Of a stretch of 64,000 nt of DNA, positions 1 to 64,000 are shown one piece after another. The stretch covers positions 186,001-250,000 of IMG/VR virus record IMGVR_UViG_3300029286_000009, one strand, 5' to 3'. The notes below the pieces were generated by a model, which saw nothing but the letters and a program-made list of their open reading frames with translations, was not told the DNA's origin and did no database searches. A program made the translations under genes and the position numbers. The DNA comes from a virus. How positions within the stretch are numbered: the stretch's first letter is position 1; every line of letters begins with the position of its first letter.

Positions 1-900
1 CAGAGTATGACGATATGATTATAGAGAAGGGGACGAGAATATATAAATATTCATATATACATATAATACTATGCCCACTGTGTCTTTTATATAGAGAGCA
101 CCCGCACCCTTGTTTCTGACCTTTCGTTTTCATTTTGCCGCGTCTTTTTCGTTTTCTAGTCTTTATAACCCCTTGTTTTCCCTATTTTTTCTATTTAAGG
201 TCTTTTTGTCCCCGCTTTGACTCTATTTCCCATTTTTGTCTTCCCTGTTTTTACCCTTTCTAACCCTAATCTTCCACTTTAACTTTTCTTTGATTCCTTA
301 ATAGTAAAAACTACTTAACTAGCGTTGTACCAAATCGTATTTTTCATGATTTTTTCTGAAAAAGGTATCTCACTAATATCACTCATCTTCCTTTTTAAGG
401 GTGTCCCGATTTCCCATCCTGACAAAAAATACCTATTTTCACTTATGCGTAATTATTAAAGTAGTCATACGTGAGTATTTGTATATAAACATGCAAATAT
501 ACAAACAATTACTACACACAGTGACACCCTGCCCGCAATTAGCACATTTAACTACGCAACTATATACTATGAAACTGTGGCTGTTGTCTGGATCAGCCTG
601 AACTAAATACCAGTAGGTTGTATTTAATTTGGTTATGTTCTTTTTATTCTCTTGCGAAAGTTGAGGTGACTCCGATGCAAGAGCAACTACACTCAAGTGT
701 TCGAGGGTGTATAAACAGAGAGACGCCAGGCGTTGTTTCCTGTACCCAATAAACAATATGTTACCTGTGCATATAAACACTAGGTGGTATTAGACTCTCA
801 TATAACTCATAACATGGTCAGGGCAGACCTTTAATCCTCTTCGCCGAGGGTATCGTTAAGGGATATAAGATGAGTAAGAATACAAGGACAACGATTTTTT
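1..900. other. Gene-poor, pyrimidine-rich left end
   Basis: I see no convincing gene in this stretch. About 100-300 is strongly pyrimidine-rich on the + strand (runs of C and T with few purines), without start codons preceded by a ribosome site. The open frames at 401-601 (+) and 439-780 (-) overlap each other, have no ribosome-binding site and have a composition close to random AT-rich DNA. The 19-base string TAAGGTCTTTTTGTCCCCG at 196-214 occurs again at 2858-2876, where it forms the end of a terminator-like hairpin. Confidence 0.5.
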
Positions 901-1040
901 CAAAAACAAATGAATATGTCTTCATTAAAGCTTTTCCCGCGATCTGCCAGTAAAAGGAGCTTGTCTAACTCAGAAAGAGGCGATCGGGAGATTGCTTTAG
1001 CTTTGTACAGCGCCCGCCAAAATTTTCTTTTATACACGCC

Positions 1041-1067
1041 TGCGTATAATTATATTTATAGTATAAT
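1041..1067 (+). promoter_or_regulatory. Phage promoter-like motif ahead of small RNA
   Basis: GCGTATAATTATATTTATAG followed by TATAAT. It matches the motif family shared by about ten sites in this window (consensus near GGGTACTATAnTTATAGTA) and lies directly before the hairpin RNA at 1068. Promoter function is inferred from position and similarity. Confidence 0.5.
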
Positions 1068-1206
1068 GGAGAGGGAACAAAGGATACCTGTTTACCGTAG
1101 TAGGCGGTACATAAGCTATACAGGTATCATCACCCTCTCCTATAGTAGCTGATAAAACCCGGCTCCCATCGGAGTTCCTCCTAGCTTCAAGGGCTCTGGG
1201 TTTTTC
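1068..1206 (+). ncRNA. Small structured RNA
   Basis: No credible frame is present, but the sequence folds as one long hairpin. GGAGAGGG (1068-1075) pairs with CCCTCTCC (1133-1140), GATACCTGT (1083-1091) pairs with ACAGGTATC (1120-1128), and TACCG (1093-1097) pairs with CGGTA (1105-1109). It starts directly after a promoter-like motif and ends at a terminator-like stem, AAAACCC at 1154-1160 with GGGTTTT at 1198-1204 and a T-run. The three perfect nested stems are what I see. That it is a transcribed RNA is inferred, and I recognise no known family. Confidence 0.5.
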
Positions 1207-1207
1207 T
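1154..1207 (+). terminator. Terminator-like hairpin after small RNA
   Basis: The stem AAAACCC/GGGTTTT encloses an inner GGAG/CTCC hairpin and is followed by T-rich sequence. It would end the RNA that begins at 1068. Confidence 0.5.
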
Positions 1208-1397
1208 TTCTTTGGGTGTGCTAATAGTTACACCCTGCGGTGCGGGATGCCTAAGGTGTGATGGCCCCGCAATCAAGACATATGCACCAGGAAAAGAAGT
1301 GGCTACCTTTCTCGGGGGGAGACCATTTCTTTTCTTGTACCTTTCTTTTCTTACCCACTAACCCAGTTAGTTTGAAGGGGTTATTACAATTATGCAC
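1207..1397. other. Non-coding spacer
   Basis: No gene seen. It contains a small hairpin, GGGTGT/ACACCC around 1215-1236, and T/C-rich sequence with no ribosome site. Confidence 0.4.
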
Positions 1398-1423
1398 GCG
1401 TGTTTATACTTATAGTAGAATAG
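1398..1423 (+). promoter_or_regulatory. Phage promoter-like motif
   Basis: GTTTATACTTATAGTAGAAT matches the recurrent promoter-like motif of this window. It lies upstream of a leader with a TGGCAGT/ACTGCCA hairpin (about 1463-1486) and the 20-residue reading frame at 1565. Confidence 0.45.
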
Positions 1424-1564
1424 AGGCATATCAAATTTTACTGGTGTGTCTCAATTTATACTTGGCAGTAGGAGGTTAAACTGCCAGAAGCTCGTCCCTC
1501 GTATTGTGCGGGGCTGAACGAGTGCAATTGTAAACATGATTTTCTTCTTTGGAAGGAGAAGGGA

Positions 1565-1627
1565 ATGATTATCAGAGTTTACCCGGATGGCACGATCGAT
1601 CGTGTTATTGCGGTAGTGCGGCACTAG
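1565..1627 (+). CDS. Possible 20-residue microprotein
   Basis: ATG preceded by a good ribosome site (GGAAGGAGAAGGGA). The product begins MIIRVYPDGTI and ends AVVRH. It is followed by two stable hairpins (CGGCA/TGCCG and GGGAGT/ACTCCC), which may end the unit. It is supported by the promoter-RBS-ORF-hairpin arrangement, which is repeated downstream at 1780 and 2187. I do not recognise the product. Confidence 0.4.
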   Translation: MIIRVYPDGTIDRVIAVVRH

Positions 1628-1700
1628 ATGCCGCGGGGGAGTAGAAAGCACTCCCTGGCAACAGAAACAAAGGCTTTCATTATACCCGCGTGCAATTGTG

Positions 1701-1728
1701 TGGGTATAATATATGTAATAATTAATAG
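1701..1728 (+). promoter_or_regulatory. Phage promoter-like motif
   Basis: TGGGTATAATATATGTAATA, a variant of the recurrent motif, 50 bases upstream of the ribosome site of the gene at 1780. Confidence 0.45.
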
Positions 1729-1779
1729 GAGAGAGACCCGCCATATAAAGGGGTTCAACGTCTTTTGTAGGAGGTTGTC

Positions 1780-2007
1780 ATGAAGGCTTTCACAATCGCT
1801 GGTGCATTGTTGGATCTCGCAATAACAAAATCGTATGCGGCTGTTCAGAGTGAGGTGAGGAACGAACTCACCAACGCGAAAGATTTCGTTGAGAAGATTA
1901 AATACGAACATGCGGTCAGAAAAGAACTGGCTGTAATCAACAGGCAGTCCGAGGAATTGAGGCGGCGACAGGCAGAGTATGCAGTCGCCCGGAAGTATTT
2001 CGGATGA
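1780..2007 (+). CDS. Small hydrophobic N-terminus plus charged helix protein
   Basis: A 75-residue protein with a strong ribosome site (GTAGGAGGTTGTC before ATG). Residues 1-22 are hydrophobic and could be a membrane anchor or signal (MKAFTIAGALLDLAIT). The remainder is highly charged and helical, likely coiled coil (E, K and R rich, with NRQSEELRRRQAEYAVARK). It has its own promoter-like motif upstream and a strong terminator directly after the stop, so it is a single-gene unit. I do not recognise the family. Confidence 0.7.
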   Translation: MKAFTIAGALLDLAITKSYAAVQSEVRNELTNAKDFVEKIKYEHAVRKELAVINRQSEELRRRQAEYAVARKYFG

Positions 2008-2065
2008 CACGCCGTAACACGAGATGCAAGCCATTTTAGGCTTCTTCTCGCGTCGCGTGTCTTAT
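2006..2065 (+). terminator. Terminator after the 75-residue gene
   Basis: GACACGC (2006-2012) pairs with GCGTGTC (2055-2061), with inner pairings CGAGA/TCTCG and AAGCC/GGCTT. It starts at the stop codon of the preceding gene and is followed by a short T-rich stretch. Confidence 0.55.
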
Positions 2066-2070
2066 TCTAT

Positions 2071-2107
2071 TACGCGTAATGTATTATTATATATTATGAG
2101 TAATAGG
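2071..2107 (+). promoter_or_regulatory. AT-rich promoter-like motif
   Basis: TTACGCGTAATGTATTATTA followed by TATATTATGAGTAATAGG. It is nearly the same as the element at 2479-2510 (ACGCGTGCATTATTATATAT, then TAGGTAATAG). It precedes the gene at 2187. Confidence 0.45.
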
Positions 2108-2186
2108 ACAGGACAATGTGCCTGCTCCTACTCCGGGAATTGATCAGCCTGGAGTTTGAATAAACCTGATCAGGAGGGATTGAGAC

Positions 2187-2399
2187 ATGAGAGCATTGGT
2201 CATAATAGGGGTAATTTTGGCGGTAGGTTACTACTTCTGCGTAGTGCCTATGAAGGCCGAGACCCAGGGGCTGAAGGGACAGATATCCCAGAAGATGGAG
2301 CAGATTCAAAGGTCGTCTCAACGAACGACCTGGGATCGACTGGTGCACCCCGGCACCAGCGATTTGGATCGGGTGATCCAGAAGGTGGCTGGCAAGTGA
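2187..2399 (+). CDS. Small membrane-anchored protein
   Basis: A 70-residue protein with the ribosome site CAGGAGGGATTGAGAC before ATG. Residues 2-21 form one membrane helix (RALVIIGVILAVGYYFCVV). The rest is polar and possibly helical (KGQISQKMEQIQRSSQ). It is a single-gene unit between a promoter-like motif and a clear terminator. I do not recognise the family. It has the same layout as the gene at 1780, which suggests a set of small envelope-directed proteins. Confidence 0.7.
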   Translation: MRALVIIGVILAVGYYFCVVPMKAETQGLKGQISQKMEQIQRSSQRTTWDRLVHPGTSDLDRVIQKVAGK

Positions 2400-2411
2400 C
2401 CAGCCATATAA

Positions 2412-2450
2412 AGAGAGTCTCCCCCTCGGTATTACGGGGAGGCTCTTTTT
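2412..2450 (+). terminator. Rho-independent terminator
   Basis: AGAGAGTCTCCCC / GGGGAGGCTCTTTTT: a long GC stem with one mismatch followed by five T. It is the clearest terminator in the left end. Confidence 0.85.
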
Positions 2451-2478
2451 ATACCCGCACATAGTTAGGTTTTTTTGT

Positions 2479-2510
2479 TACGCGTGCATTATTATATATT
2501 AGGTAATAGT
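2479..2510 (+). promoter_or_regulatory. AT-rich promoter-like motif ahead of structured RNA
   Basis: TACGCGTGCATTATTATATA followed by TTAGGTAATAG. It shares the ACGCGT plus TATTATATATTA core with 2071-2107. It lies directly upstream of the structured RNA region that starts at about 2511. Confidence 0.45.
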
Positions 2511-2870
2511 GGGAAGAAGGGACTGACGAGTTCTGGAACCCATAGTGCAGTGAGAGCTCATGACTCTTGTTGCACTCCAGGGGTTGACGACCCCGAGTCT
2601 ACTGGACGCCTTTACAAAGGTGCGTGAGAAACACCAATGTGAAGAAGAGGTAGGCGGGCTAGCAACTCAAAGCTAGCTTAAAGAATCTCTCGGATGGCTC
2701 AGCGTGCTTAACATTGTGTGTCGAGAGGCATACAATGGGGATAGGTTTGGTGCCTATTCTTGGAGCAGTGTGAGTGCAGAGAGTTCCTTCTAGAGTGACA
2801 AGTGGGCAGGTATGTCGCACTTACTCTAGGAGGTAGCAAGAAGACTGAGGGGAAACCTAAGGTCTTTTTG
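2511..2870 (+). ncRNA. Putative large structured non-coding RNA
   Basis: About 360 bases without a plausible frame but full of perfect local stems: GTGCA 2545-2549 with TGCAC 2571-2575, GGGGT 2580-2584 with ACCCC 2590-2594, GCTAGC 2658-2663 with GCTAGC 2672-2677, CTCTCG 2687-2692 with CGAGAG 2722-2727, ATAGG 2741-2745 with CCTAT 2753-2757, and CTAGAGT 2790-2796 with ACTCTAG 2823-2829 (inner AAGTG/CACTT). It begins at a promoter-like motif and ends in a terminator-like hairpin with TCTTTTT. Phages are known to encode large ornate RNAs such as GOLLD and ROOL. I cannot assign this one to any of them, so family and function are open. Its base composition is more GC-rich than the flanks. Confidence 0.5.
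2842..2870 (+). terminator. Terminator-like end of structured RNA
   Basis: AGACTGAGG/CCTAAGGTCT with a GGAAA loop region, followed by TCTTTTTG. The last 19 bases are repeated at 196-214. Confidence 0.5.
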
Positions 2871-2876
2871 TCCCCG

Positions 2877-3139
2877 AACGGTTAGGAACGTATAAAACTG
2901 GGGGAATGTAGTAAAAATATAGATAGCCCCGCCCCCTTAACCCTTTGAAATCGCTAGACCTTTAGAAGACTAGATGTCCACCCCAAGGCGATATCCGTTC
3001 CGATGCTTTATCTAAGCCTATCTTATTGTTTTTATTCACTATTTTTCCTCTTCCCTTATCGTTGTTTATACATACCCCACTATATTCTCATCCCTGTTTA
3101 TTTATGCTTACTCCGCTGATCGGTTTTCTCTTATAAAAC
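2877..3139. other. Non-coding spacer
   Basis: No gene seen. The second half (about 3010-3110) is pyrimidine-rich on the + strand, like 100-300. Confidence 0.4.
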
Positions 3140-3166
3140 GCCCCTAAAATTTGTCGGGGCTTTCTG
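3140..3166 (+). terminator. Terminator-like hairpin
   Basis: GCCCC/GGGGC stem with an 11-base loop followed by TTTCT. It lies upstream of the fiber gene and would end transcription from the RNA region. Confidence 0.55.
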
Positions 3167-3170
3167 TAAA

Positions 3171-3200
3171 AGTTAAGGATGCTATTATAACATTATAATC
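3171..3200 (+). promoter_or_regulatory. Possible promoter of the fiber gene
   Basis: TTAAGGATGCTATTATAACA followed by TATAATC. It has a TATAAT box, but the upstream match is weak. It is the only candidate between the terminator at 3140 and the fiber start. Confidence 0.3.
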
Positions 3201-3273
3201 ATGTTTTTGAGCCTACTTATTTAACCATCTAGCTAACTTCTATATAAAATTGTTTACAAAAGGATACCAATTC

Positions 3274-4953
3274 ATGATCACTTATATACCCCCTAGTGAG
3301 ACTGCTGCGCCAGATACTGATAGTCTACCTATTCCGACTGGTGCAGGTCAAATACCAGTATCAAAAGCTGATGGCTCTTACGAAGCTACCGATGCCGGTG
3401 ATATTAAGGTAAACAGTGTTGCGGCTACTGGGGAGTTGTCTTCTGCCTCTGTGGACACCGATGCGTTGTCCCTAAAAAGTGTAGACGAAAAACAACAAGG
3501 CAGTATTACTCCGGAAAGATTTTATGCAGCAGATGAAGATACTGGGTGTTCCTGTGAATTGCATCCGGTTGATGGTCTGACCCTTGCAACTACACTTATA
3601 GAAGGAAATATTGGGGCAGCAGAGTTAGTAATGCTCAGTTCGTTGTCTGATACTATTTTTTCGTCTAAGATGCTGACTGGTAGATTTGAGGTTCTACCGG
3701 CTTTTTATCAAACCGGGTCAACCCCAGGAACTGCTCAACTTAACGGGACCGGTATAGGGATAGGAATGCAATTTATTTGTCCTGCCACTTGTGCTCCTAC
3801 TGCTTTAAGTTTTCATCTCTCAGCTGTTGGATCAGCGGGTACACTAGGAGTAGCAATTTACGATATAACTACAAGCACAAATTTTACCTGCGGAACTACA
3901 GCGAGTATCTCCGCGACTGGGTGGTTCCGTCATACTTTTACAGCGGTCCAACTCTACGAAGGACATCAGTATGAAATACGAGTAACGTGGGTATCCGGCG
4001 ACCTAACTTTGACTCATCATAGAGTCCTACCTGGTCCTGGATGTGGTCATCCTGATTCGTGCACAGGGTTCTCTACGGCTGACAATTGGTCTACGGAAAC
4101 AGCACTCTTAACAGGTTACAGAGAATCTATCCCCAATTTTGTGTTGAATAGTAATGCTGATCATTGTCCCCAACTTGTTTACGGGGGTAACTCCACCGTT
4201 CTACTTCCTGGCTCCGCTGGAGCAACTACAGCTGCGGGGTTATTCCTGGATTGCTCTGCTTTAGTTGCAGGAACACTTTATTATCTCTATGGGTATTCTA
4301 CAGGAGGTGTTTTAGGGGTTGAGGCGTCGACAGTTGCCCCCACGAATTACGCCTTGGGAGATTTCGAGTATAAATCCACGGATTTAACAAGACGGCTCTT
4401 AGGAATGTTGATTCCAGAAGTTCTGATTGGCACAAGTGTTGGTCCCGTAATGGTATCTGACCGGTTATACGTAGCAAACATCAACCCAAAACTTCGTAAA
4501 ATTGGAAAGGTTAATCCTTATACAGTTCCAACAGCAGGAGCCGAAACAGCAGAGCTAATAGGTGCATATTATAGTTCTCCTGCTTCTTGGCGAGCAGATT
4601 CTGACGATTGGAAGGTAGAGGTATTAGTTATGATGCCTTCGCTCCTAGAAGCTAAGTGTTCGGCACAAACCGGTGCTGCCCCAGTAATCGGTATTGCACT
4701 TGATGGCAAGAAATTTAATCCGCAATTTAGTTCAATCGGAGGTGCAGAGTATGGAAATGGCCCATATGGTCATATCGTAGCCAACTTTTCTGCTTCACTT
4801 TCCAGGGGGAATCATTATCTATACCCAATTGCATGGATACGCTCTGACATTGCAGGACAGACTTTAAACTATATATATATGGTGCGGCTGCGGGGGAGAT
4901 TAACTCAATGGCTACTTTCAATGGACAAATTTTGGCATAAGGAACAAAAATGA
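3274..4953 (+). CDS. Tail fiber / receptor-binding-like protein
   Basis: About 559 residues, starting at the ATG after AAAAGGAT (a TTG 24 bases upstream has no ribosome site). The N-terminus (ITYIPPSETAAPDTDSLPIP) and the low-complexity S/T/G/A-rich composition with many beta-type segments are typical of phage fiber or appendage proteins. Residues of about 150-350 look like a carbohydrate-binding-type beta-sandwich (YEGHQYEIRVTW), and the C-terminal part repeats glycine/serine-rich beta motifs. The adjacent gene (4-base overlap) resembles the small protein that follows the fiber gene at 50644, which supports the fiber assignment. The exact fold and receptor are unknown. Confidence 0.65.
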   Translation: MITYIPPSETAAPDTDSLPIPTGAGQIPVSKADGSYEATDAGDIKVNSVAATGELSSASVDTDALSLKSVDEKQQGSITPERFYAADEDTGCSCELHPVDGLTLATTLIEGNIGAAELVMLSSLSDTIFSSKMLTGRFEVLPAFYQTGSTPGTAQLNGTGIGIGMQFICPATCAPTALSFHLSAVGSAGTLGVAIYDITTSTNFTCGTTASISATGWFRHTFTAVQLYEGHQYEIRVTWVSGDLTLTHHRVLPGPGCGHPDSCTGFSTADNWSTETALLTGYRESIPNFVLNSNADHCPQLVYGGNSTVLLPGSAGATTAAGLFLDCSALVAGTLYYLYGYSTGGVLGVEASTVAPTNYALGDFEYKSTDLTRRLLGMLIPEVLIGTSVGPVMVSDRLYVANINPKLRKIGKVNPYTVPTAGAETAELIGAYYSSPASWRADSDDWKVEVLVMMPSLLEAKCSAQTGAAPVIGIALDGKKFNPQFSSIGGAEYGNGPYGHIVANFSASLSRGNHYLYPIAWIRSDIAGQTLNYIYMVRLRGRLTQWLLSMDKFWHKEQK

Positions 4954-5339
4954 ATAAATTAACAGATCAATTCTTGGCACTTAATTTTCCGACGATGATC
5001 GGGCTGTATGAAGGTGCCCCGGTTTTCCTTGGCACTCTTACGCCAGAACAAAGCATCATACGAGATGCTATAATCGCAGCCCAAGACAAAACAGGGGCGG
5101 ACTTAGCTATGCTAAAAGCTCTTCTAACCACTGAACAACAAACTTTATATATTGCCGCCCGGAAAATTTCTGTTCAGGCGGAACGACGTAGCCGTTATAC
5201 AGCAGAAACGGATTCACTTAGAGCTGAAATGGATTATGACTATACTGTAGGTTCGGATGAATGGAATGCAGCTTTGGCAGAATGGAAGGGAAAGGTGGAA
5301 ATGATTAAAGCAGAATTACCTTATCCGGCTTTTGAATAA
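4950..5339 (+). CDS. Fiber-associated small protein (assembly chaperone-like)
   Basis: 129 residues, with an ATGA overlap with the fiber gene. The C-terminal 45 residues (TAETDSLRAEMDYDYTVGSD, then EW...AALAEWKGKVEMIKAELPYP) closely match the end of the product at 52739, which also follows a fiber gene. Proteins of this size and position with the pattern YTVGSxEWxxALxEWK and a terminal LPYP are often tail-fiber assembly or tip proteins. I infer that role and cannot prove it. Confidence 0.6.
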   Translation: MNKLTDQFLALNFPTMIGLYEGAPVFLGTLTPEQSIIRDAIIAAQDKTGADLAMLKALLTTEQQTLYIAARKISVQAERRSRYTAETDSLRAEMDYDYTVGSDEWNAALAEWKGKVEMIKAELPYPAFE

Positions 5340-5802
5340 ATAATGAAACTATATTTTATAACCGAACAGTTCTCCATTGGTCTACATCTGAGAACCCAGA
5401 AGAATTGTCAACTAATTATTCTGCCCACGATGGCAGAACCGGGCGGCATTTTAAGACACATCCCTCTTACAAGGGTACCATAGCGAAGAAAAAGAAAAAG
5501 TCCATGCGCTTTTGACCGTAGACCCCGAAGAGTCATTCAGGTTAGCTGCGTACGAGGCTAGGGCGAACCTAGGCTCTTGTCTCTTCCGACCAATACGACT
5601 GACGTTACCCTTCAGACGGTCGAATGGGGCCAACCCTAATGGGTATGACGCACACGGACTCACTAACAATTCCCCCTTAATTAATACACACCAATCTCCC
5701 CGCAGTGGGACAGCCCCTTTATTTCATTCTCTATTAGAAATAATACTTTAGTTAAACGGGGTTTGTTAAGAGAATAATTCCGTATTATTATTGTTGTTTC
5801 TG
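5340..5802. other. Convergent intergenic region with local hairpins
   Basis: It lies between the rightward fiber module and the end of the long leftward operon. No gene is supported. It contains GC-rich local stems (CTGCC/GGCAG near 5422, CCCT/AGGG near 5463, CTAGG/CCTAG with loop GCGAA near 5560). The segment is more GC-rich than its flanks, so a structured RNA or terminators for both strands are possible. I see no tRNA. Confidence 0.4.
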
Positions 5803-5955
5803 TTATCTTAGTTCTTTATACTTTTTTAATTTACATGTTAAACAATTCGCAAACCGCTGCTCTGCTGTGTAACGCCCTAAGGCGTAGTACATATTTTGCA
5901 GCGAAGCACACTCTTTACAGTATTGCTTATTACTTTCGTCTGAATATTCTGTCAT
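5803..5955 (-). CDS. 50-residue zinc-binding microprotein
   Basis: MTEYSDESNKQYCKECASLQ followed by a C-terminal CLTCKLKKYKELR. Two CxxC pairs (CKEC and CLTC) about 25 residues apart suggest a small zinc ribbon. The ATG overlaps the stop of the upstream gene (ATGA), the coupling style used across this operon. It is the last gene of the leftward array. Function unknown. Confidence 0.6.
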   Translation of the reverse strand: MTEYSDESNKQYCKECASLQNMYYALGRYTAEQRFANCLTCKLKKYKELR

Positions 5956-6485
5956 TGTATTACTGTTTTTTCCTTCTCATATATTTCCTGCAGAAGCTTC
6001 GTAAACCTAGAGTCATATTTTTCTAGTTCTTTATATATCCACTTTTTATCTTGCAATATCCTTGTTGTTGATTGTATACTCCCGTTCAGATCCACAGTCG
6101 CATAATTTATATGTTGGTAAAAAGGACATTGTTCAACTAAAAAATAACCGGTTTTTATCTTAATGATAGAAATATAACAAGTTGCTTTAAAGGTTCCGAA
6201 ACTAAATGGGGTCATGAAGTGCATTTCTTTACCAGTATCTATATAATATCCCGTATTTCCAACAAATTCTCCTCTTACTTCTACTGGCTTATCTTTATAA
6301 TAGAACGTATATCCGCCTTCTGCTTTTTTAAGTATACCGACTGGTTGTTCTTCCTCTACATATCCAGGTAATAACGAAACAAGTAACACAAAAATTACTA
6401 ACCCGAACACAGCAAGCCCCATTCTTGCAAGCATGGCTAAACCCGGATCCCGTTGTAGCTGTTCCCCGGTTTCATACAGCATCAT
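5952..6485 (-). CDS. Membrane-anchored protein of unknown function
   Basis: 177 residues. One membrane helix at about 20-41 (MLARMGLAVFGLVIFVLLVS) is followed by a soluble domain with alternating beta segments and a lysine/glutamate-rich C-terminal helix. It may face the periplasm or the cytoplasm; the short N-terminal part before the helix has few positive charges. It overlaps genes on both sides by a few bases. I do not recognise the family. Confidence 0.6.
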   Translation of the reverse strand: MMLYETGEQLQRDPGLAMLARMGLAVFGLVIFVLLVSLLPGYVEEEQPVGILKKAEGGYTFYYKDKPVEVRGEFVGNTGYYIDTGKEMHFMTPFSFGTFKATCYISIIKIKTGYFLVEQCPFYQHINYATVDLNGSIQSTTRILQDKKWIYKELEKYDSRFTKLLQEIYEKEKTVIQ

Positions 6486-6672
6486 TACCTCCTTTTTCTT
6501 TTGTAAGGTAACACCCTACCCATTTATCTGCTCTAAGTCCCCCTAGACGATGCTGCAACCTATAGTAATCTACGTCAAGTAGTTCATCTACGTTTTTACT
6601 CTCTTCGCCTTCACACCTATACATGCCGTTTAGTAGTGCCAATGCGTAGGGGTCAAAATATAATAAACCCAT
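6472..6672 (-). CDS. Small protein of unknown function
   Basis: Start chosen at the ATG after AGAAGGAGACAAA, giving 66 residues (MGLLYFDPYALALLNGMYRC...). It overlaps the next gene by 14 bases. It is rich in tyrosine and leucine and has no recognised motif. Confidence 0.5.
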   Translation of the reverse strand: MGLLYFDPYALALLNGMYRCEGEESKNVDELLDVDYYRLQHRLGGLRADKWVGCYLTKEKGGNDAV

Positions 6673-6774
6673 TTTGTCTCCTTCTATGCTGTACAAGTGA
6701 TTCCTATTTCTTCCCACCCGAAAGCAGTTAAGCCACATAATAACCAAATAGTTAGTGCAATTGCTCCCCACATT

Positions 6775-7023
6775 CTACTTTCTCCTTTTCCACACACACT
6801 GGTCTATCCAACATGTGTCTCTATCGCGATTGTCTAAAAGCATTGGTATAAGTAATATAATTGCAATGAGTAGTGTAATAGGACCAAGAGCTATACATAC
6901 AATGGAAATGAGTAGCATTATAAATAAATCTGCCCATTTTACACAGTACAGATCACAAAAGTATATATAATTGCACAATATAGCAGCTAAAATACCTGTT
7001 CCAAACCATATCAGTAACATCAT
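6775..7023 (-). CDS. Small integral membrane protein
   Basis: About 82 residues from the ATG following GGAGGAAAAG. Two membrane segments (MMLLIWFGTGILAAILCNYI and ADLFIMLLISIVCIALGPIT) are followed by a charged tail with NRDRDTCW. It belongs to a group of three or four small membrane proteins in this operon (7198, 11272, 11439) with similar LGPI motifs. Those motifs suggest duplication within the phage. Confidence 0.6.
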   Translation of the reverse strand: MMLLIWFGTGILAAILCNYIYFCDLYCVKWADLFIMLLISIVCIALGPITLLIAIILLIPMLLDNRDRDTCWIDQCVWKRRK

Positions 7024-7028
7024 TTTCT

Positions 7029-7226
7029 TTACTTTTCCTCCACTAAACATTCTGACCTAAGTATATTAAGCACATAATCTATCATATCATATTCACCACG
7101 TGCGTAGCCTGGTGTTAAAGAGCTTGCTCCCACACATGCGTCAGCATAGTGTATCTGTGCTAACTCTTTGGCTGCTTGTAGTTTTGTCCAAGTTGCATCA
7201 TTTCTTTCTCCACAATACTTTATCAA
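7029..7226 (-). CDS. Small protein of unknown function
   Basis: 65 residues, TTG start after GGGGTGG, overlapping the upstream membrane-protein gene by 29 bases. Mostly helical; the C-terminus DYVLNILRSECLVEEK is acidic. Not recognised. Confidence 0.45.
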   Translation of the reverse strand: MIKYCGERNDATWTKLQAAKELAQIHYADACVGASSLTPGYARGEYDMIDYVLNILRSECLVEEK

Positions 7227-7413
7227 ACCACCCCGTCATGAGTGCATAAAAAACTATCCCTATTAGAAGACCTATCGGACCCAAGGGCATGACTAACACA
7301 CCATTAACTGCCCCTAGACCAGTAATTGCACCTTCCATCTTAAGGCATCCGCGTAGTAGCAATAAACCGCCCGCAATACCCATTATTATCCACAAAAATA
7401 TTATCCCTAACAT
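7198..7413 (-). CDS. Small integral membrane protein
   Basis: 71 residues with two hydrophobic segments (LGIIFLWIIMGIAGGLLLLR and GVLVMPLGPIGLLIGIVFYA) and a basic tail (WRKK). The second segment carries the LGPIxLLI motif that is also present in the product at 6775 and, in weaker form, at 11272. Function unknown. Confidence 0.6.
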   Translation of the reverse strand: MLGIIFLWIIMGIAGGLLLLRGCLKMEGAITGLGAVNGVLVMPLGPIGLLIGIVFYALMTGWFDKVLWRKK

Positions 7414-7415
7414 TG

Positions 7416-7802
7416 TTACCCTCCCATCACTGCATCGTACACAGCGGAGTTAGTGCATGTAACATTCTTACTGTACGCTTTCCATACACTAAACAACTGA
7501 TCGAACACTTTTATTTGTTGCTCAGAGATTACGAAAATCGGGCTTGTCATTTCACCTATACAATTTTGGAATTTATGTTCTAACCACATCCGCCGCCCAA
7601 ATTTATCGTGAGCTAAACTTATATTGTGTCCCATGGGTAAAAATCCATGGATAAATGCGTCTTCTTTCGAAAAAACTCTGTAATAGAGCTCTATCGTTCC
7701 TACCTGTGCTTTTACAATTAGTTTTTCCATAAAGGGGGTCATTTCTTCGTCTGTTCCTACTGGGAAGGTTTTGTCTTCGTGGTATTCTGTTATTAACTTC
7801 AT
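7416..7802 (-). CDS. Unknown phage protein, about 128 residues
   Basis: Start at the ATG after GCGAGGAAAA, overlapping a 23-codon upstream frame by ATGA. The sequence has mixed alpha/beta character and ends in a helix (QIKVFDQLFSVWKAYSKNVT). No motif I can name. Confidence 0.55.
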   Translation of the reverse strand: MKLITEYHEDKTFPVGTDEEMTPFMEKLIVKAQVGTIELYYRVFSKEDAFIHGFLPMGHNISLAHDKFGRRMWLEHKFQNCIGEMTSPIFVISEQQIKVFDQLFSVWKAYSKNVTCTNSAVYDAVMGG

Positions 7803-7870
7803 TTTTCCTCGCACAGTTCATCTTTGGGTAATGGTAACAAAGGTTTATAAGACTCAGTAGGTAATTTCAT
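7799..7870 (-). CDS. 23-residue coupled micro-ORF
   Basis: Begins MKLPTESYKPLLPLPKDE and ends LCEEK. It has a good ribosome site (ACAAGGAGAAACC) and an ATGA junction with the next gene. It may be a leader that couples translation or a real micropeptide. The proline-rich sequence is unlike random AT-rich DNA. Confidence 0.4.
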   Translation of the reverse strand: MKLPTESYKPLLPLPKDELCEEK

Positions 7871-7893
7871 TGGTTTCTCCTTGTAATTTGTTT

Positions 7894-9183
7894 TTAATCT
7901 AACATACTTACTAGCCCTTTTTCCAGAGCTATTTTTCTGTCTATAACTAAAATACCTGTATCACCCATTTTTTTCACCCGAGATTGTTCTTTAATTGCAA
8001 ACTTGGGTATAAATACTTTTTCCCCGTCCACTTCACATAGTAGTGCCTTATTAACTCCTGTGTCTTGGAGCACTCTTACATTATCAATTGTAGCTACTCC
8101 TGTTACGGTTGGAAGCTTATCTGCGTGCCTAAAAGCGTGGCACGTTGCACATAGTGGACGAAAATCTGTCCACAATTCAAAACCTACTCGATCGTATAGC
8201 ATGTGATGTAGGTGCACTGTAGACAGAGAAATTGGACGCAAACAATCCCAACAGCGATCAAACGGACCAGTAGGAGTAATCATGGCAGCTTTTTTGTTGC
8301 ACCACTCTGGCATCTTACGATATTCTTCATAAGATTTTTTTTCAAATCGTTTTACACCCATCACTTGGTTATTGGCTAGTATCTCGGTTATGTTGGTCTC
8401 TATAAATTTTAACTGCCGCCTAATCACGTCTCTTGAATAAAAGAAATACTTTAACACAATAGCATCAATCCGCATATGAAACTGATGATAATCTACAAAC
8501 ATCTGCATAGCTATCGCAAGTGGAACTGGTAAAGACTTTTTTGCTGGTATACCCCATTGTTTGCGATAATTTTCAAAATCAGTGCTATTACGTAGCTGAA
8601 AAGGAAAGTAAAGCGTTAAGACATCTTTGCTCCACCCTTTCCCTATGTATAAGCTTTTAAACCACTCCTTTGTTAGTGGGGTTACCGCAATTTTAGGTTC
8701 TACATAGTTAGACGCGTAGTTATCCCAACGATACTGAATACGAGGATATACCCATTCAGCTGCTCGTGGATCGTCTGCTATGAGTCCTCGGAGCAGTGTT
8801 ATGTCTTCATGGCATAGTTCTTGTTCTTTATCCCACTTACTCTTAAGCTCATATTTACCGCGAGTCATAACCGCAAATAATACATCTTCTGCCCAATCTC
8901 TAAAGGCTTTGGCTCTATCAGTCTTAGCTAGCATTGCTGCTCTTATGACTCCGTGGTAACTGATTACTCGTAGTTCTTGATTGCCTCCAGGTGTCGTCAT
9001 TTTGACGACCCCCTGTTTAGACTTGAATTCATCGGTATTTCTGTCTATTAAACGGTAAAAATTATGCGTGTTTGAATAACCTAGAGCGGCTGCGATGTGG
9101 GACATAACTGCCCACCGGTTTCCTTCGTGGTCATAAATTTCTATTTCTGTGTTTTCAAATTTTACTAATTCTGTATTATTCAT
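7894..9183 (-). CDS. BRO-N / central domain / HNH fusion protein
   Basis: 429 residues. Residues about 5-110 match the BRO-N antirepressor DNA-binding domain (HEGNRWAVMSHIAAALGYSN, then ELRVISYHGVIRAAMLAKTD). Residues about 165-215 carry a block shared with the products at 29899 and 37241 (LTKEWFKSLYIGKGWSKDVL, then TLYFP). The C-terminal third holds an HNH nuclease domain: CWDC about residue 313, HLHH about 328 and CATC about 348. BRO-N proteins usually act as phage antirepressors and HNH domains cut DNA. The combination suggests a DNA-targeted nuclease, perhaps a homing endonuclease. It overlaps the gene at 9180 by 4 bases. Confidence 0.75.
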   Translation of the reverse strand: MNNTELVKFENTEIEIYDHEGNRWAVMSHIAAALGYSNTHNFYRLIDRNTDEFKSKQGVVKMTTPGGNQELRVISYHGVIRAAMLAKTDRAKAFRDWAEDVLFAVMTRGKYELKSKWDKEQELCHEDITLLRGLIADDPRAAEWVYPRIQYRWDNYASNYVEPKIAVTPLTKEWFKSLYIGKGWSKDVLTLYFPFQLRNSTDFENYRKQWGIPAKKSLPVPLAIAMQMFVDYHQFHMRIDAIVLKYFFYSRDVIRRQLKFIETNITEILANNQVMGVKRFEKKSYEEYRKMPEWCNKKAAMITPTGPFDRCWDCLRPISLSTVHLHHMLYDRVGFELWTDFRPLCATCHAFRHADKLPTVTGVATIDNVRVLQDTGVNKALLCEVDGEKVFIPKFAIKEQSRVKKMGDTGILVIDRKIALEKGLVSMLD

Positions 9184-9500
9184 ATCTTTCCTTTTATCTC
9201 TTCCAGCAATTCCGTGGGGTTATGCCCATAATATTTGTCATTACGTTCCACATGATCCATTACACTTACAGACCAACGCCCGTGTTCTGCTTTTACACTA
9301 CTGAACAGGAGCATAAACACTACTGTAAGACCACGTTCTTCATTATAAAAAGTCTCTAAGTAAGCATAATCTAAGCCCCGAGAAGCCTTGGCAACATAAC
9401 CTTGTCCAATGATATAAGCGTAAAGTGCATCAAACTCGGGATATGTAATCTGTAAACTAGCAAGGATTTTGTTATGTTGTTGGTCGTCAAATTTATACAT
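9180..9500 (-). CDS. Unknown protein, 106 residues
   Basis: Ordinary globular composition with aromatic-rich middle (YAYLETFYNEERGLTVVFML). It overlaps both neighbours by a few bases. Not recognised; expressed in the leftward operon. Confidence 0.5.
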   Translation of the reverse strand: MYKFDDQQHNKILASLQITYPEFDALYAYIIGQGYVAKASRGLDYAYLETFYNEERGLTVVFMLLFSSVKAEHGRWSVSVMDHVERNDKYYGHNPTELLEEIKGKI

Positions 9501-9681
9501 TTAACTTCTTAACTCCTCGGTAACCCTTCCATGCGGGGAATAATCTTTCAAACTTTTCGATTATTTCTTCTCGGGTATGTTCTTCCACTAATATATACCG
9601 ACCTAGTTGTCCTACTCTTGCCTTCAAGTCGGCGTGTTCTTTAATATACGTATGGATATATTCAGCTTCATTTTTATTCAT
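9493..9681 (-). CDS. Unknown charged small protein
   Basis: 62 residues, ATG after GAGATAGGATA. Charged and helical (EYIHTYIKEHADLKARVGQL). Not recognised. Confidence 0.5.
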   Translation of the reverse strand: MNKNEAEYIHTYIKEHADLKARVGQLGRYILVEEHTREEIIEKFERLFPAWKGYRGVKKLNV

Positions 9682-9711
9682 TATCCTATCTCTGCAATGT
9701 TTCTCTCGAAC

Positions 9712-10125
9712 TCATATACCTGCTCCCAAGTCTTTTGTTCGTTTGTATTCCTCGGTTGATTCTAACACTTTAACCAGGTTTTTATTAAAGCATTCTTGTG
9801 TTTCCCCTAAACCATGCCTGTTTAAAGTATTTATTACCCAATTCATGGCATGAACAAGTGGTCTAAGATCATCTCGGAAGAATCCATCTTCATGTTTAGT
9901 GTAACCTTCGTTTTGTTCTTTTACAAAATCATATCTACGATCGTGTATCTGATCAACACATTCTTGTATAGTGTCGAGCCAATCCAATGTCGCTCTTATA
10001 TTTTCAACCCAATAATCCGGATTTACCCACCCGGATTCAATATCCTCTAAAAGGCATTCCATTCTCGACTGCTGCAAGCTTATACTTTCTACATACTGCC
10101 CGTCTTCTATTTTTTTATCTCCCAT
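9712..10125 (-). CDS. Unknown helical protein
   Basis: About 137 residues from the ATG after AAGGG (a TTG nine bases upstream is an alternative). Strongly helical and acidic, with possible coiled coil (LLEDIESGWVNPDYWVENIR). Not recognised. Confidence 0.5.
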   Translation of the reverse strand: MGDKKIEDGQYVESISLQQSRMECLLEDIESGWVNPDYWVENIRATLDWLDTIQECVDQIHDRRYDFVKEQNEGYTKHEDGFFRDDLRPLVHAMNWVINTLNRHGLGETQECFNKNLVKVLESTEEYKRTKDLGAGI

Positions 10126-10138
10126 AGACAACAACCCT

Positions 10139-10555
10139 TTATTTTTGTATTTGTCGTTCGCATTTGTGGCATTTCCAATATTTTATTGACATAAAATGGT
10201 CCCCCAAAAAACCGCCATAACCTGGAACAAAATATTTTTTAATTGTATGCATCGAAGTCCCACAATGGTAACATCTAATATGTGGGTTAGCTAGTCTATA
10301 TTCCTTCCATGCCGCACGAGCTTCTGATTCGGTATTGTAACGACGTCCGCCGATTCCCGACTTAAAGACCCGATATATTGCCCATATGCTATCTTTATGA
10401 TACCATATTAAAGAGTGTAAACCATCACCATTATAGAAAGCATGGATTATTTTAAAATAACCCCGTTTGATAGCTTGAGCGTGTCTTATATAGTGGTGGT
10501 TTGGTCCTAACCACTCTACTCCCTGGAATTTACTTTTACTAAAGGGTCTTGTCAT
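10139..10555 (-). CDS. Zinc-ribbon protein of unknown function
   Basis: About 138 residues from the ATG after TAGGAGAAAAAAA. The C-terminal part has two CxxC pairs (CYHCG and CHKCE), consistent with a zinc ribbon. The middle region is aromatic-rich (YFKIIHAFYNGDGLHSLIWY) and RRYNTESEARAAWKEY resembles a short DNA-interacting motif of phage proteins. Function unknown. Confidence 0.5.
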   Translation of the reverse strand: MTRPFSKSKFQGVEWLGPNHHYIRHAQAIKRGYFKIIHAFYNGDGLHSLIWYHKDSIWAIYRVFKSGIGGRRYNTESEARAAWKEYRLANPHIRCYHCGTSMHTIKKYFVPGYGGFLGDHFMSIKYWKCHKCERQIQK

Positions 10556-10566
10556 TTTTTTTTCTC

Positions 10567-10809
10567 CTAGTCGTGCCATCCCGAATTAGCACGATTGATG
10601 CCGGGGCCGGGTGTATATGGTCTAGTCTTATCCTTTTTGTTGGTTATACACTTAGCAAGTTCGGGGTCTACTTCAATGCCTATACCGCGAATTAGTTGTG
10701 TTGTACCGCATGCGACACACTGGTGTTGCTGCCACCACCCAGTGCTATCTCCAACATCAGCAATATATTCAAAAACTTTTTGCCCACATTCACAAACCAA
10801 ATCAGCCAT
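10567..10809 (-). CDS. Small zinc-ribbon protein
   Basis: 80 residues from the ATG after GAGGTGAC. CECG near the N-terminus and CVACG about residue 32 form a likely zinc ribbon. It overlaps neighbours by a few bases. One of at least eight CxxC microproteins in this operon. Confidence 0.55.
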   Translation of the reverse strand: MADLVCECGQKVFEYIADVGDSTGWWQQHQCVACGTTQLIRGIGIEVDPELAKCITNKKDKTRPYTPGPGINRANSGWHD

Positions 10810-10987
10810 TGTCACCTCGCAGTCCTTTAGTGGCGTGTTCCATGAAGTCCCCGCACTCTTTGTGCAGAATCACAAATTGTCCTCTATAAAAAGAGACCCA
10901 ACAATCTTCATCTTCTGCTACTAGTTCATTGCATTTTTCACAGGCACGCTCTAATATGTCTTTTCTTACCAGATCACGTGTTATCAA
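10802..10987 (-). CDS. Small CxxC protein
   Basis: About 61 residues from the TTG after GGAGAAGACC, where the start overlaps the stop of the upstream gene (TTTGATAA). It has CEKC and a later HKECGDF, so a zinc site is possible. The longer frame to 11041 would overlap the upstream gene by 58 bases and is less likely. Confidence 0.45.
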   Translation of the reverse strand: MITRDLVRKDILERACEKCNELVAEDEDCWVSFYRGQFVILHKECGDFMEHATKGLRGDNG

Positions 10988-11262
10988 AGGTCTTCTCCTA
11001 ATGCAAAATAGTCCTCTGGTTTCCCCGCTCGTTCCCAACACCGGTAGAATATATCGGATACTATAGGGACAGGAGTTTTATCATAAGCAATTAAAGCCAC
11101 GTGCTTTCCTTTGTCTTGTGCCCTTTTTATAATTGTGCTTAGAAGGATGTAACCTGCACTATCATCCTCATCATTGGATAAGTCTATATCCAACTGGTCT
11201 AAAAAGTCTGCTAGAATATAGTATGCATAGTCATCTATACTACGTTCAGTCCAATGCGACAA
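10984..11262 (-). CDS. Unknown acidic protein
   Basis: 92 residues, TTG start after AGGAGAAGACA. Acidic (DQLDIDLSNDEDDSAGYI). No recognised motif. Confidence 0.5.
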   Translation of the reverse strand: MSHWTERSIDDYAYYILADFLDQLDIDLSNDEDDSAGYILLSTIIKRAQDKGKHVALIAYDKTPVPIVSDIFYRCWERAGKPEDYFALGEDL

Positions 11263-11271
11263 TGTCTTCTC

Positions 11272-11439
11272 CTATTTCTTAATAAAAAACAAGATAGCGA
11301 GAGGTCCTAATGATATACATGCAATAAAAGCATCTACTGCATCAGGACCTATACTGCCCCATTTTTGGTATTCGCGATAACTTATCTGCCCGAAGGCGAA
11401 CAATCCGCACAATATCCAAGTTAGAACGATATAATACAT
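11272..11439 (-). CDS. 55-residue membrane protein
   Basis: Begins MYYIVLTWILCGLFAFGQIS and ends AILFFIKK. Two hydrophobic segments flank a polar loop, and ISLGPLAILFFI in the second resembles the LGPI segments of the products at 6775 and 7198. The start overlaps the upstream stop (TGATG). Probably a small two-helix membrane protein. Confidence 0.55.
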   Translation of the reverse strand: MYYIVLTWILCGLFAFGQISYREYQKWGSIGPDAVDAFIACISLGPLAILFFIKK

Positions 11440-11711
11440 CACGACTTGGGTTCTTCCTCTTTCTTCCTATACACATAACGTGCCAACCAACTGTGTCGGG
11501 GTGTGTTCTCCAAAAAGAATGCCATTATACCCAATACTAGAAGTAGAGAAAATATTCCAAAAAATAGACAGAATACAGCATAAATTAATCCTGAAAGGAT
11601 ATTTCCTACACGTAATCCATTATTTCCGTCGTACATGTTGCGCAGATGTGATAGAAAAAAGATTAAACCTGCTATTCCACCGCAAGTAAACCAAATGGCT
11701 CTAAAGTCCAT
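11439..11711 (-). CDS. Small membrane protein
   Basis: About 90 residues from the ATG in TAATG after GAGGAGTTAAAA. Two or three membrane helices (IWFTCGGIAGLIFFLSHL and LIYAVFCLFFGIFSLLLVLG), with the charged tail RKKEEEPKS. Same architecture as the other small membrane proteins here. Confidence 0.55.
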   Translation of the reverse strand: MDFRAIWFTCGGIAGLIFFLSHLRNMYDGNNGLRVGNILSGLIYAVFCLFFGIFSLLLVLGIMAFFLENTPRHSWLARYVYRKKEEEPKS

Positions 11712-11992
11712 TATTTTAACTCCTCTATAATTTCCCATTGTTCTGTGGTGCCCCGCCCCACGATTTTATCTAGGTAAGTGCGGGCTTCCTCCAGGGTGGT
11801 CCAATATGTTACTTTATGTCGCTTAATGTCCACATGATACACTAAATAGAATTTAGCATTTTTTTCCACTACCAAAGGGATTGTAAATTCATACAGGTAA
11901 CAATACTCGGATGCACGGTTGCAATAAAGAGATGTAATACCCCTGTAAACGTAACGGTCGCATACGATTTTTAATTCAGGTATTAATTGCAA
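11711..11992 (-). CDS. Unknown protein, 93 residues
   Basis: TTG start, ending in the coupling site for the next gene. Beta-rich middle (YEFTIPLVVEKNAKFYLVYH), then TTLEEARTYLDKIVGRG, a short helix pattern seen in many small phage proteins. Not recognised. Confidence 0.5.
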   Translation of the reverse strand: MQLIPELKIVCDRYVYRGITSLYCNRASEYCYLYEFTIPLVVEKNAKFYLVYHVDIKRHKVTYWTTLEEARTYLDKIVGRGTTEQWEIIEELK

Positions 11993-11997
11993 CTTAT

Positions 11998-12264
11998 TTA
12001 TCTTGTAAAGACTATTTGAAATTTTTGACTAACAGGAATCACTGAAGCAGAACACGCGGGGTTTTGACATTTGAATCCGGCATTGTGTCCGTCGATTGTT
12101 AATCTAAAAAGACTTTTACCACACCATGGGCAGGTTAACAAGATTTTAGATTTTTCGGCTGCGGCTTCTGTGGGTGTGTCATCTAAAATAAGCCACTCAT
12201 TTGCTATATCTGCTCCATTTATACTTATAAAAAACTCCTCTACCGTCTTTGGTTCTTTAGTCAT
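11998..12264 (-). CDS. Small zinc-ribbon protein
   Basis: 88 residues. CPWCG about residue 47 and CQNPAC about residue 68 form a zinc-ribbon pattern similar to Lar-type or restriction-alleviation-like phage microproteins (CPWCGKSLFRL). That resemblance is weak, so treat it as a zinc ribbon only. Confidence 0.55.
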   Translation of the reverse strand: MTKEPKTVEEFFISINGADIANEWLILDDTPTEAAAEKSKILLTCPWCGKSLFRLTIDGHNAGFKCQNPACSASVIPVSQKFQIVFTR

Positions 12265-12491
12265 GTTAATTCCTTTATTTGATATTTTTCTGATTCTCGA
12301 GCCCTAACTTCTTGACGTGTGGGTATTTTCCATTCTTTTATACGTTGCGAAAGCCAATGGCATCTGTATTTTTTACAAAAGAAGCACCAGTCACATTCTC
12401 CATAACAAGGTTTCCCCCACAGGTGCACTCGCCACTGGTGTTTCTGCTTAGCTTTGCGCGACATTACTCTACGTTCTGCTCTACTACGCAT
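12261..12491 (-). CDS. Basic Cys-rich small protein
   Basis: 76 residues, strongly basic (RRVMSRKAKQKHQWRVHLWG), with C-x3-C-x2-C-x2-C (CYGECDWCFFC). Ribosome site CCAGGAGCACC. Could bind zinc and nucleic acid. Upstream, 12500-12555 holds two short inverted repeats (AGTGAT/ATCACT and ATAGTCT/AGACTAT) that may attenuate or terminate. Confidence 0.55.
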   Translation of the reverse strand: MRSRAERRVMSRKAKQKHQWRVHLWGKPCYGECDWCFFCKKYRCHWLSQRIKEWKIPTRQEVRARESEKYQIKELT

Positions 12492-12555
12492 TGGTGCTCC
12501 TGGGGGTGTTGGAGTGATCGGTAATCACTGAGGACAGGATACCTTTTCGAATAGT

Positions 12556-12801
12556 CTAGAAAAAGAGACTATCCGGATTAAACTTTAATAACTCAACTAA
12601 CTTAGCCGTTTTTACTTTTAGTTGCTCCACGCATGCTGTCTCTAAACCATGGTCTAAGAAGTAACTAGCTCGGTGCAATGCACTTCCCCGTAAGTTCTTG
12701 TAAACTGATTCATAATTAAAAGGGTATTCCTTCATACACCACAGCTGTAGAACTTCAAGATATTTGTTTATTCCAATCCTGCTGCAATCTTCGTTCGTCA
12801 T
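12556..12801 (-). CDS. Unknown helical protein
   Basis: 81 residues from ATG after AGGAGACTAGGTAA. Helical, with LELLKFNPDS-type end. The stop codon lies inside an ATAGTCT/AGACTAT hairpin. Not recognised. Confidence 0.5.
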   Translation of the reverse strand: MTNEDCSRIGINKYLEVLQLWCMKEYPFNYESVYKNLRGSALHRASYFLDHGLETACVEQLKVKTAKLVELLKFNPDSLFF

Positions 12802-12917
12802 TTACCTAGTCTCCTGAGTTTACCCCACCAACGCTGCAACCTCTCCATTATACTTCCTATTACAACTACCGCTAATAGCCACCATGGTATTAAACGTGAT
12901 CTAGTCTTTTTCCTCAT
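12798..12917 (-). CDS. 39-residue single-pass membrane peptide
   Basis: MRKKTRSRLIPWWLLAVVVI, then GSIMERLQRWWGKLRRLGK. A basic N-terminus, one hydrophobic segment and a basic amphipathic tail with paired tryptophans. The ATGA junction with the next gene and overlap with the upstream gene support it. The layout resembles small membrane-active peptides, but I cannot assign a role. Confidence 0.5.
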   Translation of the reverse strand: MRKKTRSRLIPWWLLAVVVIGSIMERLQRWWGKLRRLGK

Positions 12918-13092
12918 CTATCTGACCCCCACCAGTTTCTTCTATGCCTTCTGGTATTACACCAAATGCTTTTTGCCTAAAAGCGATTTGATGACCACAC
13001 TGATCACAGCCCCACCTTCCTGGAATTTCAATGTCACCAGTCATAAAGTTCTTCAACTTCTTCATTTCGCCGCCACAAACTTTGCACTCCAT
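12901..13092 (-). CDS. Zinc-ribbon microprotein
   Basis: 63 residues with CKVCG near the start and CDQCG about residue 29, then an acidic tail (QIDEEKD). Ribosome site GTAGGAGGATAGC. A typical small zinc ribbon of the YgiT type, known from many phages and toxin-antitoxin loci. No toxin partner seen. Confidence 0.6.
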   Translation of the reverse strand: MECKVCGGEMKKLKNFMTGDIEIPGRWGCDQCGHQIAFRQKAFGVIPEGIEETGGGQIDEEKD

Positions 13093-13101
13093 GCTATCCT
13101 C

Positions 13102-13428
13102 CTACTTATATCTGGGAATTTTGGAAAGGGCTTCTTTTGCTGCTGCCAACTCTTTGTTAGTGCTTTCTACTCTCAATCGCTTATCATAATTCTTAATAGC
13201 CTTACATAATTCTGTTAAATCACCGCCCCAATTACACCCCCAGTAATAATACAAAGCTGATATGAGTTGTATAGAGTTAAATAACCAGCCCATCTTTACG
13301 TCAACACTGAAGGAGATCGCTTCGGTTGTATGCCATGCATTCCTGTAACAGTCCTTAGTCCATGGGATACTGCCCTCTTTAGTCAACTTTGTGAGTTCTC
13401 TGACTATATCAACCACTTCCTGGTTCAT
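13102..13428 (-). CDS. Unknown protein, paralog of next gene upstream
   Basis: 108 residues. Pattern IVRELTKLTKEGSIPWTKDC then WLFNSIQLISALYYYWGC and a basic helix (KNYDKRLRVESTNKELAAAK). The same order of segments occurs in the product at 13409 (LTECDAILWKKHW, SYILWCYDEKY, VVRQEKRLSEK), so the two look like a tandem duplication that has diverged. Function unknown. Confidence 0.5.
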   Translation of the reverse strand: MNQEVVDIVRELTKLTKEGSIPWTKDCYRNAWHTTEAISFSVDVKMGWLFNSIQLISALYYYWGCNWGGDLTELCKAIKNYDKRLRVESTNKELAAAKEALSKIPRYK

Positions 13429-13768
13429 TCTCTTTGTCCTTACATCGCATTTCCATGAGTTTTTGCTTTTTTACCTTCTTGTCTTCACATCTTTTCTCAC
13501 TTAACCTTTTTTCTTGGCGAACTACATTTTTATCAACGCTTTTCCAGAGAGTGGCTAGTAAATCTGCTCCCCAAAATAGTTCTTTATACTTTTCGTCATA
13601 ACACCAAAGTATATAAGATACAATACCGAATTCTAAACACACCTTAGTTTGTTCTATTCGTAGTGAGTAACCATTTTTATCCCAGTGTTTTTTCCACAAA
13701 ATCGCATCACATTCGGTTAACTCAATAAGCTTATTTATGAACCTTTCGTCAATTAATGTATTTGTCAT
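13409..13768 (-). CDS. Unknown protein, tandem paralog
   Basis: 119 residues. Resembles the product at 13102 over about 80 residues and adds a very basic tail (EKRCEDKKVKKQKLMEMRCK) that could bind nucleic acid. It overlaps the downstream gene by 20 bases. Confidence 0.5.
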   Translation of the reverse strand: MTNTLIDERFINKLIELTECDAILWKKHWDKNGYSLRIEQTKVCLEFGIVSYILWCYDEKYKELFWGADLLATLWKSVDKNVVRQEKRLSEKRCEDKKVKKQKLMEMRCKDKENEPGSG

Positions 13769-13938
13769 TTTTTGCCCGCCTTAATTACTACCCACAGCTC
13801 ACCACTCACTTCATCATATAGCAGGTTCTCATTAGTAAGAGCCATTTTTCTTAGGGTTTCCGCAGAGAAAACTCTCCCATCTTTGTCTACGTCGCCTGCC
13901 TTGAATAACACACCTGTATATGTGGCGTTATCTTCCAT
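13765..13938 (-). CDS. 57-residue protein with DVDKDG loop
   Basis: Begins MEDNATYTGVLFKAGDVDKD and continues GRVFSAETLRKMAL. ATGA junction with the next gene. The segment VLFKAGDVDKDGRVFSAETL resembles both a calcium-binding DxDxDG loop and the start of phage prohead-protease-like domains (GDVNxNGRIYPxExL). I prefer the second on context but cannot decide. Confidence 0.5.
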   Translation of the reverse strand: MEDNATYTGVLFKAGDVDKDGRVFSAETLRKMALTNENLLYDEVSGELWVVIKAGKK

Positions 13939-13945
13939 ATTACTC

Positions 13946-14197
13946 CTATTTCAACTCCTCAGGTAGGGTTAGTATATCTGCAGGAATCCCTATGGGTGTT
14001 ATTATACACCAAGAGTTATTACAGTACTTACAGTATATACGCGTTTTCTCAGTATCATCTACAAAATAAGGTTTTAGTTCCCGATGTCCCCAGCTGTCTT
14101 GTTTCCAGGTTTGTATCAGACTCCTGAGTATAGTAAGGTCTATTGAGCCGCAATTCGCACACTGGAACAGGGGAAGTCCGTATTTAGATGTACCCAT
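13946..14197 (-). CDS. Zinc-ribbon protein
   Basis: 83 residues. CANCG about residue 13 and CKYCNNSWC about residue 56 make a four-cysteine zinc site. Overlaps the upstream gene by 14 bases. Function unknown. Confidence 0.55.
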   Translation of the reverse strand: MGTSKYGLPLFQCANCGSIDLTILRSLIQTWKQDSWGHRELKPYFVDDTEKTRIYCKYCNNSWCIITPIGIPADILTLPEELK

Positions 14198-14426
14198 ATT
14201 TTTCTATTAACTCCCCACTAGATTTCTTCATTTGCATCGGATAAAGAACTCCGTCTTTTACTAAGTCTACTTCGGCGTAAAAATATCTGTGCTGGATATC
14301 ATACTCCAAGTGTTTAACCACAACTAGATAACCTTGTGCCTCTGCTTCGCTTATTTGCTCTTCGAATATCCTTCTAGCCTTTCTCTGAATAGCATCTTGA
14401 TTATTTTTAAACTGTGTATCTTTCAC
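14184..14426 (-). CDS. Unknown charged protein
   Basis: 80 residues, GTG start after CGGGTG. N-terminal amphipathic helix (IQRKARRIFEEQISEAEAQG) followed by beta segments. Not recognised. Confidence 0.5.
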   Translation of the reverse strand: MKDTQFKNNQDAIQRKARRIFEEQISEAEAQGYLVVVKHLEYDIQHRYFYAEVDLVKDGVLYPMQMKKSSGELIEKYGYI

Positions 14427-14427
14427 T

Positions 14428-14880
14428 TTACACCCGCATCGCTCTAGACATTAGTAACATTTTAAATTCGGTAGCTTTAAACTTCTCGTTACTCCAGCCT
14501 TTTTTCCTATTACTCATATATTCTCGCACATAGCTAGGAAGTAGGAAAGGATTTATCTTAACCGTTGGTAAAACATGTGTAACTACTCCTGTGTCATAAT
14601 CAACAGCCTTGTCAAAATCTCTACTAATAACTACTTCCGGCACGGGTTGAACACCTGTTCTTAAATAGTAGGGTAGTGTACCAGGCACAAATGATTCTAT
14701 TGCCCGGAACAATTCAATAATAGCCCACCCAGTATTGTCGTGTTTAACTAGTATCTCCATCGGTTTAATATACCAGTCTTCTACCTGTTCGTAATAAATG
14801 TCCAGTAGTTCTTGGTAGGTTAGATTTTTAATATCTTCTAGTGATAACTCTTTAGTCGCTGTTACCTTTACTTTTGTCAT
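14428..14880 (-). CDS. Unknown protein, about 150 residues
   Basis: The ATG at 14880 follows GAGGAACGAGAAG; an ATG at 14895 with an ATGA overlap is the alternative. Mostly helical with a beta middle (VVISRDFDKAVDYDTGVVTH). The end is basic (YMSNRKKGWSNEKFKATEFK). Not recognised. Confidence 0.5.
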   Translation of the reverse strand: MTKVKVTATKELSLEDIKNLTYQELLDIYYEQVEDWYIKPMEILVKHDNTGWAIIELFRAIESFVPGTLPYYLRTGVQPVPEVVISRDFDKAVDYDTGVVTHVLPTVKINPFLLPSYVREYMSNRKKGWSNEKFKATEFKMLLMSRAMRV

Positions 14881-14891
14881 CTTCTCGTTCC

Positions 14892-15185
14892 TCATGCTCT
14901 AGGGAAATCTCCTGTGGTGTATGGAGGATCTCCTAGATAATGCCACCCGTCCGGAAACCCCGGATAAGGGTTTGGGTTGGGGCATGGTGGCGGGCAAGGT
15001 GGTGGACAAGGATATAAATACATTGGAGATGTAATATAGGTCTTATTAACTTTGTCCAACCAAGTTAGGCTAGTTATTAAATCTGTCAGTTCTTTGGCTT
15101 GTTCATATTCTCCTTCATAAATATGTTTTTGAACCTTGTCCCATAGTAACGTAATCTGGTTTTCAATGTCTACAGTATAAAACAT
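14892..15185 (-). CDS. Pro/Cys-rich C-terminal repeat protein
   Basis: 97 residues, ribosome site AGGGGGATAA. The helical N-terminus is followed by the odd repeat YPCPPPCPPPCPNPNPYPGF, then an aromatic tail (GWHYLGDPPYTTGDF). The proline/cysteine repeat suggests a stiff, perhaps metal-binding or disulfide-linked, segment. Function unknown. Confidence 0.5.
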   Translation of the reverse strand: MFYTVDIENQITLLWDKVQKHIYEGEYEQAKELTDLITSLTWLDKVNKTYITSPMYLYPCPPPCPPPCPNPNPYPGFPDGWHYLGDPPYTTGDFPRA

Positions 15186-15249
15186 GTTTTTATCCCCCTA
15201 ACTCTTATTACCAGTTTGGTTGTCTTGAAGTGCTGCTTTAAGAGTTACT

Positions 15250-16530
15250 GTCAAATACCGCCAGCTAAAGCAGGCGGCTTGTAAGTCGTACTTACGATAG
15301 GCTGTTTGACATCAGCCCGACTTCCAGCGGACATGCCCTTGGAAGCAAGGTAGTTTAGGCGAATATTTTTACTAGCGTTGAGGTCTGCATTGTGTTGAAA
15401 ACCACAAGACTTACATACAAACCAAGACTGGCTCTGCCGGTTCCTTCTCGCTATGTATCCGCAACGGGAACACTTCTGGCTTGTGTATCGAGGATCAACA
15501 TATTCAATCGCAATGCTCCTCATCCTGCCTTTGTAATCCAAGAAAGAACGAAGTCTCTCAAAAGACCAAGAGTGGATTCTTCGCCGTTGTTTTCTTTTCG
15601 CCTTTACTCTGCCTCGAATATCAACAAGATCCTCAAGGACAACGACAGAACCGGGGACAACTGTATCAACTATTCGCCTGGAAATTACGTGGTCACAATC
15701 CTTTCGGAAGCGGTTTTCCTTCTGCGAAAGCTTTTTAAGGTGTCTTTTCGCAGAATCAGTGCCTTTCGATTGGAGAGAGCGTTTGATTCTAAAGTATTTC
15801 TTGGTGGTTTCTTTCCATTGTCGTTCACCAATAAAGTCGGCATTACTGGTGACTGCGGGACGGTTAACTCCGAGGTCAATTCCTACGGTGATGTTCGTGG
15901 GCTCAACAACTGCATCGTCTGTAGAGACAACAACGTGCAAAAAGACTCTTCCGTCTCGCTTGAAGCAGAGGTCAGAGGAGCAGACTTTCCAGGAAAGATA
16001 TCTGCGGTAGTAGTCACAGACTATCAACGTAATGGGGATTCTTCCCTCGACAGAAGAAAGAAAAGCGGTTCCCTTATCAAGTCTAATCGTGGCGGATCTA
16101 GCATCATATCTAACTGTGAGGGCTTTCCCTGTAGGGCAAGAAGCCTTTTTACCTTTTTTCAACTTTGCTTTAGCAGATTTCAGAGCTTCTGTTGCTTTCA
16201 TTCTAGCGGAACACACGAGTTGACTCGGAAGGGACGTGGTTTCTCTTTCAAAACGATAGGTAGCATGGTGCAAATCAACTCCGTTGACCCTTGGGGCTTC
16301 CCATCCTGTTTGACAGACCCTAGCAAAAGACTGCGAAAATTGTTCTGCGGTCTCTTTGAGAGCTTGCAATTTGTCACTTTTAACAGGAAGTTTGAGAGTT
16401 ACGGTTTGCACGTTTGCTCCTTCATATACAAGGTAAAGCATCCGCAACTAAAAGTCAAGGCACAAATACTAAGAAAGGAGGAGCCGGCTTCCTCTGCCGC
16501 CTAAAGACGGCAGTCTCCGCCGGGACAAAT
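15250..16530 (-). mobile_element. TnpB-only IS200/IS605-type element 1
   Basis: A complete tnpB gene lies between a left-end hairpin (CTGCCG/CGGCAG inside CCGGC/GCCGG, about 16482-16525) and a right-end hairpin (GCCGCC...GGCGGT with a CTTTAGC loop, about 15252-15275). No tnpA is present, so it is non-autonomous for transposition. The tnpB stop lies within the right-end hairpin, as expected for an element whose guide RNA overlaps the gene end. Boundaries are estimated from hairpins and the broken host gene. Confidence 0.7.
15251..16441 (-). CDS. tnpB: TnpB RNA-guided nuclease (Fanzor/Cas12 ancestor family)
   Basis: About 396 residues. RuvC-like catalytic motifs are all present: GIDLG about residue 188, VLEDL about residue 272 and NADLNAS about residue 358. 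A CxxC...CxxC zinc finger (CSRCG, CKSCG) lies between the second and third. TnpB cuts DNA next to a target motif under guidance of an RNA made from the element's right end; here that would come from about 15250 leftward. The ATG at 16441 is preferred over the upstream TTG. The gene has a more GC-rich composition than its neighbours, a sign of recent arrival. Confidence 0.85.
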   Translation of the reverse strand: MLYLVYEGANVQTVTLKLPVKSDKLQALKETAEQFSQSFARVCQTGWEAPRVNGVDLHHATYRFERETTSLPSQLVCSARMKATEALKSAKAKLKKGKKASCPTGKALTVRYDARSATIRLDKGTAFLSSVEGRIPITLIVCDYYRRYLSWKVCSSDLCFKRDGRVFLHVVVSTDDAVVEPTNITVGIDLGVNRPAVTSNADFIGERQWKETTKKYFRIKRSLQSKGTDSAKRHLKKLSQKENRFRKDCDHVISRRIVDTVVPGSVVVLEDLVDIRGRVKAKRKQRRRIHSWSFERLRSFLDYKGRMRSIAIEYVDPRYTSQKCSRCGYIARRNRQSQSWFVCKSCGFQHNADLNASKNIRLNYLASKGMSAGSRADVKQPIVSTTYKPPALAGGI

Positions 16531-16669
16531 CTTTATGAACTCCCAACAATCGCTTGCAAGGTCAGCATCATAATAGCGATGCTTACTGGGTATTCTGATA
16601 ACGAAACCGTCTACCATTTGTTTAATTACTTTTAATTTTAGTTGAGAACTTTCTTCGGCATCCATGCTA

Positions 16670-16942
16670 TTACTCCTGTTGTAAGTCTACCCAACCTGAG
16701 GTGGTCTTTTCATAAATATGCGTCCAATAGTGGGCAACGTTTAGTGCATATGTTATTGCATCCTCAAGTGTTTCAAAATACACGGAAAAGTCACCTTCTC
16801 CATCTGGGTAGCTATAACTCATAGCATAGATGTTCTTTATTTGTTCTATGTCTATATAATCCCCTTTCCCACACCTCGATTGTTTATACCTGCACAGTGT
16901 TTTGAGCAAGACAGGTTCTATTTTATTAAGCTCTTTAGGCAT
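16670..16942 (-). CDS. Unknown protein, 90 residues
   Basis: Start overlaps the upstream stop region (CCTGATGCCTAA) after AAAAGGGG. C-terminal FETLEDAITYALNVAHYWTH resembles the short helix at the end of other small phage proteins here. Not recognised. Confidence 0.5.
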   Translation of the reverse strand: MPKELNKIEPVLLKTLCRYKQSRCGKGDYIDIEQIKNIYAMSYSYPDGEGDFSVYFETLEDAITYALNVAHYWTHIYEKTTSGWVDLQQE

Positions 16943-17243
16943 CAGGAACCCCTTTTAATGCTTCCGGATCAGAATATATCTCTACATGACCGCAGGCAAT
17001 ACAGAATCGTACATTGAAATTTATCGGTTCTTGTCTATCCTCCTGATTAATATACAAAGACATGAAATTCCAGTCGACATTGTTTGTAACAACCAATTCA
17101 TATAGTGGTGAGTATACAAGCCTGCACATCGGGCAGTGCTTAGTTGTTCGCTTTTTACATACCTTAGGTGGCTTCCATAACCCTAAAGTAGGCGACCCCT
17201 CAACTGTAACATAATTTGTAGATTCTATTTTCGTTTCTTCCAT
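16935..17243 (-). CDS. Zinc-ribbon protein
   Basis: About 102 residues from the ATG just after the upstream stop. CPMC about residue 37 and CIACG about residue 82 with intervening beta strands suggest a zinc ribbon fold. Function unknown. Confidence 0.5.
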   Translation of the reverse strand: MEETKIESTNYVTVEGSPTLGLWKPPKVCKKRTTKHCPMCRLVYSPLYELVVTNNVDWNFMSLYINQEDRQEPINFNVRFCIACGHVEIYSDPEALKGVPDA

Positions 17244-17244
17244 A

Positions 17245-17502
17245 TTATCTCTTATCATACTCATTATATTCCATGCAAGCAACACCCAATGCAGTTGCTT
17301 TTTTGATATTGCTCATCACTTCTTCATAATTCCAATCCTTGCCTACCAAACCATCTTGGGCTCTCCGTAGATAAACCTGCATATAGGAAATCCAAGAACC
17401 CAGTTCATGGTATTGGTCATGCTCGACCCCGCCCCAAATATTGTCTTGGTGGTCTCTTTCTGCATCAATTTGCATATATACTTGTGTTCTTGATAGTGCC
17501 AT
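17245..17502 (-). CDS. Phage protein with ERDHQDNIWG motif
   Basis: 85 residues. The sequence AERDHQDNIWGGVEHDQYHE followed by helices and a conserved-type end (IKKATALGVACMEYN) matches a widespread small phage family with the pattern ERxxQxxxWG...D...GE...A, often described as dATP/dGTP pyrophosphohydrolase-like or unknown. The activity is uncertain. It lies directly next to the right end of the IscB remnant, whose end sequence runs up to its ribosome site. Confidence 0.55.
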   Translation of the reverse strand: MALSRTQVYMQIDAERDHQDNIWGGVEHDQYHELGSWISYMQVYLRRAQDGLVGKDWNYEEVMSNIKKATALGVACMEYNEYDKR

Positions 17503-17860
17503 GGTTACCTCATCAAATATTCCTCACGGATACCCCGCACTTTAGTGCTGGGGAGGAAGTGAGACCCTGGAAACTAACAAAGTGCTAGCCCTTTCCAGTA
17601 GCCTGAGATTTCTAGCGTGGATTGACTTGTGGAGGCTTTGTCCACTACCATCCCTTATATCAAAATTTCCTGTTGATCTTCTGCCAAAAAATAAATGCTT
17701 TCTTGCCTTCCCAAGCGACTTTGTCAAATCGCCTGAATCCTAATATCTCTCTAGGGGCAGTATTACGAATATGGCTTCTGGCACCCTTGTATAACTTTCT
17801 ATTACACTTTCTAACTTGCTTGATTGTAAGTGGTGTAGTTCGCTCTTGGTTTTCTCCACC
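17503..17860 (-). pseudogene. Decayed IscB element remnant (3' end only)
   Basis: The reverse strand from about 17860 reads GGENQERTTPLTIKQVRKCN, then RKLYKGARSHIRNTAPREIL, matching the C-terminal quarter of the intact IscB at 39227. A one-base insertion in a T-run after KAFIF shifts the frame; the next frame (17727-17542) continues FGRRSTGNFDIRDG to SLPPQH. The right-end hairpin at about 17530-17562 is kept, with loop-flanking bases changed in a compensatory way (GCACTAAAGTGC versus GTGCTAAAGCAC in the intact copy). N-terminal RuvC and HNH regions are missing, so no nuclease can be made. Confidence 0.8.
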
Positions 17861-18041
17861 ATGCTTCTACTATTATTATTTCTGGGTGCTGTTTATGTTT
17901 GTCTCTACAATCTCTACAGAAAAATGTATCTTCTGGGGGTTCTATGTCCAGGTTACTCCCATACGGAGTGCCCGAGTCTGCGATCTTACAGTAGCGTCCG
18001 CATATACTGCATCTGGTTGAATATCTAAACATACCTAGCAT
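17811..18041 (-). CDS. Zinc-ribbon protein with a tail taken from IscB DNA
   Basis: About 76 residues. CSICGRYC and CRDCRDKH give a four-cysteine zinc site. The last 17 or so codons (WWRKPRANYTTYNQAS) are read from the IscB remnant in another frame, so the insertion replaced the original end of this gene. The start is uncertain (18041 or 18032), close to the upstream stop. Confidence 0.5.
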   Translation of the reverse strand: MLGMFRYSTRCSICGRYCKIADSGTPYGSNLDIEPPEDTFFCRDCRDKHKQHPEIIIVEAWWRKPRANYTTYNQAS

Positions 18042-18454
18042 CCCTTTAAGTCCGGGCATAAACGTGATAGCTCAGTTCTTATTTCTTCCCTTTTTCTCAA
18101 TTTATCTTCCACATTCATATTTGGTGTAGCTATCCAGAAAGATATTTGTCTGTCCTCTCTTTTGATGGAGTAGGCATCGGAAAGACTTTTTGCAAATCCC
18201 TCTACCAGATTGAGCAACGACGATGCCTCTTCATTGTTTGAAACAACTGTAGAACATTTCAAAGGTTCTACTACCGGAATCTCGTTAACTTCCCAAATGA
18301 TTTCGCCATTTTGCTTATAGCTAACAGTTATGTTGTTTTCTCTTAAATAATCTCTTATAGTATCCGATGCTTCCCAATCCTTCCCTGCTCTAGCTAACTT
18401 TATTAGCCTAATCCATGCTTCCACACTTTTTCTATTTATTAGTTTTTGTTGCAT
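18035..18454 (-). CDS. Protein with a CysRS-tail-like helical domain
   Basis: About 139 residues from the ATG in TAACATG. Residues about 5-55 (VEAWIRLIKLARAGKDWEAS, then DTIRDYLRENNITVSYKQNG, then EIIWEV) match the pattern of the C-terminal helical domain of cysteinyl-tRNA synthetase (LIxxRxxARxxKDFxxADxIRDxLxxxGIxxxDxxxGxxW). No synthetase core is present. The remaining 80 residues are helical and unrecognised. It could bind tRNA or a synthetase; this is inference. Confidence 0.5.
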   Translation of the reverse strand: MQQKLINRKSVEAWIRLIKLARAGKDWEASDTIRDYLRENNITVSYKQNGEIIWEVNEIPVVEPLKCSTVVSNNEEASSLLNLVEGFAKSLSDAYSIKREDRQISFWIATPNMNVEDKLRKREEIRTELSRLCPDLKGC

Positions 18455-18455
18455 G

Positions 18456-18851
18456 TTACCAACTTTCATAGTCTGTTATATTTATCTCTTCCCCGCACCC
18501 GCACTTCACAGTAATGGCACTACCCAGAGACGTGGGGAAAAAAGAGAATATTAGACCCCCGCCGATGGCTCCAGTATAACCTGTAAAGCGGCATCCTGTT
18601 TTCTTGTGCTCTTCATACCACTTCTCATAGGTTTCATACTCTTTGTCTGACATTACAAAAGTCTTATCTGTATATTTTCCACCCATACACTCCTCCTTAA
18701 TTTGTTGCAACTCGTTGTGTTTTCTACTAATAACTTTTGCTAATTTTTTGACCATCTGTTTCAGGGCAAATATACGTTCTCGTTGCCTACTAAGCTCGTG
18801 TGCTTGTGCCTTGCATCGCAGGTCTAACATAATGAAAGCAGTTTGTGTCAC
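18456..18851 (-). CDS. Conserved-type phage protein, unknown function
   Basis: 131 residues, GTG start overlapping the upstream stop (GTGA). The N-terminal coiled coil (LSRQRERIFALKQMVKKLAK) is followed by a C-terminal segment CRFTGYTGAIGGGLIFSFFP, then TSLGSAITVKCGCGEEINIT. The GAIGG...FxPTSLG...VKCxCG pattern recurs in small phage and bacterial proteins of unknown role. The cysteines may bind zinc. Confidence 0.55.
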   Translation of the reverse strand: MTQTAFIMLDLRCKAQAHELSRQRERIFALKQMVKKLAKVISRKHNELQQIKEECMGGKYTDKTFVMSDKEYETYEKWYEEHKKTGCRFTGYTGAIGGGLIFSFFPTSLGSAITVKCGCGEEINITDYESW

Positions 18852-19162
18852 TTCTTTTCTTCAATACCAAAAAACTTTAAAGCGAGTCTGACAGCGTCAT
18901 TGCTGTCACCATCCGGCTGTTTATCCTTGTTATATAGCCACATTGTTTTCCCTTCTTTGTCTATCAGTTTTTTGTGTCCGAGTAGGTATTTGAGTAGACT
19001 TTCTGCACAACTAGGACATAGGTCTTTTGTTTCATAATCAAAATAAATCTCTACTGTATGCCCACCTGATTCTCGGGTAATTCCATTAGGTATACTTAAT
19101 CTAATGGGTGTAGAAATTTCTTTACCACATTTATCGCAGTCTATTACTTTTCGTTCTGCCAT
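18848..19162 (-). CDS. Small zinc-binding protein
   Basis: 104 residues, ribosome site GGGAGAAACG. CDKCG near the start and CPSC about residue 49 form a likely zinc site between beta strands. Function unknown; overlaps both neighbours. Confidence 0.5.
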   Translation of the reverse strand: MAERKVIDCDKCGKEISTPIRLSIPNGITRESGGHTVEIYFDYETKDLCPSCAESLLKYLLGHKKLIDKEGKTMWLYNKDKQPDGDSNDAVRLALKFFGIEEKK

Positions 19163-19353
19163 TCGTTTCTCCCAGGGCGGTCACTAATTTTAATAGATAT
19201 TTCTGGTTCTATCTTAACATTTCCATCCCACACCCTTTCTGCCCCCAAGATTGGGTAGTCATCCAAGGTTCCATCCTCTTCTTCTCGGGTAATCATGACA
19301 ACCCACTCAGGGTCAAACTTTTTGAGTAATTTTTGTAATTCTTTGTTAATCAT
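19144..19353 (-). CDS. Unknown small phage protein
   Basis: 69 residues, TGATG junction with the upstream gene. Begins MINKELQKLLKKFDPEWVVM. The pattern of a short helix followed by beta strands ending in EPEISIKISD is common to small phage proteins. Not recognised. Confidence 0.5.
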   Translation of the reverse strand: MINKELQKLLKKFDPEWVVMITREEEDGTLDDYPILGAERVWDGNVKIEPEISIKISDRPGRNEWQNEK

Positions 19354-19709
19354 CAGTAGTGTCCTTCTACAAAAAATTTATGAATGGTTGCCCTAAGGTT
19401 ATTTCGTGATATTGTCTGTAATGCGTTTACTTGCCATTTAGTCGGGTCTTGTTTATTTTTGCTTTGCGTGCGAACATTTATTTCTGTAAAACCGTTAAGG
19501 TAGTCGTTAACAATTACGATTCCATATTTGTGGTGTCTAAATATATATTGGGTATACTGAGTAGAAGAATATTGCAAATTTTGCTGTCGCTTTGATTGTA
19601 AACTAAACCCATGGTCTCGCATAATCGCCTCTACTGTGTCTGAACTAAACCATGCTGTTAACAACGGTATAAGGCAAAGCAATAAGATTATGTGTGCAAA
19701 TCTAAACAT
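19353..19709 (-). CDS. Secreted or membrane-anchored protein
   Basis: 118 residues with an N-terminal signal-like segment (MFRFAHIILLLCLIPLLTAW), then a soluble domain with alternating strands (YGIVIVNDYLNGFTEINVRT). Likely exported to the periplasm. It has no lipobox cysteine after the signal. Ribosome site GCGGAGAATT. Confidence 0.55.
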   Translation of the reverse strand: MFRFAHIILLLCLIPLLTAWFSSDTVEAIMRDHGFSLQSKRQQNLQYSSTQYTQYIFRHHKYGIVIVNDYLNGFTEINVRTQSKNKQDPTKWQVNALQTISRNNLRATIHKFFVEGHY

Positions 19710-19951
19710 AATTCTCCGCGGACTAACTTTTCTTTTTGCTTCCTACTTAATTTTTTAATTTTGTGCTCCAGTCTACACGCCACCGATCTATTAGGACAAT
19801 CTATAGCCCATATCGCATACACAGGCAATCTCCTTGTGGTATACTTAGCTCCTTTTCCAGCATTATGCACTGCTACTCTTCTGTCTATATTAGTAGTTGT
19901 TCCGCAATACAGGGTATCGTCAGAGCACTGTAGCAGATAAACTTTCCACAT
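19688..19951 (-). CDS. GIY-YIG nuclease domain protein (YhbQ/UPF0213-like)
   Basis: 87 residues, the usual length of the single-domain family. The GIY-YIG core is KVYLLQCSDDTLYCGTTTN, with Arg24, His29-Asn30 and Glu62 in the family's usual places (IDRRVAVHN and RLEHKIKKL). YIG is YCG here. Members act on structured DNA or are of unknown role; no DNA-binding extension is present, so homing activity is not evident. It overlaps both neighbours. Confidence 0.8.
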   Translation of the reverse strand: MWKVYLLQCSDDTLYCGTTTNIDRRVAVHNAGKGAKYTTRRLPVYAIWAIDCPNRSVACRLEHKIKKLSRKQKEKLVRGELCLDLHT

Positions 19952-20114
19952 CTAATCCACCCGCAGATTGGCACATAGGGCACACGGCGTAATTACCCGG
20001 CGGGTCACCAGGACCGCGAGTATAAAATATTATCTCCAATTCACTGTCTTTACCTGACCAACCACATTTGCAGATATATTTATAATTGGGGTATTCTATG
20101 ATCTGAATTTTCAT
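19920..20114 (-). CDS. Zinc-ribbon microprotein with its own promoter
   Basis: 64 residues. CKCGW about residue 15 and CPMC about residue 45. A promoter-like motif with a perfect 16-base palindrome lies 10 bases before the start, inside the upstream gene, so this and the genes after it may be transcribed separately. Confidence 0.55.
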   Translation of the reverse strand: MKIQIIEYPNYKYICKCGWSGKDSELEIIFYTRGPGDPPGNYAVCPMCQSAGGLDVESLSATVL

Positions 20115-20305
20115 TTTTCTGTGCCTCTACTATAATTATAGTACCCAACTTCGTCTTCGGGTAAAGTTTCTCCGTGCATAAAAGTCAATCTAGTAATAAA
20201 CTCTTGTAATTCCCATTGATTTTTTTCTAGATGATTTACGTATTCTTTGAGAGCAAACATAACTACTTGATATTCTTCGTCTGTAATGTATAATAATTTT
20301 GACAT
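20111..20305 (-). CDS. Unknown small helical protein
   Basis: 64 residues, ribosome site GTAGGAGACTAAG. Helical (YITDEEYQVVMFALKEYVNH). Not recognised; carries an internal promoter-like motif near its end. Confidence 0.5.
   Translation of the reverse strand: MSKLLYITDEEYQVVMFALKEYVNHLEKNQWELQEFITRLTFMHGETLPEDEVGYYNYSRGTEK
20123..20150 (-). promoter_or_regulatory. Phage promoter-like motif with perfect palindrome
   Basis: On the reverse strand GTTGGGTACTATAATTATAG followed by TAGA. The core TACTATAATTATAGTA is a perfect 16-base palindrome. Best representative of the recurrent motif. It lies about 10 bases before the start at 20114. Confidence 0.55.
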
Positions 20306-20306
20306 C

Positions 20307-20927
20307 TTAGTCTCCTACTAACCTCCTAATAACTGTAGATGCAGTAGCTGATTTCTTTATAGAATAGAAAAGGTCAGATACCCTGGTGGCAGATATAGCA
20401 TCTAGTTTCAAATAAGGCACAGGGTTGTGTGTTTTTCCTTTTACCATCAATTCTAAATGTAAATGAGCACCGTTAGATTTTCCAGTATTTCCTACCTCAC
20501 CTATAATTTGCCTAGCAGTTACCTGTTGCCCTTTATTTACTTTAACTAATCCAAGATGTGCATAGTAGGTGAACGTTTCTGGTTGGTGTTTTAGCAGTAT
20601 GGCATTCCCATATCCACTTAAATTCCGATGTCTTCCCGCGTACACTACACTACCTGACATACAAGCTCTTACTGGTGTGCCTTTTGGGGCTGCTATATCT
20701 ATACCTTGGTGGAAGTGTCCATGCCTATTACCAAAGGGAGAACAGATTTCGCCCCCTGCTACGGGAAAAAATAATGCTATACTCGGCGAGATTTGGCGGG
20801 GCAAAATAGGAATACCACTTCGCCCGCCAATTTTTTTGTTCTCTGTAGGAACTATTTTAGTCCTCACTGATGTATGTGCACATGAGACTAAAAGTAGTAG
20901 AGAAAATATGCAGATTAAATATCGCAC
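20307..20927 (-). CDS. M23-family peptidase lipoprotein
   Basis: 206 residues, GTG start. Lipoprotein signal with lipobox LVSC (Cys16), so likely anchored in the envelope. The peptidase M23 (lysostaphin-type zinc endopeptidase) domain covers about 55-180, with metal and catalytic residues HxxxD (His73, Asp77), His124 and HLH (155-157) in place. It would cut peptidoglycan crosslinks. Its distance from the lysis cassette at 62 kb and its lipid anchor suggest a role other than final lysis, for example entry or wall remodelling. Confidence 0.85.
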   Translation of the reverse strand: MRYLICIFSLLLLVSCAHTSVRTKIVPTENKKIGGRSGIPILPRQISPSIALFFPVAGGEICSPFGNRHGHFHQGIDIAAPKGTPVRACMSGSVVYAGRHRNLSGYGNAILLKHQPETFTYYAHLGLVKVNKGQQVTARQIIGEVGNTGKSNGAHLHLELMVKGKTHNPVPYLKLDAISATRVSDLFYSIKKSATASTVIRRLVGD

Positions 20928-20936
20928 TGGCTTCTG

Positions 20937-21098
20937 TTATGATGTGTCTACTTCCTTTACTAAAAATTTTGCATCTCCTATTTCAAAACCGTCAATATCA
21001 AACATCACATTGTTGTATAAACAATCTTCTAGTTGTGTTAGGTCAAAATCGTCTGCTACTTCTCCGATAATCCGAATGTATATTTCTGCTTTTTTCAT
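20937..21098 (-). CDS. 53-residue protein of unknown function
   Basis: MKKAEIYIRIIGEVADDFDL, then TQLEDCLYNNVMFDIDGFEI, ending VKEVDTS. Acidic alpha/beta sequence. Overlaps the upstream gene by ATG in TTACATG and ends 10 bases before the M23 start. Not recognised. Confidence 0.55.
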   Translation of the reverse strand: MKKAEIYIRIIGEVADDFDLTQLEDCLYNNVMFDIDGFEIGDAKFLVKEVDTS

Positions 21099-21376
21099 GT
21101 AACACCAGTAGCTTTCCTGATATAGTTCAGTGCTAACTCCAATAAAGCATTGTAAGCTATTTTGGTTTGATTCCCTAACAATTCGCTACCAAAATAGCTG
21201 TCTAATTTACCTAACACATAGTTCTTCTTTTCCAACCCGGTGTAGGCTGACCCATCTTCATGTTTTAGTGTTTCCGCTTCAGTTACTACGGTAATTACTT
21301 GTGTAATCACTTCCTTGCCTACTCCTAAAGCCCACCGGACTAGAATCCATACTAAACTCCATAAAATTGCTTGCAT
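21095..21376 (-). CDS. Holin-like or membrane-associated small protein
   Basis: 93 residues, ribosome site GTAGGAAACTGAAA. One hydrophobic stretch at the N-terminus (AILWSLVWILVRWALGVG), followed by an amphipathic helical domain that ends NYIRKATG. This resembles LLH-type phage holins, which carry one membrane segment and a long polar helix. The nearby M23 peptidase supports a link with wall degradation, but the assignment is tentative. Confidence 0.4.
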   Translation of the reverse strand: MQAILWSLVWILVRWALGVGKEVITQVITVVTEAETLKHEDGSAYTGLEKKNYVLGKLDSYFGSELLGNQTKIAYNALLELALNYIRKATGVT

Positions 21377-21378
21377 TT

Positions 21379-22029
21379 TCAGTTTCCTACTACTGTATAG
21401 TCTGTAAATGAGTCACCATAAAAGTTAGTGGTATTCATAGCACATAATTTTGCTAGGCGAGCAGTACCACTGCAAGTCATGGCGAATGCATACTTAGTTT
21501 TACTGACATCATACTTAGCCGTGTTGCCCGCATTTAGTCCCAATGACTGCCCTTGCCCCCAAGCGTCAGCGACTGCCCCAATATAAGTAAATGTCCAGTT
21601 ACCTAATTCAGTCTTATCCGCTATCAGCTTTTTCACCTGGTCATAAGAGAACTCCCTTGAAGCATTCTCCTGCCCATCCGTGATAATTAACATTAACATC
21701 TTTTCATTATACGGAACTGTTCCTAGCGTATTAATAGTTCGTCCCACCGCATCTAACAATGCAGTCCTTCCCCTAGGTATGTAGGTTATTCTATCTAGAT
21801 TACCAACCTCGTGGAGGGGTTTTTTGACGTAGTTAATCTCATACTGGTCATCAAACTGAGTAAGGCTAATAAAATACTCAGTTTCTTTGTCTTTCTTTAG
21901 TCCTTCTAGGTAAGAGTTAAAACCCCCTATAGTATCATCCCAACATGAGCACATAGACCCGGATCGGTCTAGAATTACACTAACATGCACTTTGTTCTTT
22001 CTTGAAAATGGACAAATAAATTCACTCAT
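21379..22029 (-). CDS. von Willebrand factor A (vWA) domain protein
   Basis: 216 residues, nearly all a vWA fold. The metal-ion-dependent adhesion site is complete: DRSGS (Asp21, Ser23, Ser25), Thr89 (RGRTALLDAVG) and Asp118 (IITDGQEN). No signal or membrane segment, so it is cytoplasmic or virion-associated. Phage vWA proteins of this type sometimes accompany tellurium-resistance-like or MoxR systems; no such partner is visible. Ligand unknown. Confidence 0.8.
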   Translation of the reverse strand: MSEFICPFSRKNKVHVSVILDRSGSMCSCWDDTIGGFNSYLEGLKKDKETEYFISLTQFDDQYEINYVKKPLHEVGNLDRITYIPRGRTALLDAVGRTINTLGTVPYNEKMLMLIITDGQENASREFSYDQVKKLIADKTELGNWTFTYIGAVADAWGQGQSLGLNAGNTAKYDVSKTKYAFAMTCSGTARLAKLCAMNTTNFYGDSFTDYTVVGN

Positions 22030-22250
22030 TTATTACCTCGTAGTTTAACGTGTTCCTCATGGGTAACAAAATTACCCGCTTTGTCTCTATACCTAAATCC
22101 CATTCCTTCGCATATTTTACATAGCATTACTCCTTCTTCGCACTCGTATAAGTCCCGTGGATAATTACACTGGACACACTTCTTCGGATCATCGGGCCAG
22201 TCACATTTGAATGTACCTTGACCCATACATTGGGGGCAGGAGCATGGCAT
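22026..22250 (-). CDS. DnaJ-type cysteine-rich zinc protein
   Basis: 74 residues with four paired cysteines: CSCPQCMGQG, CVQCN and CKICEGMG. The CxxCxGxG-like repeats resemble the DnaJ zinc finger and YnfE-like small proteins. ATGA overlap with the vWA gene suggests joint expression. Function unknown. Confidence 0.6.
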   Translation of the reverse strand: MPCSCPQCMGQGTFKCDWPDDPKKCVQCNYPRDLYECEEGVMLCKICEGMGFRYRDKAGNFVTHEEHVKLRGNK

Positions 22251-22576
22251 TATCCTCTATGCCCCCGTCGCCACTCCTTCACACCCCGAGACATACGGTG
22301 TTTATGTTCTCCAGGGTGATTACGTTTCCATTGTAAGTAACTTTGCATTTCGTCTTTTTGTAGTAGCTCGTCTAAAGTCATTTCGGATAGGGCTTTGTTG
22401 GAAAAGAGCATGTGAACTTGTCCTCCGCAGTCAGCACAACAAGGAACAGTTTCCAAACCTCGCCCTCCCCTACTCTTGGGTTTTAGATGATGCCGTTGCG
22501 TGGCGGGGACGGTTTTACATAATTTACACAGATTGTTTACAAGTGTATTGAATTCTTCGTTTAATGGCTTCCCCAT
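22250..22576 (-). CDS. HNH-family endonuclease, small
   Basis: About 108 residues. Motifs CKLC, RHHLKPKSRGG and CCADCGGQVH form a classic HNH domain with two CxxC pairs; the Asn of the HNH signature is less clear. The rest is a basic tail (KHRMSRGVKEWRRGHRG). Could be a free-standing homing nuclease or a packaging-associated HNH. Start set at the ATG after GGGGAACGGTATT; longer starts overlap the upstream gene by up to 77 bases. Confidence 0.7.
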   Translation of the reverse strand: MGKPLNEEFNTLVNNLCKLCKTVPATQRHHLKPKSRGGRGLETVPCCADCGGQVHMLFSNKALSEMTLDELLQKDEMQSYLQWKRNHPGEHKHRMSRGVKEWRRGHRG

Positions 22577-23165
22577 AATACCGTTCCCCATGTATGGCAA
22601 TAGCTTCGCAAGAAATTGCGAACTTTAATGTAATCCTATCCTCTTGTGTCTTATTTTCTTTTTGTTGTATTCTCTCCAAATGGCTTTTTGTGTAGAAACC
22701 CAGTTCCAGGGCTTTATCATAGAAAGCTGTATAGGTATTGACTGGGGGTTCTTGCCCCAGTAATTGTTTGTATATACCCCAAGATACTTCTTCAACTGTT
22801 GCGAGTAGAAGAGAGGCTCGGTCAGGTAAATCAATACCACATCTCCCCTCATTAAAAAAGACTATTTCTTGACTGGATGCCAGCCTATCCCTCATATTGA
22901 GTGCTTTATCGATGCAACAAATGGCAGTCCCTATACCCGATACTTGTCCATAGTAGTAATCAAAATCTTTTGTTCTACCTGCCAGGTTTGCCTTTTTCAT
23001 ATTTTGTTTTGCGATTTTTAATTCCATCTGGAGCATATTCTGAATATTCTCAAGGTTAGTTTCTGCTCGCTGGATTTCAGAATCACATTCTTGCAGTAGT
23101 TCAACGACTTTTGTCTTGTCCTCGGTACGTTGCATATAAACATCTATAAATTTAGAAATATCCAT
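22524..23165 (-). CDS. Helical protein of unknown function
   Basis: 213 residues, ribosome site GGAGGGGGTAAA. Long N-terminal coiled coil (VVELLQECDSEIQRAETNLE, then NIQNMLQMELKIAKQNMKKA), then a mixed C-terminal domain. Overlaps the HNH gene. Not recognised. Confidence 0.5.
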   Translation of the reverse strand: MDISKFIDVYMQRTEDKTKVVELLQECDSEIQRAETNLENIQNMLQMELKIAKQNMKKANLAGRTKDFDYYYGQVSGIGTAICCIDKALNMRDRLASSQEIVFFNEGRCGIDLPDRASLLLATVEEVSWGIYKQLLGQEPPVNTYTAFYDKALELGFYTKSHLERIQQKENKTQEDRITLKFAISCEAIAIHGERYYGEAIKRRIQYTCKQSV

Positions 23166-23176
23166 TTTACCCCCTC

Positions 23177-23392
23177 CTATTTCTTTAAGAAAACCTCAAA
23201 CCCATCAACTTCTAGTGTCTTCAGCGTGTCACGGCATTTTGAACACAACAAGACGGGTATCCTTTTGTTGGGTGCCGCCACGGATTGATTCACCATGATA
23301 TACAATTTGTCCTTATATCCGGACGCCAGTGCGGTATCTAATTTACGGCGGCAATCAAAACAAAAAGTTATGTCGCCTAGGCTTTCGTCCAC
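23177..23392 (-). CDS. Zinc-ribbon microprotein
   Basis: 71 residues, GTG start after AAAAAGGGT. CFDCR near the start and CSKC about residue 53. Immediately downstream of the metacaspase-like gene and in the same unit. Function unknown. Confidence 0.55.
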   Translation of the reverse strand: MDESLGDITFCFDCRRKLDTALASGYKDKLYIMVNQSVAAPNKRIPVLLCSKCRDTLKTLEVDGFEVFLKK

Positions 23393-23411
23393 TGCTTATA
23401 CCCTTTTTCGT

Positions 23412-24269
23412 TTAATGTGTTCCGCCTAAAAATAGCTGATCCATTAACTCATCTTTAGATTCCAACTGGGGTGTCTGATTAAAACCATTTTTTTCTAATT
23501 TCTCATTTATTTTTGCAACTAAATCACAGTAGCTGATGTTCCAATTTGCTTCTTTTAAAGTTTGTGCTAGGTAATATGTCATAGCACCATTATAATGCCC
23601 GTCTATAAACGCGTCCGCACTTGTTTGTGCGTCGCTTGAGCCCGAAATCAACACAGCATTTCCTTGTGTAGTAACATTGTGTAGAAACGACTGCGACCTC
23701 AGTCTATCCTGTCTCAGACGCGATGTCATTGGCTTAAGATTCTCGTCTAATTCCATATCACCAGATTCTAATAACACATGCAAAGGCGGTGGCATATACC
23801 TGCTCTTAACAAAGTGCCCATTTTTAACTGTCGGGGAATTTTTTAGTATGGTTCCAGAAAAACATGCATCAATGTGACATAGGAGGTGTGCGTTTGGATT
23901 CGCACACATAATTACCTTATTAATGTCATCATCCCGTAAAGGAAGATCCCAATCCATGTCGATCGGACATATACATTCATCCATACGGTCGGTTTCCCAT
24001 GTCGCTGTTTCGGTTGTGCAATTAACTTGAGTACCGTGCCCTGAGTAGCCCCAAAATGCTTTGTCGTTGTCTTGTAGGTTATTTACTAACCACTGAAGAC
24101 CTCTCATTATGTTTTTTCTGGTGGCCTTTTTATCATCTAAAATCTTGAATTCTGAGAAGCCATAGACGTCTTTTAGAATTTTGTAAAGCAGAATGACATC
24201 ATTTAGGCAACCTGAAAGAGGCGAATCCGGGTAAGCATTGATTGCAATGAGCAGGGCACGTTTCTTCAT
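23412..24269 (-). CDS. Metacaspase-like cysteine peptidase (C14 family)
   Basis: 285 residues, about one caspase-fold domain with no extension. Catalytic dyad is His78 (YSGHGT) and Cys136 (DACFSG). The metacaspase-type substrate pocket (DECICPIDMD, about 97-106) and the later SSDAQTSADAF and GAMTYYL segments are also present. Members cut after Arg or Lys and are usually bacterial orthocaspases or eukaryotic death proteases. The gene is in an operon with a HicB-like gene upstream and a zinc-ribbon gene downstream. The substrate, host or phage, is unknown. Confidence 0.85.
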   Translation of the reverse strand: MKKRALLIAINAYPDSPLSGCLNDVILLYKILKDVYGFSEFKILDDKKATRKNIMRGLQWLVNNLQDNDKAFWGYSGHGTQVNCTTETATWETDRMDECICPIDMDWDLPLRDDDINKVIMCANPNAHLLCHIDACFSGTILKNSPTVKNGHFVKSRYMPPPLHVLLESGDMELDENLKPMTSRLRQDRLRSQSFLHNVTTQGNAVLISGSSDAQTSADAFIDGHYNGAMTYYLAQTLKEANWNISYCDLVAKINEKLEKNGFNQTPQLESKDELMDQLFLGGTH

Positions 24270-24282
24270 CTTGTCATACTCC

Positions 24283-24495
24283 TTATTTGCTAAAATCTGC
24301 CTTTAGCTCCTTAAGCTTTTTGATTTTTTCTATGATTTGTGTTTCCACATTTTCTTTAGAATCCCCAATAACGGAGAAGCGAGGAAAGTTTATAATTCTG
24401 CCCTTCCAACTAATCTTTTTTCCATCCCTTCTATATTCTGTGATTTTTTCTAACACGGGGATATAATAATCAACATCTCTTTTATACTTATACAA
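24283..24495 (-). CDS. HicB-like small protein
   Basis: 70 residues, TTG start after CAAGGAGAAAGG. The segment WKGRIINFPRFSVIGDSKEN followed by VETQIIEKIKKLKEL matches the HicB partial-RNase-H-like fold (strand, Gly-Asp turn, helix). No HicA toxin is adjacent and no DNA-binding tail is present, so an antitoxin role is uncertain. It lies 13 bases before the metacaspase-like gene. Confidence 0.5.
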   Translation of the reverse strand: MYKYKRDVDYYIPVLEKITEYRRDGKKISWKGRIINFPRFSVIGDSKENVETQIIEKIKKLKELKADFSK

Positions 24496-24509
24496 TACCT
24501 TTCTCCTTG

Positions 24510-24645
24510 TCTTATGGCGAGCACTTTAGCGTGCTCGCCGCTCCTTGTCGGGGAACCGACCACACAGGCGATCGGGTTTTGCTTGTATGCCACTATCACA
24601 TATCCCTACCTATTTACAAGCAAGTTTTAAGTGGCACCCACCCTT
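24510..24645. ncRNA. Structured leader or small RNA between methyltransferase and HicB-like gene
   Basis: Between 24496 and 24668 there is no frame but strong pairing: GGCGAGCAC/GTGCTCGCC (24516-24539), GTCGG-GGAA-CCGAC (24547-24560), and two interleaved perfect repeats, TTGCTTGTA 24579-24587 with TACAAGCAA 24615-24623, and TGCCACT 24588-24594 with AGTGGCA 24630-24636. Their order makes a pseudoknot or two exclusive helices. On the reverse strand this would be the 5' leader of the metacaspase operon; the direction of transcription is not certain. Confidence 0.45.
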
Positions 24646-24668
24646 TTATACTTTTGTTTCTAAGATAG

Positions 24669-25532
24669 TTATTTGTATTTTTCCAGTGCTGTTTGTATTT
24701 GTTTACAGCATATATCAAAATATTGCTGGTCAATCTCAAAACCAATAAATGCTCTATTAAGATTGATGCATGCTAGAGCTGTATTTCCGATACCCATAAA
24801 TGGATCTAATACCATGGTGGTTTTTGTAGTGCCATGTAATTTAATACACATTTCTGCAAGTTCAGCCGGAAATGACGCTGGATGTGGTCTTTCTTTTTCT
24901 CTTGATACAATTGTCTTGTAGGGGATGAACCACGTATTCCCTCGGCACCTAAGTCCTGTTGTGTTAGATTTCCATCTAGCCTTATTAGACTTATCTTTGT
25001 AAGGTGTACCGATCGCTAGGCGGTCTAACTCTACATCTCCTTGTTTCGTAAAATGGAATATATATTCGTGTGCGTCGGACAAATAACGACGACTGTTAAT
25101 CGGCTTTATATGTCCAACATTGATATCTTCTGTCAGATTATGATTATCGCCCGCCGCATTTTTCTCTATTACTATGGATTTGATCCAATGAATAGTATTC
25201 TGCAAACACAAATACTTCTTGATACGAAGTGCAACCTCTGTAGGTACCCAAGGGTCAGAGGGTTTGCTACCCATGTTCAGAAATAGGGAGCCGCGTGAGT
25301 CAAGTACGCGTACGACCCCTTCTGCCCAACGCTCTATCCAGTCTAAATAAGTCCCACGGCTAATTTTGTCATTATAAGAATTATATTTTACACCGATATT
25401 ATATGGAGGAGAAGTGACTACAACACTGACTTCTTCCTTACCTATTTTTTCCATTCCGTTTAAACAATCTTCCCGGAAAAGACTTATCTTCTCTGTTTTC
25501 AAGCACCTATCTACATTAGAACATAATGCCAT
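24669..25532 (-). CDS. DNA methyltransferase (N6-adenine or N4-cytosine)
   Basis: 287 residues with the ATG at 25532, which has AGGAG upstream and lies 40 bases after a promoter-like motif. The upstream in-frame Met at 25682 would include that promoter and is rejected. Motif IV TSPPYNIG is at 40-47 and the SAM-binding motif DPFMGIGNT is at 243-251, the order of the beta class. It transfers methyl groups to DNA bases, probably for protection from host restriction. No restriction gene is adjacent. Recognition site unknown. Confidence 0.9.
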   Translation of the reverse strand: MALCSNVDRCLKTEKISLFREDCLNGMEKIGKEEVSVVVTSPPYNIGVKYNSYNDKISRGTYLDWIERWAEGVVRVLDSRGSLFLNMGSKPSDPWVPTEVALRIKKYLCLQNTIHWIKSIVIEKNAAGDNHNLTEDINVGHIKPINSRRYLSDAHEYIFHFTKQGDVELDRLAIGTPYKDKSNKARWKSNTTGLRCRGNTWFIPYKTIVSREKERPHPASFPAELAEMCIKLHGTTKTTMVLDPFMGIGNTALACINLNRAFIGFEIDQQYFDICCKQIQTALEKYK

Positions 25533-25570
25533 CCGAATATCTCCTGTTGTAATTACCAATCTAATATCTA

Positions 25571-25592
25571 CTAATAAGTATAGTACCCAAAA
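25571..25592 (-). promoter_or_regulatory. Phage promoter-like motif for methyltransferase
   Basis: On the reverse strand TTGGGTACTATACTTATTAG. Points at the methyltransferase gene, back to back with the + strand copy at 25684. Confidence 0.55.
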
Positions 25593-25683
25593 AATTTTCA
25601 AAAAGTGAAAAATAGTTGTATTTCTTTTTGATTTCATAAAGTTATAAATATTTTTACCCTGTTTTTCTCCATCCTGGGGCACT

Positions 25684-25706
25684 TTTGGGTACTATAATAA
25701 TATTAG
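25684..25706 (+). promoter_or_regulatory. Phage promoter-like motif, rightward
   Basis: TTTTGGGTACTATAATAATA followed by TTAG. Shares CACTTTTGGGTA with the site at 60029. Starts the rightward transcription of the gene block at 25.9 kb. Confidence 0.55.
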
Positions 25707-25739
25707 TTTTGTTGAAAAAGGAAAAGAGATATATTAATA

Positions 25740-25870
25740 GTGTACACTCAGTGGAGTGTAATCCGCGAGAATAATAGTGTACCGGAGAAAATAATATACT
25801 AGCTAGATAATAATGTACCGGAGAAAATTGTACCCCCGAAAATAATAGTTTTATAGCTCTGGAAAAGTAA
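25740..25870 (+). promoter_or_regulatory. Operator-like repeats in rightward leader
   Basis: A perfect inverted repeat TACACTC/GAGTGTA (25742-25759), then three copies of a box close to GTACCGGAGAAAATAATA at 25779-25796 and 25814-25829, with a weaker copy GTACCCCCGAAAATAATA after 25829. The box contains a GGAG-like string, yet no start codon follows. A regulator-binding leader is the likely role. Confidence 0.45.
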
Positions 25871-25890
25871 TAACTCTATAGAGGTCTGAT

Positions 25891-26364
25891 ATGACTAGAA
25901 GATTTCATGCTACCGTTATTGATGAGTATTTGTTATTGAAAAGGAAAGTTGCTAAGTGTGTAGATAAGGCTAAGCTTCATGATAAAGCTATACTGAAGCA
26001 GAGGAAAATATTAGAATCAGCGAGAAGATGGATAAAACGCATGTTGGAAATAGAGCACATTTGTCGAGATAATGGCTGGCCGCATCCTGATACGTTTGAC
26101 TCTGATTATACTGATGTGTTTACGAAGCAGAGTATTTTAAATACAGATCCATTTAGCAAGGCGTTGTTGACCCCAGATGGTAATCGTCCTGATAATATGT
26201 TCACTTCCTTTTCTAGTGTAGCTGACCAGCTATTAACCGATTTAAAGTATCTAGCAGACACAAATGTATTACCGCCTACGGATAAAAAGCCTAGTCTTTT
26301 TAGTCCAGATGGCAATCGATTCGTTTTGAATCTCGAAAATAACACTAAGGAGACAGCAGATTAG
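25891..26364 (+). CDS. Unknown protein, start of rightward block
   Basis: 157 residues, ATG after ACTCTATAGAGGTCTGAT. Basic helical N-terminus (KLHDKAILKQRKILESARRW) and an acidic, disordered C-terminus with two near-identical short segments, ALLTPDGNRPDN and SLFSPDGNRFVL. It ends at the start of the next gene. Not recognised. Confidence 0.55.
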   Translation: MTRRFHATVIDEYLLLKRKVAKCVDKAKLHDKAILKQRKILESARRWIKRMLEIEHICRDNGWPHPDTFDSDYTDVFTKQSILNTDPFSKALLTPDGNRPDNMFTSFSSVADQLLTDLKYLADTNVLPPTDKKPSLFSPDGNRFVLNLENNTKETAD

Positions 26365-27237
26365 ATGTTGCTATTACTCGGGCAAAACACTGTTACTGCT
26401 GGAACTATAAAAAATGCAAAGTGGTTGCACTTACCTGGGTATGCTCCTAGATGCTTATGCGGTGCCGAAGATGGGTTTGCTGTAGTTAACCCGTACGCGT
26501 ACCCGGTATCTGCGAATGAGTGTATCTCGGTAATCATGGATGGTACTGTTAATTGTATGTGTTACTACGACAATGAGGTTTTGGCGGGGACCAACACAGG
26601 AATATATAGTCTTGATTGGTCTTCTTATGGGCACTATGCAGATGGTGGTAATCCTCTGGATGCAAGTGATAGCCTTTCTCTTAATTATAATACAACAAAT
26701 GGGTTGCTCTCTGACCAAATTATCTCCTTAGATGCATGTAATGAGTATCTGGTAGTGGTGACTTCTGTGGGGCTAAGTTGGAAAAAATCCAGTGGTGAGT
26801 TTATTAACTATGTGACTACTTCTGGTCATAAGGCATTTGTTGATTCTAGTCCTACTACCTACTTAGCAGATGGAAATACACTCAGAATTAAATATGGTGA
26901 ACCAGTATCTTTTGACGCATGGGATACGGAAATTGATCTGGGGGAGAGTATAAATGACCTTTGGGTAAGTAGTAATGTCATTTTTATGGCAACTGATATT
27001 GGCATAAGTATTTGGAATAGCGGTAGTCTTTATAACTACACGGCGGTCTCTGGTAGCTTACCTTTACGTCGTATTACAGGTGAACTTGATACCACATTTG
27101 ATTGGGGACATATTTTCGTCGCTAGTAGTGATTGTATAAATATATTTAATTTGAAACAGAAAGCAATAGAGAGTCATATAGACTTTAATGATTCTGCTGT
27201 GTTATGTATTGACTACCCTAGAATATACAGTAGGTGA
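26365..27237 (+). CDS. Beta-propeller-like protein
   Basis: 290 residues. Several repeats of the pattern (V/A)xTNxGIYSLDW, VVTSVGLSWKKSSGE, FMATDIGISIWNSGS and VASSDCINIFNLKQ, spaced about 40-50 residues, resemble the blades of WD- or sensor-type beta-propellers. No signal peptide. Could be a virion or attachment component; the neighbours are not structural genes, so its role is open. Confidence 0.5.
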   Translation: MLLLLGQNTVTAGTIKNAKWLHLPGYAPRCLCGAEDGFAVVNPYAYPVSANECISVIMDGTVNCMCYYDNEVLAGTNTGIYSLDWSSYGHYADGGNPLDASDSLSLNYNTTNGLLSDQIISLDACNEYLVVVTSVGLSWKKSSGEFINYVTTSGHKAFVDSSPTTYLADGNTLRIKYGEPVSFDAWDTEIDLGESINDLWVSSNVIFMATDIGISIWNSGSLYNYTAVSGSLPLRRITGELDTTFDWGHIFVASSDCINIFNLKQKAIESHIDFNDSAVLCIDYPRIYSR

Positions 27238-27273
27238 GCCAACAAAATAACTAACTTAGTATAGGAGATAAGA

Positions 27274-27603
27274 ATGGGAGATTTTTCACGGAATGTTGAC
27301 CCTGTGCCTCTTAATGGCGGGGTTTTAGTAAGGGTAGTAGGTAATAGCCAAATGACTACAGGTGGTATTTATCTACCTGAAACTGCATCTACCCGCCCAG
27401 TTCAAGGTGTAGTAGAGTGTGTAAGTCGCGGTTATTATGATCCATCCGGCTCATGGCTGGACCACGAGGTACACATAGGTGATGTAGTAATTTTCAATTG
27501 GAGGTCAGGTTTTGATTTAATCTTAGATGATGCGGAATATCGTATCATTCACGAACGCGACATTGTCGCAATACTAAAAGGAGCTAACTATGGCGAAGAA
27601 TGA
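27274..27603 (+). CDS. GroES-like co-chaperonin
   Basis: 109 residues, the length of phage co-chaperonins. The GroES pattern is clear: VLVRVV near the start, mobile-loop segment TGGIYLPETASTRPVQGVVE, then HIGDVVIFNW, LILDDAEYRIIHERDIVAIL. Such proteins cap the host GroEL ring and adapt it to fold phage proteins, often the capsid protein (as T4 gp31 does). No GroEL gene is in the window, so it must use the host's. The mobile loop is unusual in carrying MTTGGIYLP. Confidence 0.85.
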   Translation: MGDFSRNVDPVPLNGGVLVRVVGNSQMTTGGIYLPETASTRPVQGVVECVSRGYYDPSGSWLDHEVHIGDVVIFNWRSGFDLILDDAEYRIIHERDIVAILKGANYGEE

Positions 27604-27880
27604 CATTTTTGATGGAAGTAGGACTTTGACTAAGGGGCAGGTTCGTATTTATGATGGCAATCGCCACATGCCCGACCAACTGGATGAAATTGCTCCAGTA
27701 ACCAGGCATGCGACATGGGCATCTATCAGAGAGCGTCAGCGACAAGGTAAGCCGGTACCGCAATCTTTTTCTTTAGATGAAGTAGAACTCATTGTAAAGA
27801 CTGCGGTTGCAGAGGCTTTACGAGAGGTAAGGGGCATGTCATTAGGTGAGGACGCCGAAATGTCCGTAGCGGGAAAATAA
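27590..27880 (+). CDS. Unknown small protein
   Basis: 96 residues, overlapping the co-chaperonin gene by 14 bases. Central SIRERQRQGKPVPQSFSLDE and acidic-helical C-terminus. Not recognised. Coupled translation with the GroES-like gene suggests a related role. Confidence 0.5.
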   Translation: MAKNDIFDGSRTLTKGQVRIYDGNRHMPDQLDEIAPVTRHATWASIRERQRQGKPVPQSFSLDEVELIVKTAVAEALREVRGMSLGEDAEMSVAGK

Positions 27881-27898
27881 TTGCGGTCTGAGGCAGAA

Positions 27899-27922
27899 GT
27901 AGGTACTATATTTATATGTAGG
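27899..27922 (+). promoter_or_regulatory. Phage promoter-like motif
   Basis: GTAGGTACTATATTTATATG followed by TAGG. Close to the recurrent motif; it precedes the HU-like gene by about 45 bases. Confidence 0.5.
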
Positions 27923-27969
27923 AGGGGAAGAACCCTTTCTTGTCTAAAAAGGAAAAAGGAGAATTTTAC

Positions 27970-28257
27970 ATGAATTTTCAGTTTTTAGTAGAGAGTTGTG
28001 TATCAATGTTTAAGGGACAAGCAGTAACCAAAAAGATTGCGGAAGCCATTATTAGGAATGTTTTTGATGATATTTCTGATGGTATGGTAAGAGGTGAGAG
28101 TATTAATGTACGTGGCTTTGGTACCTTCAGTGTAACCGAAAAGAAGGGTCGTGCGTATGTTGAACCGCGTACGCAGTCAACGGTGTATGTAGATGCGAAG
28201 AACTATCCAAGATTTTCGGCGTCACCAGTGTTGAAGGATGCAGTAAAGGGAAGCTAA
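27970..28257 (+). CDS. HU/IHF-family DNA-binding protein
   Basis: About 95 residues from the ATG after AAAGGAGAATTTTAC; the TTG at 27940 includes that ribosome site and is unlikely. The HU fold is visible: N-terminal helices (KKIAEAIIRNVFDDISDGMV), INVRGFGTFSV, then the beta-arm region RAYVEPRTQSTVYVDAKNYP and RFSASPVLKDAVKG. It would bend and compact phage DNA or help transcription switching. Confidence 0.9.
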   Translation: MNFQFLVESCVSMFKGQAVTKKIAEAIIRNVFDDISDGMVRGESINVRGFGTFSVTEKKGRAYVEPRTQSTVYVDAKNYPRFSASPVLKDAVKGS

Positions 28258-28260
28258 AAG

Positions 28261-28641
28261 ATGGACTTTTATAAAGCACAAGTGAAGGCTGTAAGTAAGG
28301 CAAAAGCACGAGAAATCTTAAAGAAGATGCAGGCACAAGGTATTGAGGAAATGCACCTCCCTGCTATTCCTCGTCGTGAGATCGGGTCATTTCTAATTGA
28401 TGAACGCCCCAATCTGTGGACTATTGAAGTTGACGGTGTTCCTTGCTTTGAAGTGATTTCGAATAAGATTGCGGCATCTGCTATGCTACGCATGTTGGAT
28501 GAGTGTGGTCAAGACAAAATAAATCTTGCTCCGCTTTGTCCGCAATTCTTGGAAGACTTTCTTGCAGATAAACGTAAGGACGTTATGGCGTTTGAAATTG
28601 CACATACAGATCCAGGGGAAGAGCTTCCTGGTCATGTGTAA
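28261..28641 (+). CDS. Unknown protein
   Basis: 126 residues, four bases after the HU stop. Basic helical N-terminus (YKAQVKAVSKAKAREILKKM) then an alpha/beta region. Not recognised. Probably cotranscribed with the HU-like gene. Confidence 0.5.
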   Translation: MDFYKAQVKAVSKAKAREILKKMQAQGIEEMHLPAIPRREIGSFLIDERPNLWTIEVDGVPCFEVISNKIAASAMLRMLDECGQDKINLAPLCPQFLEDFLADKRKDVMAFEIAHTDPGEELPGHV

Positions 28642-28654
28642 TCTGGGGTAAATT

Positions 28655-29098
28655 ATGGGTTATTTGGATGTTAAAGCACTGGTGGTCTCGCGGGAAAAGA
28701 TGGATATGGATGGATTTGCATTTTGTGCACGCAAGAGCAATTATAGGAACTACGATACCGAGACTGCCATAACTAATGTGATTAGTAAGATGCAAGGCAC
28801 TGATTATGGTGTGTGTATCTTATATGAGCAACCAGGAGACCAGCCTAACTTAGTAAGAGTAATAGACAGGATTAGGAACAACGTAAAGGCAAAACGAGTT
28901 CCTGTTGTAGTAGTAACAAATTTGCATGCAACAGAAACTGATATGGATAGTTACTATGAGGCGGGAGCTCAATTGGTAATACCTAAAATGGGTGATAGCC
29001 AATTAAAAATGTTACTATCAGTAGTGGCTAGTTTTAGTGAATTTGTAGCGAGATTTCCTGAAAAGATGCAATTCAGGAATTACGTTTCTAGTAGGTGA
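28655..29098 (+). CDS. CheY-like receiver-fold protein without phosphoacceptor
   Basis: 147 residues. The pattern VVVVTNLHATETDMDSYYEA then GAQLVIPKMGDSQLKMLLSV matches strands 4-5 and the conserved Thr and Lys of receiver domains (Lys in VIPKMG). The phosphoacceptor Asp at the end of strand 3 is replaced (CILYEQPGD), so it is probably a pseudo-receiver used for protein contacts. It ends 5 bases before the tmRNA. Assignment by pattern only. Confidence 0.5.
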   Translation: MGYLDVKALVVSREKMDMDGFAFCARKSNYRNYDTETAITNVISKMQGTDYGVCILYEQPGDQPNLVRVIDRIRNNVKAKRVPVVVVTNLHATETDMDSYYEAGAQLVIPKMGDSQLKMLLSVVASFSEFVARFPEKMQFRNYVSSR

Positions 29099-29103
29099 AC
29101 GAC

Positions 29104-29621
29104 GGGGCACACAGGTATCGACAGACGTTATGAGTAGATTTGTATTGGTGGTCGGTGTGAGTGGTACCGTAAATCATTCGAATTATAAATGCCGAAGATA
29201 ATTCTTTCGACATGCTCTCAGCTTTTTGTGAAGCCGACCGTAAGGTTAGTGTAGCATACGCTGGTTAATAGGGCGGAGTTCCCAGTAACTTATCAACAGA
29301 AAACTGGGTGGCGGAGGCAAGTGGGTTTTATACCTGCTTCCTCTCCTGGTTACGAGGCTAAACTGACCTGGTGGAGGCACGCGGGAAACCGCGTCCCCTA
29401 AATCCTATGCAAGTAGGTATCCTAGTGTCAGGCATTAGGATAGAGATGGGTAGGGTAATCGCCACCGTGCGGGAAACCAAACCTTCTAGCCCGCAAAAGT
29501 CAGCGGCGGGGTCTCGAAAAGGCTGGCAAACTCTCTGTCGGGAGTATAAATATGGACTACACCATCTAAATTTACATTTCGAAAGGCGGACTGGATCTGG
29601 GTTCGACTCCCAGGTGCTCCA
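29104..29621 (+). ncRNA. ssrA: tmRNA (SsrA-like)
   Basis: The 5' end GGGGCAC pairs with the 3' GTGCTCC (one G-U), and the T arm (CTGGG TTCGACT CCCAG) is complete. The 5' segment CACAGGTATCGACAGACG fits the conserved tmRNA start (GATTCGACRG). Helix 2 is GTAGATTTG with TAAATTTAC plus TGGTGGTC with GACTACACCA. The resume codon is GCC at 29191, nucleotide 88 of the RNA, as in E. coli (90). The tag reads AEDNSFDMLSAFCEADRKVS, then VAYAG, and ends in TAA TAG (29266-29271). It is about 25 codons, longer than the usual 8-15, and lacks the usual LAA end. CCA is not encoded and must be added. Total 518 bases, longer than most. Confidence 0.85.
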
Positions 29622-29833
29622 TAAAATTGTCTTATAACAAAGCATTGCTCCCGAAGACATACAAGATTTGTATAATAAACATTGTAATTGGGTCGATGTC
29701 AAAGGTTTTAGGCATCTCCGATCGCCAACTGCGACGTATCCGAAAGATGCATATTAGCTGATCTGCCATGTGTAGAAACAGTAAAGTTAACGTCAACAGT
29801 GCTAGGCGGGGCGTTGATGGTTGATACTAGTCT
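29622..29833 (+). other. Non-coding region after the tmRNA with possible structure
   Basis: No gene. Stems include GACAT/ATGTC (about 29657-29701) with ACAA/TTGT inside, GCATCT/AGATGC (about 29713-29751) and CGTCAAC/GTTGATG (about 29793-29820). Might hold another small RNA or the processed tail of the tmRNA transcript. I see no tRNA cloverleaf. Confidence 0.35.
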
Positions 29834-29836
29834 AGC

Positions 29837-29867
29837 GGGGGAATAGTTAACGTGACTGTTCCCCCAT
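29837..29867 (+). terminator. Hairpin between tmRNA region and next gene
   Basis: GGGGGAATAG pairs with CTGTTCCCCC (one G-U) with a 9-base loop. There is no T-run after it, so it may be a processing or attenuation stem, not a terminator. Confidence 0.45.
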
Positions 29868-29898
29868 TTCATATGTAAAGAAGGTAAGGAGAGGTTAA

Positions 29899-31125
29899 AT
29901 GGCGGAAGTTTTGAGTCAAGAAGTAGTTGTATATCAAGAGCATATAGTGGATTTTTATGGAGACCAAATTATATCGATACAGGATGAAAATAATGATGTG
30001 TGGTCTCCTGTAAAGGGATTGTGTGGTGCGATTGGCATCAAAGGTGTCCAAGACCAGATTAACAAAATTAAAAATGACGGGGCCTTCAGATTCAAGGCTA
30101 GCCTTGTAACTGCCCTAGATGGTAAGAATTACTCAACTTTTTGTATTCACGCTGATGATATTCCGATGTGGTTAGCAACAATTGGTACCGGTCGCGTTGA
30201 TGAGAGTGTAAAAAGTAAGTTGATTCTATATAAGAGAGAGTGTGCTAATGTATTGCGGGACTACTGGACTAAGGGTGCTGCTGTAAATCCCCGTTTGGGT
30301 AATCTTGATGTAGACCAGATTAAGAACATTGTTAATGAAGCTCTACAGGTTGCATTGGACGAATACAGACAGGCTAGGACGCCTGAGGAAATTGCTCAAC
30401 TTATCTTTGAGCGAGACGTTGTTATTTTGGCTGAGACGGCGAACCGTGTAGAAAGTCCCTTTCGTGATTCTATTTACAGACGCATCGAAGTGCTTATGGA
30501 CAGTCGTTTTGGTAAACTAGAACCTGCTGAAGAAGCAGAATTAGTAAAGGGACTTACTCCTTTGACCGAGAGCCTATTCCGTAAGCTATATTTGGGGCAG
30601 GGTTGGTGCCGAGATAAACTAGCTCTTTATTTCCCTAAGGAACTGAGTAGCAAGACACAGTTTGACCAGCTCCTAAAGATGTGGGATATTCCAGCACCTA
30701 AAAGGCAGTCTAGAACTTCTATCGCTTTCGCCCGCCGACTTTTGCGAGAAAATCATGTTAATAAGAAGACCATAAATCAGTTGATTACTGAGTTCAATAG
30801 GTCGCGGGAGTCTATTTTGCGGGCTATCAGTGATCAATGGAATTCTTTGAACAAGTCTTTCAAGAAATATTGCACCGCAGGCATAATTCCTAAAGGCAGG
30901 GCTTACAGTGATTATATTGATAGGTCTCCACTTTGGGTAGCCAAGCGTGAAGCTTTTAAGGAGACTTTTGATAATACTTGTTTCTATTGTGGATACCAGT
31001 CCCCTACTGGTATTGCGGTACACCATCTAAACTATATCCGTAGCGGACAAGAACTACCAACAGATTTGGAAATTGTTTGTAACACTTGCCACCAGAAGCG
31101 GCACAAAGAGAAGTATAACGTGTAA
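29899..31125 (+). CDS. P22_AR_N / central domain / HNH fusion protein
   Basis: 408 residues, ribosome site GTAAGGAGAGGTTAA. Residues about 15-130 are a P22 antirepressor N-terminal domain (FYGDQIISIQDENNDVWSPV, then KRECANVLRDYW). Residues about 210-260 carry the shared central block (LTESLFRKLYLGQGWCRDKL, then ALYFP). The C-terminus has an HNH domain (CFYCG, AVHHLNY, CNTCH). Same architecture as the products at 7894 and 37241, with about one-third identity in the central block by eye. Likely a sequence-specific nuclease or regulator derived from antirepressors. Confidence 0.75.
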   Translation: MAEVLSQEVVVYQEHIVDFYGDQIISIQDENNDVWSPVKGLCGAIGIKGVQDQINKIKNDGAFRFKASLVTALDGKNYSTFCIHADDIPMWLATIGTGRVDESVKSKLILYKRECANVLRDYWTKGAAVNPRLGNLDVDQIKNIVNEALQVALDEYRQARTPEEIAQLIFERDVVILAETANRVESPFRDSIYRRIEVLMDSRFGKLEPAEEAELVKGLTPLTESLFRKLYLGQGWCRDKLALYFPKELSSKTQFDQLLKMWDIPAPKRQSRTSIAFARRLLRENHVNKKTINQLITEFNRSRESILRAISDQWNSLNKSFKKYCTAGIIPKGRAYSDYIDRSPLWVAKREAFKETFDNTCFYCGYQSPTGIAVHHLNYIRSGQELPTDLEIVCNTCHQKRHKEKYNV

Positions 31126-31136
31126 GGGAAGGTATA

Positions 31137-31766
31137 ATGGACTTTGAAATAGAAGTTAGGTCAGCAGGTGAGCTTTGTGAGAAGCTTCGTAATGTTACGT
31201 TGAGGGGCAGTACAATACCCCCTTATTTGAATTCTTTTATTAGAATTGAAACCTTTAACCCCCGCAATTTATCACCGTGTCAGCGGTACGCTTTATTACC
31301 GGAGCTCAAGAAAATAGAGGAATTGCGGTGGGAAATTCTTAGAGAATACGGGCAAGACATTTTACAGCTAAATGGCTATCTGAAGTGTCACTACCCAGAT
31401 AAGACTATTGACATATTACCGCCGGTCTGTGAGGAGTATGTAACACCTTGGGGTGAGTTGAAAGCCATCATAAACGACGGGTTGCATCGGGTATTTTTAG
31501 CCTATCAGATGGGTATTCCTGTGAACGTTGCTTACATTAGGGGGGTGCATCCGGGTTACCCCTATTACGCGCATATGAATCCCAAAGGATTTGACGACAT
31601 TGAACTTATAGAGGAAATACCGGAGAATTATGTGAAGAAGTTTCATGTTGCCAAAAACCACAAAGAGCTTTTCAGAAATTTCAGTAGTAAATTTGAGAAC
31701 GTAGGGGACTCAAGACCTAGGAAACAAGAGACCTTCCCTGAGGAAGTTTTAAAGCTTTTGGGATAA
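31137..31766 (+). CDS. ParB/Srx-like domain protein
   Basis: 209 residues. The segment LPPVCEEYVTPWGELKAIIN followed by DGLHRVFLAYQMGIPVNVAY fits the ParB/sulfiredoxin-like fold, whose hallmark is a G(H/L)HR motif after a short strand. DNA-binding helices of partition ParB proteins are not evident. Could act as a nuclease, kinase or CTPase-like regulator; unassigned. Confidence 0.5.
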   Translation: MDFEIEVRSAGELCEKLRNVTLRGSTIPPYLNSFIRIETFNPRNLSPCQRYALLPELKKIEELRWEILREYGQDILQLNGYLKCHYPDKTIDILPPVCEEYVTPWGELKAIINDGLHRVFLAYQMGIPVNVAYIRGVHPGYPYYAHMNPKGFDDIELIEEIPENYVKKFHVAKNHKELFRNFSSKFENVGDSRPRKQETFPEEVLKLLG

Positions 31767-31847
31767 ACAATCTAGAGGTACAAGACACACAATTGAACCG
31801 GCTAGAAACAAACCTACACATGTAACTATCTTCTCGGACTGGAAAAA

Positions 31848-32918
31848 ATGACAGAACGCTATCAAAATTTGGCTTTGACGTTGCGCCCGCAACAGTTCAA
31901 AAATTTTATTTACAATGATCACATTGTAACGATACTGAAGAACATTGTCACGTCTGGTAAAATTCCGGCAGGTTTGCTCTTCTCTGGCTCGCGGGGACTA
32001 GGGAAGACAACTCTGTCTCGTTTATTTGCCAGAGCAATTAATTGTAATAGCAGAAAAACTGCAGAACCTTGTGGTAAGTGTGAAAGCTGTCAATTATCTA
32101 TGGCACAGAGACATCCTGATATATTAGAAATTAGTGGGTCTACTAACGGGAATATAGAGGATATAAGGCGTATTATAGAGCAGGCTATGCTTACTCCGGC
32201 AATTGGTAACTACAAGGTATTTATTATTGATGAAGCTCAGGGGCTGGGCAGATCTACAGCTTCATGGAATTCACTATTAAAGATTTTAGAAGAGCCGCCC
32301 CCACATGTCGTTTGGTTGTTTTGCACGACTGAAAAGGTCAAGATACCTGAAACGATTAAGTCGAGGTTAATAACGTTAGACTTAAAGTTAATTCCTACCC
32401 CTATAATTGAGAACTACCTTAAGAAGTTGCTTGCTGATGTTAAAGGCGAATCGGTTGCTCCCGTTGTTGCTCGCGTTGCCTGTAATTCTATGCGGGATGC
32501 CCTGACTTTGTTAGAGAAAGTGATATTGTACTGTAAAACCCCCAAGATTGGGTTTACGGAAGCTAACGCATTGATAGCCTTGGGGGCGTTTGACGAAACC
32601 AAGACAGCCTGTATTCTGGATGCCATAAATAGACATGACTGTAAGGATTTGTGGTGTATACTAGAGGGGCTAGTTGATTCGGGGGTGGATTTTGATACTC
32701 TATATAATGATGCCTTAGTCGCAGGAGTTACTAATCTGATGGGAGTAATGTTGGGGGCACAGGTTGATAGAGGGGATTTGTATCAACCTTTTGTACAAAT
32801 GGGCTCTCCTCGTATATTATATTTATCGGACGTGCTGGCACGGCGTAGTAAGCAATTTCATGAGGCTGAAAATAAGAAGTTCGTTCTAAGACTAATAGCG
32901 TTGGAGTTGTGTGCATAA
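31848..32918 (+). CDS. dnaX: DNA polymerase III gamma/tau-type clamp-loader ATPase
   Basis: 356 residues, shorter than bacterial tau and close to gamma. AAA+ motifs: GSRGLGKTT (47-55), Walker B VFIIDEA (124-130) and sensor-like residues after ILEEPPPHVVWLFCTTE. Zinc module C66, C75, C78, C81 (CNSRKTAEPCGKCESC). The SRC motif is SRL (KSRL). It would load a sliding clamp for phage replication. The next gene starts on its stop codon and resembles a delta subunit. Confidence 0.85.
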   Translation: MTERYQNLALTLRPQQFKNFIYNDHIVTILKNIVTSGKIPAGLLFSGSRGLGKTTLSRLFARAINCNSRKTAEPCGKCESCQLSMAQRHPDILEISGSTNGNIEDIRRIIEQAMLTPAIGNYKVFIIDEAQGLGRSTASWNSLLKILEEPPPHVVWLFCTTEKVKIPETIKSRLITLDLKLIPTPIIENYLKKLLADVKGESVAPVVARVACNSMRDALTLLEKVILYCKTPKIGFTEANALIALGAFDETKTACILDAINRHDCKDLWCILEGLVDSGVDFDTLYNDALVAGVTNLMGVMLGAQVDRGDLYQPFVQMGSPRILYLSDVLARRSKQFHEAENKKFVLRLIALELCA

Positions 32919-33796
32919 TGTATTTTTCTGATTTTATAAGCAACCCTACCAGGGCTAAGTCTTATTTTCTTTCAGGTAAAGATGATTTCCTGAAAGAATA
33001 TCTGGTGGGATACATTTCTAAGATGCACAATAAGTCAGTTATTCGTTTGGATAAAAAGCAGCCCCCGAAGTATATGGGTAGTTCATTCTTATTCAGGGAG
33101 GAACCTTTGTGGGTAGTTGATCCAGCAACCACTTTCATTCCCGAGGGGCTTGCTATAAAGTTAGGTAATAAAATAACTAAGCCTTATACTAGTGCTGGAT
33201 ATGTAGAGATTGTTTGTAGTTTGACTTTCGATAATCAAATTGAGGACTTTGTAAAGCAATTGGCTTTAGTGGCGGGGCTAAATACTAGTTCAGAGTTCAT
33301 CAAATATATATGTTATCTAAACCAATATGACCCATGTTCTTGCTGTAATACAGTTAACTTGATAAGTTTGCATAAGAACATTTCTTTCGAAGAGATACCA
33401 CTAATTAGTGGTAGTATTGTGAACCCAGATATAACTACTACTGTTAATCATTTTGTAGATGGGAAGTATAGTTACGTCTTAACTGACATTATACAGGCTA
33501 AGGTTGACTCTAGATTGCTTTGTTTCATTCTAGCAGATACGATTGCACGTGCCATGGATACAGTTGGGGTGGTGAAACCTACGTGGATGCAAAGGCGTTT
33601 ACTGCAGCTCTGGTCTAAGTTAGAACCACTAAATGTAGGTATTATTCTGTCTACTCTAAATTCAATCCATAGAGATATCTTGTCTCCCACAGCAGTCATA
33701 CGATCGCGTCTAGTTTATTTAGTGGCGTATATTGGGGGATGGTCAAATATTAACATAGGAGATGTCAATAGAAATAATGGATATTACGAAGAATGA
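32918..33796 (+). CDS. Probable clamp-loader delta-like subunit
   Basis: About 292 residues from the ATG overlapping the dnaX-like stop (TAATG). The N-terminus (FLSGKDDFLKEYLVGYISKM) resembles the start of DNA polymerase III delta (YxLxGxExxLxxExxxxI), and the C-terminal helices (LLQLWSKLEPLNVGIILSTL, with NSIHRDIL) fit its collar domain. The gene order dnaX-holA supports it. No nucleotide-binding motif, as expected for delta. Confidence 0.55.
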   Translation: MYFSDFISNPTRAKSYFLSGKDDFLKEYLVGYISKMHNKSVIRLDKKQPPKYMGSSFLFREEPLWVVDPATTFIPEGLAIKLGNKITKPYTSAGYVEIVCSLTFDNQIEDFVKQLALVAGLNTSSEFIKYICYLNQYDPCSCCNTVNLISLHKNISFEEIPLISGSIVNPDITTTVNHFVDGKYSYVLTDIIQAKVDSRLLCFILADTIARAMDTVGVVKPTWMQRRLLQLWSKLEPLNVGIILSTLNSIHRDILSPTAVIRSRLVYLVAYIGGWSNINIGDVNRNNGYYEE

Positions 33797-34202
33797 TAGG
33801 GCTTTCTATACTGCCGCTATAGACTTTGTGACTGAAAACCTTGAGATAGTAAACAATTTTGTTGCTCTAAATGGGTTGTCGGGGTCGTTGGGCCAGGATT
33901 TGTCTGACGTGGTCATAATAGGCATCAAGAAGTGGCTAACGAGTCCAGAAGGTGAGGGTTGGTTGGGTACCTTAGGATATAAACGTTCTGGTAAACCTGA
34001 AAAGACTTATTTAGATCGGGTATGTCCAGTTTGTAGCGGAATACATATGCGGTATGCTAATGTAAGATGTGAGCGGTGTGGGCGCTATATGTGCCATCCT
34101 TGTACGTCTGTAGTTGATTCTAGATATCATATCATATGGTGTGACCATTGTATCGCAGACGTGGCGTTAATAAACTTTCCTAGTAGCATTAGAGAATACT
34201 AG
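33762..34202 (+). CDS. Zinc-binding protein of unknown function
   Basis: 146 residues, overlapping the upstream gene by 35 bases. A cysteine-rich domain of about 95-135 has CPVC, CERCG, CHPC and CDHC, arranged like a treble-clef or RING-type two-zinc fold. N-terminal helices are acidic. Function unknown. Confidence 0.5.
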   Translation: MSIEIMDITKNDRAFYTAAIDFVTENLEIVNNFVALNGLSGSLGQDLSDVVIIGIKKWLTSPEGEGWLGTLGYKRSGKPEKTYLDRVCPVCSGIHMRYANVRCERCGRYMCHPCTSVVDSRYHIIWCDHCIADVALINFPSSIREY

Positions 34203-34225
34203 TTTTTTTATTTAGGAGGCTTATA

Positions 34226-34468
34226 ATGGCAAGAGAGTGGGAGGAGACCCCAGAAGCTGACAATCTGGATTATGATGACAACCCCTACATTTCTCCGGGT
34301 GATAATGCTTCTCGTCGGTATTGGGCACGTGAAGCATGGTTATACCGCCCAGAAGACTTAGAGGAGCATGACAGTCGCCGTGGGACTGACCGGAGGTATA
34401 TGCGTGGTATGAACAAATATTTGCGAGACGAACTTCGTTTGCGAAATAATACTGAGGGGTTGGTTTGA
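34226..34468 (+). CDS. Small highly charged protein
   Basis: 80 residues, ribosome site TTAGGAGGCTTATA. Very rich in Asp, Glu and Arg (EDLEEHDSRRGTDRRYMRGM), probably largely disordered. Not recognised; overlaps the next gene by 4 bases. Confidence 0.5.
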   Translation: MAREWEETPEADNLDYDDNPYISPGDNASRRYWAREAWLYRPEDLEEHDSRRGTDRRYMRGMNKYLRDELRLRNNTEGLV

Positions 34469-34650
34469 TGAAGAAAACAGGTAAATTTTTTCAGAAAATG
34501 TTAGGGGATATACATAACGAAACTTGTATGTGTCGGCGTTGTCGTGCTAGGGTAGATGCTATGGAAAGGCGTCCCATACGCTTAGACTCAATACGGAACT
34601 GGGATGATGTTAGGGAAATTACCGAAGTTACAGAAGAATATAACGAATAG
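34465..34650 (+). CDS. Small basic CxxC protein
   Basis: 61 residues. CMCRRCRARVDAMERRPI holds two close CxxC motifs, basic. Overlaps the MetAP gene by 47 bases in another frame. Confidence 0.45.
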   Translation: MMKKTGKFFQKMLGDIHNETCMCRRCRARVDAMERRPIRLDSIRNWDDVREITEVTEEYNE

Positions 34651-35353
34651 TCAAAATTTACGAGAGGCTGGACGTGTCCTACGGGACGCGTTCAACCTCA
34701 TCTTAACGTATGTCCAGCCGGGGGTCTCCTTGCAGGATATAGACTTTCGTGTAGAGAAATTCTTACGTCAAAACCACGCCTTGTCCACGCCCCGTCTCCT
34801 CAATTTTCCTTACCAGTTTTCGGCATCCATTAATTATGAAGTAGTAAATGGATACCCAGATGATAGGTGTGTGGTAGCAGGCGATATAATATCAATAGAT
34901 ATGGGCATTTTTTGTAGGGGTGTGTTTGTGGATAAAGCGGTGTCTGTTGCATTTCCTCCAGTTAGTGGTAAAGTAGCTTACTTACTTAAAGCCGCACAAG
35001 ACTGCTTAGATGTAGGAATACGGTCTTCTGCAGCGGGAGCTAATAATAAGATTATAGGGAAGATGATAGAAATGACAGCGAATTATTACGGAATGTCTAC
35101 ATCTCCTCGCTTCTCTGGGCATGCTATAGGTGAGGAGCCACATATGTATCCTTTAATACCCAATGTGGCTAACGCTGCGGTTGAGGAGGTTATACTGAGA
35201 GAAGGGCAGAGTATTACGATTGAACCCATAGTATTCTATGGCAGTTCTCATTCTATCGATTCTTCAAAACATCTTATTATTTCTGACTCAATAAGTGCTC
35301 ACTTTGAAGAGACTATAATTATTCATAGTAACCATGTTGAGGTTGTGACATGA
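34604..35353 (+). CDS. map: Methionine aminopeptidase, type I-like
   Basis: About 249 residues. The two metal-binding Asp (Asp99, Asp110), His173 (SGHAIG), Glu207 (TIEP) and Glu235 fit the pita-bread fold. The His that lines the catalytic pocket (CHGIP in E. coli) is Asn82 here (VNGYP), which may lower or change activity. His180 is kept. It would remove initiator Met from phage proteins. A phage MetAP is unusual. The exact start is uncertain, since the first ATG overlaps the upstream gene by 47 bases. Confidence 0.85.
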   Translation: MMLGKLPKLQKNITNSQNLREAGRVLRDAFNLILTYVQPGVSLQDIDFRVEKFLRQNHALSTPRLLNFPYQFSASINYEVVNGYPDDRCVVAGDIISIDMGIFCRGVFVDKAVSVAFPPVSGKVAYLLKAAQDCLDVGIRSSAAGANNKIIGKMIEMTANYYGMSTSPRFSGHAIGEEPHMYPLIPNVANAAVEEVILREGQSITIEPIVFYGSSHSIDSSKHLIISDSISAHFEETIIIHSNHVEVVT

Positions 35354-35682
35354 AAGAACTTCTATTTGTTATATGTGCTTATTCACTGGCAAGTATACTA
35401 GTTGAACAAGGTATTTTTAAAGAGCCCCGCGAATGGCTAAAATCTTGTGTGGCAGACAATTCTAACTGGTTGCTACGCAAGTTTTGTGCTTTAATCCGTT
35501 GTATGTGGTGTGCGGGGGTATGGTGCGGATTTATACTATGTTGGATGGGGTTTAATATAGTAGATATAAATCACTGGGATTTTTTCTTTTGTGGGCTGAT
35601 AAGCGGTTTTACTACGTATTTAATTCATCAATTTATGTTGCGTTTAGATATATATTTGAAAGAATTTGGGATTGAGTCTTAA
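35350..35682 (+). CDS. Small membrane protein, CxxCxGxW type
   Basis: 110 residues, ATGA overlap. Two or three hydrophobic segments. The motif CALIRCMWCAGVWCGFILCW resembles the DUF1360 family, known from phages and sporulation genes. Membrane location likely; function unknown. Confidence 0.5.
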   Translation: MKELLFVICAYSLASILVEQGIFKEPREWLKSCVADNSNWLLRKFCALIRCMWCAGVWCGFILCWMGFNIVDINHWDFFFCGLISGFTTYLIHQFMLRLDIYLKEFGIES

Positions 35683-35700
35683 TTGGCTCTCTGACAGGGA

Positions 35701-36165
35701 ATGTTAATCGTGACCTATTGGGACGATGAGGATAATAGAAAGGTATTAAGGGAAGAAAAACTGCGTGAAAAGCGGGGGCTCCTTGTTAAATCTGCTCCTC
35801 CACCAGTTGAGTCAGCTATAGATAAAGAACATTTAGATAAGGTTCTTGCTATCTTAGAGCAACAAATGCAATTGACTGCCGCACAAACACAGCAGCTGAA
35901 CGAATTGCATCAAGCATTAGATAACCAAGGGCAGGTTTTATCTAAGCTTTTAGAAAAAGAACCTGTTGTTATAACAGAAGGTGGCATTACAAAAACTGTA
36001 AAGAGGGCTTCCGAAGAATTGCCTATTCTTGGTGATATTGATGTAAATGTTGTGGATACTTCAGGTATCGAGACACAGGGGGAGGCAGGAGAGCAAAAAA
36101 CAGAGGGCAATAGCGTAAAAGACCGTGTAGCTAGACTACGGGAATTAAAGAACAAGGGGAAATAA
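35701..36165 (+). CDS. Coiled-coil protein next to actin-like ATPase
   Basis: 154 residues. N-terminal basic stretch, then a predicted coiled coil (LDKVLAILEQQMQLTAAQTQ, then QLNELHQALDNQGQVLSKLL) and an acidic disordered tail ending in a basic helix. Position before the actin-like gene makes an adaptor possible (compare ParR or other segregation partners). That is inference only. Confidence 0.5.
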   Translation: MLIVTYWDDEDNRKVLREEKLREKRGLLVKSAPPPVESAIDKEHLDKVLAILEQQMQLTAAQTQQLNELHQALDNQGQVLSKLLEKEPVVITEGGITKTVKRASEELPILGDIDVNVVDTSGIETQGEAGEQKTEGNSVKDRVARLRELKNKGK

Positions 36166-36167
36166 AG

Positions 36168-37223
36168 ATGGAGCAAAATCAGGAATTACTTAAAGAAATA
36201 CCGGTATCTATTTCTTATCTTTCAGGAATCGGAGTCGATATTGGAACTAGCTTTCTTCAAGTAGCGAGAGAGAGAACAGATGGCAAGGTTGAGTTTGTGT
36301 CTGAAAGGGACGCTTTCTATGCGATTAAACCCACGTCGGCGGTATCCGCAAAATTTATTGAAAAATCTCTTGTTCAGAAGGGGGCTTTTGTCTTAAAATC
36401 TGATGGCATCTTTTATGTAGTGGGTAGAGAGGCGATTGCTACAGCGATAGAAAGGGGTGGCTCGGTGGAGAGACCACTAAAGAAGGGTGTCCTTAGTATG
36501 AAGGATAAAGATGCAATGGGAATGCTTGCGGTTTTGCTTAAGTCGCTTGTCAAAGAAGCTCAAACCCCAGGAGAAATATGTGTTTATTCCTATCCGGCTG
36601 ACCCGTTAGACCAGTCGTTTGATGTAGTATATCATCAACATAGGATGGGAGAAATTCTAGGTAAAATGGGGTATAAAGCTGTACCACTGTTGGAATCAGA
36701 AGCTTTAGCGTACAGTGAGCTTATGGATGAAGATTTAACCGGAATTGCGGTTTCATGCGGTGCTGGTATGTTTAATTTTGCGTGTTTTTCAGTTGGACAG
36801 TGTCTTCTTAGCTTCAGTATAGCCCAAGGTGGTGATTACATTGATAAATCTGTAGCTAAACCTCTAGACATTTCGGAGACCGAAGTGCAGGCGGAAAAGG
36901 AAAGTCCAACTATGGATTTGAATAATCCTAAAGGACAGATACAAGAAACTATAGTGATGTATTATGACAATTTAATCAAATATGTTTGTGATGTCTTAGA
37001 AAAGAAGATTGGGCAGTTCGATGAAATGCCTAAATTCACTAAGCCTATAACTATAGTTATATCTGGAGGCACTAGTCTTCCTAAGGGCTTTATGGAAAAG
37101 ATGTCTGTTGCACTTTTATCTAAAAATTTTCCATTTACGATTGGCAACATAAAACGTGCAGGAGATCCGCTCACGGCAGTTGCGAATGGTTGTTTAATAT
37201 TTTCTCAAATGATGAGAGAATAA
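36168..37223 (+). CDS. Actin-like (ParM/MreB superfamily) ATPase
   Basis: 351 residues. Phosphate-1 motif GVDIGTSF (22-29), a phosphate-2-like GAGMFNFACFS about residue 205, and the adenosine-type motif ISGGTSLPKGF about residue 300. The length fits bacterial actins of the ParM/Alp class. Such proteins form filaments that position or segregate DNA or phage particles. Jumbo phages more often encode tubulin-like PhuZ. None is visible here. Confidence 0.75.
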   Translation: MEQNQELLKEIPVSISYLSGIGVDIGTSFLQVARERTDGKVEFVSERDAFYAIKPTSAVSAKFIEKSLVQKGAFVLKSDGIFYVVGREAIATAIERGGSVERPLKKGVLSMKDKDAMGMLAVLLKSLVKEAQTPGEICVYSYPADPLDQSFDVVYHQHRMGEILGKMGYKAVPLLESEALAYSELMDEDLTGIAVSCGAGMFNFACFSVGQCLLSFSIAQGGDYIDKSVAKPLDISETEVQAEKESPTMDLNNPKGQIQETIVMYYDNLIKYVCDVLEKKIGQFDEMPKFTKPITIVISGGTSLPKGFMEKMSVALLSKNFPFTIGNIKRAGDPLTAVANGCLIFSQMMRE

Positions 37224-37240
37224 TCTTTAAGTAAAAAGGA

Positions 37241-38437
37241 ATGGAAAAAATGGGAAAGGAAATAGTAACAAAGGAATTTAATTTTATGGAAGACACTATT
37301 GTGGCGGTTGACCAAAACGATGTGTGGTATATTTCTCCACGACATATTTGTGAAAATGTAGGATTAGATTGGGCTTCTCAGAGTAGAAAAATTGAGAAGG
37401 AGTCTGAGAAGTTCAACCGTTGTCTTATGACAACAGTTGGTCACGATGGTAAACTGCGTGAAATGGTTATGATACCTGTGACACGTATAAATACATGGAT
37501 ATTGAGTATCAATGCAAAGCGTGTCAAAAACTTAAGAGTAAGAGCATATCTACGGAAATACCAAGATCAGCTATCCGATTGGTTGTATGAAGCGGGATTT
37601 CTAGGAGCGGCGGTAAATAAGGATGTGTTGTTACTCCCTGCGGAACGACAGGTGGAAGTATTGGGAGATGCTCTTCACAGAGCTCGCTTGCAAAGTGAAC
37701 CATTGAATGAGTATCAAGAGAAGATAGCGACCATTTTAGGTTTACCTGACTTAGAAGGGATGGATAAATATAAGACTCAGCGTCTGCAGATGTTGACAGA
37801 TGTTAAATTAGGTGTTGCTAGTCCTTTGTTCTCAAAAGGTTTGCGGGGAGTAGTAAGACTAACTGATGAACTATTTTACATCGCTTATATGATAGAAAGG
37901 TGGTGTGTTGATAAGCTGATTTGCTGTTTTCCACAAGACTTGCCCACGCCTGTGGCGATAGAGCAATATATAAGAGATAAAGGTTATTGTGAACCTTGGG
38001 TGGTTAAACCCATTAGGCACGCAGATGCACGAAGGGTGGTTAAGCTTAATACTCTGTTTAGCTATAGTATTTCTGATTTAATAATACGATTTAATAAACC
38101 AGCTGAATTGATACACAATGCTATGTTTAGAGTAGTAAAAGATATGGAGGATGTATTTACTGCGACTGAAGTTAAACTGGAACTTCCAGCCATAAGAGAC
38201 AGAGCCAGTATGTCAGCTAGGCGGGAGCAGTATATGAAAACGGCTGAGTGGTGGGATAAGCGAAACGCTTTTTTCAAAGTTTTCAATTGTTGTGTAGTTT
38301 GTGGGGATATGGAGGTTGCATCTTCGCGATTTGAGGCACACCACTTGCACTATGATACATTAGGATTTGAGTCACCTTGGGATTTAGTGCCCTTGTGTAA
38401 AGATTGTCATACTAAGGTAGAAGGAAGGAGTAGGTGA
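37241..38437 (+). CDS. P22_AR_N / central domain / HNH fusion protein
   Basis: 398 residues, start uncertain between two nearby ATGs. Residues about 10-125 are a P22 antirepressor N-terminal domain (VWYISPRHICENVGLDWASQ). The shared central block is weaker (LTDELFYIAYMIERWCVDKL, then CCFP). The C-terminal HNH (CVVCGDM, HHLHYDTLGFESPWDLVPLC, KDC) is clear. Third member of the fusion family. Sits between the actin-like gene and a small gene, an intergenic place typical of homing genes. Confidence 0.75.
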   Translation: MEKMGKEIVTKEFNFMEDTIVAVDQNDVWYISPRHICENVGLDWASQSRKIEKESEKFNRCLMTTVGHDGKLREMVMIPVTRINTWILSINAKRVKNLRVRAYLRKYQDQLSDWLYEAGFLGAAVNKDVLLLPAERQVEVLGDALHRARLQSEPLNEYQEKIATILGLPDLEGMDKYKTQRLQMLTDVKLGVASPLFSKGLRGVVRLTDELFYIAYMIERWCVDKLICCFPQDLPTPVAIEQYIRDKGYCEPWVVKPIRHADARRVVKLNTLFSYSISDLIIRFNKPAELIHNAMFRVVKDMEDVFTATEVKLELPAIRDRASMSARREQYMKTAEWWDKRNAFFKVFNCCVVCGDMEVASSRFEAHHLHYDTLGFESPWDLVPLCKDCHTKVEGRSR

Positions 38438-38438
38438 T

Positions 38439-38717
38439 ATGGCAAAAATAGAAGAACCAATTACAATTATGGGATTTGCATGGATAGATGATGATGGTGT
38501 TGTAAATTGGGCAACTAGAGAGGATATGGATGGGGTTAAACCGAAAGATCGCCCTAAGGATTGCATTTCATGTGTCATCGAAATTACTCCAACTAACGAA
38601 TGGGTAGATCGTGCCAAAAATGAATATGATTTCTTGGGGGATATTGCAGGAAGAATCAATCAATTTAATTCTGATTTAGAAGCTTTACAGAAATCAATAA
38701 AAATAGGGAGGGAATGA
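38439..38717 (+). CDS. Unknown small protein
   Basis: 92 residues, one base after the fusion gene stop. Mixed alpha/beta (ITIMGFAWIDDDGVVNWATR) with a coiled-coil end. Not recognised. Confidence 0.5.
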   Translation: MAKIEEPITIMGFAWIDDDGVVNWATREDMDGVKPKDRPKDCISCVIEITPTNEWVDRAKNEYDFLGDIAGRINQFNSDLEALQKSIKIGRE

Positions 38718-38718
38718 T

Positions 38719-39012
38719 ATGGCCAATTTTATACCAATTGAGCATCTTAACGAGGATTACGACGCGGATAGATATGCGATGACCCCATCTCGCCGCCGTA
38801 AAATTCACAAACACCGCAAGGAGATGGACCTGTACGGACCGAAATTACCTTATGATTTCGGGATATTTCGGCATAAATTCGGTCACCGATTTTATGAGTT
38901 TGAAGCTGTTTGTCCTAAGTGCGGGTATATAATGTACGTTACCAAACTGACTTGTGCAGTAATATGTAAGTGTGGAGAATTGGTTAAAGTAGGTCAACCA
39001 CCCCACGCCTAA
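38719..39012 (+). CDS. Zinc-ribbon protein truncated by IscB element
   Basis: 97 residues. CPKCGYIMYVTKLTCAVICK with CGEL gives a four-cysteine zinc ribbon. The last codons (PPHA and stop) lie within the IscB element's left end, so the original C-terminus was lost or altered. Confidence 0.5.
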   Translation: MANFIPIEHLNEDYDADRYAMTPSRRRKIHKHRKEMDLYGPKLPYDFGIFRHKFGHRFYEFEAVCPKCGYIMYVTKLTCAVICKCGELVKVGQPPHA

Positions 39013-39226
39013 AGGCGGGGGCTTGAAAGAGCCTTGGTTGACTAGGGGGCATTAATTTGCAGCAGTTGAGAACCAGAAATACATACACACCCCAAAATAT
39101 TCCGCACGTTTCGGGCGACTGTGGTTGGACATTAAAAGTCCTGGTGGGTAGGGACGGTGTGTCCAGCTTAAAAACGGTTTCCAACAATCCCGATGCGGTC
39201 CCAACCTCAGAAAAGAGGAGCGAAAC
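39003..39226 (+). ncRNA. IscB guide RNA (omega RNA), inferred
   Basis: The 220 bases between the left-end hairpin and iscB have no frame and show pairing (GTCAACC/GGTTGAC, GGCT/AGCC, GGCGGGGG). In the IscB family the omega RNA is upstream of the gene, with the guide at its 5' end beyond the left boundary. Existence inferred from family knowledge and position. Confidence 0.55.
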
Positions 39227-40435
39227 TTGAGAGTATTTGTTAAAAATCAAAAAGGTAATCCATTAATGCCGACTACTCCAAGAGGAGCAAGAGTGCTTCT
39301 CTGTGCAGGGAAAGCGGTAGTGGTTAAACGAACACCGTTCACTATCCAACTCACAGCAGCAACTGGCGAGACAAAACAGCCTGTCGTCTTAGGTGTAGAC
39401 AGCGGCTTCACTCACGTCGGTTTATCTGCGGTATCAGACAGGGCTGAATTGTATGCGGCAGAAGTCTTATTACGCACCGACATGGTTAAGCTCAATGCCG
39501 AACGAGCAATGTATCGACGTAACAGGCGAAGTCGCAAGACATGGTACCGTCAACCGAGGTTCCTTAATAGGTCGAAACCGAAGGGTTGGTTGGCACCTAG
39601 TATTCAGCACAAACTAGACTCACATAAGAAGTTGATCGACAAGGTAAAAGGACTGCTGCCAATCACCAAGGTTGTTATTGAGGTTGCCGCATTTGATATT
39701 CAGAAGATTAAAAATCCTGAGATATTCGGCGAAGGCTACCAGAATGGTGAGCAGTCCGGTTTTTGGAATGTCAGGGAGTATGTATTTCACAGGGACAGCC
39801 ACAAGTGCCAAGCTCCAAAGTGTAATCATAAAGACAAAATACTTAACGTCCATCATGTTGTTAGCCGGCAGACAGGCGGTGATAGACCCCATAATCTAAT
39901 TACACTTTGTGAAACCTGTCACAAGAGTCACCATAAAAAAGCACTAGACCTTAAGATCAATGCGGGAAACGGATTCAAAGCAGAAACGTTCATGTCAATG
40001 GTAAGGTGGAGATTAACTCAGGACACAGGCTCACAACACACATTTGGTTATATCACAAAAACAAATCGCATTGCTGCACGTTTAGAGAAGTCTCATATCA
40101 ACGATGCTTTCATTATTGCAGGTGGTGGACAGAATCGGACCACAGCATTAACGATCAAACAAGTAAGAAAGTGCAATCGCAAACTATACAAAGGCAGCCG
40201 AAGCCACATCAGGAATACTGCCCCACGTGAAATATTAGGTTATCGACGCTTCGATAAGGTGAAGTGGGGTCGTGTTGAAGCCTTTATTTTCGGAAGACGA
40301 TCCACTGGCAATTTCGATATCAGGGACGGCAACGGGAAAAGTCTCCACAAATCTATTAACGCAAAACACATTAGGTTGCTGGAAAGAGCTTCAACAAGCT
40401 TGATTTCCAGAACCTCACTTCCTCCCCAGTGCTAA
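39227..40435 (+). CDS. iscB: IscB RNA-guided nuclease (RuvC + HNH)
   Basis: 402 residues, TTG start after AGAGGAGCGAAAC. The N-terminal PLMP motif (12-15) is the family signature. RuvC I is VLGVDSG (Asp58), RuvC II VVIEVA (Glu152), HNH is inserted at about 190-240 (CQAPKCN, HH 209-210, CETCHKSH), RuvC III is SHINDAF (Asp293). All catalytic residues are present. IscB is the ancestor-type of Cas9 and cuts DNA with an omega RNA from the element's left end. The C-terminal segment FGRRSTGNFDIRDG is also in the remnant at 17.6 kb. Confidence 0.9.
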   Translation: MRVFVKNQKGNPLMPTTPRGARVLLCAGKAVVVKRTPFTIQLTAATGETKQPVVLGVDSGFTHVGLSAVSDRAELYAAEVLLRTDMVKLNAERAMYRRNRRSRKTWYRQPRFLNRSKPKGWLAPSIQHKLDSHKKLIDKVKGLLPITKVVIEVAAFDIQKIKNPEIFGEGYQNGEQSGFWNVREYVFHRDSHKCQAPKCNHKDKILNVHHVVSRQTGGDRPHNLITLCETCHKSHHKKALDLKINAGNGFKAETFMSMVRWRLTQDTGSQHTFGYITKTNRIAARLEKSHINDAFIIAGGGQNRTTALTIKQVRKCNRKLYKGSRSHIRNTAPREILGYRRFDKVKWGRVEAFIFGRRSTGNFDIRDGNGKSLHKSINAKHIRLLERASTSLISRTSLPPQC

Positions 40436-40463
40436 AGCACGGGGTATCCGTGAGGAATATTCG

Positions 40464-40991
40464 ATGAGTCTTGATTATATAGAATCTTTATTTGATATTC
40501 TGGATGGCAAGGTAAACTTTTCCAATGTTGGGAAGAAGAAACGCGGGCGTAAAGCAGGTTATAAGCATTCTCAAGAAACTATAGAGAAGATAGCAGACCA
40601 GATGCGTAATCGCACTAAAACTGAGGAGGAGAAGAAAAAAATATCACAATCTTTACAAGGCATCCCCAAATCTAAAAGTACACGTAGAAAAATTTCTAGG
40701 TCTAAAAAGGGGGATAATCCTGTTAAAATTTCTGATGATTTACTCTCAGCATACAATGGAGCAAAAAGGGAAAAAGATGTTTCTACATCGACTGCAGAAT
40801 GGTTAGAAAGGTGTGGACACAATAGAGTTGAGTTGTGCGAGTGGATTAAGGCTCACTCCGATGAATTTAATGAATTTGGATTTGATGAATTTGAGAATGA
40901 GGCTGGGGATATATATACTGAGAAACTTCTAAATGAAGGGTTTTATAAAGAGTCCCCTATTGACCAAGATGCACACAATGAGGATAAGTAA
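40464..40991 (+). CDS. NUMOD3-repeat protein before small terminase
   Basis: 175 residues, start codon supplied by the IscB element right end (TGAGGA, 8 bases, ATG). Residues about 25-85 contain repeats of the NUMOD3 type (GYKHSQETIEKIADQMRNRT, then KKISQSLQGIPKSKSTRRKI, then SRSKKG), short DNA-binding modules usually found in homing endonucleases. The C-terminal half is acidic and helical and has no nuclease motif. It overlaps the next gene by one base. Confidence 0.6.
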   Translation: MSLDYIESLFDILDGKVNFSNVGKKKRGRKAGYKHSQETIEKIADQMRNRTKTEEEKKKISQSLQGIPKSKSTRRKISRSKKGDNPVKISDDLLSAYNGAKREKDVSTSTAEWLERCGHNRVELCEWIKAHSDEFNEFGFDEFENEAGDIYTEKLLNEGFYKESPIDQDAHNEDK

Positions 40992-41620
40992 TGGCTGGTG
41001 ATAAACCCCAAAAGGGCATTAGGAATAAAGTGAATTATAATCCTAAGTCCAGAAACAATCTCACTCAGTATACACGACCAAAGACAGAGGCTGAAAAGAA
41101 GAAGCTTCTTAAGTCTATTGCGGCTGAAGCTGAGATAGATCTCGAATTATTAGAAGTTATTGTTCCAACAAAGAAGGTTTTTACGGATGAGGAGCAGAAG
41201 CGTTTTCTTAAACTTGTAAAATTGCATCTTACAGAATTAACAGAACAGGGAGCTAAGGTTACGACACAGGATATGCAGGCTTTGGCAAGTCTCTGTAAGA
41301 ATCTAGTAATGGAAGACCGGCTTCTGGAAGACGCCAAGACAAAGTTTAAGCAAGATCCCACTGCAATTGTCAATGTCATGGCGGCGGTGGATAAACTGAA
41401 GAAGGCAAATGAGAAACTTTCTGAGAGCTTGGCGACAAATAGGAATATAAGAGTAGATCCCAAGAGGGGGAGCAATATTACTATTCTTGATATTCTGGAA
41501 GCTTATGAATCAGAAACATTCGGTAGTGCAGAAGAACGGCTAGCTGTACTTGAGGCAGAGGAAGAGGAATTGGCAGGGGAAGATAAGTATGTCACGACTA
41601 TTGATGATATGATTAGGTAA
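40991..41620 (+). CDS. Probable terminase small subunit
   Basis: 209 residues. A basic disordered N-terminus and long helical, coiled-coil-like middle (DKLKKANEKLSESLATNRNI) with an acidic C-terminus. It directly precedes the large terminase gene. Assigned by position and character; no strong motif. Confidence 0.5.
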   Translation: MAGDKPQKGIRNKVNYNPKSRNNLTQYTRPKTEAEKKKLLKSIAAEAEIDLELLEVIVPTKKVFTDEEQKRFLKLVKLHLTELTEQGAKVTTQDMQALASLCKNLVMEDRLLEDAKTKFKQDPTAIVNVMAAVDKLKKANEKLSESLATNRNIRVDPKRGSNITILDILEAYESETFGSAEERLAVLEAEEEELAGEDKYVTTIDDMIR

Positions 41621-41626
41621 CTTGCC

Positions 41627-43399
41627 ATGGCTTTTGAACAATTAGAAAAACAATTTGGTACAAAATGTAAAGAACTTATAGAGATATGGAAGAGATACCC
41701 CTCCTTGGCTGCTAAAGACCTCCTATACAACCCCCTGTCATCCAATCCCGACGAAAACTTCTCTCTATCCCCCATTCAACGCGTTGTGACTAACCGAATA
41801 TGGCATGCTCGTAATAGTATTACTGTAGCTTGCCGTGGTTTTGGTAAGACATTTGATGCTGCTACTATGGGTATTTTATCTGCACTTCTCAATCCGGGAC
41901 GAAGAGTGGGATGTATGTCAGCTTCTTTTCGTCAGGCTAAACAGATATTTGAGGAGGTTTCTAATATATGGAATAGGTCTCCTCTCTTACAGGCATGTAC
42001 TGATCGTGCACCTGTCATAGCTAATGATGCTTGTACACTGGTATTTAAAGCTGTGCCTGGGCATAACCCCTCTAAGATGATCGGTCTTCCGCTTGCGGAT
42101 GGGCAAAAGGTCAGGGGGGCGCGTATGCATACACTGATGCTGGATGAAGTTTGTGTCATCCCAGAAAATACTTTTCAAACTGTTCTCCGCCCCTTTGCTG
42201 CTACATCTATGGAGCCCACCAAACAGACCCGGTTGGCTAAAGAACGTAGACGTATTATGGGCCTTAATCTATCTGAGGATAAGAAGCAAGAAATGTTAGA
42301 CTTATTATCGGGGCGGTCTTCAGTTAACCAGATACATATGTTTACATCGGGATATTATTCTTTTAATTGGGTGTATAATCTGTATTGCAAATATTCAGAC
42401 CGTATGCATGGTATTAAGCGGGGTGCCATAGATGGTTTAGATGATGGTTATACTGATAATCCTCTTCATTATGCTACCTTCCAAATTCCTTATTGGTCTT
42501 TAGAAGAAGGATGGTTGTCTGAGGGTGGTTTATCTGATGCTCGCCGTGACATGTCCTCTATTCAGTTCAGAATGGAATATGAGGCTGCCTGGATATCTGA
42601 TAGTGGTGGGTTCTTTAAGATATCTGACATAGAACAATGTCGTGCTGAGAATTTAGGTATAGACTTGCAAATGCGTCCTTACGGGGATCCTGGAAGACAG
42701 TATATTATGACACTTGACCCTGCTCGTACCTCTGATGCTTTCGCTATTGTCATTTCTGAAGTTGACCCCACGTTCGGACTCAAGATATCTCATATGGAGC
42801 AGCATTTCAAGGTTCCCACCCCCAAAATTGTTGAACGTATACTCCAGCTTACTAGTAAATTTAATATTGTTGAAATTGGGATGGATCGAGGCGGCGGTGG
42901 CCAAACTGTAGCTGACTATTTGGCACATGGTAATGTTGAATTTTCTCCAATCTTTGATAAGGATGATGAACGATATAGGGGAATGCGTGGGCGACATATT
43001 TTACAACTTATAGATTTTAGTCCAACGTGGATTGAGAATGCAAATCATAATGCGAATTTCTTGTTAGAACGAAGAAAAGTAGCTTTTCCGAAGCGCCCAA
43101 TGGAAGGTGCGTCTTCCTCAAGTAAACTGGATGAACTTGATAGGAATGTAAAAATCGTTGAGCAATTAATCATGCAGCTGATTAGTATACAGATATCTGA
43201 AACTAGAACAGGGAAAGCTCATTTTGATTTACCTGAAACTGGTGGTGGGTTTGTAAAGCATAAAGATTTATATTCAGCATTTATTATGGCGTGTGATTTA
43301 GTATATAATAAAATTCAATCAAGTCTATTACCTACGGTTAATATGCCCTTACTAGGCATAATTACACCAAGGATGAATATGGGCGGAGGATACTACTAA
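41627..43399 (+). CDS. terL: Terminase large subunit (TerL)
   Basis: 590 residues, the usual length. ATPase: Walker A CRGFGKTF (69-76), Walker B TLMLDEV (169-175), and a coupling motif TSGYYS about 240-245. RuvC-like nuclease: TLDPA (Asp364), EIGMDRGGGGQ (Asp420) and a final Asp near HKDLYSAFIMACD. It cuts and packages DNA into proheads with the portal. Order small terminase-TerL-portal supports it. Confidence 0.95.
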   Translation: MAFEQLEKQFGTKCKELIEIWKRYPSLAAKDLLYNPLSSNPDENFSLSPIQRVVTNRIWHARNSITVACRGFGKTFDAATMGILSALLNPGRRVGCMSASFRQAKQIFEEVSNIWNRSPLLQACTDRAPVIANDACTLVFKAVPGHNPSKMIGLPLADGQKVRGARMHTLMLDEVCVIPENTFQTVLRPFAATSMEPTKQTRLAKERRRIMGLNLSEDKKQEMLDLLSGRSSVNQIHMFTSGYYSFNWVYNLYCKYSDRMHGIKRGAIDGLDDGYTDNPLHYATFQIPYWSLEEGWLSEGGLSDARRDMSSIQFRMEYEAAWISDSGGFFKISDIEQCRAENLGIDLQMRPYGDPGRQYIMTLDPARTSDAFAIVISEVDPTFGLKISHMEQHFKVPTPKIVERILQLTSKFNIVEIGMDRGGGGQTVADYLAHGNVEFSPIFDKDDERYRGMRGRHILQLIDFSPTWIENANHNANFLLERRKVAFPKRPMEGASSSSKLDELDRNVKIVEQLIMQLISIQISETRTGKAHFDLPETGGGFVKHKDLYSAFIMACDLVYNKIQSSLLPTVNMPLLGIITPRMNMGGGYY

Positions 43400-45414
43400 T
43401 GGCTAAGAGGATTGTTGCAAAGGCAAAAAAAGAGGTTCAGGCGTTTCTAAATGATTACCCCGATGCGGAATTTGCGGGAGCACAAAAGGCAGAGGATGGT
43501 ACAACTAAGTTAATATTTCGTCCTAGGCTTGCTGTGTTAGCCCCTGAAGAACAACCAGCATTGGCACGTGACGGGAGACATGTTCCACCCGAGATAAGAG
43601 TTAAGCAGCGTGCTATAGCTGAAATCACTTACCGAGACGCACTTATACATTCCGATCTTGATCTTGCTAAACCTGACATCACTTCTGAGCACCCCAAGAA
43701 AATTTATAATAGAATATTTGGGTATTATCGTAGTATGGACGTTTTTGGATCGTATATTGACGTCAAAGCAGATCTCGCCGTGTCTGGTTTTGAGAATGAT
43801 TGCGAGGATATGGCTATTAAAGAGTTCTATGATAATTGGTGCCAGGATGTTGATCTGGAGCAAGTTTTGGAATGGATATATCACGAGTTTTTTACTTCCG
43901 GATTAGTTCGTACCTATAAGGTGGTAGGGCGTTATGAACCTCAGGTTAATACATTGTCGGAGGTCAAGAAGCCCCCGCAACCCGCGACTCCCAAGAGACA
44001 AGAGGGGGAAGATGACTTGGATTATAAGTTGCAAAGACAAATGTGGCTACAAGGGCAGATACCGGATTATATACCAGAAGCAGAGAATCTAAAAGAGTAT
44101 GCTGCAAGAAAGAAGCGTTGGTCTAAGGGTTTTATCCCGATTGCGTACACCGTATTAAACCCCCAGGCTGTAGAACTGGTAGGTCCTCCAGATTTTAATC
44201 AAACCCGTGTGGTTTTGCACCCATCAGACGAAATGTCGGAACTGGTGAAACGAGAGAGTATTACAGGGAAAATTACCGATGCGGAGAAATCCATACTAGA
44301 GAGTATGCCCCCAGAGATAAAGCATGCTATTAAGGAAGGTAAGCCAATAGAGCTTGATCCGGATTTTGTGGGGGCGATAGATAATAGGCGACGTCCTTAC
44401 GAAAAGTATGCTATTAATCCCATGGTCAGAGCTCTAGAGGCTGTAGAATATAAGAAATCTTTACGCGAGGCTGACTATAGTACAATAGATGGTATTACGT
44501 CAGAAATATTAGTAATTACTGTCGGCGATAAAGACAATCCTGTTTTGCGTGTGGATGACTTGAAAAAAGTTTCGGATTTATTTAATACAGCACAGAAAGC
44601 TTTTCAGGTGGTTTGGAACCATACTCTAAAAGTAGAAAGAGTGTCCGCGCAAAACGTAGACCAAATCTTTGGGGCGGATAAATTTGAACAAGCTGAAAGA
44701 GATATTTCAGGGTCAATGCGGGTTCCTAGGGCCCTGTTAGATGGTCTGGTAATTGGTAATACCAGTAAAGAAGCCATGTCTATGGCTGTTAAGTCCCTGA
44801 CTGCAGAGATTGCTTTTGCACGTCGACAAGTTACGCGGTGGCTGTATAAAGAGTATAAAGCTATTGCAGATGCGTATGGATTTAAGCGCATCCCTTCTAT
44901 TCGTTGGGACGATATGATTTTAAAAGATGAATTAGCTATGAAGACCCTAGTAATGTCTTTGGTAGATAGGCGTATTATCTCTTATGAAACCGCACACAAA
45001 CTGCTTGGATTTGATCCAGAGTTTGAAAAAAAGATGCTTACCAAAGAAAAGAAAGATGTTATTGATGGGAACTTTGGTATTCTCGGGTCTCCTTACCAAC
45101 AGGGTGCTGGTAATAGCGGAGATAGTCAAGACAAGCAAAAAACACCATCCGGCACGCCCTCGGAGGGCCGTCCGAAAGGTCAGCCTGCACCTAAGACCCC
45201 GGCACCAGCGACCCCAGAAGGAAAAACGAAGCATATAATTAAGAAAGAGGTAAGAACTATAAAGAAGGAAGAGATACACCGCCAAGCAGCTAGCATAGCA
45301 GAGCTGTTTGATGAGCAGGAATTGAACTCTTTAGAAACACTTATCAAGGCAATAAGGGAGATTAAGGGTATAGAATTAGGTAGCCTGGTAAATCAGGAAG
45401 AGGGGTTGGTATGA
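43399..45414 (+). CDS. Portal protein
   Basis: 671 residues, TAATG junction with terL. Contains a portal-type central region (KVERVSAQNVDQIFGADKFE, then SMRVPRALLDGLVIGNTSKE and AMSMAVKSLTAEIAFARRQV) typical of long-tail phage portals, plus a low-complexity PKGQPAPKTPAPATPEGK segment near the C-terminus. It forms the dodecameric DNA gateway of the head. Order TerL-portal-protease. Confidence 0.9.
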   Translation: MAKRIVAKAKKEVQAFLNDYPDAEFAGAQKAEDGTTKLIFRPRLAVLAPEEQPALARDGRHVPPEIRVKQRAIAEITYRDALIHSDLDLAKPDITSEHPKKIYNRIFGYYRSMDVFGSYIDVKADLAVSGFENDCEDMAIKEFYDNWCQDVDLEQVLEWIYHEFFTSGLVRTYKVVGRYEPQVNTLSEVKKPPQPATPKRQEGEDDLDYKLQRQMWLQGQIPDYIPEAENLKEYAARKKRWSKGFIPIAYTVLNPQAVELVGPPDFNQTRVVLHPSDEMSELVKRESITGKITDAEKSILESMPPEIKHAIKEGKPIELDPDFVGAIDNRRRPYEKYAINPMVRALEAVEYKKSLREADYSTIDGITSEILVITVGDKDNPVLRVDDLKKVSDLFNTAQKAFQVVWNHTLKVERVSAQNVDQIFGADKFEQAERDISGSMRVPRALLDGLVIGNTSKEAMSMAVKSLTAEIAFARRQVTRWLYKEYKAIADAYGFKRIPSIRWDDMILKDELAMKTLVMSLVDRRIISYETAHKLLGFDPEFEKKMLTKEKKDVIDGNFGILGSPYQQGAGNSGDSQDKQKTPSGTPSEGRPKGQPAPKTPAPATPEGKTKHIIKKEVRTIKKEEIHRQAASIAELFDEQELNSLETLIKAIREIKGIELGSLVNQEEGLV

Positions 45415-46229
45415 TGCCTGGACCTAAATTAACATTGGAAGACATAGAATTCTTGAAAAATAATAGAGATAAAATGTCTAATCGAGAACTTGCCCAAACA
45501 TTGGGGTGCTCAGTTCATACAATTATTGACAAAGTTAGAAAGTATGGATTACCTCTACACAAGGTGTCGAAGTATACACCCAATGAGCATTATTTTGATG
45601 AACTGACCCTAGAGAACTGTTACTATGGGGGGTTTATTGCAGCGGATGGGTGTATTTATCCTAGGTATAAACAACTTAGTTTTGAACTTCAGATTAGGGA
45701 TTACACCCAATTACTTAGATTTGCGTCATTAACCGAATTTGGCGGGAAAGTATATCTTAAGGAAAGGCCAAATAGGGGATGGTCCGCACAAATGTATGTG
45801 GTATGCGAAAGATGGGTGGAACAGTTAAGACACCATTTCAATATTGTTCCTAAAAAATCTCTTATTTTACAACCACCCAATCTGCAGGATGTAAATCAGA
45901 TTTTGGCGTACTCGATTGGTTATGTAGATGGTGATGGTACGGTTGGTAAGTATACCAATAACCTACAGAATAGAACAGACTGGTTTGTAGGTGCATCAGG
46001 CACTTATGAGTTACTTTCGTTTATAAAATGTGCTTTTGATGACCTTGTTCCTCCTGTAGGTAAACCAGCAAGTGTGCTTGGGATGCGTCGGGGAGGGCAG
46101 TTACAAGCGTATAGGTTTATCTACCAGATAAGGGGCAAGCGTGCGGAACATATACTGAGCAAACTCGTTAGCATTGATTGCCCACACCTTGATAGAAAAT
46201 GGAACAAAGTTAGGGAGGAATTATTATGA
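45411..46229 (+). CDS. LAGLIDADG homing endonuclease
   Basis: 272 residues. The two catalytic LAGLIDADG-type motifs are YYGGFIAADG (about 75-84) and SIGYVDGDG (about 168-176). N-terminal helix-turn-helix (MSNRELAQTLGCSVHTIIDK) adds DNA binding. It overlaps portal and protease genes by 4 bases each, so it is free-standing between two essential head genes, a classic homing position. Likely cuts a phage lacking it near this site. The related, broken gene is at 60083. Confidence 0.85.
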   Translation: MMPGPKLTLEDIEFLKNNRDKMSNRELAQTLGCSVHTIIDKVRKYGLPLHKVSKYTPNEHYFDELTLENCYYGGFIAADGCIYPRYKQLSFELQIRDYTQLLRFASLTEFGGKVYLKERPNRGWSAQMYVVCERWVEQLRHHFNIVPKKSLILQPPNLQDVNQILAYSIGYVDGDGTVGKYTNNLQNRTDWFVGASGTYELLSFIKCAFDDLVPPVGKPASVLGMRRGGQLQAYRFIYQIRGKRAEHILSKLVSIDCPHLDRKWNKVREELL

Positions 46230-47770
46230 GTAAATATCGATTATTTGGTAGTGCTCCTTACCAGATTGAGATTATGGATAAGAAGCCTAGAAAGGACATA
46301 TATAAGCACATCTCCTTTCCAGAGGTAGTTACGCCAGATTTGATTGCTTTTGCCGGCAAAATGGTAGAAAGTGGCCCTAATCTTAATCGAGCATATTTTG
46401 ACCAAGCGGAATTGGTAAAAGCACGACCCACTTTACTTAATAAAGCAATTGATATTGAGCATGAAGTAGACAAAGTAATTGGGCATATTTACCAAGGTGC
46501 GTATATCGAACGTGAATCTAACTTGTTGATAACTTCAGATAACTTTAATCCTGAAAAACATATTGATGTTGTTATAGGTGGAATAGTTTACATCGATCGG
46601 TTCCCACAGATAGAAAGTTCAATGAGTAGAAAAGCTTATGGGTTGTCTATGGAATGCTGGTTTGATGCATTTTCTTTGCTTTTGGAGAATGGTATTAAAC
46701 TGTCTTTAGAAGAGGCTGAGGCATTAGGATTAGCCGAATTTATTGAACAGTTGTTTGGTAAGTTTAAGTCCCAGGAAGATTTTGATAATGCACATAGTTT
46801 GATGGTTACATGTGCAGACCAGAGTAAAAAGAAACTTAAATTATTCAAGTTTCTTCATGATATCACGTGGGCAGGAGTAGCTGTGGTTGGTTCTCCAGCA
46901 TGTCCCAGTTGTACTGTGTTGAATATAAGTGGAAACGATGAAGATGAGATGGCAACAGCATCCCAACTCTTCTCTTTGGATCTTCGTCGTGTTGAGTCTT
47001 ATATGGAGTTAATTAGAAACAATAAAGAGATATCTCCTATAAATTTTCAGGTGATAGAAACATTAGAAAACTGCGATTGTCCTAACGACGAACAAGCAAC
47101 AGACACTTTTATCCCTTCGGCACCGCCTACTGCTAATCCCCCTACTGGGGTTGGACTTCCTCATACACCCAATGATTTCACTTCTTTTCCTGCTGCGTGC
47201 CCGCAATATCGGTTGGACGCTGATATGTGGTGTGCTTATGCAGATCAGCAGTGTGTGACAGCGGGTGATAGAACTTTTAAAGATTGTCATCGCTGGACTA
47301 AAGACCCTGTAGGACGTTGGTTGTTTGACACTAGAAGTACAAACAAAGAAGAGGACGGTTTAGTACCTAGCGGAGATGAGGAAGCCAGTACCGAAGGTGT
47401 AGTAGAAGAAGGGTGCGTTGCTTCTGTAGGTTACAAGTTGGCTGCTGCTAGTTACGCCCGTGAGGTGTGGGCTTGTGAGAACGAATCTGCTGCTATTTGG
47501 ACCACCCAGTTTATAGAGAGCTTACCTAATTCATGTTTTGCAGTTGTTGAAACCGGGTATAAAGATCATATGGACAAGAATGCACGCCACCTTCCTTTTA
47601 AGGATAGCTCAGGTAAAGTTGACTTGACACGCCTGAAGGATGCGTTAGTTAAGGCTAAGCAAATCAAGGCTGTACTAGGAAGTGATACTGATAGTGAATT
47701 AAGAAATCGAGCACAAAATCGGCTTGCACCATATGCTAAGAAGTATCTTAGTCGAGGTGAGGGGGATTAA
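46226..47770 (+). CDS. Prohead protease fused to a DUF6582-like domain
   Basis: 514 residues, ribosome site TAGGGAGGAATTATT. N-terminal protease-like region: IDIEHEVDKVIGHIYQGAYI (catalytic His candidate) and RKAYGLSMECWFDAF (catalytic Ser candidate), arranged as in herpesvirus-type prohead proteases. The C-terminal 70 residues (ARHLPFKDSSGKVDLTRLKD) match the DUF6582 pattern. A Cys-rich middle (CAYADQQCVTAGDRTFKDCH) is unusual. It would process scaffold and capsid proteins. Confidence 0.7.
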   Translation: MSKYRLFGSAPYQIEIMDKKPRKDIYKHISFPEVVTPDLIAFAGKMVESGPNLNRAYFDQAELVKARPTLLNKAIDIEHEVDKVIGHIYQGAYIERESNLLITSDNFNPEKHIDVVIGGIVYIDRFPQIESSMSRKAYGLSMECWFDAFSLLLENGIKLSLEEAEALGLAEFIEQLFGKFKSQEDFDNAHSLMVTCADQSKKKLKLFKFLHDITWAGVAVVGSPACPSCTVLNISGNDEDEMATASQLFSLDLRRVESYMELIRNNKEISPINFQVIETLENCDCPNDEQATDTFIPSAPPTANPPTGVGLPHTPNDFTSFPAACPQYRLDADMWCAYADQQCVTAGDRTFKDCHRWTKDPVGRWLFDTRSTNKEEDGLVPSGDEEASTEGVVEEGCVASVGYKLAAASYAREVWACENESAAIWTTQFIESLPNSCFAVVETGYKDHMDKNARHLPFKDSSGKVDLTRLKDALVKAKQIKAVLGSDTDSELRNRAQNRLAPYAKKYLSRGEGD

Positions 47771-47773
47771 CAA

Positions 47774-48118
47774 ATGGGAAATTTTGACTATAGTTTTGCT
47801 CCTAGAGTTGCTAATGCATTCGCGACCCCTTATCCGGCGTATGCCTGCAAGACTTTAACAGTGTCGGGTTTGTCAGTTGATTACAGTTTAAAGGATAATT
47901 CTTCATTGTTCACTATTTTGTCTGCTCCCGTGGAATTTTTGATTAAGGATATTACACAAGATATCTCTATAAAACTGAATTCAACAGACCATGATGCTGT
48001 TCCCATAGGTGTTGGTACGACATTTGGTGCTTCACCTTTTGTTACTACAGATATATATGTAACTGTATCGGGTTCATCTACCGCAACATTTACTATATTT
48101 GCTATGGGTTGGAAGTAA
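47774..48118 (+). CDS. Small virion-like protein, paralog of 48615
   Basis: 114 residues, beta-rich. Shares VDYSLKDNSSLF, then IKLNSTDHDA, FGASPF and TDIYVTVSG with the product at 48615 (VDYDLKDNTTLF, VKFNSTDNDP, FGLLPI, ENIYITAA). Gene duplication with 48119 in between. Possibly head decoration or collar protein. Confidence 0.6.
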   Translation: MGNFDYSFAPRVANAFATPYPAYACKTLTVSGLSVDYSLKDNSSLFTILSAPVEFLIKDITQDISIKLNSTDHDAVPIGVGTTFGASPFVTTDIYVTVSGSSTATFTIFAMGWK

Positions 48119-48604
48119 ATGGCAGACCGTTCTGTAGGTATTCGCACATCTGGTGCCGATACTTATGTCGCTGCATTTACAGCAGCAGAACAAGCGGAGG
48201 GTAAAGAGCGTGTAGTTCAACTTACTGGATTGACTGCTGGGAAAGTGAGCGAAAATCTAGCAAACTCTATTCGGACGGTTATAAGCGATGACGTATATGA
48301 TGCTACAACTTTTTCGGGGAGTATTGTTATTGGTGATTCAGCTTACTTAACATGTTATTTACGACATTCCAGATCGGACGGTGAATGTCTTGTAACTCCT
48401 TTACTTTGCGATAATTATGGAATAGTAATGGGTTGTTTAGATAGCCAGAAGTCCAAAGTAATGCTACCAGTTGTTAGTGGTACATCCTATTTATCGAATA
48501 ATCTTTCTTGGGCTGTTATGGAAACAGGAGCTTGGAAGGTTTTTGTTCATGTTTCGGGATTGTCTGCAGCTAACTCTGTGGACTTATGGGCTTTCACGAT
48601 ATAG
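48119..48604 (+). CDS. Small virion-like protein
   Basis: 161 residues, beginning directly after the previous stop. Beta-rich (SGSIVIGDSAYLTCYLRHSR, then CLVTPLLCDNYGIVMGC). No motif. Likely a structural protein by position. Confidence 0.55.
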   Translation: MADRSVGIRTSGADTYVAAFTAAEQAEGKERVVQLTGLTAGKVSENLANSIRTVISDDVYDATTFSGSIVIGDSAYLTCYLRHSRSDGECLVTPLLCDNYGIVMGCLDSQKSKVMLPVVSGTSYLSNNLSWAVMETGAWKVFVHVSGLSAANSVDLWAFTI

Positions 48605-48614
48605 GTAAGGATAT

Positions 48615-48932
48615 ATGACTAGATATAATATGATTTCTAGTGATCCATCTCGGGCGTACTCGGGTTACGCGGCTACGTCTGTAGATTTAGAAAATGTTGT
48701 GGATTATGATTTGAAGGATAACACAACACTGTTTGACTCGGTCGGTGTAGCTCGGATTTGTATAATTAAAACTACTGCACCAGTGTACGTAAAGTTTAAT
48801 TCGACAGATAATGACCCAATAGAGTTTTTTTCTAATGACGGGTTTAGTTTTGGGTTACTCCCTATAGAAAATATTTATATAACCGCGGCGTTGTTAGCAC
48901 ACGTACGTGTAATTATAATAGGATATAACTAA
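48615..48932 (+). CDS. Small virion-like protein, paralog of 47774
   Basis: 105 residues, beta-rich; see the gene at 47774 for the shared segments. Ribosome site TAGGTAAGGATAT. Likely structural. Confidence 0.55.
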   Translation: MTRYNMISSDPSRAYSGYAATSVDLENVVDYDLKDNTTLFDSVGVARICIIKTTAPVYVKFNSTDNDPIEFFSNDGFSFGLLPIENIYITAALLAHVRVIIIGYN

Positions 48933-48933
48933 C

Positions 48934-49080
48934 ATGGCTAAAGAACCTATTGTGATAGAGTGGACGTCTACCACAAAGGGAGACGACCCTAAACGATTTA
49001 GAATTGAGGACGTAAAGGCAGGTAAGTATGAGAAATGGTACTGGCTAAAAAGAATTAAGAGGTCGATTGTGGGCGAATAG
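48934..49080 (+). CDS. 48-residue protein
   Basis: MAKEPIVIEWTSTTKGDDPK, then RFRIEDVKAGKYEKWYWLKR, ending SIVGE. One base after the previous stop region (TAACATG) and fully open to a TAG. Basic. Not recognised, but its position among structural genes supports it. Confidence 0.55.
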   Translation: MAKEPIVIEWTSTTKGDDPKRFRIEDVKAGKYEKWYWLKRIKRSIVGE

Positions 49081-49084
49081 AAAG

Positions 49085-49294
49085 ATGCCTAACTATTACA
49101 TCGGGTACTGTGATACTACAACAAGTGGAATATCTTACAACGATATGGTAAACTATGTGAATATTGTAGTTTCTGGTATTACCATATCTGGTACGGATTA
49201 TTATGATTTTGAGGGACAGGGTGGGATAGTAACCACTGAGTCAGGGCGTGTTGTGGTTATCAACAACGAATATATCGACGGGGGAGTGTTTTAG
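49085..49294 (+). CDS. Small beta-rich protein
   Basis: 69 residues from the ATG after GAATAGAAAG. Begins MPNYYIGYCDTTTSGISYND. Ends in GGVF. Virion-type composition. Not recognised; the ribosome site is weak. Confidence 0.5.
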   Translation: MPNYYIGYCDTTTSGISYNDMVNYVNIVVSGITISGTDYYDFEGQGGIVTTESGRVVVINNEYIDGGVF

Positions 49295-49317
49295 TACTTT
49301 CGGGAGTTTAAACTAGA

Positions 49318-50577
49318 ATGTCTACAACAATTCAAATTAGAAGAGGTTTAAAAATCAATTTGCCCACTTTGGAAGAGGGGGAATTAGCTTATACAGTAGA
49401 CGAAAATCTTGTGTACGTTGGGGATGGTTCGCATAACTATTGTGTAGGTAATGTAGCTTCGGGGGTGGGAAACCCTTCAGGAAATTTAGTTGCTGGGCGT
49501 GTATATGTCAATACTGCTAGTGGTACGATCTTCTTTTGTAATGGTTCTGAATGGGTGGGTATCGGTGGTTCGGTTGGCACTTTAGATGATATTCAGGATG
49601 GCATTAATTATCAGCGTGTAGCTGCATCCGAAGTAGACTCTTCGGGGTATGTTATTCAAATCAACGATGGAACTCACTCTGTTACAGCAGAACAAAGCAG
49701 AGATCACATTGATAATGCAACAATTCACAGGTCTATTAATGACAGCGGCTCCTCTAATATAGATTTATGGTCAGCCCAGAGAATTATGGACCAGTTGGGG
49801 ATTGCCATTAGAGGAATTGATTGGCAGTCATCAGTTCTGACTATTTCAGGTAGCCCGCCCGTTGGACCCGCAGAAGGGGAACGTTATATTATCTCTGTTG
49901 GTGCTACGGGGGGTTGGACAACTTATGATAATTACATTTCAGAGTGGACAGTTGCTAGTGGAACTTGGGTAATGACTCAACCTAATGAAGGTTTTGCAGC
50001 TTGGGTTGAGGATGTAGACAAACTCTATTTGTATACCGGTAATACTTGGACTCCCATGTCCTCAGTAACTCACCATAACTATCTGTCTGGTTTGGACGGC
50101 GGGAGCGAAGGAAGTTATTATCATCTTTCTCCTGCAGACTTTGCTGCCCTGACAACCAATCGTGCTGATACTGTTAAAGCTATTGTAGGACCCATGGCTT
50201 CAGGGACTCAAACATCTATCTCAGTTGACTACAACGAACCTCTAGGCGTATTCGATTTTGTAGTTAGTGTTGCTCACTCAGCTACTACAGGGCAAACAGC
50301 TGATGATCACCACGCAGAACAACATGCCCTTACAAGTTCTACAGTGCACACAGTAACAACGGTATCTGGTTATGTATTAAGAGCAACAGGAACTAATACC
50401 TTTGATTTTGGTCCTCTTATATCTACTGATTTACCTCTTCATGCTTCTAGACATCAGCATGGTGGTGACGATGAAGTTGCTACAGCTACGCCTGCGGCAA
50501 ATGCCATTCCGAAGTCAACGGCGGGGGCTGATTTGAATAATTGGATAACTCTTTTGGACGGGGGTAGTTTTGTCTAA
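49318..50577 (+). CDS. Tail fiber protein with Mtd-type N-terminus
   Basis: 419 residues. The N-terminus (TTIQIRRGLKINLPTLEEGE, then LAYTVDENLVYVGDGSHNYC) is the recurrent phage fiber attachment domain also found in the major tropism determinant. The shaft has HHNYLSGLDGGSEGSYYHLS and DHHAEQHALTSST motifs, then HASRHQHGGDDEVAT. No receptor-binding tip is recognised, so it may be an adaptor for the next fiber gene. Confidence 0.75.
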   Translation: MSTTIQIRRGLKINLPTLEEGELAYTVDENLVYVGDGSHNYCVGNVASGVGNPSGNLVAGRVYVNTASGTIFFCNGSEWVGIGGSVGTLDDIQDGINYQRVAASEVDSSGYVIQINDGTHSVTAEQSRDHIDNATIHRSINDSGSSNIDLWSAQRIMDQLGIAIRGIDWQSSVLTISGSPPVGPAEGERYIISVGATGGWTTYDNYISEWTVASGTWVMTQPNEGFAAWVEDVDKLYLYTGNTWTPMSSVTHHNYLSGLDGGSEGSYYHLSPADFAALTTNRADTVKAIVGPMASGTQTSISVDYNEPLGVFDFVVSVAHSATTGQTADDHHAEQHALTSSTVHTVTTVSGYVLRATGTNTFDFGPLISTDLPLHASRHQHGGDDEVATATPAANAIPKSTAGADLNNWITLLDGGSFV

Positions 50578-50643
50578 GGTTTTTTATTATTTAGGTATTT
50601 TGGTGGGGGCTATATGAAATTCGGTACCTAAAAGGATTTATGA
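50578..50643 (+). other. Short spacer with TTAGGTA/TACCTAA inverted repeat
   Basis: A perfect 7-base inverted repeat (50592-50598 with 50627-50633 approximately) spans the gap before the second fiber gene. It might attenuate or protect the message between the two fibers. Confidence 0.35.
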
Positions 50644-52719
50644 ATGTCAACAGTTATTCAAGTTAAAAGAGGTACTGAGGCACAGATATTAGAAAACCCA
50701 ATGGCAGTTGGGGAGTTAGCCCTATGTACCTCAACTTGCTCAATTTTTTCTTATAACGGTGTAACCAAATGCCTGATTGGTAAAGCAATCGTAGATACTT
50801 ATGACAATATGACTACTTACAGCGGTGTAAGTGGCCGCTTCTTCTTCAGTTCTGACACGGGAAATTTGTATGTTCATACAGGAACAGTCTGGTCTGGTAT
50901 TTCTTTATTAGACAACTATATAACTTCTTCAACTTTATCCACAACCAGTGGCAATATTGTATCACAAATAATCATCTCACATGGCAGTTTACAGAATTTA
51001 AACACTGATGATCACACACAGTATTTCTTAGCAGACGGTTCTAGAGAATTATCTGGTAATTTACTACCAGAGATGACTGGTGCTAGTGGTGTAGTGTCAA
51101 CGCGGGACTTAGGCAGTCCTACCCAGAAAATAAATAATATTTATGTGCATGATGTCCGTATGGGTGGGGAATCGTTATATGTGAATGATAAACTCATTCT
51201 GTATGATACATCACCTGAATTAGTTTTTAGAACAGATGCGAATCAGGATTTATCTCTAAAGACGTACGGACTTGGTGACATAAACCTAATATCAGATCAT
51301 GCTGATGTGGGTTTAGTTGCCTACGACACTTTTTCTGTTATAGCTGAAACAGTAGATTTATGGGCGGACGTCAAAGTTACTGGAAAGGTTTCATCTTCAG
51401 AAGGATTCCAGATCAATGAAGCTGCTCCAGCAGGTCAGTTTTTGAGGTCTAATGGGACAGTGTTTTTTGGTGGAACAATTCAAACTGGGGATATCCCCGA
51501 TATTTCTGCAAACTATATAACTCCTGCTAGATTAACTACTGTGTCGGGTGATCTCATTACTCAAATCCCTTCATTAGAAGAGTATGCAACCCAAAGTTGG
51601 GCAAATGGACAATTCATTACACCAGTTGTTCTGACAACTACTAGCGGAGATATAGTAACACAAATTCCGAGTTTAACAAATTATGTTACTACGTCTACTC
51701 TATCTACTGTAAGTGGGAATATAATGACGCAGATTCCTGATGTGGTGGGAGGAAGATTGGATTATGTTTCAACAACCCAGATAAAATGGTCATTTTTAAA
51801 TTCAAATCAGGTACGAATTTTCAACAATTCTACTTTTCTCGAAGAGGTTGTTAACTGTTCTTCTGAGCCTACTCTTTCATCTACAGGTAATGATATAGGT
51901 GGTGTAGCAATAACCTACGATACAGTTTATGATATATTTGCGGTTTACACTAGTGCTACTACTATCGCATTGGCTGTTGCTAAATGGGCTGTATCTACTG
52001 CTGGTTCTAGTGCAAGATATGCTGCGTGGGTTACGAGTACGGATTATAAAGTAGGGGATAAAGTGTCTAACGGTGGTTCCTATTACCCATGTATTGCGGC
52101 ACATACATCTGATACTTTTGCTACAGATTTAGCTGCTGGAAAATGGGGACCAGCCATGGCTGGTACCGGAGATCTTTTGGGGTTGGATATACTTGGTGGT
52201 TCTCCTGTTTTTTCGAATACCGGTGCATGGCGGGGGTATAGATGGTTAGGGACAGTTACAACTTTTAATGATTCGGGATCGAAGTTTAAGAGTAGCACAA
52301 CGCAATTATCTATTTCAAATTATTATAATGCTAAATTATTTAGGATTGGTCCTGCAAATGTAACTGCATCTTGGACGTATGATACTGCTGTTTGGAGGGA
52401 AAGCAATACAGGAACTGGGCAGACAAGAGCTGTTCATGCCCCATGTAGAACACAGTATGTTACCGGAGTAATAAGTGAGCATACGAATACTGCTGTTGGT
52501 GGGGCAATTTGGCTTGGTATCGCCGTAGACTCATCTACTACTAATACTGTTACTGCTTCTCACGCTTTTTCTAGCACTTGGTTTTGGCTTGTAAATCCCA
52601 TTTCTTTTTCATTGGCTAAAGGCTATCATTATATTACGTCATTAGAATATCCACAGGCTGGAGTTAATACGATTATGGGTGGTGGCTACTTACAAACCCA
52701 TATAATGATACTTGCATAA
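50644..52719 (+). CDS. Tail fiber, long, with Mtd-type N-terminus and CBM-like module
   Basis: 691 residues. Same N-terminal attachment domain as 49318 (TVIQVKRGTEAQILENPMAV). Then the phage fiber motif DDHTQYFLADGSRELSGNLL, repeats of the type TTVSGDLITQIPSLEEYATQ and SW (about 298-375), and a carbohydrate-binding-like segment (AAWVTSTDYKVGDKVSNGGS, then YYPCIAAHTSDTFATDLAAG) near 460-505. The C-terminus is a beta tip (CRTQYVTGVISEHTN). Probably receptor-binding. Confidence 0.8.
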   Translation: MSTVIQVKRGTEAQILENPMAVGELALCTSTCSIFSYNGVTKCLIGKAIVDTYDNMTTYSGVSGRFFFSSDTGNLYVHTGTVWSGISLLDNYITSSTLSTTSGNIVSQIIISHGSLQNLNTDDHTQYFLADGSRELSGNLLPEMTGASGVVSTRDLGSPTQKINNIYVHDVRMGGESLYVNDKLILYDTSPELVFRTDANQDLSLKTYGLGDINLISDHADVGLVAYDTFSVIAETVDLWADVKVTGKVSSSEGFQINEAAPAGQFLRSNGTVFFGGTIQTGDIPDISANYITPARLTTVSGDLITQIPSLEEYATQSWANGQFITPVVLTTTSGDIVTQIPSLTNYVTTSTLSTVSGNIMTQIPDVVGGRLDYVSTTQIKWSFLNSNQVRIFNNSTFLEEVVNCSSEPTLSSTGNDIGGVAITYDTVYDIFAVYTSATTIALAVAKWAVSTAGSSARYAAWVTSTDYKVGDKVSNGGSYYPCIAAHTSDTFATDLAAGKWGPAMAGTGDLLGLDILGGSPVFSNTGAWRGYRWLGTVTTFNDSGSKFKSSTTQLSISNYYNAKLFRIGPANVTASWTYDTAVWRESNTGTGQTRAVHAPCRTQYVTGVISEHTNTAVGGAIWLGIAVDSSTTNTVTASHAFSSTWFWLVNPISFSLAKGYHYITSLEYPQAGVNTIMGGGYLQTHIMILA

Positions 52720-52738
52720 TTATGGGGAGGGTGTTGAT

Positions 52739-53170
52739 ATGAACGAAGTGATGGACGAGAAAATTTTGGCGGAGGCACAAAAATCAAAAGAAATTCATAA
52801 CGAATTGTTGGCAGTAGGGCTGTTAGTTAGTGGTGTAGATTCTAATGATAACATACATTTAGATGGGGCTGATGCCCAAGGTTTAGTTCCGTTAGTATTG
52901 GCAGCACATGGGCTCAGTTCCTCGTCAGCTGAATGTATAGCCTTAAAAATTGCTTTAGGAGAAACATCTTCAGAGTGGTTGGCTTATATTGGGGTGAGGA
53001 AGATTCCCATAAAATTACAGCGCGAGGAGAGGTTCAGAACAGAAACAGATCCCGTTCGTATGAATATAGATGATGAATATACGGTAGGGTCTGCAGAGTG
53101 GACGACTGCGTTAGAGGAATGGAAAACTTTGAAGAGTCAAATTAGAACTGAGTTACCCTATCCAGGATAA
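52739..53170 (+). CDS. Fiber-associated small protein (chaperone/tip-like)
   Basis: About 143 residues from ATG after GGGGAGGGTGTTGAT. C-terminal 40 residues (RTETDPVRMNIDDEYTVGSA, then EWTTALEEWK...TELPYP) match the product at 4950. N-terminal half is helical. Follows a fiber gene in both places. Confidence 0.65.
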   Translation: MNEVMDEKILAEAQKSKEIHNELLAVGLLVSGVDSNDNIHLDGADAQGLVPLVLAAHGLSSSSAECIALKIALGETSSEWLAYIGVRKIPIKLQREERFRTETDPVRMNIDDEYTVGSAEWTTALEEWKTLKSQIRTELPYPG

Positions 53171-53270
53171 ATGATAGTGTAATAAACAGGCGATTTCGGA
53201 TAATAACTAAGTTACTTTGTTAGGATGGAGAGCATTACTATTAGGCAGTGCTAATTACTGAAGAGGTAAT

Positions 53271-53357
53271 ATGCAACAATTTTTAATTGGATTGGAATGC
53301 GGAATGGCTCTAGGAAGAATTCTATTGGCAGTTCTTTATGAGTTGCGGCGGAGGTAA
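53271..53357 (+). CDS. 28-residue hydrophobic peptide
   Basis: MQQFLIGLECGMALGRILLA then VLYELRRR. ATG after GAAGAGGTAAT. One hydrophobic stretch with a basic end. Possible membrane peptide; supported only by ribosome site and open frame. Confidence 0.4.
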   Translation: MQQFLIGLECGMALGRILLAVLYELRRR

Positions 53358-53380
53358 AAAGTTATAGTATTTTGGGATCG

Positions 53381-54046
53381 ATGCATAGTAAATTTGCAGA
53401 AATAGGAGACCCGAAATTGGCAACGATATTTTTATCGGATGTTGATGTGGGCGGAAGGCATGATAATAATTATACCTTGTTGCTTGACTATCTGCGTCAG
53501 TATATAAAGGAAACTGATAAAATTGTTATTGTAGGGGATTTACTTAATCTACAAGATGCTCCTATGGGTGAAGTCTTGTCTGTGGCACAAGATATACTGA
53601 AGTTTCTCTTCAAAGACTGCCGTTCCAAGTTACATTACATAATTGGGGATAAAGATAATGATATGATATTTCTTAAAGATATATTTCCTATTGTTCACTC
53701 CGCTCTTACTTTTCCTATCGCTAATAAGAAAGCAATCTGCTTGCATGGGCATTTGCTAACTCCCACTGTAGACACCTCAAGTGGTTTCTTCCATCAATTA
53801 TATAAAAGACTTTGTCCGGAGCAAGAGTCAGTATACGAAGCTAATATTGTAACTGTCTTTAAAGACAAGTTTGATTATGTTATTACTGGACATACTTTCT
53901 CGCCCACTATTAAGGATTTGGGGGGCATTACTTACATAAATGTTGGTGATGTAGTGGTTAATAAGACACTTTTGATCGCAAGGGCCAATGGGTTTGAGTT
54001 AATCAGTTATGTAACAGGTGAAGTTGTTGCGAGTGCTGGAGTTTAA
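53381..54046 (+). CDS. Calcineurin-like metallophosphoesterase
   Basis: About 221 residues. Motifs follow the LpxH/UDP-diacylglucosamine hydrolase type: SDVDVGG (usual SDxHxG, His replaced by Asp), GDLLN, GDKDND (GNHD-like), HGH and TGHT. Predicted two-metal phosphatase or phosphodiesterase. Located between fiber genes, so it might act on lipid A or other envelope precursors, or on cyclic nucleotides; inference only. Confidence 0.8.
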   Translation: MHSKFAEIGDPKLATIFLSDVDVGGRHDNNYTLLLDYLRQYIKETDKIVIVGDLLNLQDAPMGEVLSVAQDILKFLFKDCRSKLHYIIGDKDNDMIFLKDIFPIVHSALTFPIANKKAICLHGHLLTPTVDTSSGFFHQLYKRLCPEQESVYEANIVTVFKDKFDYVITGHTFSPTIKDLGGITYINVGDVVVNKTLLIARANGFELISYVTGEVVASAGV

Positions 54047-54049
54047 AGA

Positions 54050-54367
54050 ATGATAAAAGACCAGCCAAGAGATATAGAAAATGTTACCGTAGGAAATTCA
54101 GTGGGTGGAATATTGCCTGTTCAGAACTTTACTGTAGTGAGTGGTGAATGGACACCTATCATAACAAATACTGACATAAAAGAATTTCTTCTACAACCCC
54201 GCCAAAAGTACACTTGGTTCTTTGCTACTGCATCTGGTGCAGCCACCTACTTCACATTTCGGGATGGGGCCGCTTGGGAGACTAGGTTAGTAGTTGATAC
54301 ATCTGCAACGATAGGATGGGTTAGTTCTGATTACAGTATAACTATGGAATTTTTGGCTGGTCGATGA
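54050..54367 (+). CDS. Small virion-like protein before giant fiber
   Basis: 105 residues, ending ATGA into the next gene. Beta-rich (TWFFATASGAATYFTFRDGA). Likely a structural adaptor. Not recognised. Confidence 0.5.
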   Translation: MIKDQPRDIENVTVGNSVGGILPVQNFTVVSGEWTPIITNTDIKEFLLQPRQKYTWFFATASGAATYFTFRDGAAWETRLVVDTSATIGWVSSDYSITMEFLAGR

Positions 54368-57174
54368 AAATTATTTACCCTTTCCCTATTTCTGATTACT
54401 ATACTAAAGACCAAATAGACTCTTTTCTAATGGGTATTACCCCTACTATATCTGGAGTTTATGGTATAATTGCTACTTACCAAGATAACCTTTGGTATGT
54501 GAGTGGGCAGTCTTTATCAGATTGGGCTAGTGCTACTTTTGTAGGTACAGCAGCAATGACCACCATTAGTGGGGATTTGGTAGCACAAATGGAACTTGGT
54601 GGCGGAGTAACCCAAGAGCAACTAACTACCGCTTCTGGAGATATAGTTGTTCAAATTCCTTCCTTAGTGGGTTACGCTACACAGAGTTGGGTTGCTAATT
54701 CTTATGTAGATAATGGGCAAATGACTACTATAAGTGGGGATATTATAGCTCAAATTGGTGAGCCTGGGGGCGGGGTCACGTTTGAGCAGTTAACTACTGC
54801 AAGTGGTGATATTGTTTCTCAGATACCTACTGATTACGTTACGCATGGACAAATTACCACGGTAAGCGGGGATGTTGTGGCTCAAATTCCTTCTTTATCA
54901 GGTTATGCTACACAGTCTTGGGCAAATCTAAATTTTATCGATTTAAATGAAATGACTACTATCAGCGGAGATTTATTAGCTCAGGTAGGTGGAGGCATTA
55001 CTGTAGAACAGCTAACTACAACTTCCGGCGATATTATATCTCAGATACCCGCGTTGGTGGGACAGGGTGGCATTACTACAAACCTTATAGGGTTAACTTG
55101 GTATGTAGATGGCAGCACTATTAGCGGTGGAACGGCGGGCTTACCTACGGGAAGCCTTAATGCACTTTTAATTAACAGTGGCGTAGAATGGGTATCAACT
55201 ACGTCTGGGACACCATCAGTTAGTAGCATTAAATTTACGGACGGGTCAGAGGCAACCACAGCGAGGTCTGTAGTGGCTTGTTCAGGAACTGAGGTCACTC
55301 AAGTTTTTGATGTCTACTATAGCGATAGTTTTCCAAAAGAATTATTTACACTTCCAGCTAATTGCGAAGTTACTAACGTAGCTATAACTGTTGTAAGTGG
55401 GTTTTTAGGTGGTTACGGGGCAGAAATGTACCCGACACTCGATCTTATCACTGGTACTACAAATGCAGGTGCAGCGACTAGTTTTAGAAGGGGAGGGGAG
55501 TATTTAAAAAATGGGTGGTATGTTAATTATATAGGAGTAGGTTGCACAAATGGTGCGGTTATAAAGCCTAAATATGGTAAGGTATGGTCTGCTGGAACGG
55601 CTGATTGCCGCGACAGTTTAGCAATTACAGTGAGTGGTGGCCAGATATCTTTCACAAAGGACGGAGGGAATTATTGGCAAGCATGTGATTTATTTAGGGT
55701 ACCAGATACTGGAAATTATGAAATCGGTGTGTATAACGCAATCACACTTAATTCTTTTTCATCGAGCAGCGCTCCTGGTCTTTACGGAATAACACAGTCT
55801 TATAAAACAGGTAATCAAACAGGTACCCAGATTACAACCTGGACGGTGAGTACAAGTTATAGTGTAAGGTTATCTGCAAGATACGCAGTTAGTTATAAAA
55901 TAGGTGAAGAACTTGATAATGAATCAATAATAAAGGAGTTTACTCCTTCTGTTTATACATCAGTTTCTGGACTTCAACAGGGCAATATTTGGTATCCGAC
56001 CGCGTCTGACCGTTTAATAAAGATTTATAAGAATGAAACTGTTGCGGATACTTCTGGTTATATGCAAGTTACGATAAAGTATAGAGAACATTGTTTTGAT
56101 GCTGCACAACAGACAGTAATTTCGGGCGGGGAAAATATTTATATAGAACAAACAGATTACAATAGGTTTGCAGTTTCAGCGACTACTCCGTGTTATCAGA
56201 GCTTATGCCAACGAACTATTCAGGCATCGATTTCTGGTGTGTCCTTTCCTATCGGATTCTCATTATTACCATCTAATCATATCTTACAAAGTATGTCCTT
56301 GACTTTAAGCGGGGTTGTAGGGGGTGGGGGGTCAACTGTTGGGATTTCTATCCCAGATAAAGCTGTGAGCCAATTCGATAATTATACATTAGTTAATAAA
56401 GATGTTCTTCTAGATAATCAAGCACAGATAAGTTCTGTGTGGCTCTTTAACAAGACTGCTGGGGCCCAGTTTACACTTAAACAAGCAAGGGAGGTAGTTG
56501 CAGGTACTTACACACTTGGTGATATTTACTCTGGTACGCACAATGGGGATGGTGAGCAACAATTTGATTTTGCTCCAGTTACCGTAACCGGTACCGGATC
56601 TGATACAATGTATATTTCTGTGTATTGGAGTGGGGGTACAGAAACCGCCGGAGCTACTATTGTTGCATCATACAGAAAAGTAGGTAACCTAACTGGATAT
56701 CAATCTGGTTTTGCAAGTTCCGTCTCATATGGGTGTTGGGTAAAGGTTGGTTATGCCCCTTCGTTGTCAGTTGGTGTTCCTGCAGATCAAACAAGATTTA
56801 TTCCTGTGTTTACTTCAGCATCTGGAACGGTTATCTCTACAGGTACATTTGGTCCGTATAGTGAAGTAGTTCCCATAGAAATTTATTCAACATCTACAAA
56901 TATATCAGACCCAACTTCGGGTTTACTTGATTTAACTTACAGCTATTATAATCCGCAAAGTATTCAATACAACCGCGGTTATGGTTTACCTTGGTCGGGT
57001 GATGTTGGGACAGAGATAACTCATAATTTTGGAAATATTAATCATACAATATACATTACTCCTAATGATATAAATCCAGGAAATTGGTGGGTTACTAAGG
57101 GAATTAACACTGATACAGTGTATTCTAATACATTGTCTGGTACTGGAACTTTCGATTGGTTTATCCAGCTATAA
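54364..57174 (+). CDS. Large tail fiber with tandem TTxSGDIxxQ repeats
   Basis: 936 residues. The shaft (about 60-235) has at least eight repeats of the type TTxSGDIVxQIP, some followed by SLxGYATQSW. The same repeat occurs in the fiber at 50644, so the shafts likely share origin by recombination. The C-terminal two-thirds is beta-rich with many GTxxG and SGG segments and ends GTGTFDWFIQL. Probably a trimeric receptor-binding fiber. Confidence 0.8.
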   Translation: MKIIYPFPISDYYTKDQIDSFLMGITPTISGVYGIIATYQDNLWYVSGQSLSDWASATFVGTAAMTTISGDLVAQMELGGGVTQEQLTTASGDIVVQIPSLVGYATQSWVANSYVDNGQMTTISGDIIAQIGEPGGGVTFEQLTTASGDIVSQIPTDYVTHGQITTVSGDVVAQIPSLSGYATQSWANLNFIDLNEMTTISGDLLAQVGGGITVEQLTTTSGDIISQIPALVGQGGITTNLIGLTWYVDGSTISGGTAGLPTGSLNALLINSGVEWVSTTSGTPSVSSIKFTDGSEATTARSVVACSGTEVTQVFDVYYSDSFPKELFTLPANCEVTNVAITVVSGFLGGYGAEMYPTLDLITGTTNAGAATSFRRGGEYLKNGWYVNYIGVGCTNGAVIKPKYGKVWSAGTADCRDSLAITVSGGQISFTKDGGNYWQACDLFRVPDTGNYEIGVYNAITLNSFSSSSAPGLYGITQSYKTGNQTGTQITTWTVSTSYSVRLSARYAVSYKIGEELDNESIIKEFTPSVYTSVSGLQQGNIWYPTASDRLIKIYKNETVADTSGYMQVTIKYREHCFDAAQQTVISGGENIYIEQTDYNRFAVSATTPCYQSLCQRTIQASISGVSFPIGFSLLPSNHILQSMSLTLSGVVGGGGSTVGISIPDKAVSQFDNYTLVNKDVLLDNQAQISSVWLFNKTAGAQFTLKQAREVVAGTYTLGDIYSGTHNGDGEQQFDFAPVTVTGTGSDTMYISVYWSGGTETAGATIVASYRKVGNLTGYQSGFASSVSYGCWVKVGYAPSLSVGVPADQTRFIPVFTSASGTVISTGTFGPYSEVVPIEIYSTSTNISDPTSGLLDLTYSYYNPQSIQYNRGYGLPWSGDVGTEITHNFGNINHTIYITPNDINPGNWWVTKGINTDTVYSNTLSGTGTFDWFIQL

Positions 57175-57335
57175 ATTTTTATTTAACTTTATACACCGAA
57201 AACCGTGTAATTAACTAACTTAAATATATAAGCAGATAATAAAAGGTGGAAAAGGTCAAGGTTTTGTGGGGGCAGAACAGGTGATAATAAGTCGCCAAAA
57301 GACTTGGTACACTCTATTAGTGGAGGGTTTAATGA
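57175..57335 (+). other. Spacer before scaffold with weak promoter-like site
   Basis: 161 bases. AT-rich first half with an ACACCG...CGTGT inverted repeat. At 57303-57322 ACTTGGTACACTCTATTAGT is a partial match to the recurrent promoter motif before the scaffold gene. Head genes may be boosted from here. Confidence 0.35.
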
Positions 57336-58067
57336 ATGAAATCGACCAATAAAAACAAGCAAATTAGGGCAACAGCTAAGCAGGCAGTCGCAGAAGTTTT
57401 AGCTGACGAAACTAATCAGAAAGGCAAACTGGAAGAGCTTGTTGAAGGTTATCAGACTGACCTCGCAGATTTGTCAGATGCCAAAGCTGCGGTTGAGGAG
57501 GATAATCAGTCTCTTGCAGCTGAAAATGAAGCCCTAAGAAGCGAAAAGAAAGACTTAGAGCAAAAGATTATTGATTTAGAGAAGGAAATTTCTAAGCTTA
57601 CAGCGTTGCACGCTGCAGCGGAACTGGCTAAGAACGATCTGGAAACTAAGTTGCATAATATGGAACAGGATGCTGCTATGCAGAAAAGGATAGCTGAGCT
57701 TGAGGAGGCTGATCTCCTGGAGAGTGCTAGTGTAACAGATAAACTGAGAACTAAAATTAAGAAGATGGATGACGAAGAGTTCGCTGACTACAAAGGTGAG
57801 CTTGTAGCATTCAAAGTTCGTTGGGAAAAGAAGGTTGCTCAGACTGCAACTGTTCCTGTGGGTGTGGCAGTTGACAATGGTGTAGATACTGACACAGATA
57901 TTAGTGACGACGTGCTAGACAACCCGAGAACGACTGCGGCAGAACTCCTGAAACTCAAAAAGCAAATGGCATCTCTTACTGTTATTCCTGCTGGAGGCGA
58001 CGATGACCTCCCAGAAGAGATGGCTAAAGACTATGCGAGCATGTGGGATGAGGAGGAGAAGAAATAA
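57336..58067 (+). CDS. Scaffold-like coiled-coil protein
   Basis: 243 residues. Long coiled coil (about 25-125, QSLAAENEALRSEKKDLEQK, then IIDLEKEISKLTALHAAAEL). Acidic C-terminus (EEMAKDYASMWDEEEKK). It precedes capsid genes, so an assembly scaffold is the most likely role. The portal-side protease at 46226 could remove it. Confidence 0.7.
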   Translation: MKSTNKNKQIRATAKQAVAEVLADETNQKGKLEELVEGYQTDLADLSDAKAAVEEDNQSLAAENEALRSEKKDLEQKIIDLEKEISKLTALHAAAELAKNDLETKLHNMEQDAAMQKRIAELEEADLLESASVTDKLRTKIKKMDDEEFADYKGELVAFKVRWEKKVAQTATVPVGVAVDNGVDTDTDISDDVLDNPRTTAAELLKLKKQMASLTVIPAGGDDDLPEEMAKDYASMWDEEEKK

Positions 58068-58591
58068 TGTTTATTGCAAGACAACCTGTGCTTGAGAATT
58101 CATTCTGCAAGCATGACATTACACAAGATTCTTCTTACGTTTCAAGTTCCCCAATCGTTTGTCCGCAGGGCGTAGTAGTTACTATAGCAGGCTGCGACGG
58201 TGAAACGACTGTGGTCAAAATGATGGATGATTGCGATCAGGTACCGTTTGGGTTTCTAATGCAAGAAATCCGTCAGTATTATGACAGGGAGTACGTGCCA
58301 TGGGGTGGGCGACTACCGAGACATCAGGGAACTCAACAAGAGTTTATTGGTGGACCTGTAGGCGTAGCACACTTGGGTCTCTGGAGCACAAACGTATATG
58401 ATGTGGATGTACCGATCAGTGCTGGTGACAAGCTTTATGCTTCAGCTAGCGGAACGTTGTGCACCGCTTCTGGTAGTGGTTATTGCCAATCTGGAGTAAA
58501 TAATACTACTCCGGTAGCAGTAGCGATGAACACACTAACAGTGGCTAGATTGGTGCAGGGACGACAGCTGCACATTAAGGCTCTGATATAA
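58067..58591 (+). CDS. Capsid-associated (decoration-like) protein
   Basis: 174 residues, TAATG junction with the scaffold gene. Rich in Gly/Ser/Val with RQYYDREYVPWGGRLPRHQG, then a beta domain with CTASGSGYCQSG. Between scaffold and major capsid genes, so likely a head decoration or auxiliary shell protein. Confidence 0.55.
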   Translation: MFIARQPVLENSFCKHDITQDSSYVSSSPIVCPQGVVVTIAGCDGETTVVKMMDDCDQVPFGFLMQEIRQYYDREYVPWGGRLPRHQGTQQEFIGGPVGVAHLGLWSTNVYDVDVPISAGDKLYASASGTLCTASGSGYCQSGVNNTTPVAVAMNTLTVARLVQGRQLHIKALI

Positions 58592-58609
58592 TAGGGGGTG
58601 TGTTATAAA

Positions 58610-59686
58610 ATGGCTATTAGTTTAGAAAGAAAATGTGAACTTTTTAAAGCGACCGCCGACATGCACACGCCGCGGGGCCTTAGGGCTTTCCAAGAGTTTG
58701 CAGCTTCTTTAACCGGACCAATTTTAAAGAAGGTTGAAGAGAAGTCTTACATGCGGCAGTTGTTTTCGGTCATCAGGCTTGGTCCTGGCCAGCAACCGTC
58801 ATTCCCAATCGCGGATGACTTTGATAGCCCTATCTGGATTCTTCCTGGTATGGCTTATGTTGCACAGGACACCATGGAACTCGGGGCAGAAGAGGTCTTA
58901 ATTCCTACGTTCACCTTACAGGCGGCGAAGAATTGGCTCCTCAAGTATGCTCGTGAGGGACGTGTGGATATTGTTACTAAGGCTCAGCAGGCAGTTGCTA
59001 ATGCAATTGCTGCATATGAGGAAGAGGCTGGATGGAGAACCATTATTCCTGCTGTAACTTCAGCATTTGATGGTGCAGGCATTCTACCTCCTCGTGCTGC
59101 TCCTGTATATGAAATGGCAGCGGGCGATGCCTCTGCGGGCTATTTCTCAAAGGAGCTTTTGAATCGCATGATAGTTGGATATCAGCGGTTAGGTCGTAAT
59201 CTGGGGGAACTTTGGATTTCTCCGGAAGACATGGCTGACATTAGAGAGTATACGGACACCGAAGTTGACCCAGTAACTCGAAGGGAAATTTTTCAGGCTG
59301 CTGGTCTAGGCAGTATTTGGGGAGTTACCTTTAGGGTTGCAGATTGTCTAGGTGTGCGTGGTAAATACAACATCAATGACAAGACGTCATTGTATGGTCC
59401 GTTCAGGGGCGACACAAGTAATCACTTTAATGATTACACAATCACTCACGGTAATGTTCTTGATGAGAATGGAAACTTGGATACGGCTGGTGAGACTCAG
59501 GTATATGGGTTTGACAAGTCCGACATGTCTCTTATCATGATAATTAAGCAGGAGTACGAAGCCCATGACGATCCGACTCTACACAGACGCCAGCAACAAG
59601 GCTTTTATGGCTGGTGCGAGTATGGCTTTGCATGTCTCGAAGCCCGCAGCATGTGCCTTGGTGTCGTTGATAGGTATACCCCATAA
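58610..59686 (+). CDS. Major capsid protein
   Basis: About 358 residues from the ATG after GGGGGTGTGTTATAAA. HK97-fold-like features: N-arm helix (AISLERKCELFKATADMHTP), an E-loop-like LPGMAYVAQDTMELGAEEVL, long spine helix (VDIVTKAQQAVANAIAAYEE) and A-domain end FGFACLEARSMCLG. The gene order scaffold-decoration-capsid fits. Expressed at high level judging by the strong ribosome site. Confidence 0.8.
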   Translation: MAISLERKCELFKATADMHTPRGLRAFQEFAASLTGPILKKVEEKSYMRQLFSVIRLGPGQQPSFPIADDFDSPIWILPGMAYVAQDTMELGAEEVLIPTFTLQAAKNWLLKYAREGRVDIVTKAQQAVANAIAAYEEEAGWRTIIPAVTSAFDGAGILPPRAAPVYEMAAGDASAGYFSKELLNRMIVGYQRLGRNLGELWISPEDMADIREYTDTEVDPVTRREIFQAAGLGSIWGVTFRVADCLGVRGKYNINDKTSLYGPFRGDTSNHFNDYTITHGNVLDENGNLDTAGETQVYGFDKSDMSLIMIIKQEYEAHDDPTLHRRQQQGFYGWCEYGFACLEARSMCLGVVDRYTP

Positions 59687-59698
59687 GGAGGCGTAAAC

Positions 59699-59908
59699 AT
59701 GGCGATAATCTATCTTGACCTAAGTGGGAAGACCCGTAAGGTAAAGACCACTGATTGGAAACATCGGCTCTGGGACGGCTCCTGGGGACGATATGGTTGG
59801 TTCTGTCAATTTAACCTAGAGCCTTATTTCCTTACAACTAAGGTTACTGATGAGGCAGCATACGCCGGAGATGGCTTCAATGCCTTCTGGCACATCCGCT
59901 GGGGTTAA
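59699..59908 (+). CDS. Small protein after capsid
   Basis: 69 residues, ribosome site ATAAGGAGGCGTAAAC. Trp-rich (WKHRLWDGSWGRYGWFCQFN). Possibly a virion protein coexpressed with the capsid. Not recognised. Confidence 0.6.
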   Translation: MAIIYLDLSGKTRKVKTTDWKHRLWDGSWGRYGWFCQFNLEPYFLTTKVTDEAAYAGDGFNAFWHIRWG

Positions 59909-59954
59909 TCAATAATCAAATCAATAACTTAGGTTAATTACCCCAAGTTAACTA

Positions 59955-59993
59955 AAGCGGACTCTTGGGTCCGCTTTTCTTTTTCACACCATT
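59955..59993 (+). terminator. Rho-independent terminator after capsid
   Basis: AAGCGGAC/GTCCGCTT 8-base stem, loop TCTTGG, then TTCTTTTT. Ends the structural transcript. Confidence 0.85.
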
Positions 59994-60032
59994 CTTTTCA
60001 TTTTTTGCTGTTAATTTTTACCTCTCGGACAC

Positions 60033-60058
60033 TTTTGGGTAATATACTTATAGTATAG
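60033..60058 (+). promoter_or_regulatory. Phage promoter-like motif
   Basis: TTTTGGGTAATATACTTATA then GTATAG. Drives the interrupted homing endonuclease gene. Shares CACTTTTGGGTA with 25679-25690. Confidence 0.55.
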
Positions 60059-60622
60059 ACCAAAAGTATAAGGAGATTTAGGATGGCAGGTTCAAAACGT
60101 ATTGCATGGACTCCTGAAGAGGACAAACTTCTTAAGGAGAATTATGGTAAGGTTACTTCTAAGGAACTGGTAGCTTTAATACCAACACACAGTAGCGGTT
60201 CTATTCGTGCTCGTGCGGATTATTTCAGGAAGAAGGGGGATGCTGAAATTCCTGAAAAACAAGAAAAAAGAAAGTATGATGTTAACTTTGGTTTCTTTGA
60301 TGAAATAGGTTTAGAGCAGTGTGCTTTTGCGGGGTTGGTAGCTAGTGATGGGTGTATTAAGCCTAAGAAAAACTTGGTACAGGTGTCTTTGAAGGACTAT
60401 GATTATTTAAGAGAGTGGGCAAACGTAATAGGATACACTGGACCAGTTCATACTTATGATATTGCTGAGGGGCAGATTGGACACGGTCAAATTTCTGTTT
60501 TGTTAGTGCATGGTGTCCCACGTTGGCTTGATGTCCTGTATAAGATATTTAATGTGACCCCAAAGAAATCATTAACACTATCTCCTCCGAACCTCACTAA
60601 CAGAGAACAAATTCTTGCTTAC

Positions 60623-61863
60623 CGAAATTCCTTGGTTTAAAGCCCCCGAATTTATTCGTGGGCTTTCATGAAAAACACGGAATCATTTAACTTCCTTTGT
60701 GTCAAAATATAGTAGGTGCGTAAAATATGAGAAAGTCTTTTCAATACAGGATTTATCCAACTAAGAAGCAACAAACATTGCTGCTAAATACCCTTGAGCA
60801 ATGCAGGCGGTTGTATAATCATCTGCTGGAACAGCGTAAAAATAGTTGGGAACAATTCCATAAAGGGCTTTCTCTCTATGACCAACAAGCAACCTTTCCT
60901 ACACTGAAAGAACGCGTTCCTGAACTTAAAGACATTCATTCTCAAGTTTTGCAAAATGTAGCCGTCAGAATAGACCTTGCATTTAAGGCTTTCTTCCGCA
61001 GAGTGAAACAAGGTGTCGATCCCGGATATCCTCGGTTTCGTGGATTCGGTAGATATGACTCCTTCACATACCCTCAAACTGGATTCAGACTCAACGAAAA
61101 ATCCGTAAGTCTTTCCAAAATTGGGAAAGTAAAAGCAGTAATTCATAGACCAACTGAAGGGACAATCAAGACTTGTACCATTAGAAAAACTGCAACTCAG
61201 AAATGGTTTATCTCTTTCTCTTGCGAAGTAGATAGAAATATTCTCCCTGACAATACTGTCTCTGTTGGGCTTGACGCAGGACTCTCTTCGTTCATGACAC
61301 TCTCTAATGGTGAAAAGGTTGATAACCCTCGTTTCTTTAAACAAGAGGCTAAAAATCTTGCAAAGGTTCAACGCAGACTTTCCAAACAAACCAAAGGAAC
61401 CCGTAAGAGGCACAAGTGTCGCAAGATAGTTTCTCGCGTTCATGAGCGAATCACGAACAAGAGAAAAGATTTTGCTCACAAGCTGTCTCGTAAACTCATA
61501 GACGCCTATGGTGTGATAGCTATTGAAGACCTGTCCATCAATAATATGCAAAAAGATAACTTTCGCTGCATTAACCGTGGAATAGCAGACGTGGCTTGGC
61601 GAAATTTCTTTGATATGCTGGTCTACAAGGCAGAATGCGCCGGTAGAATAGTAATCAAAGTCAATCCCGCCTACACTAGCCAAATTTGCTCACATTGTGG
61701 ATATCGTCAAAAGATTCCATTATCAACTAGAGTTTTTAAGTGCCCATGTTGTAATTTCGAAATTGATAGAGATGTTAATGCTGCGATAAATATTCTCAGT
61801 CTGGGGCTACAGACTGTTGGCTCTGCCAAAGAAGCCCCCCGCCTTTAGGCGTGGGGAATAGTC
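60623..61863 (+). mobile_element. TnpB-only IS200/IS605-type element 2
   Basis: Left-end hairpin AAAGCCC/GGGCTTT with CGAAT/ATTCG inside (60639-60668), right-end hairpin CCCCCCGCCT/GGCGTGGGG (about 61834-61857). TTAC lies immediately before the left end. No tnpA. Inserted into a LAGLIDADG gene. Boundaries estimated within about ten bases. Confidence 0.75.
60727..61848 (+). CDS. tnpB: TnpB RNA-guided nuclease
   Basis: 373 residues. Intact RuvC motifs: VGLDAG about residue 180, IAIEDL about residue 260 and DRDVNAA about residue 345, plus the zinc finger CSHCG...CPCC. N-terminal YRIYPTKKQQTLLLNTLEQC is the TnpB/OrfB-type beginning. The stop is in the right-end hairpin (EAPRL). Only distantly related to the TnpB at 15251, so the two elements came separately. 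Confidence 0.9.
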   Translation: MRKSFQYRIYPTKKQQTLLLNTLEQCRRLYNHLLEQRKNSWEQFHKGLSLYDQQATFPTLKERVPELKDIHSQVLQNVAVRIDLAFKAFFRRVKQGVDPGYPRFRGFGRYDSFTYPQTGFRLNEKSVSLSKIGKVKAVIHRPTEGTIKTCTIRKTATQKWFISFSCEVDRNILPDNTVSVGLDAGLSSFMTLSNGEKVDNPRFFKQEAKNLAKVQRRLSKQTKGTRKRHKCRKIVSRVHERITNKRKDFAHKLSRKLIDAYGVIAIEDLSINNMQKDNFRCINRGIADVAWRNFFDMLVYKAECAGRIVIKVNPAYTSQICSHCGYRQKIPLSTRVFKCPCCNFEIDRDVNAAINILSLGLQTVGSAKEAPRL

Positions 61864-61949
61864 ACTCGTAAGTGGAAGAAGTTTGAGGACTACCTCTCCA
61901 AATAACTTCCCTTCTTCTCCTATTAGACTATACACGGGAGGACTAGACT

Positions 61950-62237
61950 ATGACTATGCAAGAGTGGTTGTTACAAATAGAGAAGGATATTCAAATGCTT
62001 AGGTTGGTTAGGGATGTACTAAATGACTTTCTTTACTCCTTGCCCGGCACTGGTTACCCCAAAGACGATTGTTGCAGTCCTTGTGATGATAACTCTTCTA
62101 ATCCTATGGAAGAGCTTTCCGAAATTATTATGTTACGTCTAGACATACTTAAACAGGTGCTCCCCCGTCTTGGTTCTGCTATTGATGATTTTAGTTCTTT
62201 GATGGCTGGTAGTGTTCCTAAGGGAGAGGAGGGTTAA
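61950..62237 (+). CDS. Small helical protein before lysis cassette
   Basis: 95 residues, ribosome site ACGGGAGGACTAGACT. Two helical segments around CCSPCDDNSSNP. Not recognised. Starts the late unit after the TnpB element. Confidence 0.5.
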   Translation: MTMQEWLLQIEKDIQMLRLVRDVLNDFLYSLPGTGYPKDDCCSPCDDNSSNPMEELSEIIMLRLDILKQVLPRLGSAIDDFSSLMAGSVPKGEEG

Positions 62238-62240
62238 ACT

Positions 62241-62642
62241 GTGGAAGATTTAGAAAATGAAGTTAAAAAAGTAAATAAAGCAATAATTGAAACTAATCCT
62301 GAGTGGTCTTTTTGGCAACGTACTCTAGCCAATCTCATTAACGCCAGTGGTGTATTCCTTTGGGTGTTCGTATCTGTCTACCTCCTTTACACGTATGATA
62401 AAAATTTAGAACTAAGTATACTACGCGACGCAATGTTGAATATAATTATACCAGCTACGGTGTATGGTGTTTTTACGCTTTTTTCTGCGATGACTTTAGT
62501 ATCTTGGTTCTTCCCGTATTTCTCCTTTCGCACTTTAATGGAAAAAGGTACGCCTATGGAGCGTTTGGGGTGCATGGGTTTTTGGGCAGTGATAGGATTA
62601 TGTATCGCTATGATTATTTGTAAAGCGATAAATCCAGGTTAA
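62241..62642 (+). CDS. Membrane protein, possible holin
   Basis: 133 residues, GTG start. Three hydrophobic segments (GVFLWVFVSVYLLYTY, NIIIPATVYGVFTLFSAMTL and FWAVIGLCIAMIICKA) after a polar amphipathic start. It precedes a wall hydrolase gene, so a holin role is likely by position. Confidence 0.5.
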   Translation: MEDLENEVKKVNKAIIETNPEWSFWQRTLANLINASGVFLWVFVSVYLLYTYDKNLELSILRDAMLNIIIPATVYGVFTLFSAMTLVSWFFPYFSFRTLMEKGTPMERLGCMGFWAVIGLCIAMIICKAINPG

Positions 62643-62643
62643 G

Positions 62644-63207
62644 ATGAAAAGGTTATTAGTTGCTGTAGTAATAACACTTATTGCAGTAACTTCCAATGCA
62701 GAACCTCTTAAAATGAGTGATATTGTTTTTAGTGATGATCCACTAGAGAATAGTGTTATACGTAGAATGGATTTTTGGACTAAATTTTATCTAGCCCGCC
62801 GGGTGCCTTACGGGTGGGGAGCGAACTGGTCGATCTACTTCGACTGTTCAGGTGGTATAGAAACGATATGCCGTAAAAGTGGTATAGGGCATTTGCCTAG
62901 GACTACTTCAGAACGTATGTGGCGTACGTGGGCTAATAAAAAAAGATGGACCATTAATAAGGAGATGTGGCAGCAATCAAGATTTCCTTATTTAATCTTT
63001 TACACGTTTCCATCTAAACCAGGCAAGCCACCTCGACCATATGGACATGTTTGTTTTGCTTGGAAAAAGGATGATTTAAAGGTTATCACTATTGCTGAAG
63101 CATCTTCTAGTGCTGGTTATTTTAAGGAGACTCTGATGCGTAAAAAGGATTACCATGACCAGCATTGGGTGGGGCTATTGCAATTAAATTTATTACCAGG
63201 TAAGTAA
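62644..63207 (+). CDS. NlpC/P60-like endolysin with signal peptide
   Basis: 187 residues. N-terminal signal (MKRLLVAVVITLIAVTSNAE). Catalytic Cys68 (FDCSG) and His135 (YGHV) are in the family order; a third polar residue follows near 150. It would cleave peptidoglycan stem peptides. Signal-peptide endolysins are usually exported by the host and then activated at lysis. Confidence 0.75.
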   Translation: MKRLLVAVVITLIAVTSNAEPLKMSDIVFSDDPLENSVIRRMDFWTKFYLARRVPYGWGANWSIYFDCSGGIETICRKSGIGHLPRTTSERMWRTWANKKRWTINKEMWQQSRFPYLIFYTFPSKPGKPPRPYGHVCFAWKKDDLKVITIAEASSSAGYFKETLMRKKDYHDQHWVGLLQLNLLPGK

Positions 63208-63209
63208 GT

Positions 63210-63509
63210 ATGTATTACCCAGGGATGATTACACAGACAATTTTGGTTATGGTTATTATTGGAGCCATGGCTGTAGTTGGTTATCTTGGTGTGAAAAACC
63301 ATTTCCAAAAGAGCAAGATATTTACAATAGAGGCACAGCTTAAAGAGTGCGAACTTGCAAAGGCTTCTGTGCAAAAGACTAATATTTTTCTGCAAAGCAA
63401 TATGGATATTTTAAACTCGTATTACAATCAGAAGAAGAAGCCGAAGCCACCCGCGATTGTGGGAGGGCAACTAAAGTTAGAGAATATTTTTATGGGGCCA
63501 CCAAGATGA
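63210..63509 (+). CDS. Probable inner-membrane spanin (Rz-like)
   Basis: 99 residues. One N-terminal membrane helix (ITQTILVMVIIGAMAVVGYL), then a helical coiled-coil stretch and a proline-rich tail (KKKPKPPAIVG). Overlaps the lipoprotein gene by 4 bases, the layout of Rz/Rz1 pairs. Bridges inner and outer membrane at lysis. Confidence 0.6.
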   Translation: MYYPGMITQTILVMVIIGAMAVVGYLGVKNHFQKSKIFTIEAQLKECELAKASVQKTNIFLQSNMDILNSYYNQKKKPKPPAIVGGQLKLENIFMGPPR

Positions 63510-63859
63510 GAAATTATATCCTCATTATCGTATTCTTACTACTGGTTTCTTGTGCTAGCATACCGCGGGAGCAGCTCCTAGTAAGCGAAATTACTTTACC
63601 ACCTCGTCCTGATGTGGTAATGATAGATAAGGGTAAGGGTGATACTAAAAAATACCCTAATACAAAATGGGTTAGCGAGCCTTCTATGGACAGCAAGAAG
63701 GGGATTGCCTGTTGGTCTTATAAAGATGTGCAAGTTATTAGTGATGGACTAGCTGACTGGCAGGTTTGGGCTGATGCTATAGAGTCAATCGTAAAAAGTC
63801 ATAATGGGGGGGAAATTAATAAGGACACTGCACCTTGGTATAAACGCTGGATAAGGTAG
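63506..63859 (+). CDS. Probable outer-membrane spanin lipoprotein (Rz1-like)
   Basis: 117 residues. Lipobox LVSC|AS (Cys16). Short proline-rich segment (ITLPPRPDVVM) as in o-spanins, then a longer domain than most Rz1. Paired with the gene before it by an ATGA overlap. A lipoprotein spanin implies a Gram-negative host. Confidence 0.6.
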   Translation: MRNYILIIVFLLLVSCASIPREQLLVSEITLPPRPDVVMIDKGKGDTKKYPNTKWVSEPSMDSKKGIACWSYKDVQVISDGLADWQVWADAIESIVKSHNGGEINKDTAPWYKRWIR

Positions 63860-63865
63860 GTGCCC

Positions 63866-64000
63866 ATGTCTGAAGCGGATACACGACAAGCTGAGTTACT
63901 GGGTGAATTGGAAGAGATTGTCTCTCAATTAGCACAACAGACTGATAGTAAGACAACTAATCTTCAAGTTTATATAGAAGAGCAGAAAAAACTTTTGGAT
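63866..64000 (+). CDS. Partial gene at the window end
   Basis: First 45 codons: MSEADTRQAELLGELEEIVS, then QLAQQTDSKTTNLQVYIEEQ. Acidic coiled-coil start. The rest lies outside the window. Confidence 0.5.
   Translation, partial: MSEADTRQAELLGELEEIVSQLAQQTDSKTTNLQVYIEEQKKLLD

Follow-up and report, generated by a model that had tools for sequence, protein, structure and literature searches.

Three phage genes joining antirepressor-type N-terminal domains to HNH nuclease domains, probable homing endonucleases of a new combination

What is the role of three genes, dispersed among unrelated neighbours in one phage genome, that each begin with a domain typical of antirepressors and continue into an HNH nuclease domain? 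These genes, here called A, B and C, lie in a stretch of 64,000 nucleotides (G000:C1:186001-250000; hereafter the window), which forms part of a 259,732-base virus record. A preliminary description of the window proposed that they could be a new kind of homing or inter-phage exclusion nuclease that uses antirepressor domains for targeting. Below we consider their architecture (Table 1), their presence in related phages, and the relationships among their parts.

Table 1 Positions in the window of genes A, B and C, their domains, the features flanking sites B and C, and the tract of gene C that diverges from the near-identical contig G004
Feature	Position	Strand	Remarks
Gene A	7894..9183	-	429 aa; Bro-N, central block, HNH, C-terminal SH3-like beta domain
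A, Bro-N	8875..9144	-	aa 14-103; Pfam 8.3e-12
A, central block	8335..8694	-	aa 164-283
A, HNH	8125..8253	-	aa 311-353; under Pfam cut-off, CxxC/HH/CxxCH kept
tmRNA, left flank of interval B	29104..29624	+	Rfam
Gene B	29899..31125	+	408 aa; P22_AR_N, central block, HNH; downstream of tmRNA
B, P22_AR_N	29947..30282	+	aa 17-128; Pfam 9.4e-26
B, central block	30541..30903	+	aa 215-335
B, HNH	30979..31110	+	aa 361-404; 2e-4, exceeds Pfam cut-off
Right flank of interval B	31137..31766	+	orthologous in three relatives
Actin-like gene, left flank of site C	36168..37223	+	orthologous in three relatives
Gene C	37241..38437	+	398 aa; P22_AR_N, diverged central block, HNH
C, P22_AR_N	37277..37591	+	aa 13-117; Pfam 2.6e-25
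C, divergent tract	37570..37948	+	27 of 52 differences from G004 within 379 bp
C, central block	37829..38206	+	aa 197-322
C, HNH	38291..38419	+	aa 351-393; just under Pfam cut-off, matches PHROG HNH families
Right flank of site C	38439..38717	+	orthologous in three relatives

The order of antirepressor domain, central block and HNH domain that had been proposed for the three open reading frames is borne out by Pfam and BLASTP alike, the product of gene B aligning with that of gene C over almost its full length (E 1e-29) and with that of gene A from the central block through the HNH domain (E 3e-25). As in antirepressors of the P22 Ant and Bro-N types (PF10547, PF02498; phrog_524, phrog_130), the N-domains score well above the Pfam cut-offs; yet the similarity to these antirepressors is mainly in the N-terminal half, and the C-terminal part is made up of the central block and HNH domain instead. 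No match to an antirepressor C-terminal domain (KilAC/ANT or P22_AR_C) was found with Pfam in any of the three products at E values up to 1, and the HNH domain stands where such a domain would be. Against the HNH profile PF01844 only B passes the cut-off (21.9 vs 21.4 bits), with C at 19.9 bits and A at 12.9. The PHROG HNH families clearly match B and C; the corresponding region of A matches the named PHROG HNH families weakly (0.04) and has its best PHROG match in phrog_8060 (5.5e-6), a family without assigned function. The residues of the CxxC...HH...CxxCH pattern are invariant in A, B and C. AlphaFold2 modelled the N-domains poorly (pLDDT mostly <50), and the additional C-terminal beta domain of A confidently (pLDDT about 80-89), weak Foldseek matches of the latter including SH3 domains.

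The central block, of approximately 120 amino acids, is common to all three products, and Z-scores against shuffled sequences (32 for A-B, 21 for B-C and 5.6 for A-C) indicate that the family is not a product of chance. The motif by which it was originally recognised, LTxxxFxxLYxGxGWxxDxLxLYFP, fits only A and B exactly, while C reads LTDELFYIAYMIERWCVDKLICCFP, such that the motif as first written describes two of the three copies. Exactly three copies exist in the whole 259.7-kb record. The block also proved to be without a name, as first stated: profile searches of Pfam, PHROGs and NCBIfam and sequence searches of the PDB returned no named match, and no well-known nuclease-free family emerged as its source. 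The HNH domain itself is of a type (Y...G.E...DL..LC..CH) that is shared with a type I-E HNH-Cascade protein (PDB 8yb6), phrog_119 and phrog_8060, but similarity to these ends at the HNH domain or shortly before it, leaving the block's first half unmatched.

Outside the record, we found the central block only in G004, a 50-kb contig that is near-identical to the window, and not in the records of the three relatives considered below. Phages and plasmids searched by tblastn, 396 genomes from one phylum searched with a profile and, G004 aside, viral and genome contigs scanned for peptide patterns yielded matches to the antirepressor N-domain or the HNH domain and none to the block, while the exact degenerate-codon pattern of the motif occurred twice in bacteria, in neither case within an open reading frame carrying the motif. 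Since the prefilters of these searches were narrow, the result does not amount to proof that the block is absent elsewhere. In an AlphaFold2 model of the block of B, built on an alignment of the three sequences, residues 221-320 form two successive three-helix units (pLDDT mostly 70-85), and from this model we consider the block to be helical and probably a DNA-binding domain. Foldseek gave no match at E<1, although several of the weak matches were helix-turn-helix proteins. A profile comparison of the block with the helix-turn-helix region of a relative's endonuclease was negative, as was the PDB sequence search, and we consequently did not assign the block to the helix-turn-helix class; that it is helix-turn-helix-like is a guess.

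Relatives of the phage were recruited via the terminase large subunit (TerL), at identities of 48-61%, and comprise G001 (545 kb, TerL 61%), G002 (67 kb, 55%) and G003 (211 kb, 49%), all of which are metagenomic and possibly fragments. TerL also led to a fourth phage, L049, whose distance was too great for it to be informative on site C, and a search with the actin-like gene as query added no further phages to these four. Around site C, gene order is kept in the relatives. The site is empty in G002 and G003, where only 2 and 14 bases, respectively, separate the actin-like gene from the orthologue of the gene at 38439, and in G001 the same place is taken by a gene for an unrelated 224-aa HNH protein (phrog_2255, 1.2e-20). 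The insertion site of gene C is therefore clean. With gene C situated about 3.2 kb upstream of the gene for TerL, and by analogy with HK97 gp74, a precedent discussed in PMC10448857, the proteins might be HNH helpers of DNA packaging encoded near the terminase. However, two relatives possess the same terminase block without gene C and the third has an unrelated HNH gene in its place, and on this synteny we reject such a role for gene C; with A and B, moreover, located a long way from the terminase, packaging is an extremely improbable function for the family.

The interval that holds gene B, from the tmRNA to the gene at 31137, similarly lacks the fusion gene in G001, G002 and G003, and contains LAGLIDADG-like genes in G001 and G003 and no endonuclease in G002. 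A small gene that is present here in G002 and G003 is missing from the window, and B is consequently not a clean single insertion. For region A we found no syntenic counterpart in the relatives. The suggestion that the copies are distributed as homing genes would be is thus upheld for B and C, given that the same intergenic places in relatives are either empty or hold other endonucleases, and the genes are not always present at the same site. The tmRNA was also identified by Rfam in G002 (L035 12968-13470) and G003 (L036 13061-13567), in the corresponding position among the genes, and G001 has a similar-looking stretch there that is called by neither tool.

A fourth gene of related design lies outside the window, at G000:24431-25000, and encodes a 189-aa protein in which P22_AR_N (4.5e-20) is followed by MUG113/T5orf172 (2.6e-14), T5orf172 being a nuclease domain of the GIY-YIG superfamily (PMC8263062). 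It is flanked by a recA-like gene on one side and by the following gene of a replication block on the other, and this block occurs without it in G001 and G003. The fusion also overlaps a small nuclease-like gene at the latter's start (G000:C1:24431-25341; L056 4432-5342). The N-domain of C aligns with that of the GIY-YIG-like fusion with a score of 209 (39/94 identical), compared to 171 with a stand-alone antirepressor N-domain protein of G001 and 85 with B, and the N-domain of A barely aligns with the others; in the central block, by contrast, the closest pair is A-B (score 158). Kinships of the N-domain and the central block thus disagree, from which it follows that these parts have different histories and that the N-domain is an exchanged module. 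On these alignments, the antirepressor N-domain has moved between nuclease types, namely HNH and GIY-YIG-like. Shuffling of antirepressor-type domains is reportedly the subject of a 2002 paper by Iyer et al.

Given the annotation of Bro-N and P22_AR_N as antirepressor domains and the weak HNH domain of A, the three proteins could be transcription regulators or antirepressors in which HNH was co-opted for binding rather than cutting. We regard this as quite unlikely, because the zinc-binding and HH residues are unchanged in all three, the same type of antirepressor N-domain is joined to a different nuclease fold in the same genome, and the pattern of occupied and empty sites is compatible with mobility.

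Since two related phages have nothing at the clearest site, that of gene C, the three genes are most likely selfish homing genes: we put at about 0.7 the probability that A, B and C are free-standing homing-type endonuclease genes with shuffled antirepressor N-domains as DNA-binding modules. Bro-N-type domains bind DNA, and under the homing interpretation the Bro-N or P22_AR_N domain of each protein would do so and set its specificity, with the helical central block probably also binding DNA and contributing to that specificity. The HNH domain would then cut the same gene interval in a related phage without the gene, and recombinational repair of the cut would copy the nuclease gene into the empty allele, while the antirepressor N-domain would be swapped between HNH and GIY-YIG-like nucleases. 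Points against homing are region A, which lacks a syntenic counterpart, the interval of B, which is not clean, the HNH domain of A, which scores below the Pfam cut-off, and the number of relatives, which is only three.

That phages carry homing genes beside essential genes, with DNA-binding ends that have been exchanged, is established (PMC10448857). The genes described here resemble those of the T4 Mob type and the T5orf172 and IPA-HNH genes of ICP1 (PMC10448857) in that one terminus would bind DNA and the other is a nuclease, in their occurrence as single genes beside essential genes, at places with varying endonucleases, and in their domain shuffling. The ICP1 homing genes that have been described use T5orf172, HNH_3 with a zinc finger, or HNH with AP2 (PMC10448857), unlike A, B and C, where the N-terminal module consists of Bro-N or P22_AR_N and the unnamed helical block; neither antirepressor nor KilA is mentioned in PMC10448857. 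Because swapping of DNA-binding modules among free-standing homing genes of phages is already known (PMC10448857, PMC8263062), A, B and C constitute a new combination within an established kind, and the preliminary description went too far in suggesting a new kind of nuclease. What appears to be new is Bro-N or P22_AR_N as the DNA-binding end, with two nuclease folds in one genome, together with the unnamed block. A literature search of partial coverage, which took in few subscription journals, returned no description of a homing gene combining an antirepressor N-domain with a nuclease.

Comparison of the window with G004 revealed 52 differences over 47,384 aligned bases, the concentration of which in one tract of gene C (Table 1) is extreme (binomial 1e-42 per window, for a 379-base window that was chosen after the fact), with fewer differences flanking the tract at 35783-36707 and 38460-38484. 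The 27 nucleotide differences in the tract are mostly silent and result in only 5 amino-acid changes. This is compatible with a different allele having been imported while the function of the protein was maintained, but could instead reflect the assembly of mixed strains. A second cluster, of ten differences, is located at 26380-27457 of the window, at the end of G004.

Constraint at the protein level in gene C would also suit exclusion nucleases, by which the phage would cut the DNA of co-infecting phages or satellites in analogy to Odn of ICP1, with the antirepressor domain serving to recognise operators or replication origins of these competitors. Odn (Gp88) is a fusion of a T5orf172 nuclease with RepA_N that has been turned against a satellite (PMC8263062), and it resembles A, B and C in uniting a homing-type nuclease with a DNA-binding domain from another gene family. 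It differs from their pairing of antirepressor N-domain and HNH, however, in pairing RepA_N with a GIY-YIG-like domain and in having a demonstrated target (PMC8263062). A, B and C are scattered singly among operon genes and their sites in relatives hold other endonucleases, as expected of selfish genes; the curated defence models of PADLOC gave only weak matches (E above 0.004), and no target was seen. Exclusion as the primary role of these genes is thus unlikely in our view. A broader scenario, which we also consider unlikely, would have antirepressor N-domains serve the mobile HNH and GIY-YIG nucleases of phages generally as a swappable module for targeting, the central block represent a new DNA-binding domain, and the nucleases recognise, through the antirepressor domain, regulatory DNA or repressor complexes of competing phages, thereby excluding those phages in addition to homing.

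If the homing interpretation is correct, some phage genes that are annotated as antirepressors via an N-terminal Bro-N or P22_AR_N domain are in fact homing nucleases, and the antirepressor N-domain represents a testable DNA-targeting module common to two nuclease folds. Relatives in which the sites are empty provide ready substrates for direct testing.

The phage is rich in further mobile nucleases besides A, B and C. An IscB-like gene (38993-40435, +; RRXRR 7.8e-62, HNH) has a HEARO RNA directly upstream and no counterpart at that place in G001, G002 or G003, and a broken fragment at 17509-17842, with DNA 72% identical to the IscB gene in its 3' portion, is a probable IscB remnant. The loci at 15251-16447 (-), 60727-61848 (+), 45411-46229 (+) and 60083-60640 (+) comprise two genes recognised by eye as TnpB-like and two that are LAGLIDADG-like. 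The window additionally encodes a caspase-like peptidase (23412-24269, -; Peptidase_C14, 9.2e-30), which is unusual as a conserved phage gene, and which has orthologues of 43-55% identity in all three relatives.
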